Part shown: piece by piece, positions 1-64,000 of the stretch | How the letters are laid out: the number at the start of each line of letters is the position of its first letter | Numbering within the stretch: position 1 is the stretch's first letter | Assembly: GCF_001481295.1 (NCBI RefSeq) | Contig: NZ_LOPS01000049.1 | Location: 1 to 64,000, forward strand | Length of the DNA stretch: 64,000 nt | Direction of reading: 5' to 3' | From: Candidatus Methanomethylophilus sp. 1R26 | GTDB taxonomy: Archaea > Thermoplasmatota > Thermoplasmata > Methanomassiliicoccales > Methanomethylophilaceae | Notes under the pieces: generated by a model | The model's input: the letters and a program-made list of their open reading frames with translations, nothing else | Databases searched by the model: none | What the model was told of the DNA's origin: nothing | Translations under genes and position numbers: made by a program

Positions 1-161
1 GCCTCCCTGCCGCAACCTTCCCCGGAGGCCTGCCGAGGCGCCAATCTTTATCTCAGGTCGGCGATATTCCTCTCGGCCTGCGGTTTTTGTTGCAACTATG
101 AATCAGCAGGTCGCTTTTGAATGGGGCGGTCTTTTCTAAGAGTTGTACATATCATCCAACT

Positions 162-3100
162 ATGAAGATGAGAATCGTCGTCCTGTCGCTGCAGACGGCC
201 GACGCGAAGGTGCTTGCATCCCCGGCGGAGAAGCTCAGGGAGCTGGGGATTGAGCCCGACGTCTATGCGATCAACGCGGAGGAGGCGGATGACGATGTCC
301 TCGCCTACAAGGAACTGGAGGACCGCACGGAGCAGGCGGACTTCGTCTACTTCCGGTGCATGTCGGACACCTGCCGCTTCAAACGCTTCGACCGCTACAG
401 GAAAGCTCTGGAGAAATGCCCCGGCTGGGTGCTGCTGTTCAGCGGCAACGCCGAGGTCACGCTGATGAACCGCGGCCTCTTCAGGGGAAGCGACGGTGAG
501 TATCGGGAGATCTGCCGGTACGCGGCCTCCCGCGGGCCGGAGAACGACTGGGGCATGGTGCTGTACGCCGCGCACGGCCTCGGTAAGACAGATTCCGTTC
601 CCCCGGAGCCCAAGTCCCAGAGGAAGGACGGGATCTACCATAAGGGGATGGACAGGAACATCCCGAAGGAGGAGTACCTGAAGACCCTCGACCCTTCGAA
701 GATGACCGTGGGGATCCTGTTCGCCAGCACCCTCTGGGTCTATGACAATCTCGCTGCGATAGACGCCCTCACAGATGAGATCGAGCGCAGGGGGATGAAC
801 GCGCTCCCCGTCTTCTTCTCGGCGGTCTCCTACAAGACCGAGGGCGAGGAAGGCACCAAGGCGACGTTCAGGAAGTACTTCCTCAGGGATGACGGCAGCC
901 CGATGCCCGACACCGTCCTGGTCCACACCTCATTCTCCGTGATGTACAACTCCAGGGACGGGGAGGGGGTCAGGATCGCCGATGCGACAACTATTACGCC
1001 TCGCTGCTGGGCGTCCCCATGATCCACACCATGACGATAACGGGGGACTACGCCGACTACGAGACGGAGAAGGTCGGCCTCGGCAAGCACGAGATAACCA
1101 ACAACGTCGCCTTCCCGGAGATCGACGGCGACATCATCGCTGTGCCGATAGCCTACACGCCGAAGAAGAGCGGGATGAAACGGAACATCCCCATCCCCGA
1201 CCGCATCGAGGCTGCAGTGGACCTTGCATACCGCTGGGCGCGCCTCAGGCACATCCCCGAGAAGGACAAGAGGGTGGCCATCCTCCTCTGGCAGTCGCGC
1301 GCGAACTCAGGGGTCATCGGGAACGCCGCCGGCCTCGACTCCGTGGAGAGCATCGCCGGGCTCCTCCGGAGGATGAAGGATGAGGGGTACACCGTCGAGA
1401 ACGTCCCGGAGAACGGGAAGGCGCTCATCTCCGAGATTCTGGACAACGTCACCAACGACCTCGATTCCATGTCCTTGGAGACGGTCAGGAAGAAGGCCGC
1501 GGCCCTCATGGACAGGGATGACTACCTCAAGGAATACTCCGAAGTGCCGGAATGGGACCGCTCCATGATGGAGAAGGACTGGGGAGCGCCTCCAGGGGAG
1601 ATCTGCACCGACGGCAGGAAGATCATCATCCCCGGGCTCGTCAAAGGCAACGTCTTCATCGGCTACCAGCCCCTCCGCGGCATGGCCGACAAGTTCGAGC
1701 AGAGCATCCACGACCCGCTGCTGTTCGCCCAGCACCAGTATCTGGCATATTACCGCTGGATCAGGGACGTGTTCAAAGCGGACATCATCATCCACGTCGG
1801 GACCCACGGGACCCTGGAATGGCTCCCCGGGAAGAACGTCGGGCTCTCGGCCAAATGCGACCCAGATATCGTGCTCGGGAATGTGCCGAACCTCTACATC
1901 TACATCATCGATGACCCGGGCGAGGGGATCCAATGCAAGCGCCGCGCCGAGTCGGTGCTCGACGGGCACATGCCGCCGTCGATGGCGCGCGCCGGCAGAT
2001 ACGACGACATAGCCAAGGTGGAGGTCCCGCTGCAGGAGTACTTCCGGAACAAGGGCACGAACGACGCCGAGCGCCGCCGGGAGATGGTGAAGAACATCTA
2101 CGAGGCCGCCAGGGACGCCAAGATGCTGAACGACCTGGGCCTTGCCGATTCGGATCCGGGGCCGGAAGGCTTTGAACCGTACATCGTGAAGCTCCACGAC
2201 TACATCTCGGAGGTGAAGGACGCCCTGGTGAGGGCAGACCTGCACGTACTCGGGAAGGCCCCTGAGGGGAAGCACTTCCTGGAGACCGTCTACTCGCTGA
2301 TGAGGCTCGACAACGGGGACGTCAGGAGCCTCCGCGACGCCTTCGCGGAGGACGAGGGCACGGATATCCAGAAATGCATCTCGGATCCTTCCGGAAGCCT
2401 CCCCTCGGGAGAATTGAACTCCGCTGCGTCGACAGGATCGACGCCGAAGTGCAGGGCTTCATATCCTTCTGCGATTCGGTCTCGTTCGATGAGGATCAGT
2501 GCCTGGCACATCTCAGGGAGCTGCACGGGAAGGTATCGGATGATCTGAAGGGCTCGGTGCATTTCATGTGCTCCTCGGCGGTCCCCAACGTCCGCCGCAT
2601 GAGCGATGAGATGCAGTGCCTCCTCGACGGCATGGACGGGAAGTACATCCTGCCGGGCCCTTCTGGTGCTCCGACCCGCGGCAATGCCGACATCCTCCCG
2701 ACCGGGAGGAACTATTACTCCCTGGACCCGGACACCGTCCCGACGAAGGCGTCCTGGGAGATCGGGAAGCGGATGGCCGACGAGATGATCGACAAGTACG
2801 TCGCCGAGAAGGGGGAGTATCCCCGGGAGGTCGGCTTCATCATCTGGGCGACGGACACCATGAAGACCGGCGGGGATGATATGGCGTACATCCTCTGGCT
2901 CATGGGCGTGAAGCCCGTCTGGTCATCCGCCGGCGGGCAGGTCGTCGGCCTGGAGCCGGTGCCCCTGTCCGAGCTCGGAAGGCCCAGGATCGACGTTACT
3001 GTGAACATCACCGGGCTCTTCCGCGACACCTTCCCCAATCTCATCGACATGATCGACGATGCGGTGAAGATCGTGGCCGCCCTCGACGAGGATGACGAGG

Positions 3101-3912
3101 ACAATGCCCTCGCCGCCAACCTGAGGAAGGACATCGTGGACGGCATCGCCGCCGGCCTGACGCCGGACGAGGCCCGGCGCAGGAACTCGGTGAGGATCTT
3201 CGGCGCTCCGCCGGGAGGCTACGGCACGGGAGTGAACAAATCCATCGAGACCGGCGCATGGAAGGATGTCAAGGACCTTGCCGACGTCTACATCGATTGG
3301 TGCTCCAACGGCTACGAGAAAGGCAATTACGGGCAGAAGATGAGGGACGAGTTCGTGAAGAGGTTCTCCAAGGTCGGCGTAACAGTGAAGAACATGCCTG
3401 ACAGGGAGATAGATCTCCTGGACTGCGACGACGTCTACGAATACCTGGGAGGGATGAACGCCTTCGTCCGCGCCTACGGGCGGAAGGATGCTGTGACCTT
3501 CATGGGCGACGGCTCCGACCCTAAGAGGACCAAGGTCCGCAGCACCAAGGACGAGCTTAGGTTCGTCTTCCGCTCGAAGGTGCTCAACCCGAAGTTCATA
3601 AACGGGCTGAAGGAGCACGGGTACAGGGGAGCGGCCGAGATGGCGAACATTACCGAGTACACCATGGCCTGGGGAGCAACATCGGATGTTGCCGAGGACT
3701 GGATGTACGAGGGCCTTACCGACAAGTTCCTGGACGAGGACACCAGGAAATGGATGGAAGAGGTCAATCCGTACGCCGAGATGAACATCCTGAACAGGCT
3801 GCAGGAGGCCATCGACAGAGGCCTGTGGAACGCTTCCGAGGAATACCGCCAGAAGATCAAGGACCTCTACCTCGAATCCGAGGAGAGGATCGAGGAACTG
3901 ACCGACAGATGA
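162..3912 (+). CDS. cobN: Cobaltochelatase large subunit CobN / Mg-chelatase H-type subunit (two frameshifts)
   Basis: Large tetrapyrrole-binding subunit of an ATP-dependent chelatase that works with ChlI and ChlD encoded just downstream. About 1,250 residues when the frames are joined, the normal CobN/BchH size. The middle part carries the family's conserved block around 1620-1960 (HVGTHGTLEWLPGKN). The ORF is split twice: near 983 (reading passes to DNYYASLLGVPMIHT) and near 2395-2425 beside a CCCC run. Both breaks fall inside continuous homology and leave no plausible internal start, so an error is likelier than gene splitting. The start at 162 (MKMRIVVLSLQTAD) fits the family N-terminus better than the upstream ATG at 117. 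Metal specificity (Co or Mg) cannot be read from sequence; cobalt is inferred from the corrinoid genes in the window. Confidence 0.9.
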
Positions 3913-3978
3913 GTGCGCTTCGAGAGAAACACATCGTCGAGATTCCCTCCGGAACAGAGGCCGGCGGCCGGGCACGCT

Positions 3979-4296
3979 TCACGGCCGTTTGTTCCAGTCC
4001 TCTTTCTCTTCGTCGGAGAGCTTATCGCCGTACCTGCGGCGGTACTCGTCCGAAGCGGACCCGCGGTAGACGAAGACCGCGAAGATCAGGGTGAAGAACA
4101 CCAGCGCGGTCGATACCGAGTACATGCCCATCATCCTGGTATCCTCATCGTCCGTCGCCATGTACACCGCGACTATGGCCAGCACCATCAGCAGGTAGAC
4201 CCCGAACCCGATGGCCAGCAGCTTCTTCTGGCGGGAGTCCATGGGCTCCGCCTTCTCCGGTTCTTTGCTCTTATCGATCCTTTTTCCGTCCGCCAT
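3979..4296 (-). CDS. Small two-helix membrane protein, unknown function
   Basis: 105-residue protein beginning MADGKRIDKSKEPEKAEPMD. A charged N-terminus of about 30 residues is followed by two predicted transmembrane helices (KLLAIGFGVYLLMVLAIV and YSVSTALVFFTLIFAVFVY) and a charged C-terminal tail rich in Asp, Glu, Lys and Arg. I do not recognise a family. It lies convergent to cobN and divergent from chlI. An in-frame upstream start at 4401 would run into the chlI coding region, so 4296 is preferred. Confidence 0.6.
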   Translation of the reverse strand: MADGKRIDKSKEPEKAEPMDSRQKKLLAIGFGVYLLMVLAIVAVYMATDDEDTRMMGMYSVSTALVFFTLIFAVFVYRGSASDEYRRRYGDKLSDEEKEDWNKRP

Positions 4297-4373
4297 GTTG
4301 AGCCTCCATTGCAAAAACTCATAAGAAGGATGCCTATACTGGATTATTAATCCAATCGATATAGGTCGTTGAA

Positions 4374-5405
4374 ATGTCCCAGGAACCTTCAGTATTCCCA
4401 TTCACTAGGATCGTCGGCCAGGAGAGCATGAAAAGGGCGCTGCTGCTCAATGTGGTCGATCCGGGCATCGGCGGCGTCCTCATCAAAGGCGAGAAAGGAA
4501 CAGCGAAGTCCACCACAGTCAGGTCGCTGGACGCCGTCCTCCCTTACCGCACCGTCGTGGAAGGCTGCCCTTTCCGCTGCGAATACGGCCGGCCGGAACG
4601 CTACTGCCCCTACTGCCGCGAGAGGCTGGAGCGCGGGGAGGAGCTGAAGCCCGTGCAGAGCCGCATGAGGGTCATCGACCTGCCCCTGTCCGCCACCGAG
4701 GACAGGGTCGCCGGGACGCTCGACCTCGAGCATGTCCTCAAGACCGGGGAGCGGCGGTTCGAGCCCGGGGTACTGGCCTCTGCCAACGGCAACATCCTGT
4801 ACGTGGACGAGGTCAACCTGCTGGACGATCACCTGGTGGACCTGCTCCTGGACTCCGCGGCCATGGGCGTGAACTACGTGGAGAGGGAAGGCGTGTCCTT
4901 CTCCCACCCGGCGAGGTTCGTTCTCGTCGGAACTATGAACCCCGAGGAAGGCGACCTCAGGCCCCAGCTCCTGGACAGATTCGGCCTTTCGGTGGACATC
5001 AAAGGCGAGAGGGACGTGAAGAACCGCGCCGAGGTCGTCAAACGCAGGGTGAAATACGACTCGGACCCCGAGAAGTACATTGAATCGTGCAGACAGGAGC
5101 TTGACGATACATGTACCAGGCTCACCCGCGCCAGGGAGATCCTCCCCGAAGTCGAAGCAGGGGACAGCATCGTCGACATGGTCGTCTCTGTGATGATCCA
5201 TTTCGGAGTCGACGGGCACCGCGCCGACATCACCCTCCTGAAGGCCGCCAAGGCCAATGCGGCCCTCGAAGGCAGGAAGTCCGTGTCCAAGGACGACATC
5301 CGCGCCACAGCCGAGCTGGTGCTGGCGCACCGCCTCAAGAGGCGCCCCTTCGAAGAAGCAGGTCTCGACACTGCGGAGCTCGAGAAATGCCTTCAGGACC
5401 TGTGA
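4374..5405 (+). CDS. chlI: AAA+ chelatase subunit ChlI/BchI with a four-cysteine insertion
   Basis: AAA+ ATPase of the magnesium/cobalt chelatase motor. Walker A GEKGTAKSTT lies at residues 39-48, Walker B is NILYVDEVNLLDDH, and the sensor stretch GTMNPEEGDLRPQLLDRFGL is intact. Length 343 residues is normal for ChlI. Between strand 1 and the next helix is a short insertion with C65, C69, C78 and C81 (CPFRC...CPYC), a likely zinc or redox site. It is the second gene of the cobN-chlI-chlD group and overlaps chlD at its 3' end. ATG at 4374 follows an AT-rich TATA-like stretch at about 4343-4361, so the transcript may be leaderless. Confidence 0.93.
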   Translation: MSQEPSVFPFTRIVGQESMKRALLLNVVDPGIGGVLIKGEKGTAKSTTVRSLDAVLPYRTVVEGCPFRCEYGRPERYCPYCRERLERGEELKPVQSRMRVIDLPLSATEDRVAGTLDLEHVLKTGERRFEPGVLASANGNILYVDEVNLLDDHLVDLLLDSAAMGVNYVEREGVSFSHPARFVLVGTMNPEEGDLRPQLLDRFGLSVDIKGERDVKNRAEVVKRRVKYDSDPEKYIESCRQELDDTCTRLTRAREILPEVEAGDSIVDMVVSVMIHFGVDGHRADITLLKAAKANAALEGRKSVSKDDIRATAELVLAHRLKRRPFEEAGLDTAELEKCLQDL

Positions 5406-7330
5406 ACGGCCTCCCGTTCACCGCCGTCGTCGGGATGGACGACGCCAAGCGCGCGCTGGAATGCGCGATCGTCAGCCCGAGCATCCGCACCGTCCTGCTC
5501 AGGGGCGGCGAGGGGACCGCCAAGACCGTTCTGGCCAGGGCGGCCGCCGGGCTCACGGGGAAGAAGATCGTCAACTGCCCCCTGAACGTCACCGAAGAGC
5601 AGCTGTTCGGAGGGCTGGACGTCGAGGAAACGGTCAGGACGGGAGTACCGGCCATGGAGAAGGGCCTCCTCTCCCGCGCCGACGGGAACATCCTGTACAT
5701 CGATGACATCAACCTGATGGACAGGGGCATGCTGGCCGGCATCATGGACGCCGTCCTCACCGGGACGGTGCGCGTCGAGAGAGGGCCCGTTTCCGGATCC
5801 TATCCCTGCGCCACGACCCTGATAGCCACCATGAACCCGGACGACAGCGACCTGTCGGACCATGCGCTCGACCGCTTCGACCTCTGCGCCTACTCGGCGA
5901 ACTGCACCGGGGGAGGAAAGGAGGCTCATCGTCTCCAGGAACGCAGAGCTTGCGTCGGACCCCGAGGGCCTGGCACAGCGCTTCGCGAAGTCCCAGGAGG
6001 AAGAGAGGGAGAAGGTCTCGAGGGCCGCCCTCATCCTGCCGATGGTGACGGTATCGGATGAGCTCATCTCCGTCGTATGCGAACTGTGCCAGAAGGTCGG
6101 GGCCGAAGGTTCCCGCGGGGACATCGCCATGGTGGAATGCGCCGAGGCCATCGCCGCTCTCAACGGGCGCGACTCGGTCATGAAGAAGGACGTCGAGGAG
6201 GCGGCAGTCCTCTGCCTCCCCCACAGGCGCAGCTACGGCCGGCCTCCCCCCGAACCTCCCCGGGATCAGCAAAATGAAGATACCCGGCAGGACGACGGGA
6301 AGAATAATGACGAACAGAACGAGAGCGAAGATCGGAACGGTCAGAAGAACAGCGGGGAACCTCCGCAGGGCAGCGGGGAACAGCCCCCGAACCGGCAGGA
6401 TCAGGACACCCGGCAGGACGATGGGGAGGACAGGGACAAGAACGAACCTCCTCAGAACGGCATGCCTGACATCGGCGAGATGCTCTTCGAGATCGGCAGG
6501 CAGTTCCGTGTCATAGATTATCTTGATTCGCGCGAACGCGTACCTTCGCGTACGAAGGCCCGCAAGGGGCGCCGCGCCGTGGCCGTCTCCGCCGACGGAA
6601 CCGGAAGGTACGCACGTGCCAAGATCCCATCCGGGCATCCGTCCGATATCGCGTTCGATGCCACCATCCGCGCAGCCGCGCCCTACCAGAGTGAGAGGCA
6701 CAAAGACGGGCTGTGATAGCCATCGAGGACCGCGACATCCGCGAGAAGGTGCGCGAGAGAAGGAGCGGGGCCACCCTCCTGTTCCTGGTCGATGCCAGCG
6801 GCTCCCTCGGGGTCAGGAAGAGGATGGCCGCCGTCAAGGGGGCAGTGCTCTCCATGCTGCGCGACAGCTACGTCAGGAGGGACAGGATCGGCCTGATGGC
6901 CTTCCGCAGGAGCTCAGCCGAGATGGTGCTCCCGCCGACGAGATCGGTGGAGTACAGCTACAGGAAGCTCGAGGACCTCCCGACCGGTGGGAAGACCCCG
7001 CTCGGGGAAGCGCTCGTCCGCGCCGGGGAGTACATGACCTCGTACGCCAGGACCCACATAGGTGAGAGATGCTTCATCGTCCTCGTGACGGACGGGCGCG
7101 CGAACGTCCCGGTGGCTCAGGGAGCGGACGCGAACGCCGAAGCGCTTAAGACCGCCGAGAACCTGAGAATCCCCGGCGTGAGGTGGATCGTAGTGGACGC
7201 CGGTGCCGGCTTCCCGCACTTCGACAACGCCGAGAAGCTCGCCGCGGCCCTGGAAGCACGCTATTTCCGCCTGGAGGACCTTGACGCCGACAGGCTGGCG
7301 GAAGGTGTCAGGGCTGCCGTGGACAGATGA
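5387..7330 (+). CDS. chlD: Chelatase subunit ChlD: AAA+ domain, acidic/proline linker, VWA domain (frameshifted)
   Basis: Second AAA+ subunit, which bridges ChlI and CobN. The N-terminal AAA domain has GGEGTAKTVL and NILYIDDINLMDRG. A low-complexity linker (about 6240-6460) is rich in Asp, Glu, Asn, Gln and Pro. The C-terminal von Willebrand A domain has the MIDAS motif DASGS. A frameshift lies in a G run near 5911-5915; joining gives ...CTG-EERRLIVSRNAELA. At 6713-6716 the frame changes again: either one lost G (giving ...DGL-VIAIEDRDIREK) or a real GTG start overlapping TGA, which would make the VWA part a separate, coupled protein. ATG 5387 or GTG 5402 could start the gene; both overlap the chlI end. 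Confidence 0.88.
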
Positions 7331-7484
7331 GAAGATCTTCTCTCTTCGCTGCCGACCATATTATTGAGTATGGAGAAGAATATATCCCAATATAGTTGAC
7401 ATATTCATTTCGATATCTATACAGAGCATTCTTGTCAAATAATTCTAGTCTGTTTTATCTACTGCAATTGCCCTCTGTTCACTC

Positions 7485-8798
7485 ATGTCAGCATTCGTCG
7501 GAAGAGAAAAGGAGCTGGGTGAGCTCGGGGACATCTACAGGTCCGACCGCAGGATATGCCTTGTCACCGGAGAATCGCGCACCGGGACTTCGAGCCTGGT
7601 GCGCCGCTTCTGCACCGGGAAGGAATGCATAAGGGTGCAGCTCCCGGAGGGGAGCCCCTCGGAGACCGTCTCCTGCATCACTGAGGCCATCCGCGCCTGC
7701 ACCGGAGAGAGCGTTCCCGAGGCGGCGACGCTCGCGCAGGCGTTCGATCAGTTGTCCACATATCTTGACGGCGCCCGCGTGATCGCCATCGACGGTATCG
7801 GCAACCCCAAGGCCGAATGGTTCGCCCCGGAGCTGGCCAAATTCGCAGAGAAGGCGGCCGAGAAAGGCGACATGCTCATCCTCTGCGGATGGCCGGCCCA
7901 TGCGGCCGAGCGCACCGCGAAACTCGCTGTGAAAGACATCAGGGTCATCACCATCTGGCCTCTCGGCCGCGAGGACGCCGCTTCCCTCCATCCCAAGATG
8001 GAGCCTCTCGACTCGTGCATGACCTATCTGACTGTGGGGGGCGTGCCCGTCTACAGCGCGCTGATGAACAAAGGCACCTATGAGGCGTCTGTCGAGAAAT
8101 GCTTCCTGGGCCCGTACCCCAGGCTGTGCATGGAGGCGGAGAACCTCGTCAGGAGGTCGTCCGTCCCCTATGATTACTGCTCCGCCATACTCTCCGACAT
8201 AGCTCACGGCGAGGGAAGGCCGATCGACATCGCAGAGGACGAGGGCATCTCGAGGCAGCTCTGCGACATATACATCAAGAAGATGGAAGCGGAGCATCTC
8301 GTTTCCAGGATTGTCCCCATGGGAAGCGCCCCGAAGAAGCCTGTTTACATGGTAACCAGCAGCCTGCTCGCCTTCTACCACGGTGTCATAAGGAACAATC
8401 CCAACCTCATATACGCGGACAACCCGGACTTCAGGAACATTTCCGCCGAGACGGGCATGTTCCTCGAGCTCAGGTTCCGCACATTCTGCGCCAAATACCT
8501 CAAGCACAAGATGGGCTGCACCAAGACCGGCGGATGGTGGATCGTCGGGGAGGATACCGCGAACATCACCCTTGTCGGGACCGACGGAGAGACCAACTAC
8601 ATCTGCGACTGCAAGTTCAGGAACGGGAAGGTCGACTCCGGCGCTCTCGACATGCTCATAGAACGGTCCGAGCGCATGCGCGGCCTGAAGAACAAGAAGA
8701 TGACGCTGTTCTCGATTTCCGGATTCGACAGCGAACTGGTGAAAAGGGCCAAGAAGGAAGGAGTAATCCTCATCGGGCCCAAAGAACTGCTCGTCTGA
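7485..8798 (+). CDS. Archaeal ATPase/DUF234-type protein with a degenerate P-loop
   Basis: 437 residues. It opens with the hallmark MSAFVGREKELGELGDIY of the archaeal AAA family that carries a C-terminal DUF234 nuclease-like domain. The Walker A site reads GESRTGTSS (residues 29-37), so the nucleotide-binding lysine is replaced by Thr35. The Walker B stretch VIAIDGIG has Gly where the catalytic Glu would be. A winged-helix region lies near residues 225-285. The C-terminal part has a restriction-endonuclease-like core with YICDCKFRNGKVD. It is monocistronic, preceded by an AT-rich promoter region (7360-7480) and followed by a hairpin at 8809-8831. ATP hydrolysis is probably lost (inference). 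Confidence 0.8.
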   Translation: MSAFVGREKELGELGDIYRSDRRICLVTGESRTGTSSLVRRFCTGKECIRVQLPEGSPSETVSCITEAIRACTGESVPEAATLAQAFDQLSTYLDGARVIAIDGIGNPKAEWFAPELAKFAEKAAEKGDMLILCGWPAHAAERTAKLAVKDIRVITIWPLGREDAASLHPKMEPLDSCMTYLTVGGVPVYSALMNKGTYEASVEKCFLGPYPRLCMEAENLVRRSSVPYDYCSAILSDIAHGEGRPIDIAEDEGISRQLCDIYIKKMEAEHLVSRIVPMGSAPKKPVYMVTSSLLAFYHGVIRNNPNLIYADNPDFRNISAETGMFLELRFRTFCAKYLKHKMGCTKTGGWWIVGEDTANITLVGTDGETNYICDCKFRNGKVDSGALDMLIERSERMRGLKNKKMTLFSISGFDSELVKRAKKEGVILIGPKELLV

Positions 8799-8808
8799 GA
8801 AAACATGA

Positions 8809-8831
8809 CCGGCGGAAGGCCCGGCCGCCGG
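8809..8831 (+). terminator. GC hairpin after the DUF234-type ATPase
   Basis: Inverted repeat CCGGCGG (8809-8815) and CCGCCGG (8825-8831), with a 9-base loop, 11 bases after the stop codon. It is followed by a modest T-rich stretch (CCTTGTTTAT). Confidence 0.45.
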
Positions 8832-9017
8832 ATCAATCCTTGTTTATCGCTGTGTGCTTATTTAGCCGGTCCTGCGAACGCTGTGATTCGGGCACTGCAG
8901 CACCGCTCCCAGACAGCCGTCCGGACCCTATTTCGGCTGTCTCCGAGCCTGTTCTCCGGCTGTTCGCGGTCCGCTTTAAGGTCCCCGCGCCTAGGTTGTT
9001 ATACCGAGGTGCGGGAA

Positions 9018-9833
9018 ATGGCAGACAGCATCGATAAATTCGAGCAGAGGACGGCCGAGACCCCGAGGGAGGTCGCGGACAGGATGCTCCCGGAGGACCC
9101 CGTCTACCGGGAACTGGCCGAGAAGGTGGTGTTCTTCAAGATCAGAGAGATCGAGGGAGCATCCGAGAAAGCGCTGGAGACCAAGGCCCCCGCCGACGTC
9201 ATCAACCTGGGGCTGGTGGCCGGCATGCAGATCGTGGCCAAGCTCTATGCCCAGCGCATATACTACCTGCCGGAGGTCATCATGGCCTCCAGGACCATGA
9301 CCAAGGGGATCGCGGTCGCCGAGGCGAAGATGCCGGGCGGGAGAGAATCCCGCGGGAGGGTCATCATGCATGCGGTCGAGGGCGATCCCCACGACATAGG
9401 GAAGAACATCGCCGCGGTGATGATGAGGGCCGCAGGCTACGAGGTCATCGACCTCGGCAAGGACGTCCCGGCGGCCGAGGCGGTGGCCAAGGCCGCGGAG
9501 GTGAGGCCGCTCTTCATGAGCGGCACCGCCCTGATGACCACGACCATGGACGCCCTCCCCAAAGAGGCGACCATGCTGAAGGAGAAGGGCATCGGCGTCC
9601 CCCTGATGGGGTGCGGGAGCGCAGTCACCAGGGAGTTCGCCAACTCATACGACCTCGGGATATACTCCGAGAAGGCCCCTCAGACGCCGCCCATCGCGGA
9701 CAGGCTGCTGGAGGGCTGGGACTGGAAGAGGATACGCTCCGAATGGGACGATATCGTGAAGGAGGCGCAGCGATGGAGGACGGCCGCGACGCGATGTCGC
9801 ACGGTGAGAGGATCAGGTGCGCGATCGACCTGA
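9018..9833 (+). CDS. mtaC: MtaC-type methanol corrinoid protein
   Basis: Corrinoid methyl carrier of methylotrophic methanogenesis. The N-terminal four-helix cap domain (PADVINLGLVAGMQIVAKLY) is followed by a B12-binding Rossmann domain. The axial-ligand motif EGDPHDIGKN supplies His to cobalt, and the nucleotide-loop segment is MSGTALMTTTMDAL. Homology to MtaC runs to about GIYSEKAPQTPPIADRLLEG. Start 9018 (MADSIDKFEQ) follows a GAGGTG ribosome site at about 9006-9011. The last residues overlap the next gene by about 60 bases. That is unusual here, where overlaps are 1-20 bases, so a 3' frameshift is possible. No mtaB is in the window, so the substrate (methanol or another methyl donor) is uncertain. 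Confidence 0.88.
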   Translation: MADSIDKFEQRTAETPREVADRMLPEDPVYRELAEKVVFFKIREIEGASEKALETKAPADVINLGLVAGMQIVAKLYAQRIYYLPEVIMASRTMTKGIAVAEAKMPGGRESRGRVIMHAVEGDPHDIGKNIAAVMMRAAGYEVIDLGKDVPAAEAVAKAAEVRPLFMSGTALMTTTMDALPKEATMLKEKGIGVPLMGCGSAVTREFANSYDLGIYSEKAPQTPPIADRLLEGWDWKRIRSEWDDIVKEAQRWRTAATRCRTVRGSGARST

Positions 9834-10888
9834 AGGAACCTGACCGGGTGCCGATGTTCGACACCATGAACTGGTCGATCAACCTGGCGGGGGACAACCT
9901 GTCCCGCATGGGGAAGAAGGAGAAGGATGTGAGCTACCCGCAGTGGGTCAGGAACACCGACGTGTTCGTCGAGTCGCAGATACGCGCGCTCGACCGCTTC
10001 GGCCATGACTTCGTTCACTCGAGGATGAGCGCCCACATCATGGCGGAACCGCTGGGCTGCAAGGAGCATGAGACCTACTGGGGGGTGCCTGTCGTGGACC
10101 CCTGCATCGACGACCCGAAGAAGTGGCGCGACCTGCGCTTCCCGGACCCCGAGAAGGACGGGAAGATGCCGCAGCAGCTGGAGGCGATCCGCAAGCTCGA
10201 TAAGAAGCTCCACGACGAACGGAAGGACGATGTCTTCATCACCGGCTTCACCCGCGGCCCGCTGACGCTGGCCGGCGTGGTCCTTGGGGTGGAGGACATG
10301 ATGGCATTCATGTTCGAGGAGCCGGACGAGGTCAAGGAGCTGATAAGCTTCTGCTGCGACGCCGCGATAGAGTTCGACAAGGCGCAGATCGATGCAGGCG
10401 CGGACCACATCTACACGCCCGATCCCACCTGTTCCGGCGACATGATCTCTCCGGAGACCTTCAGGGAGTTCGGGCTCCCTTACGCCAAGAGGCAGTCGGA
10501 GGCCATCAGGAGGTACAAGGACAGGTATGCACACCACTACCACATCTGCGGGCTCACCATGGACCGCCTCGACGACCTCTGCGAGATCGGCGCGAGCTAC
10601 ATCAGCCTGGACTACGCGGACGACCTGGGCGAGGTCAAGAAGAGGATCGGGAAGAGGCAGTGCATCGCCGGGAACATCAACCCCGCAGGCACCCTGCTGC
10701 AGGGGACGCCTGAGAAGATCGAACGCGAAGGGAAGAAGGCGATAAAGGATGCCGCGCCGGGCGGCGGGTACATCTACTGGACCGGCTGCGACTGGCCGCT
10801 CGACGTCCCCCTGGCCAATGTGGAGGCGTTCTTCGATACGGCCAAGAAGTACGGCAGGTATCCGATAAACATACCCGAAGAGCGATGA
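9773..10888 (+). CDS. Uroporphyrinogen-decarboxylase-fold corrinoid methyltransferase (MtaA/MtbA-like)
   Basis: 371 residues of the URO-D superfamily. The zinc ligands of MtaA/MtbA-type methylcobamide:coenzyme M methyltransferases are recognisable as HIC in YHICGLTMD and as Cys in WTGCDWP near the C-terminus. True uroporphyrinogen decarboxylases lack this set. It directly follows and overlaps the mtaC-type gene, so it probably transfers the methyl group to or from that corrinoid protein. Sequence outside the motifs differs enough from classical MtaA that the acceptor (coenzyme M or other) is left open. Start at 9773 (MEDGRDAMSHGERIRCA); the URO-D homology begins just after it. Confidence 0.82.
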   Translation: MEDGRDAMSHGERIRCAIDLKEPDRVPMFDTMNWSINLAGDNLSRMGKKEKDVSYPQWVRNTDVFVESQIRALDRFGHDFVHSRMSAHIMAEPLGCKEHETYWGVPVVDPCIDDPKKWRDLRFPDPEKDGKMPQQLEAIRKLDKKLHDERKDDVFITGFTRGPLTLAGVVLGVEDMMAFMFEEPDEVKELISFCCDAAIEFDKAQIDAGADHIYTPDPTCSGDMISPETFREFGLPYAKRQSEAIRRYKDRYAHHYHICGLTMDRLDDLCEIGASYISLDYADDLGEVKKRIGKRQCIAGNINPAGTLLQGTPEKIEREGKKAIKDAAPGGGYIYWTGCDWPLDVPLANVEAFFDTAKKYGRYPINIPEER

Positions 10889-10896
10889 GAACAGAG

Positions 10897-10924
10897 CGGC
10901 GCCTTCTTCGGGAAGAGGGCGCCG
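10897..10924 (+). terminator. Terminator after the methyltransferase pair
   Basis: Near-perfect hairpin with arms CGGCGCCTTCTTC and GAAGAGGGCGCCG, followed by a T-rich tail (TCATATTATTATTT). It lies 9 bases after the methyltransferase stop. Confidence 0.7.
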
Positions 10925-10948
10925 TCATATTATTATTTCACACGATAG

Positions 10949-10959
10949 GTATAATATCA
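10949..10959 (+). promoter_or_regulatory. TATA box of the first YbjQ-family gene
   Basis: GGTATAATATC lies about 25-30 bases upstream of the ATG at 10982. This predicts a nearly leaderless transcript and supports that start over the ATG at 10964. Confidence 0.5.
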
Positions 10960-10981
10960 ATATATGCGATTGAATCTGCAT

Positions 10982-11293
10982 ATGATTTTCACAACCGCTA
11001 ACGAGATCCCCGGCAGGAACTACGAGATCATCGGCCTGGCCATGGGCAACACCATACAGACCAGGAACATCGGGCGCGACATCACCCAGGGCCTGAGGTC
11101 CGTCGTAGGGAAAGAGCTGGTCGCCTACAATGAGATGCTCACCAAGGCCCGCGAGATCGCCGTGGAGAGGATGGGGCAGGATGCGATGGCCAAAGGCGCC
11201 GATGCCGTCATCGCCATGCGCATCACCACTTCGATGGTCATGGCGGGGGCCGCCGAGATCCTGGCCTACGGAACGGCGGTCAGGTTCGTCTGA
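10982..11293 (+). CDS. YbjQ/UPF0145-family heavy-metal-binding-domain protein
   Basis: 103 residues beginning MIFTTANEIPGRNYEIIG, the hallmark N-terminus of the YbjQ (PF01906) family. It ends with the usual MGADAVIAMRI- and YGTAV-type segments (here AKGADAVIAMRI, LAYGTAVRFV). These small proteins form pentamer-like rings; their role is unknown. A second, more diverged copy follows at 11394. Confidence 0.8.
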   Translation: MIFTTANEIPGRNYEIIGLAMGNTIQTRNIGRDITQGLRSVVGKELVAYNEMLTKAREIAVERMGQDAMAKGADAVIAMRITTSMVMAGAAEILAYGTAVRFV

Positions 11294-11393
11294 ACCGTCC
11301 CGGTACAGCCCTCCCCTTCGGATGGAACTTGTCAAAATATTTTGGATATTCCATCCGATTACTATTTCCAGCAGTTCGGCCATTCATGTCCGG

Positions 11394-11660
11394 ATGATCG
11401 TAACTACAACCAAAGAGGTTCCGGGGAGGAACTACATGATCATCGGCATAGCGAAAGGAACCGGCGGAGGAGAGGAACGCAAGAAGTCCGTCTCCGAATA
11501 CTGCGATGAGGCCATTTCCGATCTCGAGGACTGCGCCCGGCAGATGTATGCCGACGCGGTGGTGGCGGTGAGCTTCTCCGTCACCGAGACCGGAGGGGAG
11601 AAGCATCGCCGCTGCCAGGTGCTGGCCTACGGCACCGCCGTGTCCTTCCTCGACCGATAA
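11394..11660 (+). CDS. Second YbjQ/UPF0145-family protein, shorter and diverged
   Basis: 88 residues: MIVTTTKEVPGRNYMIIGIA at the start and CQVLAYGTAVSFLDR at the end match the neighbouring YbjQ protein. The middle is shortened and carries a charged EERKKSV stretch and extra cysteines. It probably arose by tandem duplication. The spacer 11294-11393 has an AT-rich promoter-like run (CAAAATATTTTGGATATT), so it may be separately transcribed. Confidence 0.72.
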   Translation: MIVTTTKEVPGRNYMIIGIAKGTGGGEERKKSVSEYCDEAISDLEDCARQMYADAVVAVSFSVTETGGEKHRRCQVLAYGTAVSFLDR

Positions 11661-11714
11661 ACTTCTTAGAAGAACGTCCGGTTCAGCGGGCTGCGGCCCG
11701 GCCAGAAGAAAGAT

Positions 11715-11732
11715 CCGGCCTCGGAGGGCCGG
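11715..11732. terminator. Bidirectional hairpin between YbjQ gene and thrS
   Basis: CCGGCC-6-GGCCGG inverted repeat between convergent genes. An A-rich flank lies on each side (AGAAGAAAG and GAAAAG), so it can act on both strands. Confidence 0.5.
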
Positions 11733-11741
11733 GAAAAGATT

Positions 11742-13498
11742 TCAGTCCTTCCTCTCTGAAGTCTGCTTCTTCACAAGGGCGATGAAGTCCTCGGTCCTGA
11801 ACGACCCGAGGTCTCCCTTGTCGCGGCTCCTGACGGCGACGGATGTGCCTTCCTCGGCCTCCTTCTCGCCGATGATCACCATGTAGGGGACCTTCTGGAG
11901 CTGAGCCTCGCGGATCTTGTAGCCGATCTTCTCGTCGCGGGCGTCGTTCTCGATGCGGATGCCGGCGGCCTGCAGCTGCGAAGCGACCTTCGCGGCATAG
12001 TCCCTGCTCTTCTCGGAGACCGAGAGGACCTTGACCTGCACGGGCGCCAGCCAAACGGGGAACTTCCCCGCGTAGTGCTCGATGAGGATTCCCATGAACC
12101 TCTCGACGCTCCCGAAGACGACACGGTGGATCATGATCGGGCAGTGCTTCTGACCGTCGGCGCGACGTACTCCAGATTGAACCTCTGAGGCAGCTGGAAG
12201 TCCAGCTGGATGGTTCCGCACTGCCAGGTCCTCCCGATGGAGTCCTCCAGGTGGAAGTCGATCTTGGGGCCGTAGAACGCGCCGTCGCCCTCGTTGACAA
12301 CGTAGGGCAGGTGCATGTCGTCCAGGGCATGCCTGAGGCCGTTGGTCGCGTTCTCCCAGTCCTCGTCGGAGCCCATCGAGTTCTCGGGGCGGGTGGACAG
12401 CTCGACGTGGTACTTGAAGCCGAACTGCTTGTACACCTTGTCGATGATCTTCACGATGGCGGAGATCTCGTCCTCGATCTGCTCGGGGGTGACGTAGATA
12501 TGGGTATCGTCCTGAGTGAAGCACCTGACGCGGAACAGCCCATGGAGCTCTCCGGACTTCTCATGCCTGTGCACCACACCGAACTCCGCCAGGCGGAGCG
12601 GGAGGTCGCGGTACGAGCGGGACTCGCTGGCGAAGACGATGGTGCTGCCGGGGCAGTTCATCGGCTTGATGGCGTAATCCTCGTCGTCGATCTTGGTGGT
12701 GTACATGTTCTCCTTGTAGTGGTCCCAGTGGCCGGACTGCTCCCACAGGTGGCGGTTGAGGATCTGCGGGGTGGAGATCTCCTTGTAGCCGGCGGGGATG
12801 TGGATCTCCCTCCAGTAGGACATGAGGGTGTTCTTGAGCGTGACGCCGTTCGGCAGGAAGAACGGGAACCCGGGCCCCTCTTCGGACATCATGAAGATGC
12901 CGAGCTCCTTGCCGAGCTTGCGGTGGTCCCTCTTCTTGGCCTCCTCCATCATGGCGAGGTACTTGTCGAGGTCCTCCTTGTTCTCGAAGGCGGTGCCGTA
13001 GATGCGGGTGAGCATCTTGTTGTGCTCGTCGCCGCGCCAGTACGCGCCTGCGACGGAGGTGAGCTTGAACGCCTTGCACTGCTTCGTGTAGAGCACGTGA
13101 GGCCCGGCGCAGAGGTCGGTGAACTCGCCCTGCTTGTAGAAGCTGATGACGGCATCCTCGGGGAGGTCCTTGATGAGCTGGACCTTGTAGTCCTCGTGCC
13201 TGTCCTCCATGAACTTGATCGCTTCGGCCCGCGGGAGGGTGAAGGTCTCGAGCTTGAGGTTCTCCTTCACGATCTTCTTCATCTCGGCCTCGATCTTGGT
13301 CAGGTCGTCTGCGGTGAAGCCGCCTTCGCGGTCCATGTCGTAGTAGAATCCGTCGCTGATCGAGGGACCGATGGCCAGTTTGGTCTCGGGCCAGAGCCTT
13401 TTGACGGCCTGCGCGAGGATGTGCGAGGTGGTGTGCCTCAGCACGGAGAGGCCGTCCTCGGCCTCCTTCACGGTGCCGTCGCTGTATAACGCTTTCAT
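11742..13498 (-). CDS. thrS: Threonyl-tRNA synthetase lacking the TGS domain (one frameshift)
   Basis: Class II aminoacyl-tRNA synthetase that charges tRNA-Thr. It shows the second-additional (HxxxH) domain starting LRHTTSHILAQAVKRLWP, the class II motifs (RYRDLPLRLAEFGVVHRHEKSGEL at motif 2 in a slightly altered form) and an anticodon-binding domain (KFPVWLAPVQVKVLSV). The frame breaks near 12155, joining LEYVAP to HCPIMIHRVVFGSVERF. Repaired length is about 585 residues: the usual N-terminal TGS domain of about 60 residues is absent, leaving MKALYSDGTVKEAEDG. The start at 13498 is preferred over 13558, because a TATA box sits at about 13555-13565. Confidence 0.92.
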
Positions 13499-13554
13499 TT
13501 GGGTATTCCCTTCCCGCCCATACAACAGGCGTTGGTCTCGGCTATCGGAAGGGC

Positions 13555-13565
13555 CCATATATTAT
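13555..13565 (-). promoter_or_regulatory. thrS: TATA box of thrS
   Basis: On the minus strand the stretch reads GATAATATATG. It lies about 60 bases upstream of the ATG at 13498, predicting a leader of roughly 35 bases. Confidence 0.45.
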
Positions 13566-13945
13566 CTTCGGGGCTGCCGCTCAGATGATTCCCGTGTCCC
13601 ATCCGCCTAACCGCACAGGCTGGGATACGGCCTCCTCCGCGAACATGCCTCAGGCACCGACCCGATCAGAATGACTTTAACAAGAAAAAGGGCCGGATCC
13701 CTCTTCTCCGAGGGAAAAACCTCCGGATTTCCATGCCTGGCTCTGCTGAGGCCGTGATGGATCCAGCCGGCACAGCAGACCGTTTGGGCTCCCGGCCGAT
13801 TGGGATTGCGAGGGAGAGAATCTCAAAATCGTGTATCGAACCCACTTAGGTTTTTATCTTCGTATTAAAAATTCCAGCGATATTTTCGCATTGTTTATAC
13901 TTGTATTAAAAATTCGAAAAGCCTTAAGGATGTGTTCGACTATAC
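13566..13945. other. Gene-free spacer between thrS and the first DUF4143-type ATPase
   Basis: About 380 bases without a convincing gene. A GC-rich stretch (13570-13820) shows only weak hairpins, for example around GGCCGGATCC near 13690. The last 90 bases turn AT-rich and contain a direct repeat TATTAAAAATTC at 13863 and 13903. These are candidate TATA/operator elements for the ATPase gene. Confidence 0.4.
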
Positions 13946-15172
13946 ATGACTGTGGAACCGGAAATGAAACTGATTCAGCGCCCCCTGTACATGGACAGGC
14001 TGGCGGCGCACGCATGGAACGGGTTTGCCAAAGTATTGGTGGGCATCCGCAGATGCGGGAAATCATCTGCGCTCAAGCTGTACGCATCCGGGCTGAAAGA
14101 CTGCAACGTCATCTACATAAACACCGAACTGGCTGAAAACTACGACCTGCGGGATTGGAAGAAATTCCTCGGGGAAGTGAATTCGAGGATCGACGGAAAA
14201 GGCAGGAACGTCCTCATCGTAGATGAAATACAGAACATCGAAGGCTGGGACCTGGCACTCAGAGACCTGATAGCCCGCGGAGCATGCGACATCTACGTGA
14301 CCGGATCGAACTCGAGCCTGCTTTCATCCGATTATTCGACCCATATGGGAGGGAGGTTCAATTCGATCCGCATGTACCCTCTCTCATTCAGGGAATGCCT
14401 GGATTTCCGCAGGGAATTCGGCGGAACCGGCGATGTTCTCGAACGTTCATGAGGGTCGGCGGGATGCCGTCCCTCTGGCGCATGCCGGAGGGCATCGATG
14501 AATCGATGGGCATCATCAGGGACATCGTGAGCACCTCGATCGCCAACGATATAGAGGAAAGATATTCCCTGAGGGGAAGATCGGCCCTGACCGAAGTGCT
14601 GCGTTTCGTGCTTTCCACCATCGGGAGCTATGTTTCGGCAAACAACATCTACAAGTCCATGAAATCGGCCGGCAGCTCGGTTTCGGTGTCCACTGTATAC
14701 ACCTATCTCGAATACCTCGAGAACGCCAACATCCTGATACGTGCCAGCGTATACGATCTGAGGGGGCACCGCATCATCGGGTCCAAGTACAAGTATTATG
14801 CCACGGACATCGGCATCAAGCACGCCCTCATCGGATACCGCGTTAACGATACCCCCCGGCCACATGGAGAACATAATCTTCACTGATCTCCTCAGCAGAG
14901 GATTCGATGTTTACGTAGGGGATCCCGGCGGAAAGGAGATAGATTTCGTCGCCGTGAAGGATGACCGCCGGATATACATCCAGGTCTGCCAGACGATCCA
15001 GTCCGAGGAAACCATGGCGCGCGAGTTCTCCTCCCTGGATTCCGTTGACGATTCGTTCCCCAAATACCTGGTTCTGCTGGAGCCCGGTCCGTACAGCGGA
15101 TTCACGGACAAAGGGGTAAGATGCTGCGGGCTCGAGGAGTTCCTCTCCAAGGACGACCTGTTCGTCCAATGA
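13946..15172 (+). CDS. DUF4143-type AAA ATPase (two frameshifts)
   Basis: P-loop ATPase of the AAA_14/DUF4143 family, common in archaea and gut bacteria, function unknown. Walker A is GIRRCGKSS, Walker B is VLIVDEIQN, and sensor TGSNSSLLS follows. The C-terminal DUF4143 part has FMRVGGMPSLW, a winged-helix segment and a nuclease-like end GKEIDFVAVKDDRRIYIQV. Two frameshifts at homopolymers break it: T-T at 14446-14447 (one T missing, restores VLERFMRVGGMP) and the C6 run at 14852-14857 (one C extra, restores NDTPGHMENII). Repaired length is about 408 residues, normal for the family. Confidence 0.85.
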
Positions 15173-15190
15173 TTCCGCAATCGATTTCCG

Positions 15191-15703
15191 ATGGAAAGGG
15201 CATGGCGCTGCATGGAGAAGCGCGACCTGTCGGCAGCAGCGGCCCTGATGTTCGCCGCGGTGATCCTGGTGGGCGTCTTCATATCGTACGCCGGCGGAGA
15301 CAATGGAGGAGACGATGATGCGGAGCTCGGCGATGAACGCATCTCGGTGACGGTGAACGGGACTGAGTTCACGGCGACTCTCTATGATAACGAGGCCGCA
15401 GGATCTCTCCTGTCCATGCTGCGGGAGCAGCCGATGGAACTGAGCATGGAGGAGCTGAACAGCAGCGGGAAGTATTGCTGCCTGGAAACGGACCTCCCTG
15501 TCAGCGACATCCGGCCCGGAACGATCCATGCCGGGGACATCTCGCTGTATCGCGGAAATTGCCTTATGATCTTCTACGCGGACCATGCCAATACCGGGAT
15601 GCACAGCTATACCCAGATAGGCAGGATCGATGATCTGTCGGGCCTTGCCGAGGCGCTCGGGGATGGCACCGCCTCTGTTGTCCTGGCGCCGATTGCTGTC
15701 TGA
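15191..15703 (+). CDS. Membrane-anchored or exported cyclophilin-like domain protein
   Basis: 170 residues. A short signal-anchor segment (LSAAAALMFAAVILVGVFIS) is followed by an acidic spacer (GGDDDAELGD) and one cyclophilin-like domain of the Cyclophil_like2 type. Its signature stretches are visible: GKYCCLETDLPVS, HAGDISLYRGNCLMIFYADH and YTQIGRIDDLSGLAEALG. In known homologues the domain is a beta-barrel of uncertain activity; it is not a proven prolyl isomerase. The ATG at 15212 (MEKRDLS) is an equally good start. It lies between two ATPases of the DUF4143 family. Confidence 0.75.
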   Translation: MERAWRCMEKRDLSAAAALMFAAVILVGVFISYAGGDNGGDDDAELGDERISVTVNGTEFTATLYDNEAAGSLLSMLREQPMELSMEELNSSGKYCCLETDLPVSDIRPGTIHAGDISLYRGNCLMIFYADHANTGMHSYTQIGRIDDLSGLAEALGDGTASVVLAPIAV

Positions 15704-15724
15704 AAATGAACCTGGATTTGATCA

Positions 15725-17083
15725 TCAGGGTCGGGATCGCTCCGGATTCCTGATGAAATCCTTTACCCTCCACATCAGGTAAAGGGGGACGGAGCGGAGC
15801 TTCCCTTCGCCGCCGAGGTTCCTGAACGACGCCAGCACAGCGACGCGCGGATTGTAGAGGGATATGTACTGCTCCATGCTGCGCAGGCGCGGGACACGCC
15901 CGGATTTCACTTCTATGGGGATCGTCTCCCCGTCCATATCCAGCAGGAAGTCCACTTCCGAGATGCCCCTGTCGTTCTTCCAGTAATCATACGGTTTCTC
16001 GGTCCCGTACGATGATATCATCTCCGTGAGGACGAAGTTCTCCGCCAGGGCTCCTCTGAAAAGGCCGTAGGCTTCCTCCTCTTTCCCGACCGCCTTCGCC
16101 GGCACTCCGGACTTGAAGGTCATCAGACCCACGTCGGCCATGTACAGCTTGAAGATGTTCCTGTCCTCCCTGTCGGTGAGCGGAACATCCGGGCTCGATA
16201 CCCTTGTGCAGCGGTAGACGAGCCCCGCATCGATGAGCCATTGCAGCGCATCCTTGAGCTGTCCCGCCCTCGAGCCTTCGACGGCCTCGTTGAAGAAGAA
16301 ACGCTCGTTCCCCTTGGCGTTCTGCCTGGCTATGGAATTCCATATGGCGCTGAGCTTGGGGAAATCCTCCGGGGCATGGTTGGAGAAGTCCATGAGGTAC
16401 GACATGTCGATGTCTTTCTGCACCTTCCTCACCGCCTCGATATCCCTGGTTTCCTTCCAGACCGCGACCGACTCCGGCATGCCTCCCACAAGCCAATACT
16501 CGCGGACAGCCTCCTCAAGAACAGACATCGCAGCGTCTGGCACAGTCTCTCCCGCGGATATGTTCTCTGCGAGATCTCCGTACAGGTCCCCTCTGGTCTC
16601 GCGTAGGAACTCGGCGAAGTTCATAGGGTGCATGTTCATGAACCGGACCTTCCCGACAGGGAACGAATAATCGCCTGACCTTCCCTCCGTGGATTCGTGA
16701 AGTTTGACCCCAAGCAGAGAACCTGCGCAGACAATGTAGTACTCCGGAGCCTCCTCGCAGAAGTATTTGAGCGAGGCGATCGCCCTCATGCAATATTGAA
16801 TCTCATCGAAGATTATCAGCGTGTCCGGCGTGATCCTCTTCCCGCGTACGTATGAAAGATCGTCGATTATCCTGCTGGTATCGAGCCCTTTCTCGAAGAT
16901 GCCCTTCAATCTGCCTCCTTCGTCCGATTCGAAGTTGAAATATGCATAATCTGGGAATTCTCTGCGGCCGAGCTCCTTCATCGAGTAGGTCTTCCCGCAT
17001 TGGCGGACGCCTAATATCATCAGAGGCTTGCGCCTGTGGGAGTCCTTCCACTCCTTCAGGCTCTTCTCGATCAAGCGTCTCAT
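15725..17083 (-). CDS. DUF4143-type AAA ATPase, intact
   Basis: 452 residues, complete. Walker A is GVRQCGKTYS, Walker B is TLIIFDEIQ, and sensor 1 is IVCAGSLLGVKLHES. The C-terminal DUF4143 region has WLVGGMPESV and the nuclease-like core SEVDFLLDMDGETIPIEVKSG (Asp, Glu and Lys retained). Roles proposed for the family range from toxin-antitoxin-like to unknown; nothing here decides. The upstream 17084-17230 spacer is strikingly AT-rich. It is only distantly similar to the frameshifted relative at 13946. Confidence 0.87.
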   Translation of the reverse strand: MRRLIEKSLKEWKDSHRRKPLMILGVRQCGKTYSMKELGRREFPDYAYFNFESDEGGRLKGIFEKGLDTSRIIDDLSYVRGKRITPDTLIIFDEIQYCMRAIASLKYFCEEAPEYYIVCAGSLLGVKLHESTEGRSGDYSFPVGKVRFMNMHPMNFAEFLRETRGDLYGDLAENISAGETVPDAAMSVLEEAVREYWLVGGMPESVAVWKETRDIEAVRKVQKDIDMSYLMDFSNHAPEDFPKLSAIWNSIARQNAKGNERFFFNEAVEGSRAGQLKDALQWLIDAGLVYRCTRVSSPDVPLTDREDRNIFKLYMADVGLMTFKSGVPAKAVGKEEEAYGLFRGALAENFVLTEMISSYGTEKPYDYWKNDRGISEVDFLLDMDGETIPIEVKSGRVPRLRSMEQYISLYNPRVAVLASFRNLGGEGKLRSVPLYLMWRVKDFIRNPERSRP

Positions 17084-17231
17084 AAAAACGTTATTTGATT
17101 TTAAGTTATAAAAATGTTAGAATCGTTGCAAAATATGGTTATGATTTTGTAAGTTTGATATCATTTTTCGAAGTTAAATTAAATTGAGCCTAAAATCGGA
17201 GGGGCGTTTCCCCCTCCGTCAGGACCGCCGC

Positions 17232-18482
17232 TCACTCCTGAGCGAACTTCCCGGCCAGTTCGGCCAGGGGGACCTCGGACTGCTCTCCGGTCTTCATATC
17301 CCTGAGGACGACACAGCCCCTGTCGAGCTCTTTCCTGCCCACGATGACGGCACATCTGGCTCTCACCGAGTCCGCGTACTTCAGGGCCTTCGCCATCTTC
17401 CTGCCCATGATGTCCACGTCGGCGGAGGCGCCGGCCTCCCTGATGGCGGTGACGATGCCGGCGGCGTCCGCGCGGACATCGTCGGAGACGGGGATGACGT
17501 AAGCATCGATCCCCTCCGGCTCGTAGGCGATGCCCTCCCTCTCCATTGCCAGCAGGATCCTGTCGAAGCCGATGGCGAACCCGGTGGAGAACACCTTCTC
17601 CCCGCCGAAAAGCTCCGATAGGGAATACGAGCCGCCGCCGCAGATCTGCTTCTCGGCGCCCAGCGAGGGGGCCTCGGCCTCGAAGACCATCCCCGTGTAG
17701 TAGTCGAGCCCGCGGACGACGCCGAGGTCGATCTCCACGTCCTTCACGCCCATCTTCTCCAGGATGGATGTCAGGGAGCGGAGGTAGTCCCCGGCCTCTC
17801 CGGGGACCTTGGAGAGGACCTCGGTCCCGCCGACGGTCTCGGTCAGCTCGAACAGGCCCGAGATGTCCTCATCCTTCACACCCATGGACTGCAGGAGCGG
17901 CCTGCACTCATCATAGTTCTTCTTGTCGAGCTTCTGGAGCACCTCGGCGGTCTTCTCGGCCGGCACACCGATGTCCGCGATCCTCTGCCTCAGGACCCCG
18001 ATGTGCCCGATGCGGAGCTTGTAATCCTTGAGACCCAGCGCTTTGATCATGGATGCCGCCATGGCGATGGACTCGGCATCGGTCTCGACAGTGGCCGCGC
18101 CGATGATCTCCGATCCGAACTGGAAGAACTCGCGGTACCTCCCGGCCTGGGGGCGCTCGTACCTGAAGCACTGGCCGAAGTAGAACAGCTTTATCGGCTT
18201 GGGATAGGAGCCCATGCCGTTGACGAAGGCGCGGATGACCGGAGCGGTCATCTCGGGCCTGAGGGCGATCTCGCGGTCTCCCTTGTCCTTGAACGCGTAC
18301 AGTTCCTTCATCACATTGGGGCCGGACCTGAGTATGAAGAGCTCGGCCTCCTCGAAGATGGGGGTCTCGATCTCGCGGTACCCGAACCTCCGCGCCACTC
18401 CGCGCAGTACCGATTCGTAGTGCCTTCTCTTCTCAAGCTCGTCCGGCAGGAAATCCCTCGTGCCGCGGGGACACTGTATCAT
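17232..18482 (-). CDS. hisS: Histidyl-tRNA synthetase
   Basis: Class II synthetase for tRNA-His, about 416 residues. Visible motifs are CPRGTRDFLPDE at the N-terminus, motif 2 CFRYERPQAGRYREFFQFG and the histidine-specific RGLDYYTGMVFE. The C-terminal anticodon-binding domain includes DIMGRKMAKALKYADSV. The start at 18482 (MIQCPRGTRD) is chosen over 18503, because the family begins immediately before this motif. No frame problem is seen. Confidence 0.95.
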   Translation of the reverse strand: MIQCPRGTRDFLPDELEKRRHYESVLRGVARRFGYREIETPIFEEAELFILRSGPNVMKELYAFKDKGDREIALRPEMTAPVIRAFVNGMGSYPKPIKLFYFGQCFRYERPQAGRYREFFQFGSEIIGAATVETDAESIAMAASMIKALGLKDYKLRIGHIGVLRQRIADIGVPAEKTAEVLQKLDKKNYDECRPLLQSMGVKDEDISGLFELTETVGGTEVLSKVPGEAGDYLRSLTSILEKMGVKDVEIDLGVVRGLDYYTGMVFEAEAPSLGAEKQICGGGSYSLSELFGGEKVFSTGFAIGFDRILLAMEREGIAYEPEGIDAYVIPVSDDVRADAAGIVTAIREAGASADVDIMGRKMAKALKYADSVRARCAVIVGRKELDRGCVVLRDMKTGEQSEVPLAELAGKFAQE

Positions 18483-18557
18483 AGGGCGTCGCACGCCCCA
18501 CACCGATTAAATAATTGCGCAGGAAGAGAGAAGGGCGGGGCACCGGGCCCCTTCCCT

Positions 18558-19379
18558 TCAGTACTCCTTCTTCCTGAACGCCAGGTACCCCAGCGCCCAG
18601 GCCGCCAGCCCCCATATGACCATCACGGCGGCCGAACGCATCAGATCCACGTCGCGGACGTATTGGGTCCCCATCATGTCGAAGGTGCCGTCGATCGCGA
18701 AGACGATATCGTCGGAGCAGTACTCCAGAAGGTACCACGGATCTTCTATCCCTCCGATCTCGAAGACGTTGGTCAGGACGCCGGCGATCAGGGTCAGGAA
18801 GATGATGGTCATCACCACCGCGGTGCTCGACCTCCTGAGGACGACACTGAACAGCATGGCTATGCCCACGGACGCGGCGCAGTATGCCAGGGCCAGTCCC
18901 ATGGAGGCCCAGTGGTTCCCGGTGACCCCTCCGCAGATGGCCGCCGAGAGCACCGCGGAGACGCAGTAGTAGACGGCGGTGAACACCATGGTGACCAGGA
19001 GTGCGGCCGCGGTCTTTCCCAGGAATATCGACATCTTGCCGATGGGCCTGGTGAACAGTATCAGCGCTGTGCGGTCCTCGTACTCGCCGGCGACGGCCGG
19101 CGCGGCGAAGAGGGCGGCGGCAATTATGACCACCAGATAGGCGAAGGTGGCGAAGGCCGTGCTCACGAACGAGGCGCTCGTATTGTCGGAGAACGCGGCG
19201 ATGGCATAGGTCATCAGGGCCACGACCGCCGCGACCATCGCGGCGAACAGCAGCAGCTTCTTCCCGCGGAGGAACTTCCGCATCTCGTTGGCGGACACCA
19301 CGGCCGCCTGCCTCAGACTGTCCCAGATGTCGGACCCCGATACATGCCCGGACAGGGACTTGAATTCAGCCGCCATCAT
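18558..19379 (-). CDS. ABC-2 type transporter permease
   Basis: 273 residues with about six transmembrane helices (for example KLLLFAAMVAAVVALMTYAI and TAVVMTIIFLTLIAGVLTNV). The EYEDRTALILFTRPIGK stretch is typical of NatB/ABC-2 permeases. It pairs with the ATPase encoded just upstream: once the ATPase frameshift is repaired, its TGA (19376-19378) overlaps the ATG ATG start here, indicating translational coupling. The substrate is unknown. Confidence 0.85.
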   Translation of the reverse strand: MMAAEFKSLSGHVSGSDIWDSLRQAAVVSANEMRKFLRGKKLLLFAAMVAAVVALMTYAIAAFSDNTSASFVSTAFATFAYLVVIIAAALFAAPAVAGEYEDRTALILFTRPIGKMSIFLGKTAAALLVTMVFTAVYYCVSAVLSAAICGGVTGNHWASMGLALAYCAASVGIAMLFSVVLRRSSTAVVMTIIFLTLIAGVLTNVFEIGGIEDPWYLLEYCSDDIVFAIDGTFDMMGTQYVRDVDLMRSAAVMVIWGLAAWALGYLAFRKKEY

Positions 19380-20328
19380 CCCGACTCCTGGATCATCTCG
19401 AGGTACCTGTTCTCGAGAGCATTCTCATCCTCGGACACGGAGCAGGGGCGCAGCCGCGGGCCACCAGGGCTGCGATGAGATCCGCTGCGGAGTCATCGTT
19501 CCCGCGCATGACCGCCTCGATGGCGGTCCCGCTGACCTCGGCCGATTCTATGCACACTTCGGAGCGCACAGCCTCCAGGGCCTCCGGGGAGGCCCCGCCG
19601 GCCAGCCTGATGCTCAGGCGGTGCTCGTCGCCGGAGCCTCCGATGACCTTCTCTTTGTCGTCGTGCACCAGGAGCCTCCCGCGGTTCACCATGGCTATGC
19701 GGTCGCATAGATCGGTGACCTCGTGCATCATGTGCGATGACATCAGCACCGTGAGCCCGGGCTTGCCGTTCCTGATGTTCTTCAGGATCTCCCTCATCTC
19801 CGCCATGCCGCGGGGATCGAGCCCGGAAGTGGGCTCGTCGAGGATGATCACATTCGGATCGTTCAAAAGTGCCAGCGCGATGGAGATGCGCTGCCTCATC
19901 CCCTTGGAGAAGGTCCCTATTCTCTTGTCCTCCCACTCGGACATCTTGACCTCTTCCAGCAGGGCATCGGTCTGGGCTGCGACCGATTCCCTGCGCATGC
20001 CGATGACCCCGCCGATGTAGGAGAACGTCTCCCTGGGCGTCAGGTAGGCATAGTATTCCGGGGTCTCGATCACGGTCCCGACGTCTTTGAGCGCTTTCCT
20101 GTGCTCAGAGGCCACATCGAAACCGTTCAGCAGCACGCGGCCGGACGTCGGGGGCACCAGCCCGGAGGCGATCTTGAGCGTGGTGCTCTTCCCGGCCCCG
20201 TTCGGGCCCAGGAGCCCGGTGAAGCTCCCCTTCCTGACGTCCAGGCTGAGCCCGTCGACGGCTGTGAAGCCGTTCCTGTATGATTTGCGCAGATCCTGAA
20301 TGGATATCGGCGCTTCCGTTTCGGTCAT
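19376..20328 (-). CDS. ABC transporter ATP-binding protein (C-terminal frameshift)
   Basis: ABC ATPase of the CcmA/NatA type. Walker A is GPNGAGKST, signature FSKGMRQRISIALALL, Walker B VIILDEPTSGLDP, and the switch His is in SSHMMHEV. In the given frame the protein ends in a nonsense tail (PAPCPRMRMLSRTGTSR). Adding one C to the C4 run near 19447 gives CSVSEDENALENRYLEMIQ and a stop overlapping the permease start, exactly as expected for this family. The start at 20328 (MTETEAPISIQDL) is preferred over the long upstream extension. Confidence 0.88.
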
Positions 20329-20367
20329 GAGACCACTTCCTTTCCATGCGGACATCAAGTGAAAGTG

Positions 20368-20378
20368 TTTATTTAAGG
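20368..20378 (-). promoter_or_regulatory. TATA box of the ABC transporter operon
   Basis: The minus strand reads CCTTAAATAAA about 40-50 bases upstream of the ATG at 20328, at the usual distance for a short leader. Confidence 0.45.
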
Positions 20379-20565
20379 ATGCATAAATTACAATAATACA
20401 ATTCTGTTCTGCACGTTTCCGATGCCTTAGCAGCCGCCCAGATTCGGCCGGACAGGGGGTTCCGCCGACTGTTCCCGCAACAGTATGCGCGATGCGCACA
20501 CTTTATAGCTTTTCTTATCTGGCACATCATAAGGTGGATTGTAATTCCGTGCATCCTGCCGATTA

Positions 20566-20577
20566 CCATATATATCC
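20566..20577 (+). promoter_or_regulatory. TATA box of the hemA operon
   Basis: CCATATATATCC lies about 70 bases upstream of the hemA ATG at 20641, predicting a leader of about 40 bases. GGAGGT at 20629-20634 is a strong ribosome site and fixes that start. A second TATA-like CTTTATAG lies at about 20506-20513. Confidence 0.55.
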
Positions 20578-20640
20578 AAGCCGAATACGAACACACATTG
20601 TCCGTAACACGGGACGCGACCCTGCTGCGGAGGTACATCA

Positions 20641-21892
20641 ATGCTGGTCAGCCTTCATATCACGCATTCTTCCGCCGGGGGGGATGGAGTGCCTTACCGA
20701 GATCATACCCGGGCTTGAGGAAGCGGTCACGAAGGACCTCGAGAACGATCCCGATGTATCGGAATATGTGGTCATACGCACGTGCAACCGCCTGGAGGCA
20801 TACGCCGCGGCAGACGACAACCACGCCGTCCGCCTGCGCATGGAGGAGACGGTCAGGAAGGCCATCCCCTATGAGCATAGGGACTTCTGGTACATCCTGC
20901 AGGACGACGAGTGCATAAAGCACCTCTTCACCGTGGTCTGCGGGATCGACTCGCTCATAGTCGGAGAGGACCAGATCCAGCACCAGGTGAAGGACTCATT
21001 CGCCAAGGCCCAGAAGGAAGGCCATGTCGGGCGCGTGCTCTATTCTCTGTTCAACAACGCCATCGTCGTCGGCAAGAAGGTCAGGACCGAGACGGAGCTG
21101 AACAAGGGGGCTGTGTCGGTCGGGTACGCTTCCATAGAGCTCGCTGAGAAGAAGATCGGCTCCCTCGAGGGGAAGAACATCGCGATCATCGGAGCGGGCG
21201 ACATGGCCGGGCTCATCGCCAAGAACCTGGCCGGCAAAGGCCCCCGCACGGTCTTCGTCTCCAACAGGACCTTCGAGAGGGCCCGCGAGCTCGCGAAGGA
21301 ACTGGGAGGGACCGCGGTCGGCATGGACCGCCTGACCGAGATGATAGCCGGCAGCGACCTCGTGCTCGTGGCCACCTCTGCCCACCATGACGTCGTCAGC
21401 AGGGAGATGGTGGAGAATGCCATGGCCTCGAGGCCGGACCGCCCCCTGCTCCTGATCGACGTCTCCGTCCCGACGAACGTCGCGAAGGACGCCGGCAGCG
21501 TTCCCAACGTCACGCTCTCCACCATGGCATCCCTCGACGCCATCGCGGCGGAGAACGTCGCGCGCAGGAAGAAGGAGATCTCCGCGGCCGAGAAGATCAT
21601 CCAGCAGGAGATGGCGAAGATCGCCGAGGACCGGAAGACCGAGGCGGCCGATGCGGTCATCCGCGGCATCGGCATGATGTCCGAGCGCATCAGGCAGACC
21701 GAGGCCGAGAAGGCCAAGCATGCGCTGTCCAACGGGGCCGATCCAGACGAGACCGTGGACGCTCTCACGCGCGCGATAATAAAACAGTTAAGTGCGGACA
21801 TCATCAAGAACCTCAGGAAGGCGGCACTGAACGGGGAGGACGACGTTGTGGACGCCGCCTCGAAGCTCTTCTCACCGTCCGGCAAGGAGTGA
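20641..21892 (+). CDS. hemA: Glutamyl-tRNA reductase (frameshift near the N-terminus)
   Basis: Reduces glutamyl-tRNA to glutamate-1-semialdehyde, the first committed step of C5 tetrapyrrole synthesis. The catalytic Cys lies in VIRTCNRLEAYA, an NADPH-binding fold includes IIGAGDMAGLIAKNLAGKG, and a helical dimerisation tail follows. The natural start is ATG 20641 (MLVSLHITHSSAGG), preceded by GGAGGT. A G7 run at 20677-20683 has one base too many; with six Gs the frame reads AGGMECLTEIIPG and continues to 21892. The long upstream in-frame extension is therefore an artefact. First gene of hemA-B-L-C-cobA-hemD. Confidence 0.93.
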
Positions 21893-21898
21893 ATCACA

Positions 21899-22903
21899 AT
21901 GTTCCCTATCAACAGAGGAAGAAGGCTCAGACAGACACCGGAGATCAGATCGCTCGTGAGGGAGACCAGGCTCGACCCCTCGAACCTCATTCTGCCTATA
22001 TTCTTCGATGCGAACATAAACGAGATCAAATACACCGCATCGATGCCGGGCGTTCCCACCTACCCGCTCTCCGGGTACAGGGAGATACTCGACGACATCC
22101 TCGGCAGCGGCGTCACCTCGGTCCTGGTGTTCGGGGTCCCCGCGAAGAAGGACTCCGTCGGCTCGGACGCTTACTCCGACACCGGAGTGGTGCAGACCGC
22201 CATCCGCGGCCTCAGGGCCGCCCAGAAAGAGGGTGAGGGGCTGGTCATCATCGCCGACCTCTGCATGTGCGAGTACACCGACCACGGCCACTGCGGCGTC
22301 CTCCGCGAGGACGGGGACGTCGACAACGACCCCACCGTCGAGCTCTACGGGAAGATCGCAGTGTCCCAGGCGAAGGCGGGAGCGGACATCATCGCCCCCT
22401 CCGGGATGATGGACGGGCAGATCGACGCCATCAGGAACGCGCTCGACTGCGCCGGGTTCCAGAACACCCCCATAATGGCCTACTCCGCGAAGTACCAGAG
22501 CGCCTACTACGGCCCGTTCAGGGACATCGCCAACTCCGCGCCGTCCTGCGCCTGCCACGCCAGGAAGGACCGCGCCACATACCAGATGGACCCTGCCAAC
22601 AGGCGCGAGGCGCTGAGGGAGATCTCCGAGGACCTCGACGAGGGCGCGGACATCATCATGGTGAAGCCCGCCGGCCCCTACCTTGACGTCGTCCGCGAAG
22701 CGGCCGATACGTTCCCCGTCCCCATCTGCGCTTACCAGGTATCGGGAGAGTTCGCCATGATCAAGGCGGCCGCCGCCAACGGATGGATCGATGAGGAGAG
22801 GATCATGATGGAATCCCTCATCGGCATCAAGCGCGCCGGCGCCGACATGATCATCACCTACTACGCCAAAGACGCCGCCAGGATGCTCAAGGGGATCCAA
22901 TGA
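21899..22903 (+). CDS. hemB: Porphobilinogen synthase (delta-aminolevulinate dehydratase)
   Basis: Condenses two 5-aminolevulinates to porphobilinogen. 334 residues. The zinc-binding cysteine segment DLCMCEYTDHGHCG marks the Zn-dependent type. The Schiff-base lysines fall in AYSAKYQSAYYGPF and IIMVKPAGPYLDVV. It starts 6 bases after the hemA stop with GGAG upstream and overlaps hemL by ATGA. Confidence 0.96.
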   Translation: MFPINRGRRLRQTPEIRSLVRETRLDPSNLILPIFFDANINEIKYTASMPGVPTYPLSGYREILDDILGSGVTSVLVFGVPAKKDSVGSDAYSDTGVVQTAIRGLRAAQKEGEGLVIIADLCMCEYTDHGHCGVLREDGDVDNDPTVELYGKIAVSQAKAGADIIAPSGMMDGQIDAIRNALDCAGFQNTPIMAYSAKYQSAYYGPFRDIANSAPSCACHARKDRATYQMDPANRREALREISEDLDEGADIIMVKPAGPYLDVVREAADTFPVPICAYQVSGEFAMIKAAAANGWIDEERIMMESLIGIKRAGADMIITYYAKDAARMLKGIQ

Positions 22904-24177
22904 GGACGTCCAACTCCGAGACCGAGTACGCCCTGCTGAAGAGGATAACCCCCGGGGGCGTCTCGTCCCCCGTCAGGGCGTTCAAGCCCTATCCCATCGT
23001 CATGGAGAGCGGCCGGGGATGCCGCATCACCGACATCGACGGCAACACGTACATCGACCTCTGCATGGCGTACGGCCCCCTCATCCTGGGGCACTCCGAC
23101 CCCCGCGTGGCCAAGGCGGTGCGCGACCAGACCAAGAAGGGCTCCGTGTTCGGATGCCCCTCGCACCCGGAGACCCAGCTCCTCGAGAGGATCACCTCGG
23201 CCGTCCCCAGCGCGGCCATGTGCAGGCTGCAGAACTCGGGGACCGAGGCGACGATGCATGCCATACGCACCGCCCGCGGGTTCACCGGGAAGAACGGCAT
23301 CGTCAAGCTGAACGGCGGGTTCCACGGGGCGCACAACACCGTCCTCGTGGCGGCCGGCTCGGGATCGGCGGAGAACATGCCGAGCTCTTTGGGAGTGCCC
23401 CCGGAGGACGTGAAGAACACCTACCTCGTCGAGTACAACGACGCCGGGCAGTTCGAATCGCTCCTCGATAAGAACGAGGACATCGCCGGGATCATCATGG
23501 AGCCCGTCATGGGCAACGTCGGCGTCGTCACCCCCGAGAAAGGGTACCTCCAGGACATGCGCAGGATCACCAAGGAGCACGGCGCCGTCCTCATCTTCGA
23601 TGAGGTCATCACCGGGTTCAGGCTGGGCCCGAAGAGCGCCCAGGGCAGGTACGGGGTCACTCCCGACATGACCACCATGGGGAAGATCATCGGCGGAGGC
23701 TATCCGGCAGGAGCGTTCATGGGCAGGGAGGACATCATGTCCATGGTCGCTCCGCAGGGACCGGTCTACGTCGCCGGGACGTTCTCCGGCAACCCCATAT
23801 CCGCGGCCGCAGGCCTGGAGACCATCACGCTCATGTCCGAGCGCGGGAGGTACGACAGCCTGGAGAAGACGACCCAGGGCCTGGTCGCCTCGATGAGGGA
23901 CAGGCTCGAGGACAGCGGCGTCCGCGGATGCATCAACTCCGTGGCGTCCATGTTCTCAGTGTTCTTCGGGGTCGACGAGGTCAGGAACGGCGCGGAGGCC
24001 CAGAAGATCGACCGCGCCATGTTCGGGAAGATGTTCGAGTTCATGCTCCGCCGCGGCATCTACATGGCGCCGGGCGCCATGGAGGTCTCGTTCCTCTCCA
24101 CCGCGCATGACGAAGAAGCGTGCAATAAGATCTCCGAGTGCTTCGGCGACTTCCTCGGTAAGGTGAAATCAGAATGA
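22900..24177 (+). CDS. hemL: Glutamate-1-semialdehyde 2,1-aminomutase
   Basis: PLP enzyme converting glutamate-1-semialdehyde to 5-aminolevulinate. 425 residues of aminotransferase class III. The N-terminus TPGGVSSPVRAFKPYP is typical, and the PLP lysine lies in TTMGKIIGGGYPAGAF. It overlaps hemB upstream and hemC downstream by ATGA, so expression is coupled. Confidence 0.96.
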   Translation: MRTSNSETEYALLKRITPGGVSSPVRAFKPYPIVMESGRGCRITDIDGNTYIDLCMAYGPLILGHSDPRVAKAVRDQTKKGSVFGCPSHPETQLLERITSAVPSAAMCRLQNSGTEATMHAIRTARGFTGKNGIVKLNGGFHGAHNTVLVAAGSGSAENMPSSLGVPPEDVKNTYLVEYNDAGQFESLLDKNEDIAGIIMEPVMGNVGVVTPEKGYLQDMRRITKEHGAVLIFDEVITGFRLGPKSAQGRYGVTPDMTTMGKIIGGGYPAGAFMGREDIMSMVAPQGPVYVAGTFSGNPISAAAGLETITLMSERGRYDSLEKTTQGLVASMRDRLEDSGVRGCINSVASMFSVFFGVDEVRNGAEAQKIDRAMFGKMFEFMLRRGIYMAPGAMEVSFLSTAHDEEACNKISECFGDFLGKVKSE

Positions 24178-25033
24178 AAGCAGGGAGCAGGACCAGCAGC
24201 CTGGCCATGGCCCAGGCAGAAGAGTTCAAAGCGGCCTTCGAGAAGGCCTGCGCAGAAGTGTGCCAGATCGTCGGGATAACCTCCCACGGCGACAAGGACG
24301 TGACCACCCACCTGGCCAACATGGGCGGGATCGGCGTCTTCGTCAAGGAGCTGGAGGAGGCCCTGGCCGCCGGGGAGATAGACTGCACGGTCAACTCCCT
24401 AAAGGACATACCCGCGAAGATAGACCCCAGGTTCACCGTGGCCGCCGTCCTCCCGAGGGCGGACGTGCGCGATGCCACTATCCCCCTGCCTCTGGACAAG
24501 ATGGTCTGCGGGACCATCCTCGGGACCAGCAGCGTCCGCAGGGAGAGGATGATCAGGGCGTTCAACCCCACGATCAGGATCAAGACCCTCCGCGGGAACA
24601 TGAACACCAGGATCTCGAAGCTGGAGGCCGGCGAGTACAACGCCATCGTCATGGCCAAGGCCGGCCTGGACAGGCTCGGCATATCGTACCAGGTGAACCC
24701 CGTCGACAAGCGCATCCTCGTCCCGGCCGCCGGGCAGGGCGCCATCGGCATCGAGTGCCGCGCGGACGATGCTGCGACCATCGAGAAGCTCAGGAAGCTC
24801 GACGACGCCAGACCCGCACCGAGGTCGGCATCGAGAGGAGCATCCTCCGCGCGATGGGTGCCGGATGCTCCTCGCCCGTGGGCATCAACGCCGAGCTGAA
24901 CGGCAGCACGGTGTCCCTCATCGCCGTCTCGTTCATACCGGACGTCCCGGTCAGGGTGATGACGTCGTTCGATGTCTCCGAATCCGAAGCGAAGATCGCG
25001 GAGATAGCCGCCAGGCTCAAGGGGAATGCATGA
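24174..25033 (+). CDS. hemC: Hydroxymethylbilane synthase (porphobilinogen deaminase), one frameshift
   Basis: Polymerises four porphobilinogens into hydroxymethylbilane. The N-terminus MKAGSRTSSLAMAQAEEFK and the CTVNSLKDIP and GTSSVRRERM motifs are clear. One base is missing near 24812; joining gives ...TRTEVGIERSILRAMGAGCSSPVG, which contains the dipyrromethane-cofactor cysteine. Repaired length is about 286 residues, a normal size. The stop TGA at 25031-25033 overlaps the cobA start. Confidence 0.93.
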
Positions 25034-25779
25034 TGGCGTCCGGCAGGGTCTACCTCATCGGCGCAGGCCCCGGCGACCCCGGGCTCATCACCGTCAAAGG
25101 GCTGCAGGCGCTCCGCGAGGCCGACGTCGTCATGTACGACGCCCTCGACACCGAGCAGCTCCTGAAGGAGTGCCGCTGCGATGCCGAGCTCATCGATGCC
25201 GGCAAGAGGGCTACGGACCACCACCTGAAGCAATGGCAGACCAACGACCTGCTGGTGGAATATGCCAATCAGGGCAAGACCGTCGTCCGCCTGAAAGGAG
25301 GCGATCCCTTCCTCTTCGGCAGGGGAGCGGAAGAAGCGGAGAAGCTAAGGAAGGCCGGCGTGGAGGTCCACGTCATCCCCGGGGTCACCTCCGCCATATC
25401 CGTCCCCGAGCTGGCCGGCATACCGGTGACCCACAGGGACCATGCTTCGCTGGTCACCTTCATCACCGGCCACGAGAAGGCCGACCGCGATAAGGACAGG
25501 ATCGACTGGACCGCGCTCTCCGAAGGGCACGGGACCCTGGTCATCCTGATGGGGCTCGACAATGCGGGGAACATCTCCCGCGGGCTCATCGAGGGAGGGA
25601 CCTCCCCGGACACCCCGGCGGCGGTCATCTCCAAAGGGTCCCACCCCGACCAGAAGGTGTTCGTCACCACTGTCGGGAAACTCGAGGACACCATAAAGAC
25701 CCAGCATGCGGAAACTCCGGGGATAATCGTCGTCGGGTCCGTGGTCGAGCTGAGGTCCGTCCTCGGTGACCTCGCATGA
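25030..25779 (+). CDS. cobA: Uroporphyrinogen-III C-methyltransferase (SUMT)
   Basis: Methylates uroporphyrinogen III at C2 and C7 with S-adenosylmethionine to give precorrin-2, the branch point for siroheme, F430 and corrinoids. 249 residues: VYLIGAGPGDPGLITVKG, VVRLKGGDPFLFGRGAEE and VIPGVTSAISVPELAGIPVT are the SUMT signatures. Single-domain form, with no fused HemD or CysG. Start at 25030 (ATG ATG); overlaps hemC upstream and hemD downstream. Confidence 0.95.
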   Translation: MMASGRVYLIGAGPGDPGLITVKGLQALREADVVMYDALDTEQLLKECRCDAELIDAGKRATDHHLKQWQTNDLLVEYANQGKTVVRLKGGDPFLFGRGAEEAEKLRKAGVEVHVIPGVTSAISVPELAGIPVTHRDHASLVTFITGHEKADRDKDRIDWTALSEGHGTLVILMGLDNAGNISRGLIEGGTSPDTPAAVISKGSHPDQKVFVTTVGKLEDTIKTQHAETPGIIVVGSVVELRSVLGDLA

Positions 25780-26561
25780 CGTCGGTCGGTTTCACCCGCC
25801 CGAGGGCGAGGCTGCCCGAAGGGGAGAAGGCCGTCCGCGATGCGGGGTTCGAGCCCTTCGGGGCGCCCTCCCTCGATCCCGTCCCGGGAGACCCGGAGGT
25901 CTTCGCCGAGGTCGAGAAGGAGCTCGGCTCCGGACAGGTGTACTTCGCAGTTTTCGCATCGGTCACCGCCGCCGAGCAGATGGCCGGCCGCTACGGGGCG
26001 GATGGCCTGAAGGCCCTGCTGTCCAAGACCAACGTCGCCTGCACCGGGAGCACCACCGAGGAGGCCCTCCTGAGGCTCTCCGGCAGGGAGACCGACCTCG
26101 TGCCCGAGGTCTATTCGGGCGAGGGCGTCGCCCGCGAACTGGCCGACGAGGTCTCCTGCAAGAAGGTCATGCTCCTCCGCTCGTCGGACGGCGGGAAGGG
26201 GATCTCCAAGATCCTGAAAGATGCCGGGGCAGAGGTCCTGGACGAACCTGTTTACAGCATGGTCCCGGCGCCGGTGGAGAGATGCACCGAGAGGCTCCTG
26301 GACAAAGCATCGTCCGGCACGCTCGACGCCCTCCTCATGACCAGCCCCGAATCGTTCAGGGTTTTCCTCAGCGAGCTTGAGAACTGGTGCGGGAAGGACA
26401 GGGCCGCCGAAGCGCTGAACGGCACTTTCAAGGTGGCAATCGGCAGGCCGACGGCGGAATCCATGCGCAGGCAGGGGTTCGCGCCCGACGCGATCCCGGA
26501 GAAATCCACATTCGCCGGAATGCTGGATGCTGTTGCAGGCCGCTTCGCCGGCAGCGACTGA
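25776..26561 (+). CDS. hemD: Uroporphyrinogen-III synthase
   Basis: Cyclises hydroxymethylbilane with inversion of ring D. 261 residues. HemD sequences are weakly conserved. The two-lobe pattern is visible (SVGFTRPRARLPEG at the start, FASVTAAEQMAGRYG, KKVMLLRSSDGGKGI and TSPESFRVFL), and gene order places it here. The start overlaps the cobA stop (ATGA). It is the last gene of the operon. Confidence 0.87.
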   Translation: MTSVGFTRPRARLPEGEKAVRDAGFEPFGAPSLDPVPGDPEVFAEVEKELGSGQVYFAVFASVTAAEQMAGRYGADGLKALLSKTNVACTGSTTEEALLRLSGRETDLVPEVYSGEGVARELADEVSCKKVMLLRSSDGGKGISKILKDAGAEVLDEPVYSMVPAPVERCTERLLDKASSGTLDALLMTSPESFRVFLSELENWCGKDRAAEALNGTFKVAIGRPTAESMRRQGFAPDAIPEKSTFAGMLDAVAGRFAGSD

Positions 26562-26582
26562 TACCGGTTTCTTGAAAACAGC

Positions 26583-26616
26583 GGCCGGCGGCGGCCTTTC
26601 CGCCGCCTGTCCGGCC
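26583..26616. terminator. Bidirectional terminator between hemD and the DRG gene
   Basis: Nested inverted repeats GGCCGG ... CCGGCC with inner GGCGG ... CCGCC pairs lie between convergent genes. An AAAA run follows on the plus strand. Confidence 0.6.
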
Positions 26617-26635
26617 GGAAAATCCCAGATCCGTC

Positions 26636-27747
26636 TCAGGACCTCTTGACTATGATGCAGAGGATGTCCTCATCCTCCACGACATGATCCATTCCGACGG
26701 TCTGCCCGGGGAACTTAGCGCTCTTGCCCCAGACCATGGCATAACGGAACGCGTTCCTGAAGTCCCTGTGGATCAGCTCGCAGACATCGCCGACCGTGTT
26801 CCCCCTCTTGACGATGAGGGGCTCCTTCATGTCGGCCTCTTGGCCCTGCGGCTTGAGGTAGATCCTGATCATATCGATCTGGTCATAGATCTCCTGCTTC
26901 AGGGCATCGATGTTGTAGCCGGTGGCCGCGGAGACGCCGACGCTCTTGTACGCCTTGTGCATCTCCATGACCGCCTCGAGCTGGCCCGGTTTGGCAAGAT
27001 CGACCTTGTTGATGGCCATGACCGCCTTGATGTAAACACGGTTGCCGGCGAGGACGTCCAGCATCTGCTCCACATCGATGTCCTCGCGGACGACGACGTG
27101 GCGTTGATGTGGCCGTAGGCCGCCACCATGTCCTTGATGGTGTCGACGTCGATCTTGGTCAGCTTGAGCGTCGGCTTGACGATGATGCCTCCGGACTGGG
27201 ACGTCGTGATGTTGACGTCCGGGGGATACTGGTTGAGCCTGATGGCGGAGTTGTATAGCTCCTTCATCAGCACGCTCAGGTCCGGGTTGAAGATGTCCAC
27301 GACGAGCAGGATGATATCGGCGGAACGGGCGGCCGCGATTACTTCCCTTCCCCTTCCCTTCCCGCGGGACGCATCCTTGATCAGCCCTGGCATATCCAGG
27401 ATCTGGATCTTCGCGTGGTTGTACTCCATGACTCCGGGCACGACATCCAGGGTGGTGAAGTGGTATGCCCCCACCTCCGAGTGCGCTCCGGTCAGCTGGT
27501 TGAGCAGCGTGGACTTTCCCACGGACGGGAACCCGACCAGCGCGACCGTCGCGTTGCCGGCCTTCTTGACGTAGAAACCCCTGGTCCCTCCGCCTGCCCT
27601 CGACTGCTCCAGCCTGTGCTCCCTCTCCATGGAGAGCTTGGCTATCTTCGCCTTCAGCTTGCCTATGTGCGCTTCGGTGGCCTTGTTCTTCTTGGTGTTT
27701 GAGATCTCCTTCTCGAGCTCATCGATCTGTTCTTCGATCGTCGCCAT
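26636..27747 (-). CDS. DRG-family GTP-binding protein with C-terminal TGS domain (one frameshift)
   Basis: Archaeal/eukaryotic developmentally-regulated GTP-binding protein family, associated with translation. N-terminal helical hairpin (EEQIDELEKEISNTKKNKATE), G1 GFPSVGKST, G3 DMPGLI, G4 NKVD in AINKVDLAKPG, then a C-terminal TGS domain (LIVKRGNTVGDVCELIHRDF). The frame shifts near 27101 and must be joined (HINAT to VVREDIDVEQMLDVLAG). Repaired length is about 370 residues, as usual. Confidence 0.92.
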
Positions 27748-27831
27748 CCGTCACGCCTCCTGCCCTGCTGATTGATATCGCATATTAAGGGATTATCGTT
27801 TTTAATCATCCGCCGCATATCATGCACCGAT

Positions 27832-28713
27832 ATGCCAGAACTTCCGGAGATCGAGACGGTCAGGAGGAACGTCGCCCCTCTGGCCGAGGGACGCCGGATC
27901 GTCTCCGTGGAGGCCGACGGCACCCGCATCCTGAAGAACAGGACGCCTGAGGACATGCGGATGCTGGAAGGGAGCACCGTGACGGGGATAGACAGGCGCG
28001 GGAAGGCGCTCATCATCCGCCATGACAGCGGGATACGCTCGGTGGTCCGCTTCGGAATGACCGGCCAGCTGTACGTCTGCCCGGCCGGAGACCCGGCCGA
28101 GAAGCACACGCACATCGCGGTCACCTTCGATAACGGTTCGCAGATGCGCTTCGTGGACCCCCGGCGCTTCGGGGCCGTCTGGGTCTTCGGGAAGGGAGAG
28201 GACGACAGCTGCTCCGGAATCGGATCAATGGGCCCGGAACCGGACAGCCCCTCCCTCAACAGGGACTACCTATACAGGACGCTGTCCGGGAAGAGCATGC
28301 CTGTAAAGGCCGCCCTCATGGACCAGTCCGTAGTAGCCGGCCTCGGCAACATATGGTCGGGGGAGGCCCTGTTCCTCGCCGGGATCTGCCCCCTGACCCC
28401 GTGCTCCGAGCTGGACCGGGAAGATTGGGACAACCTCGCCCGCTGCATCGCCAGGACCGTGGAGTTCGCCGTGGCCCAGAACGCGGTCACGGCCGAGGAA
28501 TATGCCGAAGGGAAGGGGCGGAAGTACTACGACGTCGATTATCTGAAGGTCTACGGGCGGGAGGGAGAGCCGTGCACCGTGTGCGGAACGCCCCTGGTGA
28601 GTTCCCGCATCTGCGGCAGGAGCTCTTTCTGGTGCCCCAAATGCCAGCCCCGGAGGCCCCGATACCGCCGGCCCGGAGCCGGTCGGGTATCTTTATATGA
28701 ACAGGGGGGATAA
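27832..28713 (+). CDS. Formamidopyrimidine-DNA glycosylase / endonuclease VIII family (MutM/Nei)
   Basis: Base-excision repair glycosylase/AP lyase. The start at 27832 gives MPELPEIETVRRN, which supplies the catalytic N-terminal Pro and Glu required after Met removal; the upstream ORF extension would destroy this. VVRFGMTGQL and FVDPRRFGAVWVF are family stretches, and GLGNIWSGEALF precedes the helix-two-turn-helix. The zinc finger CTVC...CPKC closes the protein. About 293 residues. Archaeal Fpg is patchy, so transfer from bacteria is possible. The 3' end holds the TATA box (TTTATATG near 28691) of the next gene. Confidence 0.93.
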   Translation: MPELPEIETVRRNVAPLAEGRRIVSVEADGTRILKNRTPEDMRMLEGSTVTGIDRRGKALIIRHDSGIRSVVRFGMTGQLYVCPAGDPAEKHTHIAVTFDNGSQMRFVDPRRFGAVWVFGKGEDDSCSGIGSMGPEPDSPSLNRDYLYRTLSGKSMPVKAALMDQSVVAGLGNIWSGEALFLAGICPLTPCSELDREDWDNLARCIARTVEFAVAQNAVTAEEYAEGKGRKYYDVDYLKVYGREGEPCTVCGTPLVSSRICGRSSFWCPKCQPRRPRYRRPGAGRVSLYEQGG

Positions 28714-28722
28714 CTCCCGACC

Positions 28723-29952
28723 ATGGCAGATAAAAAGGGAGGGAGCATCGATTGGAACAAAACGGTGTTCCGCTCGATCACCACCAAGCAGTTCGTGGCG
28801 ATGATCATCGCCTTCGCGCTGGGCCTGATAATCCTCTGCATCGGACTGGGAGGATCGGTCATCGGATGGCTGCTGACCGCCGTCATCCTCTACATCTTCC
28901 CCAGGCTGACCAAGGTCAGGGCCAGGGACATCGCGGCCTTCGGGGCCGTGTTCGCCGTCGTCGGGATCGTCGTGGGAGGCCTGTCGGTCGCTCCCGAGTT
29001 CATCGACGCTAACAGCGACAAGACCCCGAGCGACCACGGCGCATTCTCCAATGTGACGTACACCTATACCGATGACGGGATCTACACCGTCGAGTTCGAT
29101 TACGATATCGACGGATACGACGGCGACTCCATCATCATGTACACGGCCCACATCAACCAGATCCTGTTCACCTACCCCAGGGCGGATTCGGCCGACGCCT
29201 ATGTCATCATGACCATCAAGGACGGCGCTGTCGCGCCTGCGAGCAGCAACACGATGACCGTCACCGACAAGACCGCCACCACCGGGCACATTGTCTTCAC
29301 CCTCAACGAGAAGGCCCTCGGCACCGACACCCTCTGGGAGCTCGACCTGATCGTCGGGACCAGCTTCGATGCGGACGAGACCGCCGGGACCTACACCTAC
29401 CGGGAAAGCACCTCGGACTGGACCTTCGACAGCAGCTCGGTGTCCACCGCGAGCCTCACCGGCTACACGGGCGCGGACAAGAACGGCCCCAGCTTCGTCG
29501 GCTGCGCCGATGCCATGCTGTACGTCATGATCATGTTCTTCCTCATAGTCGGAATGGTCTGGCTCATCAGGGACAGGGTCAACAAGACCAGGACCAAGAT
29601 GGAGAAGGAAGGCAGGCTGTACCCCCAGGGATACGGCAGGTGCGACAACTGCGGCGCGCTGATCCTCCCGGGAGAGATCAAATGCAGGAAGTGCGGGACC
29701 TACATCAACCGCCCCGAATCCATGAAGCCGAAGAAGACCGACTTCTTCCAGTGCTCCGAATGCGGCGCCGAGGTCCCCTCCGATGCCAAGGTCTGCCCCA
29801 AGTGCGGAGCCAAGTTCGACGGCGAGGAGCAGGACATCGTGAAGTCCGACGGCAGCATCGAGAAAGTATCCGAGAGGGCTGTCTGCCCCGGATGCGGATG
29901 CGAGCTGCCTGACGGCGCAGAGGTCTGCCCCAAGTGCGGCAGGAAGCTCTGA
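28723..29952 (+). CDS. Membrane protein with three C-terminal zinc ribbons
   Basis: 409 residues. Two N-terminal transmembrane helices (about residues 22-75) precede an extracytoplasmic beta-rich domain of about 150 residues that I do not recognise, then a third helix (ADAMLYVMIMFFLIVGMVWL). The cytoplasmic tail holds three CxxC-type zinc ribbons: CDNCGALILPGEIKCRKCG, CSECGAEVPSDAKVCPKCG and CPGCGCELPDGAEVCPKCG. Topology suggests a sensor or scaffold. No pathway can be assigned. Confidence 0.75.
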   Translation: MADKKGGSIDWNKTVFRSITTKQFVAMIIAFALGLIILCIGLGGSVIGWLLTAVILYIFPRLTKVRARDIAAFGAVFAVVGIVVGGLSVAPEFIDANSDKTPSDHGAFSNVTYTYTDDGIYTVEFDYDIDGYDGDSIIMYTAHINQILFTYPRADSADAYVIMTIKDGAVAPASSNTMTVTDKTATTGHIVFTLNEKALGTDTLWELDLIVGTSFDADETAGTYTYRESTSDWTFDSSSVSTASLTGYTGADKNGPSFVGCADAMLYVMIMFFLIVGMVWLIRDRVNKTRTKMEKEGRLYPQGYGRCDNCGALILPGEIKCRKCGTYINRPESMKPKKTDFFQCSECGAEVPSDAKVCPKCGAKFDGEEQDIVKSDGSIEKVSERAVCPGCGCELPDGAEVCPKCGRKL

Positions 29953-29962
29953 AGCTGCAAAA

Positions 29963-29987
29963 CGGGGGGAGTTTCCTCCCCCCCCCG
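29963..29987 (+). terminator. Hairpin after the zinc-ribbon membrane protein
   Basis: CGGGGGGAG and CTCCCCCCCCG arms around GTTTC, about 10 bases after the stop codon. Confidence 0.5.
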
Positions 29988-30473
29988 AAACCCTTTGGCC
30001 CCGAACAGGGGCGGTTTTCATTGTTCTATGCTGAGATCTGATGAACAGGGCCCCAGCCCCTCAGCCTCATTACGATGCACGCATCACAGATGGCAGACAC
30101 CGTTGAATGTGCCTGCCCCGTCGACCGCAAACACCCGCACCATGCGCAGATTTGAAACGATTGCCGGCACACGGCCGTATGCTGGTCCTGCAAGGGTGCA
30201 CAGCCGGCCATACAGAAGAATGCGGAATGCGGATGCGATGGAAAGATACTGTATGCTCAGAGTGTCGGAGAGCCCTGACTGTCACCCGATCTAACAGCCC
30301 TCTGAAGGCACTGCAAGCGCGGATAGGAGGAACAGCCGTGGATAAAGGCACAGAAGACGTCGGTGAAGCACAGCACTGCAGATGGGATTCCTATTAGGGG
30401 GGCCGATCGGCGCAGACTTGCTTCCGGAGTATACCCGGCATCACAGAATTATAGAGAAGAAGAAAAAGAGGTT
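29988..30473. other. Intergenic region of about 490 bases with a broken cysteine-rich reading frame
   Basis: No ORF with recognisable homology. The plus-strand frame starting at ATG 30089 reads MADTVECACPVDRKHPHH, then a TGA, then continues with CRHTAVCWSCKG and AECGCDGKIL. It is cysteine- and histidine-rich like small metal-binding proteins, but has an in-frame stop. No clear structural RNA is recognised. Confidence 0.35.
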
Positions 30474-30490
30474 GGGCGCCGAGGGCGCCC
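30474..30490 (-). terminator. Terminator of the multi-spanning membrane protein
   Basis: GGGCGCC and GGCGCCC arms lie about 20 bases after the stop on the minus strand. A pyrimidine/T-rich tail (CCTCTTTTTCTTCTTC) follows on that strand. Confidence 0.6.
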
Positions 30491-30510
30491 GTTTTCAGTT
30501 TAAATCGGTT

Positions 30511-31167
30511 TCACATTCCGAACTTGGCCTTAACGTCAGCGTCGAACATCCAAACGAGCATGCAGATGTAGACGATGAAGTTGAGGATACCGACGATCAG
30601 GGAGATGATGAGCCCGACGCCGTCGCCGCCGAACATGCTCAGCAGAGCCGAGATGATGCAGATGATGAAGACGACGATGAGGACGACCCACATGACCTTG
30701 TCGAAGGTGGTGACGTTGCCGTCGGTGATCTTCTTGTAGACCCAGAGGATGATGATGCCGATGATCAGGTCGATGATTCCGGTAACGATGCTTCCTCCGA
30801 TGTCGTCGAATCCGAAGGACCCGATGATGTAGAAGATACCGATAACAACGGTGGTGTATCCGACAACGTGGACGAGCTGGGTCAGGACTCCGAATTTGGA
30901 GGAGGTGTCCTCGCCGGAGGTGACTTCGAGCTTGTCGATGATCTTGTTGTGGACCTGCTTTCCACCGCGAATCTGCTGTCCGAATGCGAAGTAGATAATG
31001 GCGCAGATGAGCTCTCCGACTCCGAGGATAACCCAGCCAACAACCTCGTCGTTCATGTCGTCATCGACGAATGCTCCGACGAAGAGGATGATGGCTGCGA
31101 TGATCTCGAGGATACCGATAGCCCATATTGCCGTTCCTACGGTTTTAGTGTCGTCAAGGAATGACAT
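30511..31167 (-). CDS. Multi-spanning membrane protein, unknown function
   Basis: 218 residues with about five to six transmembrane helices separated by short charged loops (for example AIWAIGILEIIAAIILFVGA, GWVILGVGELICAIIYFAF, VMWVVLIVVFIICIISALL and IISLIVGILNFIVYICMLVW). Rich in Ile and Val, with no catalytic motif. Codon use is slightly less GC-rich than the neighbours, which may reflect hydrophobic codons only. It is transcribed away from top6B. Confidence 0.7.
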   Translation of the reverse strand: MSFLDDTKTVGTAIWAIGILEIIAAIILFVGAFVDDDMNDEVVGWVILGVGELICAIIYFAFGQQIRGGKQVHNKIIDKLEVTSGEDTSSKFGVLTQLVHVVGYTTVVIGIFYIIGSFGFDDIGGSIVTGIIDLIIGIIILWVYKKITDGNVTTFDKVMWVVLIVVFIICIISALLSMFGGDGVGLIISLIVGILNFIVYICMLVWMFDADVKAKFGM

Positions 31168-31477
31168 GAGTACGGGATTGCTTTTCCTATATGAATATTG
31201 TTGGTCTTACTGATTCCGAAAATGTAGAAGCGCCAATTCTCTGGGTATTATATTCGTACAATTTGATTCCCTGAAAACAGCGTCTGATTGTGGCATGTTC
31301 AATTGCACTTCTGGCTATCGCCGCAGGGTTCCTGCATGCCCTCTCTTCTCTGCCCCGTATCGGCCGCAGGCAGACTCCGCCGTATGCTGGCATATGCCAT
31401 GCCGAAACAATGTGCCAGATGATATACCGCTGATATCCTGGGCAACGATAATAAACTTCAATCCCATTGGAGGTCCG
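31168..31477. promoter_or_regulatory. Divergent promoter region between a membrane protein gene and top6B
   Basis: About 310 bases. A minus-strand TATA-like element lies at about 31180-31190 (TTCATATAGG). A plus-strand one lies at about 31416-31426 (GATGATATACC). GGAGGT at 31469-31474 is the top6B ribosome site. Nothing else is recognised in the middle. Confidence 0.4.
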
Positions 31478-33524
31478 ATGGGAAACGACACCGGGACGGC
31501 AAAGGCGTCCAGGACTCGGAGGGCTACCGCGGAGGAGCTCGCCGACAAACAGCATGAGATCTCCGTCACCGAATTTTTCGAGAAGAACAAGCAAATCCTC
31601 GGATTCGACTCGCGCGCCAAATCGCTCCTGATGGGAGTGAAGGAGGCGGTCGACAATTCGTTGGATGCCTGCGAGGAGGCCGAGATCCTCCCTGACGTGA
31701 TTGTCAAGATATCGAAGGTCGGCGACGAGGATTTCCATGTCTCGATCGAGGACAACGGGCCCGGCATCGTGCACCGCGCCATGCCGAACGTCTTCGGGCG
31801 CCTGCTCTACGGCTCCCGCTTCCACGCCATGAGGCAGTCCAGGGGGCAGCAGGGAATAGGCATCTCCGCGACCGTCATGTACGCCAACGTATCGACGGGG
31901 AGGCCCGCCCACATCGCATCCAGGATCGAGGGCGACGACGAGGTCGCCTGGGAGATGGACATCGCAGTCGATACGAAGACCAACCGCCCGATCGTGACCA
32001 ACGACCACCCGTTCCCCTGGGTGGACAAGGCCCACGGGACGCTCATTGAGTACACGACCAAAGGCCGCTACATCACCGGCAAGCAGTCCATCTTCGAATA
32101 CCTGAAGGAGACCGCCATCGTCAACCCCCACGCCAGGATCGAGTTCCACGACCCCGACGGCAAAATCTACACCTTCGAGAGGGCGACCGACATCATGCCG
32201 CCGAAGGCGTCGAGATCAAGCCCCACCCGAAAGGCATGGAGATAGGCGACATGATGACCTATTCCTCCCTTTCGGAGCAGCCCACGGTCAGGGAGTTCCT
32301 GAAGAACGACTTCTGCAGGATGACCGCCCGCATCGCCAACGACATCTGCAAGAAAGCGGGCGTCGACCCCGCATCGAAACCGGCGGACCTCGGCCGCGAG
32401 GGCAGCATGAAGCTCATCTCGGCCATCGCGGACACTAAGATCATGGAGCCGCCCGCCGACTGCCTCTCGCCTATCGGCGACATACTGATCAAGAAGGGGC
32501 TCATGCACATCCTCGACGGACTGCGCCCCGAATACTACGCGACCCCGGTCACCCGCCCCGCCCATGCGGTGTCCGGGAACCCGTTCACCGTCGAAGCAGG
32601 CATCGTCTACGGAGGCGAGATCCCCTCGGACGGGCAGGTGACCATCATGAGGTTCGCCAACCGCGTCCCCCTGCTCTACCAGCAGGGCGCGGACGCATAA
32701 CCAAGGCCGTCCAGGACTTCGACTGGCGCAGGTACGGCCTGGAGCAGAGAGGCGGGAAGGGCATGCCGTTCGGCCCCGCCATCATCCTCGTACACGTCGC
32801 ATCCACCAAAGTGCCGTTCACCTCCGAGGGCAAGGAGGCCATCGCCAACATCCCGGAGATCTACGACGAGATCATCAACGCCCTCAGACTGGTCGCCAGG
32901 AACCTCAAGTCGCACCTGAACAAGATGGAGCGCAAGAGCAAGACCCATGAGAAGTTCGACATCGTCCAGAAGATCCTCCCGGACCTGGCGAACAAGATCT
33001 CCGCCCAGCTCGGCAGGCCGGTGCCTGACCTCAGCCGCACCATCACGAAGATCATGAACGTGGTATGGATAGAGCCGAAGAAGGAGAAAACCGAGAAGGG
33101 GTACGCGATCAGCTACACCATCTACAACTACACGGTCCGCCCCCACACCTTCATGCTCCATGCCGCGCTCCCAGCCGACTGCGTCAACGAGCGCGTGACC
33201 GGATCGCCGTTCTACGACTCCTCGAACGAGGAAGGGAAGACGCAGTGGGTGGTGAGGGACCTGGAATCCTCCAAGTCCGTGCAGATCTCCTTCGAGCTCA
33301 CCGGGGAGATGGCCGACACCTTCGACCCGGACGACATCTACGTCTCCGGGATCAATCCTGTCATAGTCATGGGCGCCGAGGCCCTGCCCGGAGATTGGGG
33401 CATCAAGGGCATGGAGATAACCGAGACCGAGGAGGATATCCCGGCGGACGACTCCGAGGAAGATACCGAGAAAGAGGAGGAACTGGAAGAAGAGGAATTC
33501 GAGAAAGAGGAGGGAGACGAATGA
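31478..33524 (+). CDS. top6B: DNA topoisomerase VI subunit B (two frameshifts)
   Basis: GHKL ATPase subunit of the archaeal type IIB topoisomerase. The N-box is [21 protein letters not shown] is the ADP-contacting motif, and the lid is [11 protein letters not shown]. The transducer domain carries [16 protein letters not shown]. The start at 31478 ([15 protein letters not shown]) is set by GGAGGT. Frames break near 32207 (missing base; restores a [15 protein letters not shown]-type reading) and near 32690 (restores [14 protein letters not shown]). The C-terminal tail is acidic and low-complexity ([20 protein letters not shown]). The stop overlaps the top6A start (ATGA). Confidence 0.95.
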
Positions 33525-34609
33525 ACGACAGGCAGAAGGACGCGATGGAGAAGCTCACGGGGGTCGCCACCGGTGTGTACGATGCCCTGGACAGAGGGGA
33601 CATCCCCACGATGACCCTCCCGCTGAGGTCGAAGAGGAACATCGAGTTCGACCCCATGACCCAGGTCTGGAAGTACGGCAGCATGAAGACCGTCAGGACC
33701 GCGAAGACGACCCAGGGCGCCACGACCATGCTGAGGACGGCCTACACCACCGACTTCATCAACGAGATGATCAGGGAGAACAAGTCCTCCACCCTAAGGG
33801 AGATGTACTACATCTCCGAGGGCTGGTACGCGGCCAAGTTCCACACACAGGACGAAGGCAACCTCCTGGCCGAGGACCTGGAGACCATGACCCACTGCAT
33901 GAGGGAGGACTTCAAGCTCAGGCCCGAGGAGTCCGGCGCGCACGTCTACGGGAACGTCACCTTCCGCACCATGACGAAGAAGGGCATGAAGGACATCAAC
34001 TGCATGGACGATGTGTCCGAACAGGGCTTCGCCGTGCCCTACAGCGTCGAGAACGAGACCTTCCAGATCAAGAGCCAGGACGTCAAGTTCGTGATGGCCC
34101 TGGAGACAGGAGGTATGTACGCCAGGCTGATCGAGAACGGTTTCCCCGAGAGGGCGAACTGCTGCCTCGTCCACCTCTCCGGACAGCCCGCCAGGTCCAC
34201 CAGGAGGCTCATAAAGAGACTGAACGAGGAGAACGGCCTCCCGGTCGTGGTCTTCACCGACGGCGACCCATGGTCGTTCAGGATCTTCGCCTCCGTCGCC
34301 TACGGGGCCATCAAGACCGCGCATATCTCGGATTACCTGGCCACCCCCACCGCCCAGTTCATCGGCATCACCGCGTCGGACATCCTCAACTACGACCTCC
34401 CGACCGACAAGCTGAACGACAAGGATATCGGGGCCCTCCATGCGGAGCTCTCCGACCCCAGGTTCAACGACGAGTTCTGGGACAGCGAGATCCACGCCAT
34501 GCTCGACATGGGGAAGAAAGCTGAGCAGCAGGCGCTGGCGAAGTACGGGCTGGATTACGTAACCGATACGTACCTCCCCGAGAAGCTGAGCGCCCTCGGT
34601 CTGCTGTGA
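33521..34609 (+). CDS. top6A: DNA topoisomerase VI subunit A (Spo11-like)
   Basis: Catalytic DNA-cleaving subunit, 362 residues. The active-site tyrosine lies in LREMYYISEGW within the winged-helix (CAP) domain. The Toprim domain has ALETGGMYARL (Glu) and FTDGDPWSF (DxD), which bind Mg. Complete and in frame. The start at 33521 overlaps the top6B stop by ATGA, so the subunits are made in a coupled way; the longer upstream extension only shadows top6B. Confidence 0.97.
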   Translation: MNDRQKDAMEKLTGVATGVYDALDRGDIPTMTLPLRSKRNIEFDPMTQVWKYGSMKTVRTAKTTQGATTMLRTAYTTDFINEMIRENKSSTLREMYYISEGWYAAKFHTQDEGNLLAEDLETMTHCMREDFKLRPEESGAHVYGNVTFRTMTKKGMKDINCMDDVSEQGFAVPYSVENETFQIKSQDVKFVMALETGGMYARLIENGFPERANCCLVHLSGQPARSTRRLIKRLNEENGLPVVVFTDGDPWSFRIFASVAYGAIKTAHISDYLATPTAQFIGITASDILNYDLPTDKLNDKDIGALHAELSDPRFNDEFWDSEIHAMLDMGKKAEQQALAKYGLDYVTDTYLPEKLSALGLL

Positions 34610-34737
34610 CGGTGGATGCGGCCGTCCGCTGATATCGGACGGCCGTCATGTCCCGGCATGACCGCCTGACAGACATACAGGCCTTATTTCGGACACCCGC
34701 GGGCGATCCACGTCCGCGCATGCTTCGGATGAAATGA

Positions 34738-34764
34738 GAAAAAAATCGGGGGACCCGGTCCCCC
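34738..34764 (-). terminator. lysS: Strong terminator of lysS
   Basis: Perfect GGGGGAC-3-GTCCCCC hairpin, followed on the minus strand by GATTTTTTT. It lies inside the nominal ORF tail but just downstream of the repaired lysS stop at 34773. Confidence 0.75.
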
Positions 34765-34772
34765 GGGGCCGC

Positions 34773-36322
34773 TCAGTTGTAAGCGGCTGATTGAACCTAT
34801 TTATGACGAACTGCTTGTCCATCGAGGCCAGGAAGGGACCGAGCCTCGGCCCCCTGTCCTTGCCGATGATGAGGTTGTAGATGACCTTGTAAGCGTTCTT
34901 CATGCCGATGGGCGAGGCCTTCCCGCACTCGGATATGATGTTGACGATGGTGTCAGAATCCCAGTTGCAGTCGTTCATCCTCGCCACCAGGGACTGCAGG
35001 AATCCCTTGTCGTTCATCATGAGCTTGGTGCCTGCGGGGATGGTCTTCTGGATCGAGAACTTGACCACGTCGGGAGCGAAGGCCATCAGCCAGAACTCGA
35101 GGCACTGGCACCTGACCTTCAGCCTTGCGATGTCGTCGGCAGAGGCATCGGAGAGGTCGACGGTCCTCTTCACGATCTCGAGCTGCTTCTCGAAGTCGCC
35201 GGGGGCCATCTGGACGACGTTGCACAGGTGCTTCATGGACACCTCGACGGGCTGCCTCTTGGGAACGTGGTTGTGCTGAGCGATCTCGTAGGCGCGGACG
35301 GCGTTCTCCTCCGCCTCGGAGTATTGCTTGGTGAAGTAGGCGACCTCCATGCGGTCGTACTCGTCGGCCATGTCGAGGAGGCCCAGGCCGGAGTCGTAAT
35401 CGATGGCCCTGGACGGCAGGACCCTGAGGAACAGGTAGTTGAGGACCTCGGGAGGGGTCATCTTGATGGCGTCGAGGCCAGTGACGGACGAGCCGGTGGA
35501 CTTGTGCATCTGCCCGACGCCCTTGAGCTGGACGAACTCATAGGGCACGGGGTACGGGGGCTCGCATCCGAAGATCTCCTTGACGATCCTCTTCCCGGTG
35601 TCGTAGGACCCTCCAGCGGCGGCGTGGTCCTTCCCGAAGGGCTCGGCGGAGGTGCCGAAGATCATCCACTTGGCCGGCCACTCGCATCTCCACGTCAGCT
35701 TGCCGTCGTCCGTGCGGATGTCAGCCTTGCCGTGGAACCCGCAGCTGCACTGGTACTCGACGTACGGGTACTCGTACGTGTCGAAGATGGGCTTGGTGTA
35801 CCTGCCGCACTTCGAGCAGATGGGGTTGTACGGGGCGTAGTTGGGGTCGGCGGGCTTGCCGGAGACCTCGTGCAGGATCTGGATGATCTGCTGCCTCTTC
35901 TTGAACGTCAGGTCGATGGCCTTGTCGAACTTGCCCTCCCTGTAGAGGTCGGAGGTCCAGATGATCTCGCAGTGGACCCCGAGGTCGTTGACTGCATCGA
36001 GGAAAGGCTGCACGAAGTGGTGGGCGTAGTTCTTGTGCTTCCCGCAGGGGCAGGGTATCCTGCAGATGGGCATCCCGACGTATTTCTCGTACTCCGCCGG
36101 AAGGAAATCGTACCTCTTCCTGAGAGGATCGAAGGAATCGATGAGGTAGATGAGCCTGACGTCCTTCCCGAGCCCCTCGACGGCGCTCCTGATGGATTCT
36201 CCGGTGATTGCCTCCCTGAGGCTGCCTACATGAATGATGCCGGTGGGACTGATGCCGGTGGCGATGAGGGGATGCTCCGCCTTCTCGGCGATGTCCTTGG
36301 CGATTACGTCTGCCCAGTGCAT
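34773..36322 (-). CDS. lysS: Class I lysyl-tRNA synthetase (frameshift at the extreme 3' end)
   Basis: Archaeal-type class I LysRS. The HIGH-like motif is GIIHVGSLRE. Zinc-ribbon cysteines lie in PCPCGKHKNY and ICSKCGRYTKPIF...CSCGFHGK. The KMSKS-like loop is GQMHKSTGSSVTGL. About 517 residues. The given frame runs on to 34646 through low-quality sequence and through the terminator; one base missing near 34785 would give ...NRFNQAAYN and stop at 34773-34775, which I prefer. ATG at 36322 (MHWADVIAKDIAEKAEH). Confidence 0.93.
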
Positions 36323-36410
36323 TGCGATCGTGCGCGTCTAGGTGTATCTTATAAAAATTATTTGCCCAAATCCGGGCGTCCGGGAGGATCCGTTTCCGCG
36401 CCTATAAGGG

Positions 36411-36422
36411 AATATATTAAAT
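36411..36422 (+). promoter_or_regulatory. TATA box of secG
   Basis: AATATATTAAAT is centred about 30 bases upstream of the ATG at 36447, consistent with a leaderless or near-leaderless message. Confidence 0.6.
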
Positions 36423-36446
36423 ACGGTCCTATGATACGAAAGCGCA

Positions 36447-36617
36447 ATGGCAAAAGAAGACAAGGGCCAATCCTTCTCATCGTCCGCAGGGCTGATGAGG
36501 TACTTCGACTCCGAAGATCAGAAAGGAATCAAGGTAGGCCCCAGGACGGTCGTCGCCCTCGCGATAGCCTTCACCATCCTCATCATCGTCCTGCCTGTGT
36601 TCATCCCTGTGAACTGA
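36447..36617 (+). CDS. secG: Archaeal preprotein translocase subunit Sec61-beta/SecG
   Basis: 56-residue tail-anchored subunit of the SecYEG/Sec61 channel. It starts MAKEDKGQSFSSSAGLMRYF, where the SSAGLMRYF stretch is the archaeal Sec61-beta signature. A linker GIKVGPRTVV and one transmembrane helix (ALAIAFTILIIVLPVF) follow. Monocistronic, between a TATA box at 36411 and a hairpin at 36626. Confidence 0.88.
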   Translation: MAKEDKGQSFSSSAGLMRYFDSEDQKGIKVGPRTVVALAIAFTILIIVLPVFIPVN

Positions 36618-36625
36618 GCGGGACT

Positions 36626-36647
36626 GGGGCATCGCCCCTATTTTCCT
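36626..36647 (+). terminator. secG terminator
   Basis: GGGGC-ATC-GCCCC hairpin followed by TATTTTCCT, 9 bases after the stop. A second hairpin, GCGGATGC-5-GCATCCGC, lies at 36657-36677. Confidence 0.6.
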
Positions 36648-36741
36648 AAAGAACCGGCGGATGCGCGAAGCATCCGCTGCAATAATTACCATCGGCCTGT
36701 TATCTTGCTGGGTCTGTTCCGCCGGAACCTATTCCTTGCGG

Positions 36742-36782
36742 CTGAAAAAGAAAATAAAAATGTTCCGGGCCGTTAGGCCCGG
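36742..36782 (-). terminator. Terminator of the cation antiporter gene
   Basis: CCGGGCC/GGCCCGG hairpin with a four-base loop. On the minus strand it is followed by AACATTTTTATTTTC. It lies just after the antiporter stop. Confidence 0.65.
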
Positions 36783-36792
36783 CGCCCCTTCA

Positions 36793-38097
36793 TCAGATGG
36801 GGCAGTTGTTGTCCGTCTCCAGCTCCATGGCCTCGGGCGGGTACTTCTTCGCGTACAGCTTCGAGAGGATCGGAGGCGCGATTATGGTGGTGGCGACCGC
36901 CATCAGCACGATGACCGTGTACAGGGAGTTGGAAAGCGCAGGCGCGCCGTCCACGATGGTGTTCAGGCCGATGGAGGCGACGATTATGCCCACCTCTCCC
37001 CTGGGGATCATGCCCACGCCGACGATGTTGACAGAGCTCTTGGACAGGCTCCTGTCCGCGGCCTTGGCGCCGAGCCCGCAGCCGACGTACTTGCCGATCA
37101 CCGCGAGTATTATGACCACCACCGCCTCGATGATGACCTCGGTGTCCTTCAAGTCGCTGATGTTGACCTGCATCCCGACGTGGAGGAAGAAGAACGAGAT
37201 CATGAAGGTGGTCAGCACGTCCACCTTGTGGCTGAGGTTCCATTTCTCGGCGTAATCGGCGAACAGCATGCCGGCGAGGAAGGACCCGATGATGGCCGCC
37301 AGGCCGATGGACTCCGCCAGCCAGGCCATGAACAGGCAGACGAGGATGGCGATGGCGAACACATCGACTCCCTGGGTCTTCTCCTTCCTCCTCGCGTAGC
37401 CGGCCGCCTTGTCCACTATCTTCGGCATGGCGTACTTGGCGAAGGCGATGGCCACGAGGACGAACACCGCGGCCACGATTATGACCTCGGCCACTGCTCC
37501 GACGGATATGCCCCCGTCGGTCCCTGCGACCCCTTTGACGATCGCGAGGACGATCATGCCGAGAACATCATCGATGACGGCGGCGCCGATGATGATCCTC
37601 GATTCGAGCTTGTTCATCATCCCCATCTCCTTGATGACGCGGGCGGTGATGCCCACGGAGGTGGCGACCATGGCGGCGGCGAGGAACATCGCATGGTGGA
37701 AGTTCCCGTCGTTGAGCTCGATGTAGGCGTATCCGAGGATGAACGGGACGATGACACCCAGCACCGCGACGTACATGGCGCTCTTGCCCACTTTCAGCAG
37801 GTCGTTGACCTTGGTCTCCAGGCCTACCGAGAACAGCAGGAAGATGACGCCGAGCTCGCTCAGAGCATAGAGCACGGAATAATTGGTGTTCGTGGAGTCC
37901 TCCCCGGGCTCCGGCATGATCAGTTCCAGGCCGTCCTCGAGCAGCGACCAGTCCCCGAATGTCAGGTTGGCGATGATTATGCCGACGATTATCTCCCCGA
38001 TAAGGCCGGGGATGCCGAAGTGCTCAACGACACGGTTTCCGATGCGTGCCAAGAAGAAGAGCACTACCAGCATCAGAAGGATCGGAAGCAGTTCCAT
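36793..38097 (-). CDS. CPA2 family cation:proton antiporter (KefB/NapA-like)
   Basis: 434 residues with about 12-13 transmembrane helices. It contains GIPGLIGEIIVGII near the N-terminus and the paired-aspartate motif of CPA2 carriers in AAVIDDVLGMIVLAI. It also has ESIGLAAIIGSFLAGML and MIPRGEVGIIVASIG. It exports Na+ or K+ in exchange for protons. No regulatory RCK/TrkA-N domain is attached. Complete and in frame, transcribed alone. Confidence 0.9.
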   Translation of the reverse strand: MELLPILLMLVVLFFLARIGNRVVEHFGIPGLIGEIIVGIIIANLTFGDWSLLEDGLELIMPEPGEDSTNTNYSVLYALSELGVIFLLFSVGLETKVNDLLKVGKSAMYVAVLGVIVPFILGYAYIELNDGNFHHAMFLAAAMVATSVGITARVIKEMGMMNKLESRIIIGAAVIDDVLGMIVLAIVKGVAGTDGGISVGAVAEVIIVAAVFVLVAIAFAKYAMPKIVDKAAGYARRKEKTQGVDVFAIAILVCLFMAWLAESIGLAAIIGSFLAGMLFADYAEKWNLSHKVDVLTTFMISFFFLHVGMQVNISDLKDTEVIIEAVVVIILAVIGKYVGCGLGAKAADRSLSKSSVNIVGVGMIPRGEVGIIVASIGLNTIVDGAPALSNSLYTVIVLMAVATTIIAPPILSKLYAKKYPPEAMELETDNNCPI

Positions 38098-38205
38098 GGG
38101 GAAGAGATATCTGGATTGGGCTTATAAAACGCACGAGTCCGCGCGCGCGGAATGACGGAAAAGAAACAGCGGAAGATGTTTCCGGGCCGGGGAGGCCCGG
38201 CAGGT

Positions 38206-39948
38206 TCAGTGCCTCAGGGACCTCAGGTCGCCGGTGAAGCGGTAGGGGACGTACCCCATCTTCATCAGGACCGGGGGGACCTGGACTGCGGCGCGGGGAG
38301 CCTCCCTGGGCTGGGGCTTCATCCTGATCTTGAACCTGCGGTCATAGCCCTCGAGGCCGTCCTCGGGGAGCTCCGAGTCATCGTCGGAGGTGCAGTCCAT
38401 GGAGAGGATCTCGTCGCTGAGCATGTCGCCCCTGGCCGTGAACAGCAGGTCGCGGTCGAGGTCGACGATCTCGGTGACGGTCCTGGTCCTGACGCCGGAC
38501 ACGGTGCCGGTCATCCTGGTCTCGGCGACATTGAGCGGCGAGGAGGGGACGATGTAGTCTATGTCCTCTCCGGCCGCGATGCCTTCGGAGGACGGCTCCG
38601 GGAAGGGCTGGCGCTCGGACGCCTCCGCCTCGAGCTCCTCGAGGGTCTTCTTGGGCAGCCTGGGAACGGCCACCACGGTGCTGGTGACCGGCGCGGATGC
38701 GGAAGGAGCGGGCAGGACAGGCACCTCGGCCGCCGCGGCGATGGCAGGCGCGGAGGCTGCAGGCGCACCGAGGGCCTCGACGGAGACCGCGGCAGGAAGT
38801 GCCAGCATGCCGGTCTCCGGGATCCTGTACGGATGTGCGGGCTGCTCCGGCTCGGAAGGCGCCTCAGCGGCGGCGGGGACCTCTGCTGCGGGAACCGCCT
38901 CAGCGGCCTCGCTGAGGAGGGCCGCGTCTACGCTGCTCTCCTCGTACTCAGACTGCTCGGCCGCGATGGCCTCGGGGCGGACGAAGGCGCTTGCCTCTTC
39001 GATCGCGGCATGGAGGGCCTCTGCGTCGGTGCTTGCGATGGCCAGCTGGAACATGATGTCGTCAGTGCTGATCTCGGGCTCGGCAGAGTCCTCTGCAGGT
39101 GCCTCGGGGACCTCCGCTGCAGGCTCGGCGGGAACGGATACCTCAGCAATCTCAGGGACCTCCGCCTCGGGAACAGCGGCAGCCTCGGCAGGAGCTTCCG
39201 ATGCTGCTGCCGCAGGAACGGCGGGGGCCTCCTCGGTCAGGTCGGAGACACTGACAGCCGCTGGAACCTCGGGAATCTCTGTGACGGGAGCCGCCTCAGG
39301 CTCTGCAGGCACCTCCTCGATGACGGCGACAGGGGCCTCGGGAACCTCTGCGGAAACCTCGGCAGCGGGCGCTTCCTCGGTCAGATCGGAAACAACGGCA
39401 GCGACAGGGACCTCCGGGACCTCCGCTGCAGGGGCTGCCTCGGCGGGCGCGGTCTTCCCTATGTCCATGAGACCGTCGGGGACAGCATCATCGCTGTACT
39501 GGTTGATCGGCTCGCCTGTGATGACCTCGGTCTTGGTATAATCGACGCGCTTGTACTCGGGCCTCTTCCTCTGGAACATAAAGGGCATGTCCTCATCGGT
39601 CTCGGCGGCGGGGGCCTCGGTGGTCTCGAAGCCCTTCATCTGGTCGTCGTAGACCGGCCTGTACACGGGCGTGTACTCCGGTGTTCCGCCGAAGTCCGCG
39701 TCCTCGGACTGCTTCCTGATGTAGACGGGCGAGCCGTTCCCGTCCTTCCCCTCATAGCCTGCTCCGAGCCCGCGGGCCGAAGGAGACGATATGCGGGCCG
39801 TGCGCTGAGAGCTGAAGTCCCTGGGCTCGAGCTCCTCGTCCTCGTTCTCGACGGAGAGCCTGATGCGCCGCCCCAGAGTCTTAAGCTTGCCGGCTATCTT
39901 CGAAAAAACAGCGCTGACGCTGTCCGCTAATGCATTTCCCGAGTGCAT
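38206..39948 (-). CDS. Pro/Ala/Glu/Val-rich, largely disordered protein
   Basis: About 580 residues. A basic N-terminal helix (SVSAVFSKIAGKLKTLGRRI) precedes roughly 130 residues of Tyr/Pro-rich sequence (GGTPEYTPVYRPVYDDQ). A long PAE-rich region follows with imperfect repeats such as EVPEVPVAAVVSDLTEEAPA and EIPEVPAAVSVSDLTEEAPA. A more ordered C-terminus (TVTEIVDLDRDLLFTARG ... RFKIRMKPQ) ends it. No signal peptide or membrane span, so probably cytoplasmic. Start 39948 is preferred over 40005, because a TATA box (39982-39990) lies between them. Function unknown. Confidence 0.6.
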   Translation of the reverse strand: MHSGNALADSVSAVFSKIAGKLKTLGRRIRLSVENEDEELEPRDFSSQRTARISSPSARGLGAGYEGKDGNGSPVYIRKQSEDADFGGTPEYTPVYRPVYDDQMKGFETTEAPAAETDEDMPFMFQRKRPEYKRVDYTKTEVITGEPINQYSDDAVPDGLMDIGKTAPAEAAPAAEVPEVPVAAVVSDLTEEAPAAEVSAEVPEAPVAVIEEVPAEPEAAPVTEIPEVPAAVSVSDLTEEAPAVPAAAASEAPAEAAAVPEAEVPEIAEVSVPAEPAAEVPEAPAEDSAEPEISTDDIMFQLAIASTDAEALHAAIEEASAFVRPEAIAAEQSEYEESSVDAALLSEAAEAVPAAEVPAAAEAPSEPEQPAHPYRIPETGMLALPAAVSVEALGAPAASAPAIAAAAEVPVLPAPSASAPVTSTVVAVPRLPKKTLEELEAEASERQPFPEPSSEGIAAGEDIDYIVPSSPLNVAETRMTGTVSGVRTRTVTEIVDLDRDLLFTARGDMLSDEILSMDCTSDDDSELPEDGLEGYDRRFKIRMKPQPREAPRAAVQVPPVLMKMGYVPYRFTGDLRSLRH

Positions 39949-39981
39949 TTGAATCCATCCGCCAACTCTATCGGAAAGTCG

Positions 39982-39990
39982 ATATTTAAT
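39982..39990 (-). promoter_or_regulatory. TATA box of the Pro/Ala/Glu-rich protein gene
   Basis: The minus strand reads ATTAAATAT about 35 bases upstream of ATG 39948. Confidence 0.5.
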
Positions 39991-40086
39991 AGATTCTCCG
40001 AGCATGTGCCGGACGGAGCGCGACGGCCGCGCGGACGGGAAGCCATCGCTTGTGAAAAATTGACATCTGGCTATGTTCTCGGAGGG

Positions 40087-40470
40087 TCACCCGCTCACGA
40101 ATCTGACGTAGTCCGCCTTCCCTGTGCGCTCTATCTCCCGGAGCATCTCCTTGAGGTCCTCGGCGTCGCAGGAGATCACCATCACCTCGAGGCATTTCTT
40201 ATTCTTCAGGTGGGAGTGGAGCTGCGTCTTGATAGCGTCCTGGTGCTTCGCCTGGATTATGCTCATCCACGGGTCCGAATGGTCGCGGCGGATGGTGATG
40301 AGGACGCCCTCCGTCAGGCCTTCCAGGTTCTCCATGTCGTCCATCTTCTCTATCTCGGAGGCGATGGCCGCGCGGACCGCTTCCGAACGCCCGCTGAATC
40401 CGAATGTATCCTGTATCTTGTCCAATTCAGCAATGTTCTCCTCGCTGAGGGAGACGCTCACGATCGCCAT
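40087..40470 (-). CDS. nikR: NikR nickel-responsive transcriptional regulator
   Basis: 127 residues: N-terminal ribbon-helix-helix (VSVSLSEENIAELDKIQ ... SGRSEAVRAAI) and a C-terminal ACT-like nickel-binding domain. All four ligands of the high-affinity Ni site can be matched: His in QAKHQDAI, His-x-His in QLHSHLK, and Cys in NKKCLEVMV. The start at 40470 (MAIVSVSLSEEN) is chosen over 40509. Divergent from a ZIP-family transporter, with a 128-base intergenic region carrying regular repeats, so it probably controls its own gene and the transporter. Confidence 0.88.
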   Translation of the reverse strand: MAIVSVSLSEENIAELDKIQDTFGFSGRSEAVRAAIASEIEKMDDMENLEGLTEGVLITIRRDHSDPWMSIIQAKHQDAIKTQLHSHLKNKKCLEVMVISCDAEDLKEMLREIERTGKADYVRFVSG

Positions 40471-40492
40471 GGCTGCGCTACGCAGATGTAAG

Positions 40493-40578
40493 TTATTAAG
40501 AGGTTGCAATGCAGTTAATAAGAAAGATACTTCACGGAAGCGATTGTTAATAATAAGCCAATCATCTTTTAATAATAA
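40493..40578. promoter_or_regulatory. Candidate NikR operator with four AT-rich elements, two pairs spaced 22 bp
   Basis: TTATTAA (40493) and TTAATAA (40515) form an inverted repeat with 15 bases between arms, an arrangement like NikR half-sites. TTAATAATAA occurs again at 40547 and 40569, also 22 bases apart. The last copy probably also serves as TATA box for the transporter, whose ATG is at 40599. Confidence 0.5.
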
Positions 40579-40598
40579 AATCGGAGAATGGGCGGAAC

Positions 40599-41380
40599 AT
40601 GGACAACGACACTGCGATCATCGTGTTCGCATTGGTCATATTCGCGATCACCCTGGCGGCCGCGAGGATCCCTTTCATAATCGGAAGGGAGAAGCACAGG
40701 GACCTGCACCGCTTGATAACATTCAGCGCGGGCGTGATGGTCGGAGTGCTGTTCCTCATGCTGCTCCCGGAAGCCCTCGAGAGGAGCTGGGACAACGGCG
40801 TCTCCGAGGACACCATGGCCATCGCCATGCTCTGCGGGTTCCTCCTGCTGTTCGCGGCGGACTTCCTGGTGAAGAAATACCTGATGAAGGAGGATGCCTG
40901 CGAGGAGACCGAGCATGACATCACATCGCTCTCGGCCTTCATCGGCCTCGCGATCCACTCCTTCTTCGACGGCCTTGCCCTGGCGGCGGCGTTCATCGCC
41001 GGCGAGGATGTCGGCATCATGGTGCTCATCGCCCTGTGCCTCCACAAGTCCGTGGTGGTGTTCTCCCTGTCCTCCACCATGCTCATGTCCCACGGCCACG
41101 GCCGCGCCTGGGCCTACCTCGTCGTTTTCAGCGCCATATCCCCGCTGGCGGCCGTCGCGTCGTACTTCGCCATGGATACCGGCGGGCTCGATACCGCCGG
41201 CATCGCGCTGTGCTTCTCCGTCGGCATCTTCGCTTCGTGACCATGTGCGACATGATCCCGGAGGCGTTCAGGCATGAGAAGAGGGACAACGCCCAGCTCC
41301 TGATCTTCCTGGTCGGGATCGCCGTCTGCTTCGCCGTCGCCCTGCTCAGCAAATCGCTGATGGGCGATGTCGACATCTGA
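40599..41380 (+). CDS. ZIP-family divalent metal transporter (one frameshift)
   Basis: Zinc/iron-permease family membrane protein of about 260 residues with eight expected helices. The metal-binding helix motif HSFFDGLALAAAF, the second HKSVVVFSLSS and the late MIPEAF are all present. The frame breaks near 41236 (missing base), joining GIFA to VTMCDMIPEAF and continuing to 41380. A hydrophilic loop has EDACEETEHD. Adjacency to nikR suggests nickel or cobalt may be a substrate, although most ZIP proteins carry Zn, Fe or Mn. Confidence 0.9.
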
Positions 41381-41390
41381 ACGGAAGAAA

Positions 41391-41404
41391 GGGGCTCAGG
41401 CCCC
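41391..41404. terminator. Hairpin between convergent ZIP and cbiA genes
   Basis: GGGGC-4-GCCCC inverted repeat at the point where the ZIP gene and cbiA converge. It overlaps the cbiA stop region. Confidence 0.4.
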
Positions 41405-42783
41405 TCTCCCGCTGTCTTCTTCTATACGCCGTTCGTCCGGCCGGGCCTTCTTCACGGACCCCCACGCCTCGCATCTTCTCAGGAAGCGGTAGGGGACCTC
41501 GGGATTGGAATAATAATAGAGATGGGGGAACCCGACCGATATGTTCCCCTCCTCATGGCCGCAGTCGTAGACCTTGCCGGACGTTTTCACGCCCTTCCAC
41601 GAGCTGCCGCAGTTGGAACTGTCCCAGTAATGGAACTCATGGCCTTTGACCCCGCCGGCGATGATGGAGTCCGGATCGTCCGATGTGAGGGTGACGTAGC
41701 CGAACCTCTTCAGATGCCCCGTGTTCCTCACCTCGCCCTTCACGATGCCGGCCATCGGCCACACCTTCCCGTCGCGTCCTCCATCCTCTCGTGGAGGTAC
41801 ATGAAGCCGCCGCACTCGGCGAGGACCGGCATCCCGGCTCCGATCTTCCTGCGCATGTCCTCCAGCATGGAGGTGTTGCCGCTGAGCTCGGCGCCGTGCA
41901 GCTCCGGATACCCTCCGGAGAGGATTATGCCCTCCGCCCCGTCCGGGATGCGGGCGTCCCTCATGGGCGAGAAGGGGACGATCTCGGCCCCGCACTCCTG
42001 CAGGAGCAGGATGTTGTCGGCATAGGTGAAGCAGAACGCCTCGTCGGAGGCCAGGCCGATCCTCACCGGCCTGTCCAGCTTCCCGTGGGCGGGGGCTTCG
42101 CCGTCGATCTCCGGCGCGGTCCCGGCGATCTCGATGATCCTCCCGATGTCCAGGGACTCCTCGAGGATAGCGGCCAGCCTGTTCAGGCCGTCCCTGAGCT
42201 CCTCCACCTCGTCCGGGAGGACCAGGCCCAGGTGCCGGCTGCTGAGCACCATATCTTTCAATCTGGGTATGTACCCGATGACCTCCACTCCAGCCTCCTT
42301 CTCGATGACCGGCTTCAGCGCGGCGTAGGTCTGGGCGCTGACGTTGTTCAGTATGCATCCTTTGATGAGGTTGCTCCTGAATTCCTTGAACCCTTTGACC
42401 ACGGCGGCGATGGAGATTGCCGCCCCGCGGCCGTTGACCAGCAGGACCACCGGGGTCTGGGTCTTCTCGGATATCTCGTAGGACGAGCCGATCACGGAGT
42501 CCGTCGACCTGCCGTCGTAGAACCCCATGACCGCCTCGATGACAGAGATGTCCGTCCCTTCGGACCCGCGCACGAACAGGTAGCGGAGCGTCCCGTCATC
42601 GGTGAAGAAGCTGTCGAGGTTCCTGGACTTGGTCCCGATGACCTTCTCATGGAACATCGGGTCGATGTAATCGGGCCCGCACTTGAACGACGAGACCTTC
42701 ATCTTCCGGTTGACCAGCGCCTGCAGGATCCCGCAGACGGCGGTGGTCTTCCCGCTCCCGGACGAGGGGGCGGCGATCATCAC
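41396..42783 (-). CDS. cbiA: Cobyrinic acid a,c-diamide synthase (one frameshift)
   Basis: Amidates carboxylates a and c of cobyrinic acid using glutamine and ATP. The ATP-binding N-terminus is IAAPSSGSGKTTAVCGILQ. The central domain is followed by a triad glutaminase with the nucleophile in LAECGGFMYLHERME and a catalytic His region KGHEFHYWD. The frame shifts near 41777; joining gives MED-G-DGKVWPMAGIVKGEV. Start is GTG 42783 or ATG 42780. It lies 14 bases after the CbiJET gene. Last gene of the cbi operon. Confidence 0.92.
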
Positions 42784-42797
42784 GCGGGGACGGACGC

Positions 42798-44771
42798 TCA
42801 GTTCGCGCGCCCCCTGAAGACCGCGATGTACACGGGGTTCTGAGCTGTCATGAGGTTATAGCGGCCGAGGTGCCTAGAGCCCGCGGCGTTGATGCAGACT
42901 ATCTCCTCCTGGTCGGCCGCGCATGCCTTGGGTATCTCCAGGATCTCGGAGAGGGTCTCGAGGGTGACGGCATTGACCGCGATCCGGCAGGACGGGTTCT
43001 TGGCCAGGATGCAGGAGACGATCTCCTTCAGGTTCCCGGACGACCCGCCGATGAACGCGTGGGTGGGGGCCGGGAGGCCTTCCAGGGCCTCGGGGGCGAA
43101 CCCTTCGACGATCTCGACGTTGGGCGCTCCCAGCTTCTTCCGGTTGGCATCGATGAGCTCCGCCGCCGCTTCCTCCTTCTCCACCGCATAGACCCTGCCG
43201 CGGTAGGCCGCCAGGGCCATCTCGACCGATACGGAGCCGGTGCCCGCCCCCACATCGTAGACGACGGAATCCGGAGACAGCCTCAGCTTGGCCACGGACA
43301 GCGCCCTGACCTCGGATTTGGTCATGGGGGCGTCGCCCCTGGTGAACTCCGAATCGGGGAGGCCGATAGGGTCCCTGGTGTCGGGCTTGGGATTGAACAC
43401 CAGCGCGCAGCACAGGCTCCCCAGCTCAGCTTTCATGATGTCGGCGGGACGGCCGCTCACGAACATCTCCTCCGGGTATCCGAGGTCGCAGCCGACATCG
43501 ACCGATACGTGCTCCAGCCCGTAATCGATCAGCTGCCTGCAGACCTCCCTGGTCCCCTCGGCGCCGTTCAGTATCAGGAAGGAGACGGCATGGGTCCTGA
43601 CCTCTCCGGCCGCGTTCGCGTCCCTGCCGTGGGCGCTGACCAGGTTCACGTCCTGCCACGGGATGCCCGCGCGGGCGCACATGTACTGCACGGACGAGAT
43701 GCCGCAGTGGGCCTCGGTCTCGAACTCCTCCGGGTCCGCCTGCTCGATCATCTGCCGGGCGGCGCTGTAGAACCCGACGTCCCCGGAGCACAGCAGGGCC
43801 GTCTTCCTGTACTCGGGATGGTCCTTCAGATATGCCAGTATCTTCGGGGCGGCGTATTCCTCGAGCTTCGGCTTGCCTTCGGCCTCCGGTATGGCCAGCA
43901 TGCGCCCGGCCCCGACGACGAGGTCGCTGGAGCGGACGGCCTCGGCCGCGGCGGAGGTCAGGCCGGTCCCGGGGCCCACGCCGATGCCGACGACGGCGAT
44001 GCGGCGCTTGGGCATCCGCAGCGTGACTCCGAGCTTCTCCTCCAGGATGCGGACGGTCTCCGCGAAGCCCTGCCCCGGCTGCTCCGGGGGCCTGCCGACG
44101 AGGACGACCCTGGCCCCCGCGCGGGAGGCGGCGCGCATCTTCTCGCCGAAGCCGCCGGGGGCGCCGGAGTCCTTGGTCACCAGCCATTTGGCCCCGGTCT
44201 GCAGTAGCATACCGTAGTCGAGCTCCTCGCAGAACGGGCCCTGCATCAGGAAGATGTTCTTCCCCTCGAACCCCAGGGCCGCGCACTCCTCGGCCACCTT
44301 GGGGAGCGAGAGGACGCGGGCGAACACCCTGTTCCGGTAATCGGGTATGGCCGTGTACTCGGCAAGCTCCTTGGAACCGGTCGTGGCGAGGATGTTTCCC
44401 TCCTTATCCTTCAGGTACTCGGCGGCCTCCTTCACCGACCCCACGATGACGGCGTCCCCGGTATCGGACCCGGGGCGGACCAGCCTTATGTAGTCGGCGC
44501 CCGCCTCCGCGCAGGCCTCCTTCACATGCGCGGATATCCTCGAGGCATACGGGTGGGTGGCATCCACCACCACGGGGTACTCCTTCATCAGAGCGAGCAT
44601 CTCATCATGTGCCAGAGGGTGCGCGGAGACTTCGATCCCCTCCGCCTTCCGGACGGATGTCCTGCCGTATTCGGTGGCCACGCAGGCATGCACCTTCACG
44701 CCCGCTGCGGCCAGAACCTCTGCTATGTCCCCGCCCTCGGTGGTGCCTGCGAAGACCAGTGCCTTTGCCAT
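42798..44771 (-). CDS. cbiJET: CbiJ-CbiE-CbiT fusion: precorrin-6A reductase + cobalt-precorrin-7 C5-methyltransferase + C15-methyltransferase/decarboxylase
   Basis: 657 residues with three corrin-ring enzymes in one chain. Residues about 1-255 are CbiJ/CobK (MAKALVFAGTTEGGDIAE; VVVDATHPYASRIS). Residues about 256-460 are CbiE, a SUMT-fold methyltransferase (IAVVGIGVGPGTGLTSAA). Residues about 470-657 are CbiT, a Rossmann SAM methyltransferase with decarboxylase activity (VYDVGAGTGSVSVEMAL). The order follows consecutive pathway steps. CbiE-CbiT fusions (CobL) are well known; addition of CbiJ is unusual. No frameshift in nearly 2 kb, so the fusion looks genuine. It starts 24 bases after cbiG. 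Confidence 0.93.
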   Translation of the reverse strand: MAKALVFAGTTEGGDIAEVLAAAGVKVHACVATEYGRTSVRKAEGIEVSAHPLAHDEMLALMKEYPVVVDATHPYASRISAHVKEACAEAGADYIRLVRPGSDTGDAVIVGSVKEAAEYLKDKEGNILATTGSKELAEYTAIPDYRNRVFARVLSLPKVAEECAALGFEGKNIFLMQGPFCEELDYGMLLQTGAKWLVTKDSGAPGGFGEKMRAASRAGARVVLVGRPPEQPGQGFAETVRILEEKLGVTLRMPKRRIAVVGIGVGPGTGLTSAAAEAVRSSDLVVGAGRMLAIPEAEGKPKLEEYAAPKILAYLKDHPEYRKTALLCSGDVGFYSAARQMIEQADPEEFETEAHCGISSVQYMCARAGIPWQDVNLVSAHGRDANAAGEVRTHAVSFLILNGAEGTREVCRQLIDYGLEHVSVDVGCDLGYPEEMFVSGRPADIMKAELGSLCCALVFNPKPDTRDPIGLPDSEFTRGDAPMTKSEVRALSVAKLRLSPDSVVYDVGAGTGSVSVEMALAAYRGRVYAVEKEEAAAELIDANRKKLGAPNVEIVEGFAPEALEGLPAPTHAFIGGSSGNLKEIVSCILAKNPSCRIAVNAVTLETLSEILEIPKACAADQEEIVCINAAGSRHLGRYNLMTAQNPVYIAVFRGRAN

Positions 44772-44794
44772 GCCCCGGCATATGGGCTATCCCG

Positions 44795-45882
44795 TTAATA
44801 GGATAACGCGCGGAATGCTGGGTTGGATTGATTCTGCGGCCCCTGTCGGCGCTTCCCGAAGGACGGGGAGATCTCCTTTTCGGCAACGGCGACGGTGACC
44901 CCGTTGCCCGCCTGCTTCCGCAGGAGGAGCTTCCCGCCTCCGGCGAGCCTAACCGCCGACCTCTCGCAGACGCAGTCCACCCCGATGACCGATCTGACGA
45001 ACCCGGAGGACGAGAACTCCCCCGGGACCTCCTTCAGCTCCTCCGCGGTGTAGCAGACCAGGGGGAGCCCCCTCCTGGCGGCCAGGGATATCAGGCCCTC
45101 CTCGTCCTTCTTCAGATCGATGGTGGCGAACCCGCAGGCGGACTCCGGCGGGAGCCCAATCTTCGCGAAAGCCTCGGAGACCGCGGCGGCGATCGCCTCC
45201 TCCGGCGTCCCCCGGCGGCAGCCGATGCCAACGGCGCAGGTCCTCGGGACCAGCCTCAGCGTGGCCGGGAAGGGCTTCGCGGACGTGTCGTAGCCGATGT
45301 ACACGCCCACGGGCGCATCCTTCCCGCCGGAGAGCTCCGGAGGGACCGCCCCGCCGACGGGGATGTCCGATACCAGGCCGACCGGGGAGCCGGAGAGCAC
45401 CGCGGACGAGACGTCCTTGATGGCGCCGAGGTTCTGGACCGCCAGGCCGTTGGAGACCGCCCAGGCGTCGATGGATATCTTCCCGTTGATGTCGGTGGCA
45501 GTGGTCACGACCGGCACGGCTCCGATCTTCCGAGAGATCTCCAACGCGTACCCGTTGGCGCCCCCGATGTGGCCCGACAGGAGGGGCACGCAGTAATGAC
45601 CCAGCTCATCGATCCCGATGACCGCCGGGTCTAGGTCCTTCCTCTTCACGAACGGGGCGATCTCCCTGACGGCGATGCCGATCGCCCCCACGAAGACGAG
45701 GACGTCGTTCTCCGCGAACGCCTGCTCCGTCCACCTGCGCATGCTGCATTCGACCCTGGGGACCCCCAGGGTGTCCATGGACGTCTTCGCATGCACTTCG
45801 GCGGTCCTTCGGGGAACGCCGCCGCCACCTTCTTCGCGGTATCGCAGCCTTTGGTGCTGAACGCTATTATGCTCGCCTTCAT
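44795..45882 (-). CDS. cbiG: Cobalt-precorrin-5A hydrolase CbiG (one frameshift)
   Basis: Opens the delta-lactone of cobalt-precorrin-5A with loss of acetaldehyde in the oxygen-independent pathway. The N-terminus MKASIIAFSTKGCDTAKKVA is followed by VLVFVGAIGIAVREIAPF and PLLSGHIGGANGYALEIS. The C-terminal CbiG_C domain carries AVGIGCRRGTPEEAI. The first 30 residues are in another frame; one base is missing near 45797 (restores PPK-VHAKTSMDTLG). The start at 45882 overlaps the cbiD stop (ATGA). Confidence 0.92.
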
Positions 45883-47026
45883 TCCTTCGCCTCCACTTTG
45901 GCCAGGAGCTCCTTCGCGGACGGGGTCTCCCCGAGTATGCCGAACTCGGAGGAGAACACGACGGCCGCCGTCGCGATTGATCCCCTGACGCGGTGCTGCA
46001 TGTGGAACTCGATCTTGGGGATCATGATGTCCATAGTGGGCTTGATAAGGCCCTTCTCCGCGAGCGCCTCCAGGGCGTCGTCGGTCGAGATGCATCCCAT
46101 GATGCGCTTCGCCGTCTCCGCGTCCGCGCCGGCCATGACCGCGTTGGACGCGAGGATCTCCATCCTGGCGTCCGCGTTCCGGGAATGGGTGTTCATGATG
46201 CCGCCGGCGACCTTCACCAGTTTTCCCAGGTTGCCCACGAGGAGGACCCCCTCCGCGCCCATCTCGACGGCCATGTCCAGGAAGTCCCCTATGAAATTGC
46301 TGCATTCGACCGGCATATCCCCTTCCAGGCCGGGGTACGCCTTGGCGAAGTCCTTGCCGTAGTTCCCCGGCACCGTCAGCAGGTACTTCCTGCCCTGGGC
46401 CATGAAGACCTTCATCTCCGCCTTTATGGACCCGAGGAGCGCGGTCTCGCTCATGGGCTCCACGATCCCGGACGTCCCCAGGATCGATATGCCCCCGACG
46501 ATGCCCAGGCGGGGGTTGAACGTCTTCTTCGCTATGGCCTCCCCTTCCGGCACGTTTATGACCGCCCTCAGCCCGCCGCTGTAGCCGGCATCGGCCGCGG
46601 CCTTCCTGAGCGCATCCTCGATCATCTGCCTCGGCACATGATTGATGGCCGCGTTCCCCTCGGGCTGGTCAAGCCCCCTGCGGGTGACACGCCCGACCCC
46701 CTTTCCACCGTCGACCTCGAAACCCTCCGGGATGCGGGAGACTCGGCGCAGATCTCCGCCCCGTTGGTGTCGTCGGCGTCATCGCCCCCGTCCTTGCGGA
46801 CGGATGCACGCGCGCAGCCCGGGGCCGTCTCCGCCGATACTACTTCGACGGTCACGTCTATGCCCTTCGGCGTCGATATGCGCATGTAGGGCGGGGCGTC
46901 ACCCGTGAGGAGGAGGCGTGCGGCAGCGCCCGCCGCCGCAGCGGCCGATGTCCCGGTCGTGTAGCCCCTTCTGAGCTTCCTGCCCTCCACGTATACGAAC
47001 GCCTGATCCTCGCCGATAGGTTCCAT
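45879..47026 (-). CDS. cbiD: Cobalt-precorrin-5B C1-methyltransferase CbiD (one frameshift)
   Basis: SAM-dependent C1 methylation in anaerobic corrin ring synthesis. The N-terminal signature KLRRGYTTGTSAAAAAGAAA is unmistakable. Later segments include GISILGTSGIVEPMSE, LLTVPGNYGKDFA and VLLVGNLGKLVKVAGGIMNT. One base is missing near 46745, after which the frame reads RVSRIPEGFEVDGGKGVGRV and continues to 45879. Repaired length is about 383 residues. First gene of cbiD-cbiG-cbiJET-cbiA; the spacer 47027-47113 contains an AT-rich TATA-like stretch at about 47060-47075. Confidence 0.93.
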
Positions 47027-47113
47027 TGATGGCCTCTGCAGAGGGTATCGGTCCGGCTCATTAATCTTATTCGCAGACCGCCGATTGTTGGATTGATTCA
47101 GTGTCCGTCGGAG

Positions 47114-48482
47114 TCAGCTGTCGTCTTCTCCGCGGTAGATGGCTATGTATGACTCGGGGTCGCGGTAGACGCTTGGGTTCGAGACGATATCATAGACGTC
47201 CGGGAGGTTGAACATCATCTGGAAGCTAGTGCGCTTCCTGGGCTTTATGAAATCGCATTTTCTCGGGTCCGCCGCATGGCCGAGGACCCAGCACATCTTC
47301 TCGTAATCGTCGAAGAAGTACTCCTGCAGGAGGGGGATGATGTTCTTGGTAAACACCTTGGCCAGGTCATCCATGTTCCTGATGTGTATGAAATAAGCAT
47401 GACCCAGCGTATGCTCCCTGTCGTACAGGGCCTCGATGCGCTTGTTGATGGTCCTCAGCAGCCGGGAGAGGTCCACGTCCATGATCCTCATGCCCTTTAG
47501 CACGTCCGGGTCCGGCATCATCTCGACGAACTGGAACCTCCTCCTGAGAGCGGTGTCGAGCGCGGTCAGGGACCTGTCCGCGGTGTTCATGGTTCCGAGC
47601 ACGTACACCTTCTGCGGAACTGAGAACTTGACCTTCAGCTGGGGGAGGAAGACCTCGAGGCACTCGGGCATGCCCTGCCTCCTCGAGGATTCGAGCAGGG
47701 TGATCAGCTCTCCGAAGATCCTCGAGATGTTGCCTCTGTTTATCTCGTCGATGATGAAGACGCAGTTCCCCGTGTCCTCGAAGACCGGGTACTCCTTCTC
47801 CATGGAGGCGAGGAAATCCGAGGCAGTGCAGCTCAGCCGGGCCGGTGCATCGGATTCGATGCCGCACAGCGGGCCCTGCTCCCTCACGATCGCCCATTCG
47901 ACGGAGGCAGCGGTGCCGGCTACATCCTTCACGATCCCCACTGCATCGGACGAGCCGCGAGAGAACATGGAGATGACGATGTCCCCCCGGCCTTATCCCT
48001 TCCGGAAGGCATCCGGCCGGAAGGCTGCCGTCCGAGAGTGCCTTCTCCCTGGCCGGATTGGCGCCGAACCCTCCTGGGGACACCGCCCATACAGCGGCGT
48101 CCGGATCGGCGGACAGCAGGTCCTTGGGCACGCCGTCCCCGACATGCACCGGTTTCTTGGAATCGTGGCAGAAGGAATAGAACACTCCGGGGACCGGCGA
48201 GTAGATGAGCGACCCGTCGTCGCGGACCTCAGGCCTAATCCCCTCGATGAAGTCGTCGTAGCTGAGGGACTGGTGGAAGGTCATGAAGTCGATCCTCCTG
48301 ATCTTCGTGTACCGGTCGTACTTCCTCAGTGCCAGGTCGTAGCCGCCGGCGATGACGTCCTTCAGGGGCCTGCCTTCGATGATGGCCACGGCGTAGTTGA
48401 CGACGTTGTACGTCTTGCCTGTGCCCGGGGGCCCGTAGAGCAGGAGGTTGTTGGAGATCGCTTCCTTCACGTCAGCGCTCAT
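47114..48482 (-). CDS. McrB-like AAA+ GTPase with an inserted EVE/PUA-like domain (one frameshift)
   Basis: AAA+ protein of the McrB/5-methylcytosine restriction type. Walker A GPPGTGKTYN is almost at the N-terminus, Walker B is VFIIDEINRGNISRIFGELI, and sensor 1 is YVLGTMNTADRSL with the arginine-finger region DTALRRRFQF. Between Walker A and B an insert reads AAVWAVSPGGFGANPAREKAL ... GDIVISMFSRGSSDAVGIV, which resembles EVE/PUA-like modified-base readers placed in some McrB homologues. One extra base in the C6 run at 47983-47988 breaks the frame. About 456 residues after repair. No N-terminal DNA-binding domain and no mcrC nearby. It overlaps the upstream membrane protein gene by ATGA. Confidence 0.85.
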
Positions 48483-49324
48483 GCTCCGCTCTCCTCGGTC
48501 CGGACCTCCTCTGAGGCGGGCACATCCTGCGGATCGAATATCATTTCAGCGTCGATAGGCCCGTCGGAGATGACCGTCTTCCCGCTGTCGTCGATGATGA
48601 GATCGAACTTGGCGTCGAGGACCGCCTTCTTCCCGCTGAACTGATAAGAGATAGTAACATCGAACCTCCCGTCGCACAGCGAGGTCTCCTTGAACCTGAA
48701 CTTGTAGACGCTGTACCCCGGGACGGACTTGGAGCAGACCGTGAGGATAGGCAGGGTGCGGCCGTCTTTCAGGCTCAGATTGACCTCCACCTCGAAGGGG
48801 TTGGAGCCGAACAGGCTGTTGATGTAGATCTCCCCGCTGTAGATGTACCCGTCGCCGGTGAGCTTCGAGAAGCCGACCTGGCGGTCCCTGACGTACGGGT
48901 TGCCGGCGGTCGCGAATCCCTGGGACTCATAGTACCTGTCCACCGTCTTGGACAGCGATATGGCGGACACGGTCAGCGCGGCCGTCACGGCCCACATGAT
49001 CACAGCGGCTATGAACAGGGGATCGGACAGGTCTGAGAAGGCAGCCGCCGCGAACGCTGTGGCCGCGGTGGCGAGGACCAGGCAGACGGCTAACGCCGCC
49101 CTGAAGGCAACAGGGAGGCCGTTGAGATGGTTCCTTCTCGGGCAGTCGCGCTCGTCTGTGGTGACCGCCCCCTCCGATTTGTATAAGCCCACTCCGCTCT
49201 CGTTCTCCCTCCGGTACAGCAGGACGCTGTCTCCCGGAGTTATGTCCAATGCATCCATCACGCCGTTCTCGAGGACGACCCTGTTGAAGTCGTCTACCCT
49301 GCTCGTTCCAAGTATCTTCAGCAT
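48479..49324 (-). CDS. AbrB-like domain fused to a two-helix membrane protein
   Basis: 281 residues. The N-terminal 45 residues (SRVDDFNRVVLENGVMDALD then ITPGDSVLLY) match the swapped-hairpin AbrB/SpoVT pattern. Two transmembrane helices follow (AFRAALAVCLVLATAATAFAA and PLFIAAVIMWAVTAALTVSA), then a beta-rich C-terminal domain of about 130 residues and an acidic tail. Start 49324 (MLKILGTSRVDD), after GGAGG/GGAGA, is preferred over 49396, because the latter overlaps the end of the upstream gene. The stop overlaps the McrB-like start, so the pair is coupled. Family not recognised beyond the AbrB part. Confidence 0.7.
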   Translation of the reverse strand: MLKILGTSRVDDFNRVVLENGVMDALDITPGDSVLLYRRENESGVGLYKSEGAVTTDERDCPRRNHLNGLPVAFRAALAVCLVLATAATAFAAAAFSDLSDPLFIAAVIMWAVTAALTVSAISLSKTVDRYYESQGFATAGNPYVRDRQVGFSKLTGDGYIYSGEIYINSLFGSNPFEVEVNLSLKDGRTLPILTVCSKSVPGYSVYKFRFKETSLCDGRFDVTISYQFSGKKAVLDAKFDLIIDDSGKTVISDGPIDAEMIFDPQDVPASEEVRTEESGA

Positions 49325-49361
49325 ATCTCCGCCTCCGTTGCGCGGTCTGCAGCCGTCATGA

Positions 49362-52255
49362 TCATACCCTCCTGGTCTGGAGGAGCACGAAAGCAAGTGC
49401 CAGCACCGCGATCACTACTCCCAGCATCCCGACGCAAGGGCCGCCGGGTCTATCCCGCTGCCGCTGTCCTCAGGCTCTGCGCTGTACGCGGCCACGACGG
49501 CCTTGCCGTCCATGTCGGCGGTCACAGGCAGGGTGCATACCGCATCCGTCCCGACCAGGCTGCCGTCCAGCATCCAGCCGCTGAACCTGAAGCCGGTCAT
49601 GTCGGGGGCCTCAAGGCGTATCTCCGACCCGGTCTTCGCGCTTATCTCCTGCACCGGAATCAGGTCCACGGATGTCGGGGCCTGGTCTTCGGTTGCGGCC
49701 GTCACCGCCATGAACCTGGCATGCACGACCACGCTCGTCTCGGTATCCACCAGCCCGTACAGATTCACGGAAAGGAACCCGTCGAACGGGTCGGAGGCCT
49801 CGGACACCCGGTCCGTTACCGTGTAATCCCCGTAGACGTACTTCAGGCCGGCGGTCAGGGGCAGGCTGGCGGTGGCCCTGCCGTCCGACCCGGTGCTGAC
49901 CTTGGCATACTGGGTTCCGTCGCAGTAGACGGTCAGCGAGATGTTCGGTACGGTGTTGTTCCTCGTCAGGGCACCGCCTTGTGAGGCGTAGGTCACGATC
50001 TGCTTCTTCACTATCGCATGCGCAGTGTAATCCGCCCCCGAGGCCGACATATAGTACCCTTCGGAGGAGACGGACAGGCCGGTCACCGCATCGCCCTCCC
50101 ATCCCAGGATGCTGAACCGCAGGCTGCCGCCGTCGGAGGTGAAGGAAGCCCTGTGGCCGGCGCCTGAGACAGTGTAAGCGAACAGGGCCTCTGCTCCGGA
50201 CGGGAGCCCCGAGACCGTGTACGCTCCGATGGCTGAGGGGACCGCCCTCTCGAAGGACGAGGGGACCGCGGACACCTCTGAGGAATACGTGAAGTCCGCG
50301 AAGGCGGCAGCCGTCGTGAAACGGTCGTTGCTGAAAGCATACCCATCGACGGTTGCCCAGGTGACGGTCGCCGACGTTCCGGCCTTCACATAGAAGGAGA
50401 AGGTGCCGTCGGACGCCGGAACGATGAGGTCCGCCATGCTGGACTGCGATGCCCCGTACGATACGGCTGCGGATGCTCCCTGCGGCATGGTGCCGGCGAG
50501 GGTGCCGGAGCATTTGTATGCCGCATCATCCGATGCCAATGCGACCCCTGTGAAGGTCCCGGAGAGGACGGCGGTGCCGTTCTTCCCGGAGGCCAGGTCG
50601 GGTATGCCGGACGGCGAGGAGTCAGCAGCTTTTATGTCGGCGACCGAGAACGAGTACACGTCCCTGGGGGACCCGGCCGTGAACCCGGCGAACGAGATGA
50701 CGAGGTATGCTGCGCATCCTGACGGCAGGCCGCTCGGGACCTTGTAGACCACCGAGGTCAGGCCGCCGGCGCCGGTCGGCCCGACAGCGGCGGCATGGCC
50801 GGCGGCGATGGCAGTCGATATGGTTGATGGATCATCGGTTATCGCATACGGGCTGCCGCTCCCCGTCTGATAGTACCAGACAGCCGATACCGTCGCATCC
50901 CTGAGAGGGCGTCCATTGGAAGATTCCGCGGAGACGGATACAGACGACTCAACGGCGGTCAGGGCAATCTCTGCGGAGGACGAAGGCGACCACAGAACGT
51001 TCCCCTCGAGAAGGCTCGACGGGAACGGGCTGCCCTCAGTCTTCGGAAGGCCGTCGAGGATCCCTCCGTCGCCGTCGTTGGCCTGGAAAGTATAGATGCT
51101 TCCGCTCACGGCGCGGACATAAAGGTACACCGTATCCCCCTTCGGGACGGTGTACGATATCCCGGCCCTGCCGGAGCTGTCGGTGGCGGATATCACAGAG
51201 CACATGCCGGATACGGCCGACTTGTTGTACATCGACGGGTCGTCGGAGGACGCGTTCTGTATGAGCCATACGGCATTGATTTCCACGCCTGCCGCCGGAA
51301 CGCCCCCTGCATCCGAGACAGTGACCCAGAGGGTCTTCTCGGAAGCGCGCACCTCGGGAAGCGCAGTGTCCGAGATCGCCGTGCCGGGCTGCGGGATGTA
51401 TGGGAACGTGTACCCGCTGCAGGACACTGAGGTCAGAGATACCGTCGATCCCTTCGGCACTCTGAACGAGAAGGATCCGTCCGATGCTGTGCTGACGGTG
51501 CCGGTATCGGTCCTTCCCCCGGCCGATGCGTAGGAAACGGATGCGCCTTCGATCGCGCTCCCGGAGGCATCGGCGACGGTCCCCGATACTTTGACGAAGT
51601 CCCTCGCGAAGAATGTCTGGGCCGAGATCGAATATCCTCCGGACTCCACTTCTGCGGAATAGGTGCCGGAGACCGAGCCTGTGCGGATATCGCAGCTCTC
51701 CGATGAACCGACCGTGAATATGCATGCATGCTGCATGGCAGTAGACAGGGGTATCCCCCCGCCGACGGTCACGGAGGCACGGTCACTGCCTGAGATCTCC
51801 GTCTGCACCCCGTCCTTCTCGACGGCTACTGTCGCGGATGCTCCGTACGACGATGTGAACATTACCTGGAGGATCGCGAACCCGTCGGAGCTTCCGAGAC
51901 CCAGGCGGGCGCGTATGTCCCCCCTGATGTCCGACAGGGATGCGCCGGTCTCAGAGTAGGTGAGGATGCTGCCCGCCGAGGAACCGGATGACAGGCCGTA
52001 CCAGAACCCCTGATCGGATAACGTCCACTCCTCGGGCTCCAGCGACCTTGGCAGCTTCTCGTTCATGTAGGCGAGGGACCCATAGTCCTCCGAGTCCTGG
52101 TCGTAGACATCGACTGACAGCCCGCCTACGGCGGCCGCCTCCGATCCCTCCGCCGGGAAGAGCGCCAGGACCAAGGCCGCCGATGCGATGACGACCGCGG
52201 CCGCAACGGCCGCGCGCTTCCATGCTGCTGACATATGGTTCTGCATCTGCATCAC
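49362..52255 (-). CDS. Secreted, membrane-anchored protein with carboxypeptidase-regulatory/Ig-like repeats (3' frameshift)
   Basis: About 960 residues. Signal peptide: AAWKRAAVAAAVVIASAALVL after a basic start. Several beta-sandwich modules follow, such as VSGTVADASGSAIEGASVSY with DGSFSFRVPKG, then similar repeats (KTLWVTVSDAGGVPAAGVEI; SSNGRPLRDATVSAVWYY). The given frame ends in ASGCWE at 49415. Shifting by one base near 49435 yields VGMLGVVIAVLALAFVLL plus basic residues and a stop at 49362, a classic C-terminal membrane anchor. It starts 3 bases after the adhesin stop (GAGGTG before ATG). Confidence 0.75.
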
Positions 52256-52258
52256 ACC

Positions 52259-55200
52259 TCAGGACCTCATCCTCGCGACGATTACCGCCGCGCACACGAA
52301 CACTGCCAGCACGCCGGCCAGCACCCAGATCAGGCTCTGGTCGACCTTCTCGAACTCCGGGGATATCACTATGTCCGAGTTCACCGTGCCGCTGGTGCGG
52401 TTCCAGCCCTCGAAGTGGTACCCGTCCTTGGACAGGGATGCCCCGTCCCAGTCGGAAAGTATCTCCTTCAGGTCCGATGAGCCGTCGACCGTCTTGGTGT
52501 AGACTCCGTCAGCGACCGTCCAGTCGGAGGGGGCGCCGGAGACGGAGACCCCGGACAGGTCCAGGCTCACTCTGCACTGGCCGGCCTTCCATACGGCGTA
52601 GAAGGTGATTATCCCTCCTGCATCCGCATTGGACGCCAGCCCCTCGGTGAACTTCGTCACCGATATGGCGGAGTTGCTGTCGCCGCGCTCCAGGGACCAG
52701 CCGACCGCCGACTTGTTGCCCATCTTTCCGAGAACGGAACTGTCGGCCAGGGATATCTGGTCGCCCACAGTGTAGACGCTGCTGTCCACAGGCGGGTCGG
52801 CCGTTCCCCCGTTGGCGTCGTAGACGATCGTGTAGCTGATCGGGGTCCAGACGGCATCGAACCTGACCGTCTCGCCGCCGGACACGGACAGGTTCTTGAA
52901 GTACGTGCCGTAGGCGAGCGACAGGTCGCCGATCCTGTTCCAGCTGGACCCGTCCGTGCTGACCATGGGCACAGCGGAGGACCCGGCGCCGGTTATGGAC
53001 CATCCGGCGAACTCGTAACCGCTCCTGGTCCCGGGGACCAGCATGGTCGGCTCGTCGTACTGGGCGGTGATGGACCTGTAGCTCTGGGTGTCCCTGTCCC
53101 TGTACTCGATGGTGTAGCTCGCCGGGGTCCAGGAGGCGTAGAGGACGAACTTGTCCCCCGAAGAGGGCGCCATCTCGCGGGTGAACGCCGTTCCGTCCCT
53201 CAGGACGGCGGTGTCGCCGACGTTCAGGACCCAGCCTGCGAAGGCGTACCCGACCCTGGAGGAATCGGAAGCGACCGGCAGGGTGAGGGTCTGGCCGAGG
53301 GAGATCATGGTCTGCCTCAGCGTGTAGGTGCCCTCTCCGCCGTTCCAGTCGACGGTGATCGCATAGGTGGCGCGGGACCATGTGGCCGTCAGCTTGACCG
53401 TCTTCCCGGGATCGTCGGTGAGGTTGAGGAACACGGTCGCTGCGACCGCGCCGCCGGACCATCCGCGGAACCCGGACTCGGTCTTGTACTGAGCGTGCAC
53501 GGAGAGGTCGGACGAGGTCCATCCGGCGAACACGTACCCGCTCCTGGACGGAGCGTCTATGTGGACCTCGGAGGCGTACTCCGCGGTCCTGGGGGTGCTG
53601 CTGCCCGCAGTACCGTTGTTCAGGTCGTACTCTATGCCGTACGTCTGCCTGTCCCAGACAGCGTACATCACGATCTTCCCGTCGTTCCCGTGCCCTGCGA
53701 CGGCAAGGGAGTCGTCGAGGGTCGTCCCGGTCCAGGGGGCGCCGCCCTCGTAGTACGACCATCCGCCGAAGGTGTATCCTGCCCTCACGATCTCGGACTC
53801 GCCCGGGGCCCACAGGGTTATCGGGTCCCCGTAGGCGTAGTAGGAGGTGTTGGGCATGGTGCCGATCACCATTCCGCCCGAGAGGTTGTAGCTCAGGGCG
53901 AAGGAGATCTCGTTCCAGATCATGGAGAACGCGATGACGTCGCTGTTGGCGTCGCCCACGGCCGCGAGCTCCGCGCCCACGGTGAACGCGGCGCCGCTGG
54001 CTATGGTCTGGCCGCCGGCGGTCCAGCCGCCGAACCTGGTGTGGATGTTGAGGGTATAGTCCCCGATGCTCCAGATGGATGTTCCAGGCTGGCCGTACAC
54101 GGCCTCCATGTCGGGGTAGTTCGCCTTCACGGCGTTGGCCTGGGTCTCGCTCATGCCTGTAGTGTCGACGGAGACGGTGTAGGTCTTGGAGACCCAGCTT
54201 ACGGAGAGGATCAGCACCCTGTCCGATGCGAAGCTGTCGATCATCTGCTTGGTGAGCCTGAAGTCGGAGACGTAATGCTCGTCGCCGACCGAGCCTGAGA
54301 TCCCGGTCCAGTACCAGTAGCCGACCTTGTGGCCGGTCGGGGCCGATACGGCCGGGAGCTTGACGCCGTGCTCGTCGCTGTCCACGATGACGCCGGTCAG
54401 GTCCGCAGGGGCCTCTCCGGTGTAATCCTCGCCGAGGCTGAACCTGACGGTGTACTCCACCGGCTTCCAGGACCCTTCCATGGTCAGGTAGCACATGTCG
54501 GCCGCAGCCGCCATCTCATCTGTCAGCTGGTACTGGTAGTTGGGCATGAACAGGCCGTCGATCCCGAGGATCCTGTAGCCTTCGAACGTGTACCCAGTCT
54601 TCGTGTAGGTGCTCAGGAAGGGCACCACGGTGAAGTAGCCTCCCACCCTGCAGGATGTGGTCGCCGGAACCTTGTTCCCGGCGTCGTCGTTGATGCTGTA
54701 GGATATCCAGTATATCCCGCTGTTCATCAGGAAGGTTATCTCCGCATCGCTCGACGAATCGCTGAAGATCGCGTACGTCACAGAGGTTATGGCCGTCCCT
54801 CCGCAGAACGCCTTGTTGAGGGAGTACATGCTGTGCAGGGGCGTGGGCACCGCGAATCCGGCGGCGACCGCCGAATACGGGATGCTGTCGATGACGTCCC
54901 CGTCCATGTACTTGTTGTCCGGGATCTGCGTTCCGGCGCGCTTGTGGATGCCGTACTGGGTCCATCCGTTCATCTCGAACTCCGTCCCGGAGATGGTGGC
55001 GCCCGAATCGGAGAACCTGACGGTGATCGAGAACTGCCTCTCCTCGAACGTGACCTCCACCGAGATGTTCTTGGTAAACGTCTGGCCGGTGGCCAGCTCG
55101 GTGAAGTCGGTGGTGTTGAAGTAGCCGATCACCTTGTAGCCGACGGTCTTCAGGGAGATGTCCCTCCCGGAAGGATAGGTGTCGTCGGCGCACACGAGCG

Positions 55201-58200
55201 TGAGCCCTGAGGCCGGGTCGCTGCCGACGGTGAACGTGAACGGCCCTCTCACCGTCACGGGGCCGGCACCCTGGATGTGGTCCCCTGTGAAGGTAATCGT
55301 GTACTCGATGGAGCTGAACTTGGCGGTGTAGGTCTGGCCGGCCACGAACTTGGACGTTCCGGGCACGGCCTTGATGCCGTTGCTGTCGTACCAGCCTTCG
55401 AAGCTGTATCCGTCGGCGGGCACCTCCATGCTCTTGAACAGGTTGTAATCGGCAGGGTTCTTGAAAGAGGACCTCTCGCCGAACACGTGGTCGTAGTAGA
55501 CGCTGACGGCCGTGCCGGGGGAATCTCCCTTCGCGATGGTCACGGTGACCTCCATGTCCTCGGAGACGAGCTCGAACCTGTCGAAGATGTACCCGGCGCG
55601 GACCGAGGAGGCGGACGCGTCGAGATAGAACACCTCGCTTCCCCTGTAGATGGCCACGCTGAGCACCACGAGCTTGTCGTTGTCGAACTCGGGAACCGCC
55701 ATCAGAGATCCGTAATGGGCCGTCTGGGACAGCGGCGAGGTGCCCTCGCTGGACGTGATGGTGAAGGTAGCATCGCCGGCGTCCGAGACATTGCCGGTGA
55801 ACACCACCGGGACGTTCTTGGACAGGGGGTAGACGGGGACGGCCATACCGGACCTGGCCGTGATGCCGCTGCTGAAGTCGCTGTCCGAAGCGTACACCTT
55901 GATCGTGCTGCTCGCTCCGACCATGGTGAAATAGTAGTCGGCGGACGCGCCGTACGGCAGCACGATCATGCCGCCGTAGATGGCCTTGTAAGTCTCCTGC
56001 CCGGCGGGCAGGAGGACGGACACAGTGGAGCTGACCTCCTGCACGAAGGTGAAGGACCCGGAGAATGCGGACCTGCTGTCGGAATCGGCATGCACGGTGA
56101 CGGACATCCCCGGGCACGGCACGATCGAGGCCGCCATAGCGGAGTTCGCAGTGCCGTTGAACCAGAACGCCGCCGACGCGGTACCGGGTATGCCGGTGTA
56201 ATCGAACGCCCCCTCTCCTATGGAGGTCACGGACGCAGCGATGTAGACGGTGCTGAGAGGCGAGTTCCGGAAGGCATAGGCGCCGATCGACGTGAGAGAG
56301 TCGGGAATCACAGCAGACCTCAGGGAACCGCATCCCTCGAAGGCGCTCTCGCCAAGATAGGATGTTCTGGGGCCGAGGGTCACCGAGCGCAGCGCAGTAC
56401 TCTCGAACGCATGACCGCCGACAGAGGTTATCCTGATGAATGGGTTCAGGCCGGTCCCGGAGTTCAGCGATGAGAGCGTGACGCATCCGGAGAACGCATA
56501 ATCGCCTACGGAGGTTGCAACCGGGGCGCTGACAGATGCCAGAGCCCTGCATCCGTAGAACTGGTACGGAGCGATGGCCTTCGCCGCGGGCATCTCGGCC
56601 GAGACCAGGGACGTGCATCCGTAGAACGTGCCGTCGCGAACGTCTCAGCAGAGGTCATGACGACCGAGGTCAGCGCGGTGCACCCGTGCAAGTCTGCGAG
56701 GAACGAGACGGCCGCAGGGACGCTGATGCTCTGGAGCATCGGCACCTTGCAGGGATCGGAAGACGCCGAGCTGTTGAAGAGGTTCGCAGGCAGGGACTTC
56801 AGCGAGGGCGACGAGAAGGCCGTCAGGGAAGTGCATCCATAGAACGCATAATTCCCGACGGACTCTATGCCGCCCGATGTCCCGACGGTCACCGTCTTCG
56901 CGCCGGTCTCGGCGAACGCATAGCTGCCAATGTACTCGGCCGAAGAGAGCGCGTATGCTCCGGAAGCGTTGACCGATGTCAGAACGGAGCACCCGTAGAA
57001 CGCGAAGTCTCCCACCAACTTGAGGGCCGGCATAGTGACCGACCCGAGGTTGATGCACCCGCCGAAGACGGCGTACTTCGATGCATCGGAAGCCGAGACA
57101 GGAACGGAGACCTCCGTTCCGATGCTCTCAGCCGATTCCAGGGTGAGGGATACGAGCGCGGTGCATCCGGAGAATGCCAGCGCGCCCACCGACACCGCGG
57201 ATCCGGCCGTCACCGACGAGAGCACGGAGCATCCGGAGAACGATCCCTCCGGTATGCCGGTGAGCCCGGCGGCGGAGAAGGATTCCAGGGAAGCGCAGCC
57301 GCTGAAGGCGTAAGCTCCGAGGGATACGGTCCTGTCGGAGAAGGCTGCAGACTGCAGCGAGGCGCAGCCGTCGAAGACATATGTCCCGAAGGACGCAGCC
57401 AGCGGCATTGTTCCAGACGTGATGGATGTCAGACCCGACCCCGCGAAGGCCCTGTTCCCGACGGTCGCGGCGGCAGGGGCGGAGAAGGACGTGAGCGAGG
57501 CGCAGCCCTCGAAAGCGCTGGGCGAGATGTATTCGCTGATGCCCAGCACCACGTTGTTGAGGGAAGAGCACCCGTAGAACTCGCGCCCGTTCTGGAGCAG
57601 GAGGTTGGCCCTGTCGAGGTTGATGGTCTCCAGCGACCTGCAGCCCTCGAACATCGATGCAGGCAGGGTCAGGGACCTCGTGGACCCGCTTATGAGCGTC
57701 ACCTTGGCGAGCGATACGCAGTTCTTGAACTGCCCGGCCTGGCCGAGAGTGGTCGCGCCCGATATGTCGACCTCCTCCAAGTCGCTGAAGCCGCTGGACA
57801 TGTCCATGGTGAACCTGGTGACGGTCGGGATGATTAGCTTCTTCAGCTTTGTAGCAGAATGCGATCCCGCCGCCATGAACGTGGCCGACGGGAGCTCGGC
57901 TATGGTCCCGTAGACCTTCAGGGACAGCAGAGAAGTGCAGCCCTGGAAGACCTTATCTCCCATAGTCAGAGAGGCGCCGGAAGACCCAAGGACGACGTCC
58001 GTCACAGCAGAACCTGCGAACGCACCCTCGCCGACCACCCTCACGCCAGTCAGGCTGACGGTGTTGTCGGACGAGTTGATCTGCTTGATCCCGCTGTTCC
58101 TGAAGGCGTACTTCCCGATCTCGGTGCAGTTGCCGAAGGTAGCAGAGGAGAGCTTGGCGCATCCGTCAAAAACGGATTCCCCGACCTTGGTCATGGAGGG

Positions 58201-61200
58201 CAGGGAGGCAGACAGCATGGAGGAGCACTCGCTGAACGCGGCGGTGCCTGCCGTGAGCACCTGAGGTCCGGAGACCCCGGTCATACCGGTGCAGCCGCAG
58301 AACGCCTCCTGGCCTATCGAAGATACGGAATTAGGGAGAGAGACCGTCCCGGACAGACCGGTGCAGTCCCTGAACGTGCGTGTTCCTATGGATATGACGC
58401 CGTCTGCCACCGTCAGCGAGATTGCGTTGCTCTTGCTGTAGTACCACGGGGTGGTGATGTAATTATCCTCGGAATAGTCGCAGCCGCGCACGTAGCCGGT
58501 CAGCGTTACCGAAGTTATCCCGGTGCAGCCTGAGAAGCTGGGCGAGGAACCGCCGGCCGTGTTGAGGTCCGCAGGAATGCTGAGGGCCTGTATGCCGGAG
58601 CATCCGGTGAACCCGCCGTCCCCGATGCTGAGGACGCGCTCTATGGTCAGGGCGGAGATGTTCTTGCATCCGGCGAACGCATAGCTGCCTATGCTGGTGA
58701 TCGATCCCGGGATTACTATATTCCCCGAGAGGCTGGCACAGTCGCGGAACGCGTTGTCCCCGATATGATCCACAGTGTGGGCGAAGGACATGCTGATGCT
58801 CCTTCCTGAAACGCTGCTGATGTACCAGGGGGTGTTCTTGTAGTTCTTGTTCTGCGCACTCGGATGGTCGAGGTAGTCCACGCCGGCAGTTCCGGTGAAG
58901 CTGACCTGCGTTATCCCGGTGCATCCGCTGAATGCAGGATTGCCGTCGTCACAGACGGAGTTGACATCTACCGGAAGCGTAAGGGAAGCTATGCCGGTGC
59001 AGCCTGAGAACGATCCGCTGCCCAGGGCCGTGTCGGTCCTGGATATCGTGAGGGCGGTCAGGCCGGTGCATCCCTCGAAGGCGTGCGCACCCACCGATTT
59101 CAGAGCGGAGGACAGGGACAGGGGGCCGGTAAGGCCGGTGCAGCCGTAGAACATGCTGTCGCCTATCGAAGTCACAGATGATGCCAGGGAAAGGCTCAGC
59201 GTACCGTCCTGGAAAGATACCACGGAGTGAGGGTGCGGGCGCTCCCGTCCGACAGTTCGGAGTAAGCATATCCGTCCGTGCCGGTGAACGCTAAGGATGT
59301 GACGGATGCGCATCCCTCGAAGGCAGGGGATTCGGCCGATACCACCGTGTTCATCCCGATCGGCAGGGACATGGACCTTACCGATGTGCACCCGGCGAAC
59401 GAGGATTCTGAAACCGCCGCGCTTCCGCTGAGGACCAGGGAAGTCAGGCCTGTGCATCCATCGAAGGCATGAGCTCCGATCGGGATCGACAGGGACAGCG
59501 TGCCCTTCAGGGCGGTCAGGCCCTTGAACGTGTAGGCGCCGACGGAGGCGGAGGAACCGAAGTCCACGGCCACCGATGAGGCGGTGCTCATGTGCCAGGG
59601 AGTGAGCGCATAGTCGCTCTCGCTGTAGTCGTGCCCGGCGCCGGAGCCGGTGAAGACGACCGACGTTACCCCGGTGCATCCGCTGAATGCGGGGTCCGAC
59701 GGGTTCCCGACGGAATCGGCGGAGATGGGCAGGGAGACCTTCGAGATGGACGTGCATCCCCTGAAGGCCCCGTCGCCCAGGTCGGCCAGGTTCCCGCCGA
59801 GCATGACTGTGTTTATGCCTACGCAGGACCCGAACGCCTCATCGCCTATGGAGGTCACGTCCGTCAGGGACACGGCCCCGGCGCCGTTGAGGCTGGCCAG
59901 CGCGGTGCAGCCGTAGAACGCCTTGCTGCCTATGGTGGACAGGGCAGGGGCGGTCACGGAGGCGAGGGCGGTGCATCCCTCGAAGACGCTCGACCCGAGC
60001 GAAGAGGCAGCAGGCATGCTGATCGACCGCAGGGCGGTGCATCCGTAGAACACGCCGTCGGCGAACGACTGGGCCGACTGGGCATTGACGTTCGCCAGCT
60101 TGGTGCATCCGTGGAGGTCGGCATCGAAGGTGACCACAGAGGGCACGGAGATCGAGACGAGCTCCGGGGTCAGGACGGCCGTCTCCTTCCCGACGTTCCC
60201 GAACAGGCCGGCCGGCAGGTCGGTGATCCCGGGCGCAGAGAAGGAGGTCAGGCTGGCGCATCCGTAGAACGCCATGTTTCCGACCGTTCCGGAGCCGATG
60301 TCCGCGGAACCGAGCACGACCTGCTTGGCGCCGGTGCCGGCGAAGGCGGCGAAGCCGACGTTCCGGACCGAGGAGAGGTCCATCTTAGATGTTGAGTTGA
60401 ACAGTACCAGATGGTCGCATCCGTAGAAGGCCATCGGGCCCACGTCGGTCAGGACGGGCATCTTCACGGAGGCGAGGGCGGTGCATCCCAGGAACACGGC
60501 GGGCGTCGTGTCCTCTTCCGTGTCTATCTCTGATATATCGGAAGTTATCCCCACGCGGACGGCCGCCGGCATCTCCAGCGAGGCGAGCCTGTAGCAGTCG
60601 GAGAACGCTCTCTCGGCGATCGAAGCGGCCGCAGGCACGGACACCGATGTCAGAAGGCTGCATCCGCGGAGCATCTCCGCAGGGATCGCCTGGAGCCCGG
60701 GCGCGGAGAACGAGGTCAGGGCGGTGCATCCGCGGAAGGCTTCCGATCCGGAGGATTCGGTCGCAGCGGGCAGGGACACGGTCGCCAGGGATGTGCATCC
60801 GCTGAACGCCCCTGCGCCCAGCGACTGGACCTCCGGGAACATGCTGTCGGATACCGACTGGAGCCCCGATGAGGCAAAAGCGCGTGCCCCTATGGATATG
60901 GCCTGAGGAGCGCTGAAGTGGATCAGGGCGGTGCATCCGAAGAACGCCTCCTGGGAGACAGAGGGCGACATGGTGAGATCGGCAGTGTCCAATGAGGTGC
61001 AGCCGTAGAACTCGCGGCCGTTCCTGAGCTCCGCCTTCTCCAGATTCACGATTGAGAGGGACGTGCATCCCTCGAACATCGACTTGGGCAGGACAACGGT
61101 GCTGGACGAGCTGGCATCGTTGAACAGGACAACGGTGACGAGCGCAGTGCAGTTCTTGAACGTGCCCTCGGTGGACCCGAAGCTCGTGGTCCCGGATATA

Positions 61201-64000
61201 TCCACAGCTGTAAGATGTGAGAAACCGGACAGAGTGGCCGAGAACTGGTTGGCATGCCTGACATTGAGGGTTGTGAGCATTGATTCGAAGGCCGATGACC
61301 CAGACAGGGTGCTTGTCTTGAAGTCGCTGATGGTGCCGTCGACCGTGAGCGACATCAGCTGGGCGCACTCCTGGAACGCGTAGTTCCCGATGGTGAGGGC
61401 GGTGCCCTCCTTCCCGACGGTGACGTTGATCACTCCGGAATGCTTGAAGGCGGAGTTCCCGAGAGAGGTCACCTCTGTGAGAGACAGCGTTGATGAGCCG
61501 TTGAACAGGGAAAGCGACTGGGTCTCAGCGAAAGCGCTGTTCCCGATGGATGTCAGGGTCCCGAGTGTGACACTCGTGAGACCGGTGCAGCCCTCGAACA
61601 TGGAATCAGGGACAGATGTCATCCTCGGAAGGTCGGCCGATGACATCGAGGTGCATCCCTTGAAGACGGCTGTCCCGGAAGTGGTCACGGATTCGCCGGT
61701 AACGGCGGTGAACTTGGTGCAGTCCTGGAAGGCGCCGTCGCCGATCGATGTGATCCCTGAGAGGTTCAGGGTGCCTCCGGTGCCGGTCAGCTCGGTGCAT
61801 CCGGCGAACATCTTGGCTCCGATCCTCTGGACGGAGCTCTCGACGGTCAGCACGATAGAGTTGTTCCTGCTGTAGTGCCAGGGAGTATAATCGGAGTTGA
61901 TGAGGTAGTCATACCCGACAGTGCCGGTGACTGTCAGCGCCCTGATACCGGTGCATCCCCTGAATATAGGTCTGGCAGTGTTGCCGACAGTATTGAAGGA
62001 CACCGGGAAGGCGAGATTTCTGATGCCGGTGCATCCGTCGAATGCTCCGTCGCCCAGCATCGGCGACCCTTTGATCTCCAGCGAGGTTATTCCGGTGCAT
62101 CCGGAGAAGGCGTACTTGCCTATGCCGGCCAGGTTGGAGGGTATGGAGAGAGCTCCGCTGATGCCGGTGCATCCGGCGAACATGTAGCTGCCGACGGACG
62201 TGACCGTGGGAGCGAGAGTGAGGCTGATGCTGTTGGCCTTGCTGTAGTACCAGGGAGTGCGATGATAGTCCCCGTCTCCGGAATCTGAATATGCGAATCC
62301 GGAGGTTCCGGTGAACGTGATGCTGCGGATGCCGGTGCATCCGTCGAAGATAGGCGCATCGGAACTGCCTGCGGCATTGAAGGATATGGGCATCGAGAGG
62401 TTCCTGATGCCGGTGCATCCGGAGAAGGCTCCGGTGCCGACATCGATGACCGAGTCTCCGACGGTGAGCGCCGTCATGCCTGTGCATCCTCTGAACGCGT
62501 ACGCGCCGATGTCCGAGATCCCGTCCAGCGACACCGATGTTACCTTGGCGCACCCGTCGAAGGCATGCGTCCCGATCTCGGTGAGACCGCTCGGGAAGAA
62601 TATGCTCCCGCTGAGGCCGTAGAACGATGACCCGCTGGACGACCAGCATCCGGCGAACATGTAGTCCCCTATGGACTTTACCCCGGTGAAGGAGACAGAG
62701 ATATCCCTGCTGGTACAGCTGGCGCGCCACGGGGTGCCAGCAGCGCTGCTCTCATCGTAATCGAACCCTTCTCCGAAGGACGACCCGGCAGTGAACGCGA
62801 ACGTGTGCACGGGGCAGTTCTCGAACATGGACGAAGTGTATTTCAGGCCGATCGGAAGGGTGAGTGACCTGAGTGCCGTGCATCCGGCGAACGCGCCCTC
62901 GGCGATGGTCTCCACCGAATCCGGAACGGTCAGGCCGGTCAGGTTGGTGCAGTTCCCGAAGGCATTGGAACCGATGGACTGCAGGCCGCTGTTGAGGGCC
63001 AGAGCGGACAGCGGAGCTCCGCTGAAGGCATACTGGCCTATGCTGCGGAGCGTCGACGGGAACGTAACGGTGTTCGCCGCATTGAGGTACGAGTAGTCCC
63101 CTATGGACACGATGCCCTCATCCAATATGAGCGTGTATCTGGGACAGTTGTGCCAGAACAGATTGGCGCTCGAGGATGACGTGTATGCTGCGCCCTCGCC
63201 CGTTCCCGGAGTGAACCGCAGAGTGGTGATGTGCGTGTTCGAGCTATTGGTTCCGACATCCATCTTGAAAGAGATGGGAACGGTCAGGTTGGTCACTCCT
63301 GAGCAGTTGTAGAACGCGTTGCTCCCGGCGGACTGAAGCCCATCCGAAAGGGTCAGCGTTGTAATCTTGTTGCAGTTGTAGAACGCGTTCGCCCCGATCT
63401 CCCTGACGCTGTCGGCAAGGGTGACTGAGGTTATCGATGCACGGTTCACGTCGTTGCGGTAGAACATGTACGGGTCAACGGCTGTGACACCGTCCTCGAA
63501 CGTGACTGAGATCTGCCATCCCGAATAGTTCCACCAGGACCACGGCATCGATCCCCAGTTCGACAGATAATAGTTGGTGGCGAGGGCCGAGGCCCCGTTG
63601 CCTGTGAAATGGAACTCCGAAATGCGTGTGCCGGTGTCGAAAACAGCGTGAAGCTGGACGCTTATGGGGACCGTCAGTTTGGTTATCCCGGGGCATTCGT
63701 AGAACACGTTGTTGTTCTGATTCACGGTGAACAGCGTCGCCGCCGTGCTCTTCACGACGACTGAGGTTATCCCGGAAGATCCCCTGAAGGCGTTAACGCC
63801 AACCGAAGTCAGGTATTCGGGCAGCACGACCTCTCCCGTGATGGAAGAGTGATAGAATGCCGACTTGTAGATCGTGTTGACCGTATCCGGGATGATGAGT
63901 CCGTTCTTCACCATCTTGGCAGGGCAGATCATCAGTACATTGACCGACTTGTCGTAGAGGATCCCCTCGACAGTGGTATAGGACTGATTGGAGCTGTCCA
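52259..64000 (-). CDS. Giant BspA-like / InlB-repeat surface adhesin (partial at the right edge; two frameshifts)
   Basis: At least 3,900 residues; the N-terminus lies beyond 64000, where the frame is still open (VEGILYDKSVNVLMICPA). From the right edge to about 56000 it consists of BspA-like leucine-rich repeats (LRR_5) with units such as VTSIGDSMFYGCTGLTGPLS and IGSYAFAGCKNIS. From about 55500 to 52500 at least six InlB-type (Flg_new/Listeria-Bacteroides) repeats follow, each ending in FxGWxx (for example YVFAGWTSS, YTIVYDANGG). The C-terminal membrane helix is LIWVLAGVLAVFVCAAVIVA with a basic tail. Frames shift near 59215 and 56635. Gut methanogens use such proteins at the cell surface; a binding role is inferred. 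Confidence 0.87.

Follow-up and report, generated by a model that had tools for sequence, protein, structure and literature searches.

Frame Breaks in the Window

The window, the whole 64,000-nucleotide stretch analysed here, is contig 49 of a 50-contig, 1,723,106-base assembly whose size and contig number equal those of the published draft genome of "Candidatus Methanomethylophilus" sp. 1R26 (PMC4759072). This organism is a methane-making archaeon of the cow rumen. Compared with G031, a one-contig genome of the same species, the window carries 20 single-base indels in 16 genes, the names of which were verified on the G031 proteins by NCBIfam or Pfam.

On the forward strand, this assembly has one base fewer than G031 at two C2 runs in cobN (984..985 and 2426..2427; TIGR02257), a T3 run in a DUF4143 ATPase gene (14445..14447; Pfam AAA_14 and DUF4143), an A2 run in hemC (24809..24810; TIGR00212), a C2 run in top6B (32207..32208; TIGR01052) and a C2 run in a ZIP transporter gene (41232..41233; PF02535). 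One base is also missing outside any run at the second break of a chlD-type chelatase ATPase gene (6714..6715) and at the second break of top6B (32695..32696). One base more is found in a G5 run at the first chlD break (5909..5913), in a C6 run at the second break of the DUF4143 ATPase gene (14852..14857) and in a G7 run at about codon 15 of hemA (20677..20683; TIGR01035).

On the reverse strand, one base fewer is present in a C2 run of thrS (12162..12163; TIGR00418), a C3 run of an ABC transporter ATPase gene (19453..19455; PF00005), a G2 run of an Obg/DRG-like GTPase gene (27097..27098), a C2 run of lysS affecting the last codons only (34786..34787; TIGR00467), a G2 run of cbiA (41773..41774; NF002204), a run of cbiG that is C4 in G031 and C3 here (45805..45807; Pfam CbiG), a C2 run of cbiD (46741..46742; PF01888) and a G2 run in the last ~25 codons of a gene for a secreted protein (49433..49434). 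The McrB-like AAA protein gene (PF07728, with PRK11331 below cut-off) has one base more in a C6 run (47983..47988). For the GTPase, named DRG at first, the NCBIfam matches to Obg-type GTPases fell below cut-offs and were accompanied by a generic small-GTP-binding domain. Three of the 20 breaks, in hemA, lysS and the secreted protein gene, take effect only close to a gene end.

Two further breaks were located by a reference-free coding-frame scan in a BspA-type LRR adhesin gene on the reverse strand, one at ~56.64 kb (56635..56651) with no clear run and the other placed only to the interval between 59.17 and 59.48 kb (59166..59476).

An earlier note on this DNA had claimed about 20 single-base breaks, and 19 of the 21 that it listed match clean indels against G031; the adhesin pair appears as a coding-frame signal alone, and the chlD break at 6714 was missing from the list, its addition giving 20 coding indels in all. 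The runs G7 at 20677, C6 at 14852 and C6 at 47983 were named exactly, each being one base longer than in G031. A C4 run near 19447 was misplaced: a G4 run equal in both genomes lies there, and it is some 6–8 bases further on that they differ, by a C3/C2 run. The view that many breaks sit in G/C homopolymers holds for the five of 20 coding indels in G/C runs of at least four, whereas 15 lie in runs of 1–3.

Comparison with a Same-Species Genome

G031 aligns to positions 132–52886 of the window at ~97% identity, and 27 clean single-base indels separate the two sequences, 20 of which fall in the 16 genes. All 16 are free of internal stops in G031 and have lengths divisible by three, so that the gene is open there at 20/20 coding sites. 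The orthologue alignment proposed in the earlier note thus found a near-identical genome with intact frames, and breaks shared with close relatives, its proposed counter-evidence, were not seen in the loci compared: 11 other loci of the genus for thrS, 12 for chlD, and G031 only for the remaining 14 genes. The thrS gene was open in 11/11 of these loci (L011–L021). A scan of genome contigs with thrS returned mostly bacterial homologues, and a DNA search with window positions 38128–39930, read on the non-coding strand, yielded no useful relative.

Indel counts were based on the window contig and contigs C1 and C48 against G031 (162,974 aligned bases), with the assembly pieces C50, C2, C3, C5, C8, C10, C15, C20, C25, C30, C35, C40 and C45 outside the counts. 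Alignments shorter than 1000 bases or below 88% identity were dropped before counting, and of the gaps only those of a single base with a flank identity of at least 0.9 were kept. The three contigs gave 75 indels, or one per ~2200 aligned bases.

Indel Spectrum and Sequencing Record

According to the published record, the 1R26 draft was obtained exclusively with the Ion Torrent PGM (318 chip), assembled with SPAdes 3.6.1 at >200x coverage (PMC4759072); the exact match of size and contig number shows that the assembly examined here is this PGM draft. Measured on the longer allele, two of the 20 coding indels are outside any run, whereas runs of two hold 11 (10 CC or GG and one AA), runs of three hold two and G/C runs of 4–7 hold five. 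Across the three contigs, 32/56 deletions and 12/19 insertions involve C or G. Insertions rose steeply with the length of the G/C run, from 1/47053 runs at length 1 to 6/309 at length 5 and 2/39 at length 6. Two modes are distinguished in this assembly: G/C runs of 5–6 gain a base, and runs of 1–3, chiefly CC after G, lose one. Of the C/G deletions in two-base runs, 19/21 have this last context, which is shared by 40% of all such runs (P = 2e-6, for a hypothesis chosen post hoc).

High-frequency indels (HFI) of the PGM, as characterized in the accessible text of Bragg et al. 2013 (PMC3623719), occur once per 1000–2000 bases, are mostly single-base with 29% in homopolymers, comprise deletions mostly of C/G and insertions mostly of A/T, and recur across so many reads that deeper sequencing fails to eliminate them. 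The indels described here resemble HFI in being single-base, in their similar rate, in lying mostly outside long homopolymers and in the prominence of C/G deletions. They differ in that insertions are mostly C/G in runs of 5–6, whereas HFI insertions are mostly A/T, and in that G/C runs of 5–6 are over-called, while the same text describes long runs as under-called by the PGM. The HFI study used 314 and 316 chips, and 1R26 was sequenced on a 318 chip (PMC3623719; PMC4759072).

Taken with the comparative tests below, these results indicate, at a probability of roughly 97%, that a PGM-only assembly introduced the breaks as single-base errors in its consensus and that they are not mutations of the organism, the wrong calls at individual sites being what we infer. 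The ~20 broken genes are almost certainly sequencing mistakes, an artefact rather than biology. The PGM reads bases per nucleotide flow through a pH signal; it miscalls run lengths, and at some sites the identical wrong indel arises in many reads, an error that even >200x coverage does not vote out. In a sequence-accurate genome of the 1R26 strain, the 16 genes would be expected to be open.

Alternative Explanations

Nearly all of the indels could be errors with a few true strain differences among them, for instance at A/T sites outside genes, at the 3' end near 11657 or at one of the adhesin breaks. The seven of 27 clean window indels outside the 16 genes, several of them in A/T runs, and the lack of a same-species control for the adhesin lend this mixture some support; nothing specific speaks against it, although the overall rate leaves little room, and it is considered possible but less likely than not. 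The adhesin lies where the gene content of G031 differs, and its breaks have no intact same-species copy for checking because G031 retains only the last 211 residues. It is improbable that one or both adhesin breaks are real and, in some members of the population, switch or truncate this surface protein.

Real gene decay, in which function is being lost and the frameshifts are fixed mutations, is very improbable. The frames are truly broken in the printed sequence and G031 proves only the state of another strain, but three tests, namely a flat indel rate, frame polarity and an absence of nonsense substitutions with low dN/dS, favour error. For the first test, 1-kb bins were used where 700 or more of their bases aligned, and these contained 74 of the 75 clean indels. 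From the lowest (<0.3%) to the highest (>6%) of five divergence classes, 11, 13, 14, 16 and 20 indels were counted, corresponding to 0.41, 0.60, 0.49, 0.62 and 0.35 indels/kb, the last a low estimate because the flank and gap filter loses indels in divergent parts. A uniform number per base was not rejected (P = 0.38), consistent with independence from divergence, whereas indels following the substitutions would number 0.24 in the lowest class against the 11 observed (P = 3e-15). Contig C1, with 42 clean indels, showed the same rate as the window.

For the second test, codon-usage frames placed the broken frame in this assembly at 36 of the 75 indels and in G031 at one, with 38 undecided. Polarity was undecided at seven of the 20 coding sites (the first DUF4143 ATPase break and those in the ABC transporter ATPase, hemA, lysS, cbiG, McrB-like and secreted protein genes), with scores at 20683 and 49435 leaning the other way; every other coding site was polarised to this assembly. 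Long spanning open reading frames, tried as another polarity measure (39 sites scored as broken in this assembly, 15 in G031 and 21 as equal in both), were replaced by codon-usage frames because long antisense frames misled them.

For the third test, no nonsense substitution was found in 8339 codons of the 16 genes against G031, and the pooled dN/dS of 0.103 showed no relaxed selection of the kind expected for pseudogenes. hemA (416 codons) and lysS (515 codons) carry no substitutions yet one indel each, and the essential genes thrS, lysS, hemA and top6B are affected like the others. The earlier note's attribution of the breaks to sequencing error rather than decay was supported by the open frames in G031, the PGM-only record and the flat indel rate.

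Programmed frameshifting in some genes, chlD foremost, has next to no likelihood. Conserved programmed frameshift signals are described for chlD of cobN-bearing prokaryotes (PMC9227772), and the gene here is likewise of chlD type, stands beside cobN and has a broken frame, with the break at 5909 in a G run. In contrast to the published system, the gene is open over 640–924 residues in all 12 genus loci with an orthologue, G031 included, so that no conserved frame change was found among them, while the same-motif piece spans 211 residues here; a separate small-subunit gene lies directly upstream (4405–5400), and a second break at 6714 follows the first. In the accessible text of the same paper, archaeal chlD is named without a frameshift.

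Systematic long-read error at a putatively modified motif, GCCGWC (202 sites in 52.8 kb of the window) is scarcely credible, for although 6/20 clean window deletions lie in the motif, 0/32 on C1 and 0/4 on C48 do so, and long reads are absent from the published 1R26 sequencing record (PMC4759072).

Implications for the 1R26 Genome

At one indel per ~2200 aligned bases, several hundred would be expected by extrapolation across the 1.72 Mb of the assembly. A flat indel rate against rising divergence offers a simple reference-based test of error for any draft with a close relative. Gene loss should not be read from the 1R26 draft: the genes of cobalamin, haem, lysyl- and threonyl-tRNA synthetase and topoisomerase VI look broken in it and are very probably intact in the organism.

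Frame breaks relative to a same-species genome

The single-base frame breaks across the window are, with high confidence, sequencing errors. A genus search with the thrS DNA led to G031, a one-contig genome of 1.77 Mb labelled as the same species, whose thrS is 99% identical across the gene and one base longer. G031 1513000–1582000 aligned with window 132–52886 in three pieces of 94.6–97.3% identity, and the remainder of the window was not collinear with it. The alignment contained 51 gaps of all kinds, among which the restriction to single-base gaps with flanks at least 90% identical left 27 clean indels, comprising 20 deletions and 7 insertions in the window. Twenty of the 27 fell in 16 genes (names tested against NCBIfam and Pfam), with two each in cobN, chlD, the DUF4143 ATPase, and top6B, and one each in thrS, the ABC ATPase, hemA, hemC, the GTPase, lysS, ZIP, cbiA, cbiG, cbiD, the McrB-like AAA protein, and the secreted protein. 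The comparison with closest orthologues that the earlier note had proposed gave G031 frames without internal stop for all 16, bearing out its estimate of about 20 breaks. Its listed breaks stood and a second one in chlD was added, while one named run ("C4 near 19447") had been misplaced, and its attribution to homopolymers held for about a quarter of the coding breaks.

We hold the other seven clean indels (8983, 11657, 17088, 17094, 30469, 30478, and 36760) to be outside the 16 genes; of these, 8983 falls within an over-extended G031 ORF, and a small ORF has 11657 at its 3′ end. In a reference-free coding-frame scan, frame changes appeared close to most of the indel sites, at distances from several bases up to some tens of bases. 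The intergenic stretch 29964–29986 carries G6 and then C9 nearby, the latter being the longest run of the window; the alignment with G031 has a gap of several bases there, and the stretch was excluded from the clean count.

Sequencing error or gene decay

Indels that arose by mutation should become more frequent as the divergence between the strains rises; this divergence is very uneven, from blocks with 0 substitutions per kilobase up to about 16%. Within window 132–52886, kilobases with 0–4 substitutions (e.g., 21–24, 35–39, and 48–51 kb) adjoin others with 60–160 (9–11, 28, and 40–46 kb), a mosaic between both strains patterned as after recombination. Over 160.8 kb of three contigs, grouped in 1-kb bins by divergence, the indel rate from lowest to highest was 0.41, 0.60, 0.49, 0.62, and 0.35 per kb, as substitutions went from 25 to 5738. 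A uniform per-base rate was not rejected (P = 0.38), and growth with substitutions was rejected (11 indels seen in the lowest bin vs. 0.24 expected).

For each of the 75 clean indels of the three contigs, the codon usage of the two flanks indicated which genome kept one frame: 36 were broken in the 1R26 assembly, one in G031, and 38 were undecided or non-coding (13, 0, and 14 in the window alone). Seven of the 20 coding sites in the window were undecided, and at two of these seven, 20683 and 49435, the scores lean towards the 1R26 assembly. No nonsense substitution occurred in 8339 compared codons of the 16 genes, whose pooled dN/dS against G031 was 0.103, and hemA (416 codons) and lysS (515 codons) differed from G031 by one indel each and nothing else. 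The flat rate, the polarity, the lack of nonsense changes, and the low dN/dS agree with the earlier reading of error instead of decay. A literature search combining 1R26, frameshift, and Methanomassiliicoccales found no paper in the collection searched.

Breaks shared by relatives, which the earlier note had named as counterevidence, were not seen for thrS and chlD, the two genes followed through the genus. The thrS frame was open over 589–657 residues in all 11 genus loci examined (L011–L021) vs. 476 in the 1R26 assembly, and the chlD frame over 640–924 residues in 12 loci (L148–L159) vs. 211 for the corresponding 1R26 piece; a paralogue with 37% identity (L161) was left out of the count. A chlD search had returned stops in 5 of 12 matches with a query starting 92 residues ahead of the true start; the open lengths are those of full-length genes, and we take these stops to precede that start. 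A programmed frameshift, described for chlD in passages of PMC9227772, is therefore excluded for this gene. Another chlD/chlI-type pair of the 1R26 assembly (G000:C11:16632-19555) likewise appears split into pieces that occupy different frames, which would be expected of errors spread over the whole genome.

Error spectrum and sequencing record

The assembly comprises 50 contigs with 1,723,106 bases in all, and contig 49, whose bases 1–64000 form the window, has 69,515. The genome announcement (PMC4759072) gives the same totals for "Candidatus Methanomethylophilus" sp. 1R26, a rumen enrichment obtained from a Danish dairy cow. The sole genome data it names are Ion Torrent PGM reads from a 318 chip (>200x), with Trimmomatic used for trimming and SPAdes 3.6.1 for assembly.

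Across 162,974 aligned bases of contigs 49, 1, and 48, insertions affected 6 of 309 G/C runs of five and 2 of 39 runs of six vs. 1 of 47053 of length one; deletions affected 21 of 17700 G/C runs of two, and 50 of 56 deletions lay in runs of one to three. According to passages of Bragg et al. (PMC3623719), high-frequency PGM indels occur once per 1000–2000 bases, are mostly single-base, lie in homopolymers in 29% of cases, and are mostly A/T insertions or C/G deletions, with the strand-asymmetric ones lying in runs of 2–3 in 82% of cases and consisting chiefly of C and G deletions. The 1R26 rate (one per ~2200 bases) and deletions fit these figures, whereas the C/G insertions in runs of five to six fit them poorly. 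In the same contigs, 19 of the 21 two-base C/G-run deletions concern a CC that follows a G when read on the C strand. Of such runs overall, 40% have this context, and the bias may be a signature of the instrument or of the base caller.

The adhesin and biological meaning

A very large BspA-type leucine-rich-repeat adhesin (Pfam), which also carries Listeria-Bacteroides repeats, spans window 52259–64000 and continues to ~65.1 kb of contig 49. Two further frame changes within it come from the reference-free coding-frame scan; G031 has only its last 211 residues and provides no control there. A distant homologue lies at 678–685 kb of G012, another genome. There is no biology in the breaks of this window, with the adhesin, at most, as a possible exception.

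Follow-up and report, generated by a model that had tools for sequence, protein, structure and literature searches.

Among ribbon-helix-helix (RHH) proteins, NikR has been reported to be the only one regulated by a metal (PMC7055735). In E. coli, its operator is GTATGA-N16-TCATAC, with half-sites 22 bp apart, and the nickel ligands are His87, His89 and Cys95 from one subunit plus His76 from the neighbouring one (PMC7055735). The operator of H. pylori NikR, TRTTA-N15-TAWTA, has a spacing of 20 bp (PMC5385501). Zinc uptake in bacteria is regulated by Zur, a member of the Fur family. When a DtxR-like regulator, ZntR, was predicted for znuABC in Methanosarcina, the archaeal genomes then sequenced contained no recognisable Fur/Zur homologues, and the COG0523 family of GTPases was linked to zinc homeostasis (PMC2770081). 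No earlier report of a NikR-type zinc regulator was found in the open-access literature. For most archaea, we know of no zinc-uptake regulator.

Here we describe a pair of conserved inverted repeats located between a nikR-like gene and a divergent gene of the ZIP transporter family in a methanogenic archaeon of the gut type. With a probability of about three in four, we consider these repeats to be a double operator of the adjacent NikR paralogue, most likely repressing the uptake of zinc when this metal is sufficient. The system resembles NikR of E. coli, H. pylori and Pyrococcus horikoshii in its RHH and NikR_C fold, in a dyad whose half-sites are two helical turns apart, and in the equivalents of H87, H89 and C95. 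It differs from NikR in that the regulator belongs to a separate paralogous clade and has lost His76, the half-site is TTAWTAA rather than GTATGA, and the predicted targets are ZIP and ZnuABC-type zinc importers instead of nickel transporters. The likeness to Zur is one of function, not of homology: the predicted targets (znuABC, ZIP and a COG0523 GTPase) are shared, whereas the NikR fold is unrelated to that of the Fur family. ZntR is likewise a predicted archaeal zinc-uptake repressor with a COG0523 link, but it has a DtxR/MntR fold, another operator, and occurs in another lineage. The NikR-like system would thus be a further, independent archaeal solution beside ZntR.

A probable double operator between two divergent genes

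The window analysed is a stretch of 64,000 nucleotides from Candidatus Methanomethylophilus sp. 1R26 (contig NZ_LOPS01000049.1). Within it, the nikR-like gene (40087..40470, minus strand) starts at 40470 and the ZIP gene (40599..41380, plus strand) starts at 40599, confirming the divergent arrangement proposed in an earlier note on this DNA. The 128 bp between the two start codons (40471-40598) contain four TTAWTAA half-sites at offsets of 0, 22, 54 and 76. The same note had reported an inverted repeat, TTATTAA-N15-TTAATAA, with arms 22 bp apart, and this is present exactly where it was placed, with TTATTAA at 40493-40499 and TTAATAA at 40515-40521 (dyad 1, 40493..40521). It had also reported a direct repeat, TTAATAATAA, which indeed lies at 40547-40556 and again, 22 bp further on, at 40569-40578; this pair fits equally a second dyad, TTAATAA-N15-TTAATAA (dyad 2, 40547..40575), which deviates from TTATTAA-N15-TTAATAA by one mismatch and has its inner half-site at 40547..40553. 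Each dyad spans 29 bp, and the distance from the first to the second is 54 bp. The similarity to the half-site spacing of NikR that had been pointed out is borne out by the 22 bp of the E. coli protein (PMC7055735) and the 20 bp of the H. pylori protein (PMC5385501).

Both dyads, inner half-sites included, stand out in a shuffle test, as the number expected in dinucleotide shuffles of the window is 0.00. They are also preserved under divergence: a genome of the same species, with about 90% identity here, carries 29 substitutions in the 128-bp region, all of them outside the 28 half-site bases (P=0.0003), leaving the half-sites of dyad 2 intact as well.

The position of the dyads relative to the genes is also constrained. 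At 33 of 37 loci, 19-23 nt separate the dyad from the start codon of ZIP. The promoter statistics, which cover the genes of the 64-kb window, show AT content peaking at -32 to -24 relative to the start codon. Taken together, these two observations indicate that the outer half-site most likely serves at the same time as TATA box for a transcript with almost no leader, a role that the inner half-site cannot play. The outer half-site of dyad 1 (40493..40499, read on the minus strand) is centred 26 nt upstream of the nikR-like start codon, and that of dyad 2 (40569..40575, plus strand) 27 nt upstream of the ZIP start codon, so that the pair of dyads covers the predicted promoters of both genes.

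Across the 1.72-Mb genome, whose assembly is fragmented (50 contigs, 83% complete), the exact dyad, defined as TTAWTAA-N15-TTAWTAA, is rare. Three were found: the two described above and a third on contig C26, where a partner dyad with one mismatch lies exactly 54 bp away, repeating the spacing seen between nikR-like and ZIP. The C26 dyads lie upstream of an operon encoding ZnuA, an ABC ATPase and an ABC-3 permease. This ZnuA contains HHHH in its loop, and its best NCBIfam match is the zinc-specific AztC, below the cut-off.

A divergent NikR paralogue

The nikR-like gene encodes a regulator of 127 aa with both domains of the family, RHH_1 (25.2 bits) and NikR_C (39.5 bits), each above its Pfam cut-off. 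Its AlphaFold (AF2) model has a mean pLDDT of 91, and the best PDB matches retrieved by Foldseek are the NikR structures 2bj3, 2hza and 6mrj, with a probability of 1.00. The NCBIfam equivalog for nikR (TIGR02793) scores 47.4 bits against a cut-off of 175.45. The closest named NikR-like protein, from Candidatus Methanomethylophilus sp. UBA78, shares 71% identity with it. A second protein, of the true NikR type, is encoded in 29 of 30 genomes, and phylogenetic analysis separates the NikR-like and true NikR groups with full support.

H85, H87 and C93 of the window protein are the equivalents of H87, H89 and C95, while position 76 is occupied by alanine, so that three of the four nickel ligands are present. 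All the NikR-like proteins in the alignment share these three without exception. At the His76 position, 46 of 66 have another residue, and the remaining 20 keep all four ligands. Since about a third of the clade retains the complete set, ligand loss alone cannot define specificity. The idea that a switch of specificity came about through loss of His76 alone was accordingly rejected, several of the proteins that keep it having the same operator and the same neighbours. As it fails the tests on ligands, score and target genes, the window regulator should be filed as a divergent NikR paralogue and not as NikR itself, and the annotation "nickel responsive regulator" is probably incorrect for the NikR-like clade.

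As for the true NikR paralogue, only one of the 24 upstream regions contained a dyad of the GTATG type, and we therefore assign no operator to it. Three such proteins (L162, L163 and L164, in genomes G017, G018 and G014) have no His/Cys metal ligands and keep the DNA-binding strand; they are possibly metal-independent regulators.

Conservation of the dyad across relatives

The earlier note had proposed to look for conserved spacing near nikR orthologues in related genomes. This comparison shows that the dyad is kept across the family and beyond, and the operator hypothesis survives it. The dyad is found upstream of the orthologous nikR-like gene in most relatives, and it occurs with at most one mismatch in 59 of 61 family genomes. 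Among the loci of the named genomes, it lies within 220 nt of the nikR-like gene in 55 of 69 and is absent from the other 14, while none of the 24 true nikR genes compared with them has it upstream. Other Thermoplasmata also carry it (L232 and L233), as does an Altiarchaeales genome (L234), where the dyad accompanies a divergent ZIP gene and a regulator protein with 39% identity.

Exact dyads are present at 45 of 70 loci, against none in 200 shuffles, and half-sites number 166 where about 5 are expected. Half-sites recur at just three common distances, 22, 32/33 and 53-55 bp, all of them close to multiples of a whole helical turn. Most half-site columns are 90-100% conserved, the spacer is not, and the 22-bp spacing is fixed across loci. 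Many relatives have a single dyad at the ZIP promoter; the window has one for each of the divergent genes.

Genes carrying the site

In a scan of 30 genomes, 36 of the 42 exact dyads were located at most 250 nt upstream of ZIP, znuA or nikR-like genes, zones that make up about 0.04% of the sequence; given that these genomes are related, the 42 dyads do not represent 42 independent events. The dyad also precedes ZIP genes unlinked from nikR-like (G058, G017 and G043) and znuA genes situated elsewhere in the genome, as in the window's own organism, an arrangement that argues for action in trans. Conversely, it stays with the nikR-like gene even where this is separated from ZIP (L078 and L080). 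Two sites that at first looked orphan (L081 and L082) turned out to lie upstream of znuA. Six exact dyads lie away from the three families of predicted targets. One of them is upstream of a CobW/COG0523 GTPase gene (L241), and the other five are at chance level, a reversed-pattern control giving 4 in 30 genomes.

No exact dyad was found at any of the 29 true nikR genes of the 30 genomes, nor near the Ni/Co transporter gene cbiM, the latter statement referring to exact dyads nearby in this genome scan. Six of the 15 znuA genes also have no exact dyad, and some of them show other spacings. At two loci upstream of znuA (L245 and L247, in G023 and G048), pairs of TTATTAA are about 32 bp apart and not 22, which may represent a three-turn arrangement.

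ZIP and ZnuA replace each other, with none of the 30 genomes lacking both (Fisher P=0.017, a small test on related and partly incomplete genomes). Such mutual substitution suggests a common cargo. In the genomes that have no CbiM, ZIP does not take its place. Several of the relatives' genomes are incomplete, which affects all presence and absence counts. In addition, a gene of the TerC/Alx family adjoins ZIP or diverges from nikR-like at six loci (L172, L174, L015, L021, L192 and L203). In bacteria, TerC/Alx genes are linked to manganese.

A putative zinc-uptake repressor and its alternatives

We propose that one NikR-like tetramer would bridge two TTAWTAA half-sites 22 bp apart, a distance of two helical turns, and that a second tetramer would occupy the same face of the DNA at a distance of 54 bp, about five turns. 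As the outer half-sites are at the TATA positions of both divergent genes, the bound protein would block access of TBP/TFB to the promoters of both ZIP and the regulator itself. A drop in zinc would release the protein from the DNA, allowing ZIP to be made, and with it the ZnuABC-type operon that carries the same operator elsewhere in the genome. That the metal is probably zinc is suggested indirectly by gene content: ZIP, the ZnuABC-type operons and one COG0523 GTPase. In dozens of related archaea, the genes that carry the site encode zinc importers, which indicates that the sensor was probably repurposed from nickel to zinc control, and the availability of a separate NikR paralogue for nickel was counted in the same direction. 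Counted against zinc were the TerC/Alx neighbours, the retention of ligands within the clade, the loci at which the nikR-like gene has no dyad, and the znuA genes without one.

A reading without an operator would take the elements for nothing more than TATA boxes or AT-rich stretches of promoters. The TATA position of the outer half-sites would agree with this, as would single TTATTAA elements near the starts of several true nikR genes. We rejected it as scarcely credible, however, since the inner half-sites, which have no TATA function, are equally conserved, and the 22-bp pair marks three gene families specifically and is absent from the other promoters of the genome. An operator bound by some other regulator is also very improbable. 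The dyad follows the nikR-like gene where ZIP does not, and a two-turn spacing suits a NikR tetramer.

The identity of the signal leaves more room for alternatives. The earlier note had proposed a nickel operator. On this reading, the NikR-like protein would bind the same dyads but sense nickel, with ZIP and the ZnuABC-type system importing that metal. Methanogens need much nickel, and this high demand is in line with such a reading. So are the NikR fold of the regulator, its three invariant ligands, the relatives that have all four, and the NikR-like operator spacing (PMC7055735). On the other hand, nearly every genome has a second gene of the true NikR type that is devoid of the dyad, cbiM has no exact copy of it, ZIP is not a substitute for a missing CbiM, and the window protein has lost His76. 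The NikR-type operator in that proposal is supported by its 22-bp spacing, its conserved dyad and its coverage of both promoters. The nickel component is not supported, the regulator being a paralogue distinct from the genome's own true NikR and without His76. Nickel control of both flanking genes likewise finds no support, as the dyads precede ZnuABC-type operons and a CobW/COG0523 gene and are not found in exact form at true nikR or cbiM. We therefore consider nickel unlikely. The same regulator and operator could instead respond to another metal, for example manganese, cobalt or iron. Transport by ZIP and ZnuA-type proteins is not strictly limited to zinc and can extend to other metals, including manganese or iron, and TerC/Alx genes adjoin some copies. 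This is nonetheless improbable, as the histidine-rich ZnuA and the COG0523 link indicate zinc, and His/Cys ligands favour zinc, nickel or cobalt over manganese.

With zinc as the preferred signal, it is likely that this NikR-derived RHH protein is the zinc-uptake repressor of the Methanomethylophilaceae and of related members of the phylum Thermoplasmatota, a counterpart of Zur that would have arisen through duplication of NikR, with the fourth nickel ligand lost in the lineage of the window. If so, the control of a zinc regulon by a NikR paralogue would illustrate a change of metal specificity within a single sensor fold, and would provide a large group of gut methanogens with a zinc regulon defined by exact operator sites.

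Other features of the window

The product of the ZIP gene matches Pfam Zip with 78.6 bits, and its frame is interrupted near 41232, the open frame ending at 41240. Compared with the longer intact frame of the same-species genome, one base is missing near 41232, and the remainder (41225-41380) is in another frame; the break probably stems from an error in the assembly or from a mutation of recent date. The adjacent CobB/CfbB-like gene (41396-42783, minus strand) is seemingly split between two frames near 41740 as well, which hints at base errors in that stretch of the assembly. At 42798-44771 (minus strand), a single protein of 657 aa matches, one after the other, precorrin-6A reductase, CbiE and CbiT, and so looks like a CbiJ-CbiE-CbiT fusion. 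At 52262-56593 and 59199-63932 (minus strand), two very long frames are open over 1444 and 1578 aa.

Follow-up and report, generated by a model that had tools for sequence, protein, structure and literature searches.

A gene unit found in several genera of the order Methanomassiliicoccales combines an McrB-type AAA+ motor (McrB*) and an McrC homolog (McrC*) with membrane proteins and giant surface proteins. Because the nuclease residues are lost, the AAA+ site and the finger arginine of McrC* are kept, and the membrane and surface neighbors are conserved, we conclude that the unit encodes an McrBC-derived, nuclease-free, membrane-linked motor associated with giant surface proteins. Its anatomy, as read from sequence, appears to retain the motor features of McrBC and to drop those of a restriction enzyme. 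The initial annotation had suspected that this was no ordinary restriction system on the grounds that McrC was missing; that basis fell away, but the suspicion itself is strengthened, since McrC is present without its nuclease residues.

The window, meaning the whole 64,000-base stretch of DNA that was analyzed, is C49:1-64000 of a 69,515-base contig from genome G000 (1.72 Mb, 83% complete). On re-reading of the coordinates, the cassette of four same-direction minus-strand genes described for it was confirmed, with intergenic gaps of 3, 37 and -4 bases. The gap of 3 lies between the stop of the LRR adhesin at 52259 and the start of the secreted protein Sec at 52255; the gap of 37 presupposes a Sec reading with a transmembrane (TM)-anchored end at 49362; and the overlap between mcrB and copy 1 of AbrB-TM, a membrane protein with an AbrB-like N-terminus, is an ATGA. 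The four genes stand, but the cassette extends past 64000: the adhesin continues to C49:66766, and ahead of it lie McrC*, another AbrB-TM and a three-TM protein, TM185 (Table 1). The adhesin starts 13 bases after McrC*, at the contig end of the window strain, giving the order TM185, AbrB-TM copy 2, McrC*, LRR adhesin, Sec, AbrB-TM copy 1, McrB*. These are the same unit genes as in relatives, reshuffled, yet all still together. Two more AAA_5 matches lie on the plus strand at 4374-6716 of the window.

Table 1. Features of the cassette and its continuation in the window strain; positions are those of the window unless prefixed with C49.
Feature	Position	Strand	Remarks
mcrB*	47114..48482	-	AAA+ McrB motor, 455 aa read through one extra base at 47983; AAA_5 E 1e-14
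Six-base C run (G run on minus strand)	47983..47988	.	mcrB frame break; five bases in G035
McrB* variable insert, ~110 residues inside AAA+ domain	47780..48140	-	absent in G044; no family match
AbrB-TM copy 1, 281 aa	48479..49324	-	AbrB-like N-terminus, two TM helices, C-terminal beta-sandwich
Sec, secreted, C-terminally anchored	49362..52255	-	964 aa in G035; window ORF 49415-52255, frame break near 49433
Giant BspA-type LRR_5 adhesin with Listeria-Bacteroides repeats, C-terminal TM	52259..64000	-	continues to C49:66766
McrC*	C49:66780-67835 if TTG start (TTGA overlap) correct	same strand as cassette	PF10117 match at C49:67023-67679
AbrB-TM copy 2 (paralog)	C49:67832-68665		beyond window edge
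TM185, 3 TM	C49:68714-69271		beyond window edge

That the McrB motor lacks McrC was refuted by a PF10117 search of its own genome: the one McrC homolog returned (E 8e-43) lies 2.8 kb past the window edge, on the contig and strand that carry the cassette; an McrC homolog likewise belongs to the unit in all eight genomes with the whole locus. The PD-(D/E)xK nuclease residues of E. coli McrC are D244, D257 and K259 (PMC6624300). In our alignments this D...D-x-K set is absent from 8/8 McrC* and kept in 5/5 canonical McrC, drawn from the same order and from Bacillota, and Pfam coverage ends at positions 226-278 of 318 in McrC*, versus 318 in canonical McrC. An AlphaFold model of McrC* (pLDDT 77.5, with a low-confidence finger stalk) has McrC structures as its sole significant structural matches. 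An invariant arginine of McrC* aligns with R263 of TgMcrC and K157 of EcMcrC, the basic residue that stimulates the McrB GTPase (PMC7680126), and the finger thus appears to retain the arginine that triggers GTP hydrolysis. McrC* also appears to be under purifying selection, C-terminal domain included: dN/dS is 0.15-0.39, with dS near saturation, and constraint on the C-terminal domain is roughly equal to that on the remainder. The conserved C-terminus of McrC* shows the pattern APGYR.IP...MAGSYL. McrC* is therefore best described as a putative pseudo-nuclease, in which the nuclease was apparently lost and the protein retained.

McrC* forms a single clade (support 100/100) in a tree that places genomes of different genera together and whose deeper branching is unsure, two of the canonical rows being long-branched. 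NCBIfam labels McrC* as McrC, at a sub-threshold score only. Wider searches returned members of Methanomethylophilaceae and a few more distant McrC homologs matching the N-terminal part alone; those examined at full length (L031, L040 and L041) are canonical.

McrB* matches McrB in NCBIfam and in the PDB (PDB E 1e-64), and its Walker A, Walker B, MNTAD[RK]S motif and arginines are invariant in the eight aligned members, so that it seems to keep a full AAA+ site. In every member ~10 residues precede Walker A, and an N-terminal modified-base recognition domain is absent from all aligned McrB*. An internal insert is poorly conserved and absent in G044; it sits where the bacterial McrB of L040 and L041 have an insert. 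Those two loci (L040:5714-10295 and L041:7203-11134) are bacterial McrBC pairs whose McrB has a long N-terminal region plus an AAA+ insert at the archaeal insert position. No family was matched in a Pfam search with the window and bacterial McrB inserts, and no solved structure in a PDB search with the bacterial insert from L041. By motif the McrB* insert resembles an EVE/PUA-like domain, but given these negative searches we claim no identity for it.

The complete genome G035, from the same species as the window strain, carries the 3' part of the cassette and shares 19.6 kb of sequence with the window. Although mcrB in the window occupies two frames because of one extra G in the G run at 47983, the G035 gene is intact, encoding 455 aa that are 99.6% identical to the read-through window copy. 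G035 Sec is also intact (964 aa); in the window its frame breaks near 49433, and the TM-anchored end lies in another frame, to 49362. The adhesin breaks near 56.5 kb, at 59.2-59.8 kb and at ~65.9 kb (the last beyond the window), all outside the region shared with G035, so that the comparison covers only mcrB, Sec and neighboring genes. Among the latter, cobalamin-biosynthesis genes (cbiD-like and cbiG-like; window 44795-47026) differ from G035 by single-base indels that break their frames, and this points to a general indel problem in the window contig. Since the G035 copies are intact and single-base differences also occur in these cobalamin genes, errors of assembly or sequencing are the most likely cause of the window's frame breaks, and the mcrB frameshift is probably an assembly error. 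We considered and rejected a decayed locus, given the invariant McrB* motifs, the invariant McrC* finger arginine with apparent purifying selection, and the intact sibling mcrB.

G035 is itself without C49:52887-69318 (16.4 kb): the missing stretch takes in TM185, AbrB-TM copy 2, McrC* and the greater part of the adhesin, and PF10117 has no match anywhere in this complete genome. Sec, AbrB-TM and McrB* survive the deletion intact, while McrC* and the adhesin are naturally knocked out. At G035:C1 ~1525429, the clean 16.4-kb deletion joins the unit's upstream leader to the C-terminal part of the adhesin. Window and G035 are >98% identical over the cassette and ~90-92% identical over the adjoining 7 kb, mostly cobalamin genes (window 40000-47000). 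This 7-kb block is sharply bounded and flanked on both sides by >98% identity, a mosaic that suggests recombination beside the cassette.

Across 147 genomes of the order, ten have a match to McrC*; eight of these are full-length McrC*, and two (G091 and G094) match the N-terminal part alone, G094 being canonical. The unit is collinear, in the order TM185, Sec, AbrB-TM, McrB*, McrC*, giant LRR adhesin, in G114 (goat abomasum MAG), G115 (sheep colon MAG), G024 (MAG AS21) and G044 (MAG RUG10898), and G036 has the same order with the adhesin interrupted by a transposase-like ORF. The genes of these five genomes run in one direction with short gaps or overlaps, at 50-65% protein identity. An identical 333-aa transposase-like ORF occurs twice in G036, at L027:10555-11556, where it splits the adhesin, and at L028:6352-7353, past a neighboring 3,571-aa surface-protein ORF. 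Other loci are partial or divided. G096 has AbrB-TM, McrB*, McrC* and the LRR start on one contig and, on another, the end of a giant LRR gene followed after 4 bases by TM185; G074 holds the AbrB-TM, McrB*, McrC* trio without an adjacent adhesin or Sec, and with TM185 elsewhere; and G042 has TM185, Sec and AbrB-TM up to a contig end.

AbrB-TM stands directly before McrB* in 9/9 loci holding McrB*, McrC* directly after McrB* in seven genomes, and full-length Sec matches are confined to genomes with AbrB-TM (8/8); the unit genes cluster phylogenetically, so the counts do not represent independent events. Eleven genomes have TM185, nine of them together with AbrB-TM; in the other two (G045 and G046) it lies near contig ends. 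The proposal that the AbrB-membrane gene is a conserved neighbor of McrB in related genomes thus held in every such locus, but its corollary, adjacency without mcrC, did not, all eight whole loci having an McrC homolog. The tie to surface proteins was also upheld, in most genomes holding the unit.

AbrB-TM was annotated as an AbrB-like membrane protein. Its two TM helices are borne out, and its AbrB-like N-terminus is supported by a profile link to free-standing MazE/AbrB proteins, which match PF04014; 1/9 AbrB-TM members matches PF04014 itself, weakly (E 0.01). A low-confidence model predicts a beta-alpha-beta-beta N-terminus, two TM helices and a beta-sandwich. A fold search with this model returned nothing significant (best E 0.017, filamin Ig domains), and a scan of viral contigs for AbrB-TM relatives found none. 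Copy 2 (L012:7833-8666) is 18% identical to the window copy and immediately precedes McrC*, an arrangement that might give each McrBC subunit in the window strain an AbrB-TM partner of its own.

Both proteins annotated as cell-surface proteins proved to be so by their features. Sec has an N-terminal hydrophobic segment, a C-terminal TM segment in G035, and CarboxypepD_reg/Big_1-like matches that are all below cut-off. The adhesin matches LRR_5 (E 4e-181) and Flg_new, the Listeria-Bacteroides repeats (E 2e-29), and carries its LRR_5 repeats and C-terminal TM anchor as a BspA-type LRR surface protein does. N-terminal hydrophobic segments, C-terminal TM anchors and basic tails recur in the Sec and LRR proteins of relatives. 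The unit's adhesins are membrane-anchored LRR proteins of ~5,000-7,000 residues; single intact ORFs encode 6,247 aa in G024 (L025/L033) and 7,055 aa in G044 (L076/L077), very large for archaeal proteins. Domain-family searches, including NCBIfam and PADLOC, recognized no nuclease family in the unit's other proteins.

Our main reading, to which we give a probability of about 45%, is that the unit is a domesticated, nuclease-free McrBC machine acting at the cell surface. McrB* would form a hexamer, which McrC* would plug and stimulate to hydrolyze NTP, as in restriction McrBC. The remodeled C-terminal domain of McrC*, in place of the nuclease, would link the motor with AbrB-TM and TM185 at the inner face of the membrane. 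There the motor may assemble, release or gate the adhesin and Sec, in the way that AAA+ chaperones of the MoxR type bring dedicated membrane complexes to maturity. We infer both the link to AbrB-TM and the effect on adhesins, and remodeling or controlling a surface apparatus would most likely be the unit's role. At somewhat less than even odds, we propose that the entire McrBC GTPase machine, beyond McrB alone, was turned from restriction into a dedicated membrane-bound motor for building or controlling giant adhesins, the McrC nuclease becoming an adaptor. Three observations tell against a surface role: the G074 trio has no neighboring adhesin or Sec, so that AbrB-TM, McrB* and McrC* may act alone; G035 keeps McrB* and AbrB-TM intact though McrC* and most of the adhesin are deleted; and the AbrB-TM model is of low confidence.

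An antiviral system with a changed effector could also account for the unit, McrB* and McrC* sensing invading nucleic acid and AbrB-TM and TM185 responding, for example by depolarization or abortive infection, with the adhesin and Sec as a surface barrier or accessory. The McrBC ancestry, the patchy, strain-variable and apparently recombining locus and the adhesin-free trio of G074 fit such a system, and CoCoNuTs provide a known example of inactive McrC combined with replaced effectors (PMC11090510). We nevertheless regard it as unlikely: McrB* has no recognition domain N-terminal to its motor and its insert is variable, to the point of absence in G044, while PADLOC and NCBIfam gave the unit's membrane proteins no defense assignment and the SLATT match of AbrB-TM copy 2 is insignificant. 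Ordinary DNA-cutting restriction, which McrB and McrC homology and fold would favor, is highly implausible given the loss of nuclease residues in 8/8 McrC*, the absent N-terminal recognition domain and the lack of any recognized substitute nuclease.

Regulation offers another account, in which the AbrB domain, tethered to the membrane, would bind DNA close to the operon and be released under the control of either the McrBC* motor or the envelope's condition, so that the surface genes are turned on or off. The profile link to MazE/AbrB proteins and a predicted single transcription unit with the target genes are in keeping with it, but AbrB domains also have non-DNA roles such as partner binding, and a large GTPase motor would be an odd regulator; we think this decidedly unlikely. 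We give still less credence to the view that trio and surface genes form separate units whose association is due to chance or to joint carriage on one exchanged island. The lone trio in G074, the sibling deletion in G035 and the mixing of genera in the McrC* tree could be read that way; the tight, unidirectional collinearity of five genomes at 50-65% identity, the cohesion of the G000 genes after reshuffling and the 4-base spacing of TM185 from the giant LRR gene in G096 all speak against it.

McrBC is known as a DNA-cutting defense. Here selection appears to maintain the motor and its activator, with the cutting part lost, no substitute nuclease recognized, and steady membrane and giant-surface-protein neighbors. 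If confirmed, the domesticated surface machine would clearly exemplify the recruitment of an entire restriction motor to cell-surface work. It would also hint at the means by which host-associated methanogens handle adhesins reaching 7,000 residues, a task that may shape their contacts with gut partners. A literature search for a link between McrBC and surface proteins in these archaea found no description in the library searched.

The unit shares with the McrBC type IV restriction systems of E. coli and Thermococcus gammatolerans an AAA+ McrB with Walker A and B, MNxxDRS and arginines, and apparently the McrC finger fold with its basic GTPase-stimulating residue; it differs in that McrC* is without nuclease residues, McrB* without an N-terminal recognition domain, and the genes are embedded among those of membrane and surface proteins. 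In CoCoNuTs, which are reported to be nearly absent from archaea, McrC with an inactivated PD-(D/E)xK is always accompanied by HEPN or other nucleases and McrB carries an NxD motif; CoCoPALM McrBC is associated with factors for surface (pilus) assembly and with membrane segments (PMC11090510). Inactivated McrC homologs recall the former, and the tie to surface factors and membrane segments the latter. Unlike CoCoNuTs, however, the unit has the McrB* signature NxxD (MNTAD[RK]S) and no recognized HEPN or other nuclease, and McrB* has no extension able to hold a CoCoNuT-type long coiled-coil fusion.

McrB-family co-option outside restriction has a parallel in PcdA of Staphylococcus, which has two EVE domains, a degraded motor and no McrC (PMC10602043), whereas here the Walker motifs appear intact and McrC* is present. 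MoxR AAA+ chaperones such as NorQD and RavA-ViaA (PMC9976466, PMC3893208) have a related AAA+ architecture (AAA_5) and membrane targets, and offer a model for how the unit might work; they pair with VWA proteins, whereas no VWA match was found among the unit's proteins and the partner is McrC*. BspA-type LRR and Listeria-Bacteroides repeat proteins have been described in gut Methanomassiliicoccales (PMC7883539), and the unit's adhesins have the same repeat domains in host-associated archaea. Against this background, we would describe the unit as a new form of McrBC-derived system.
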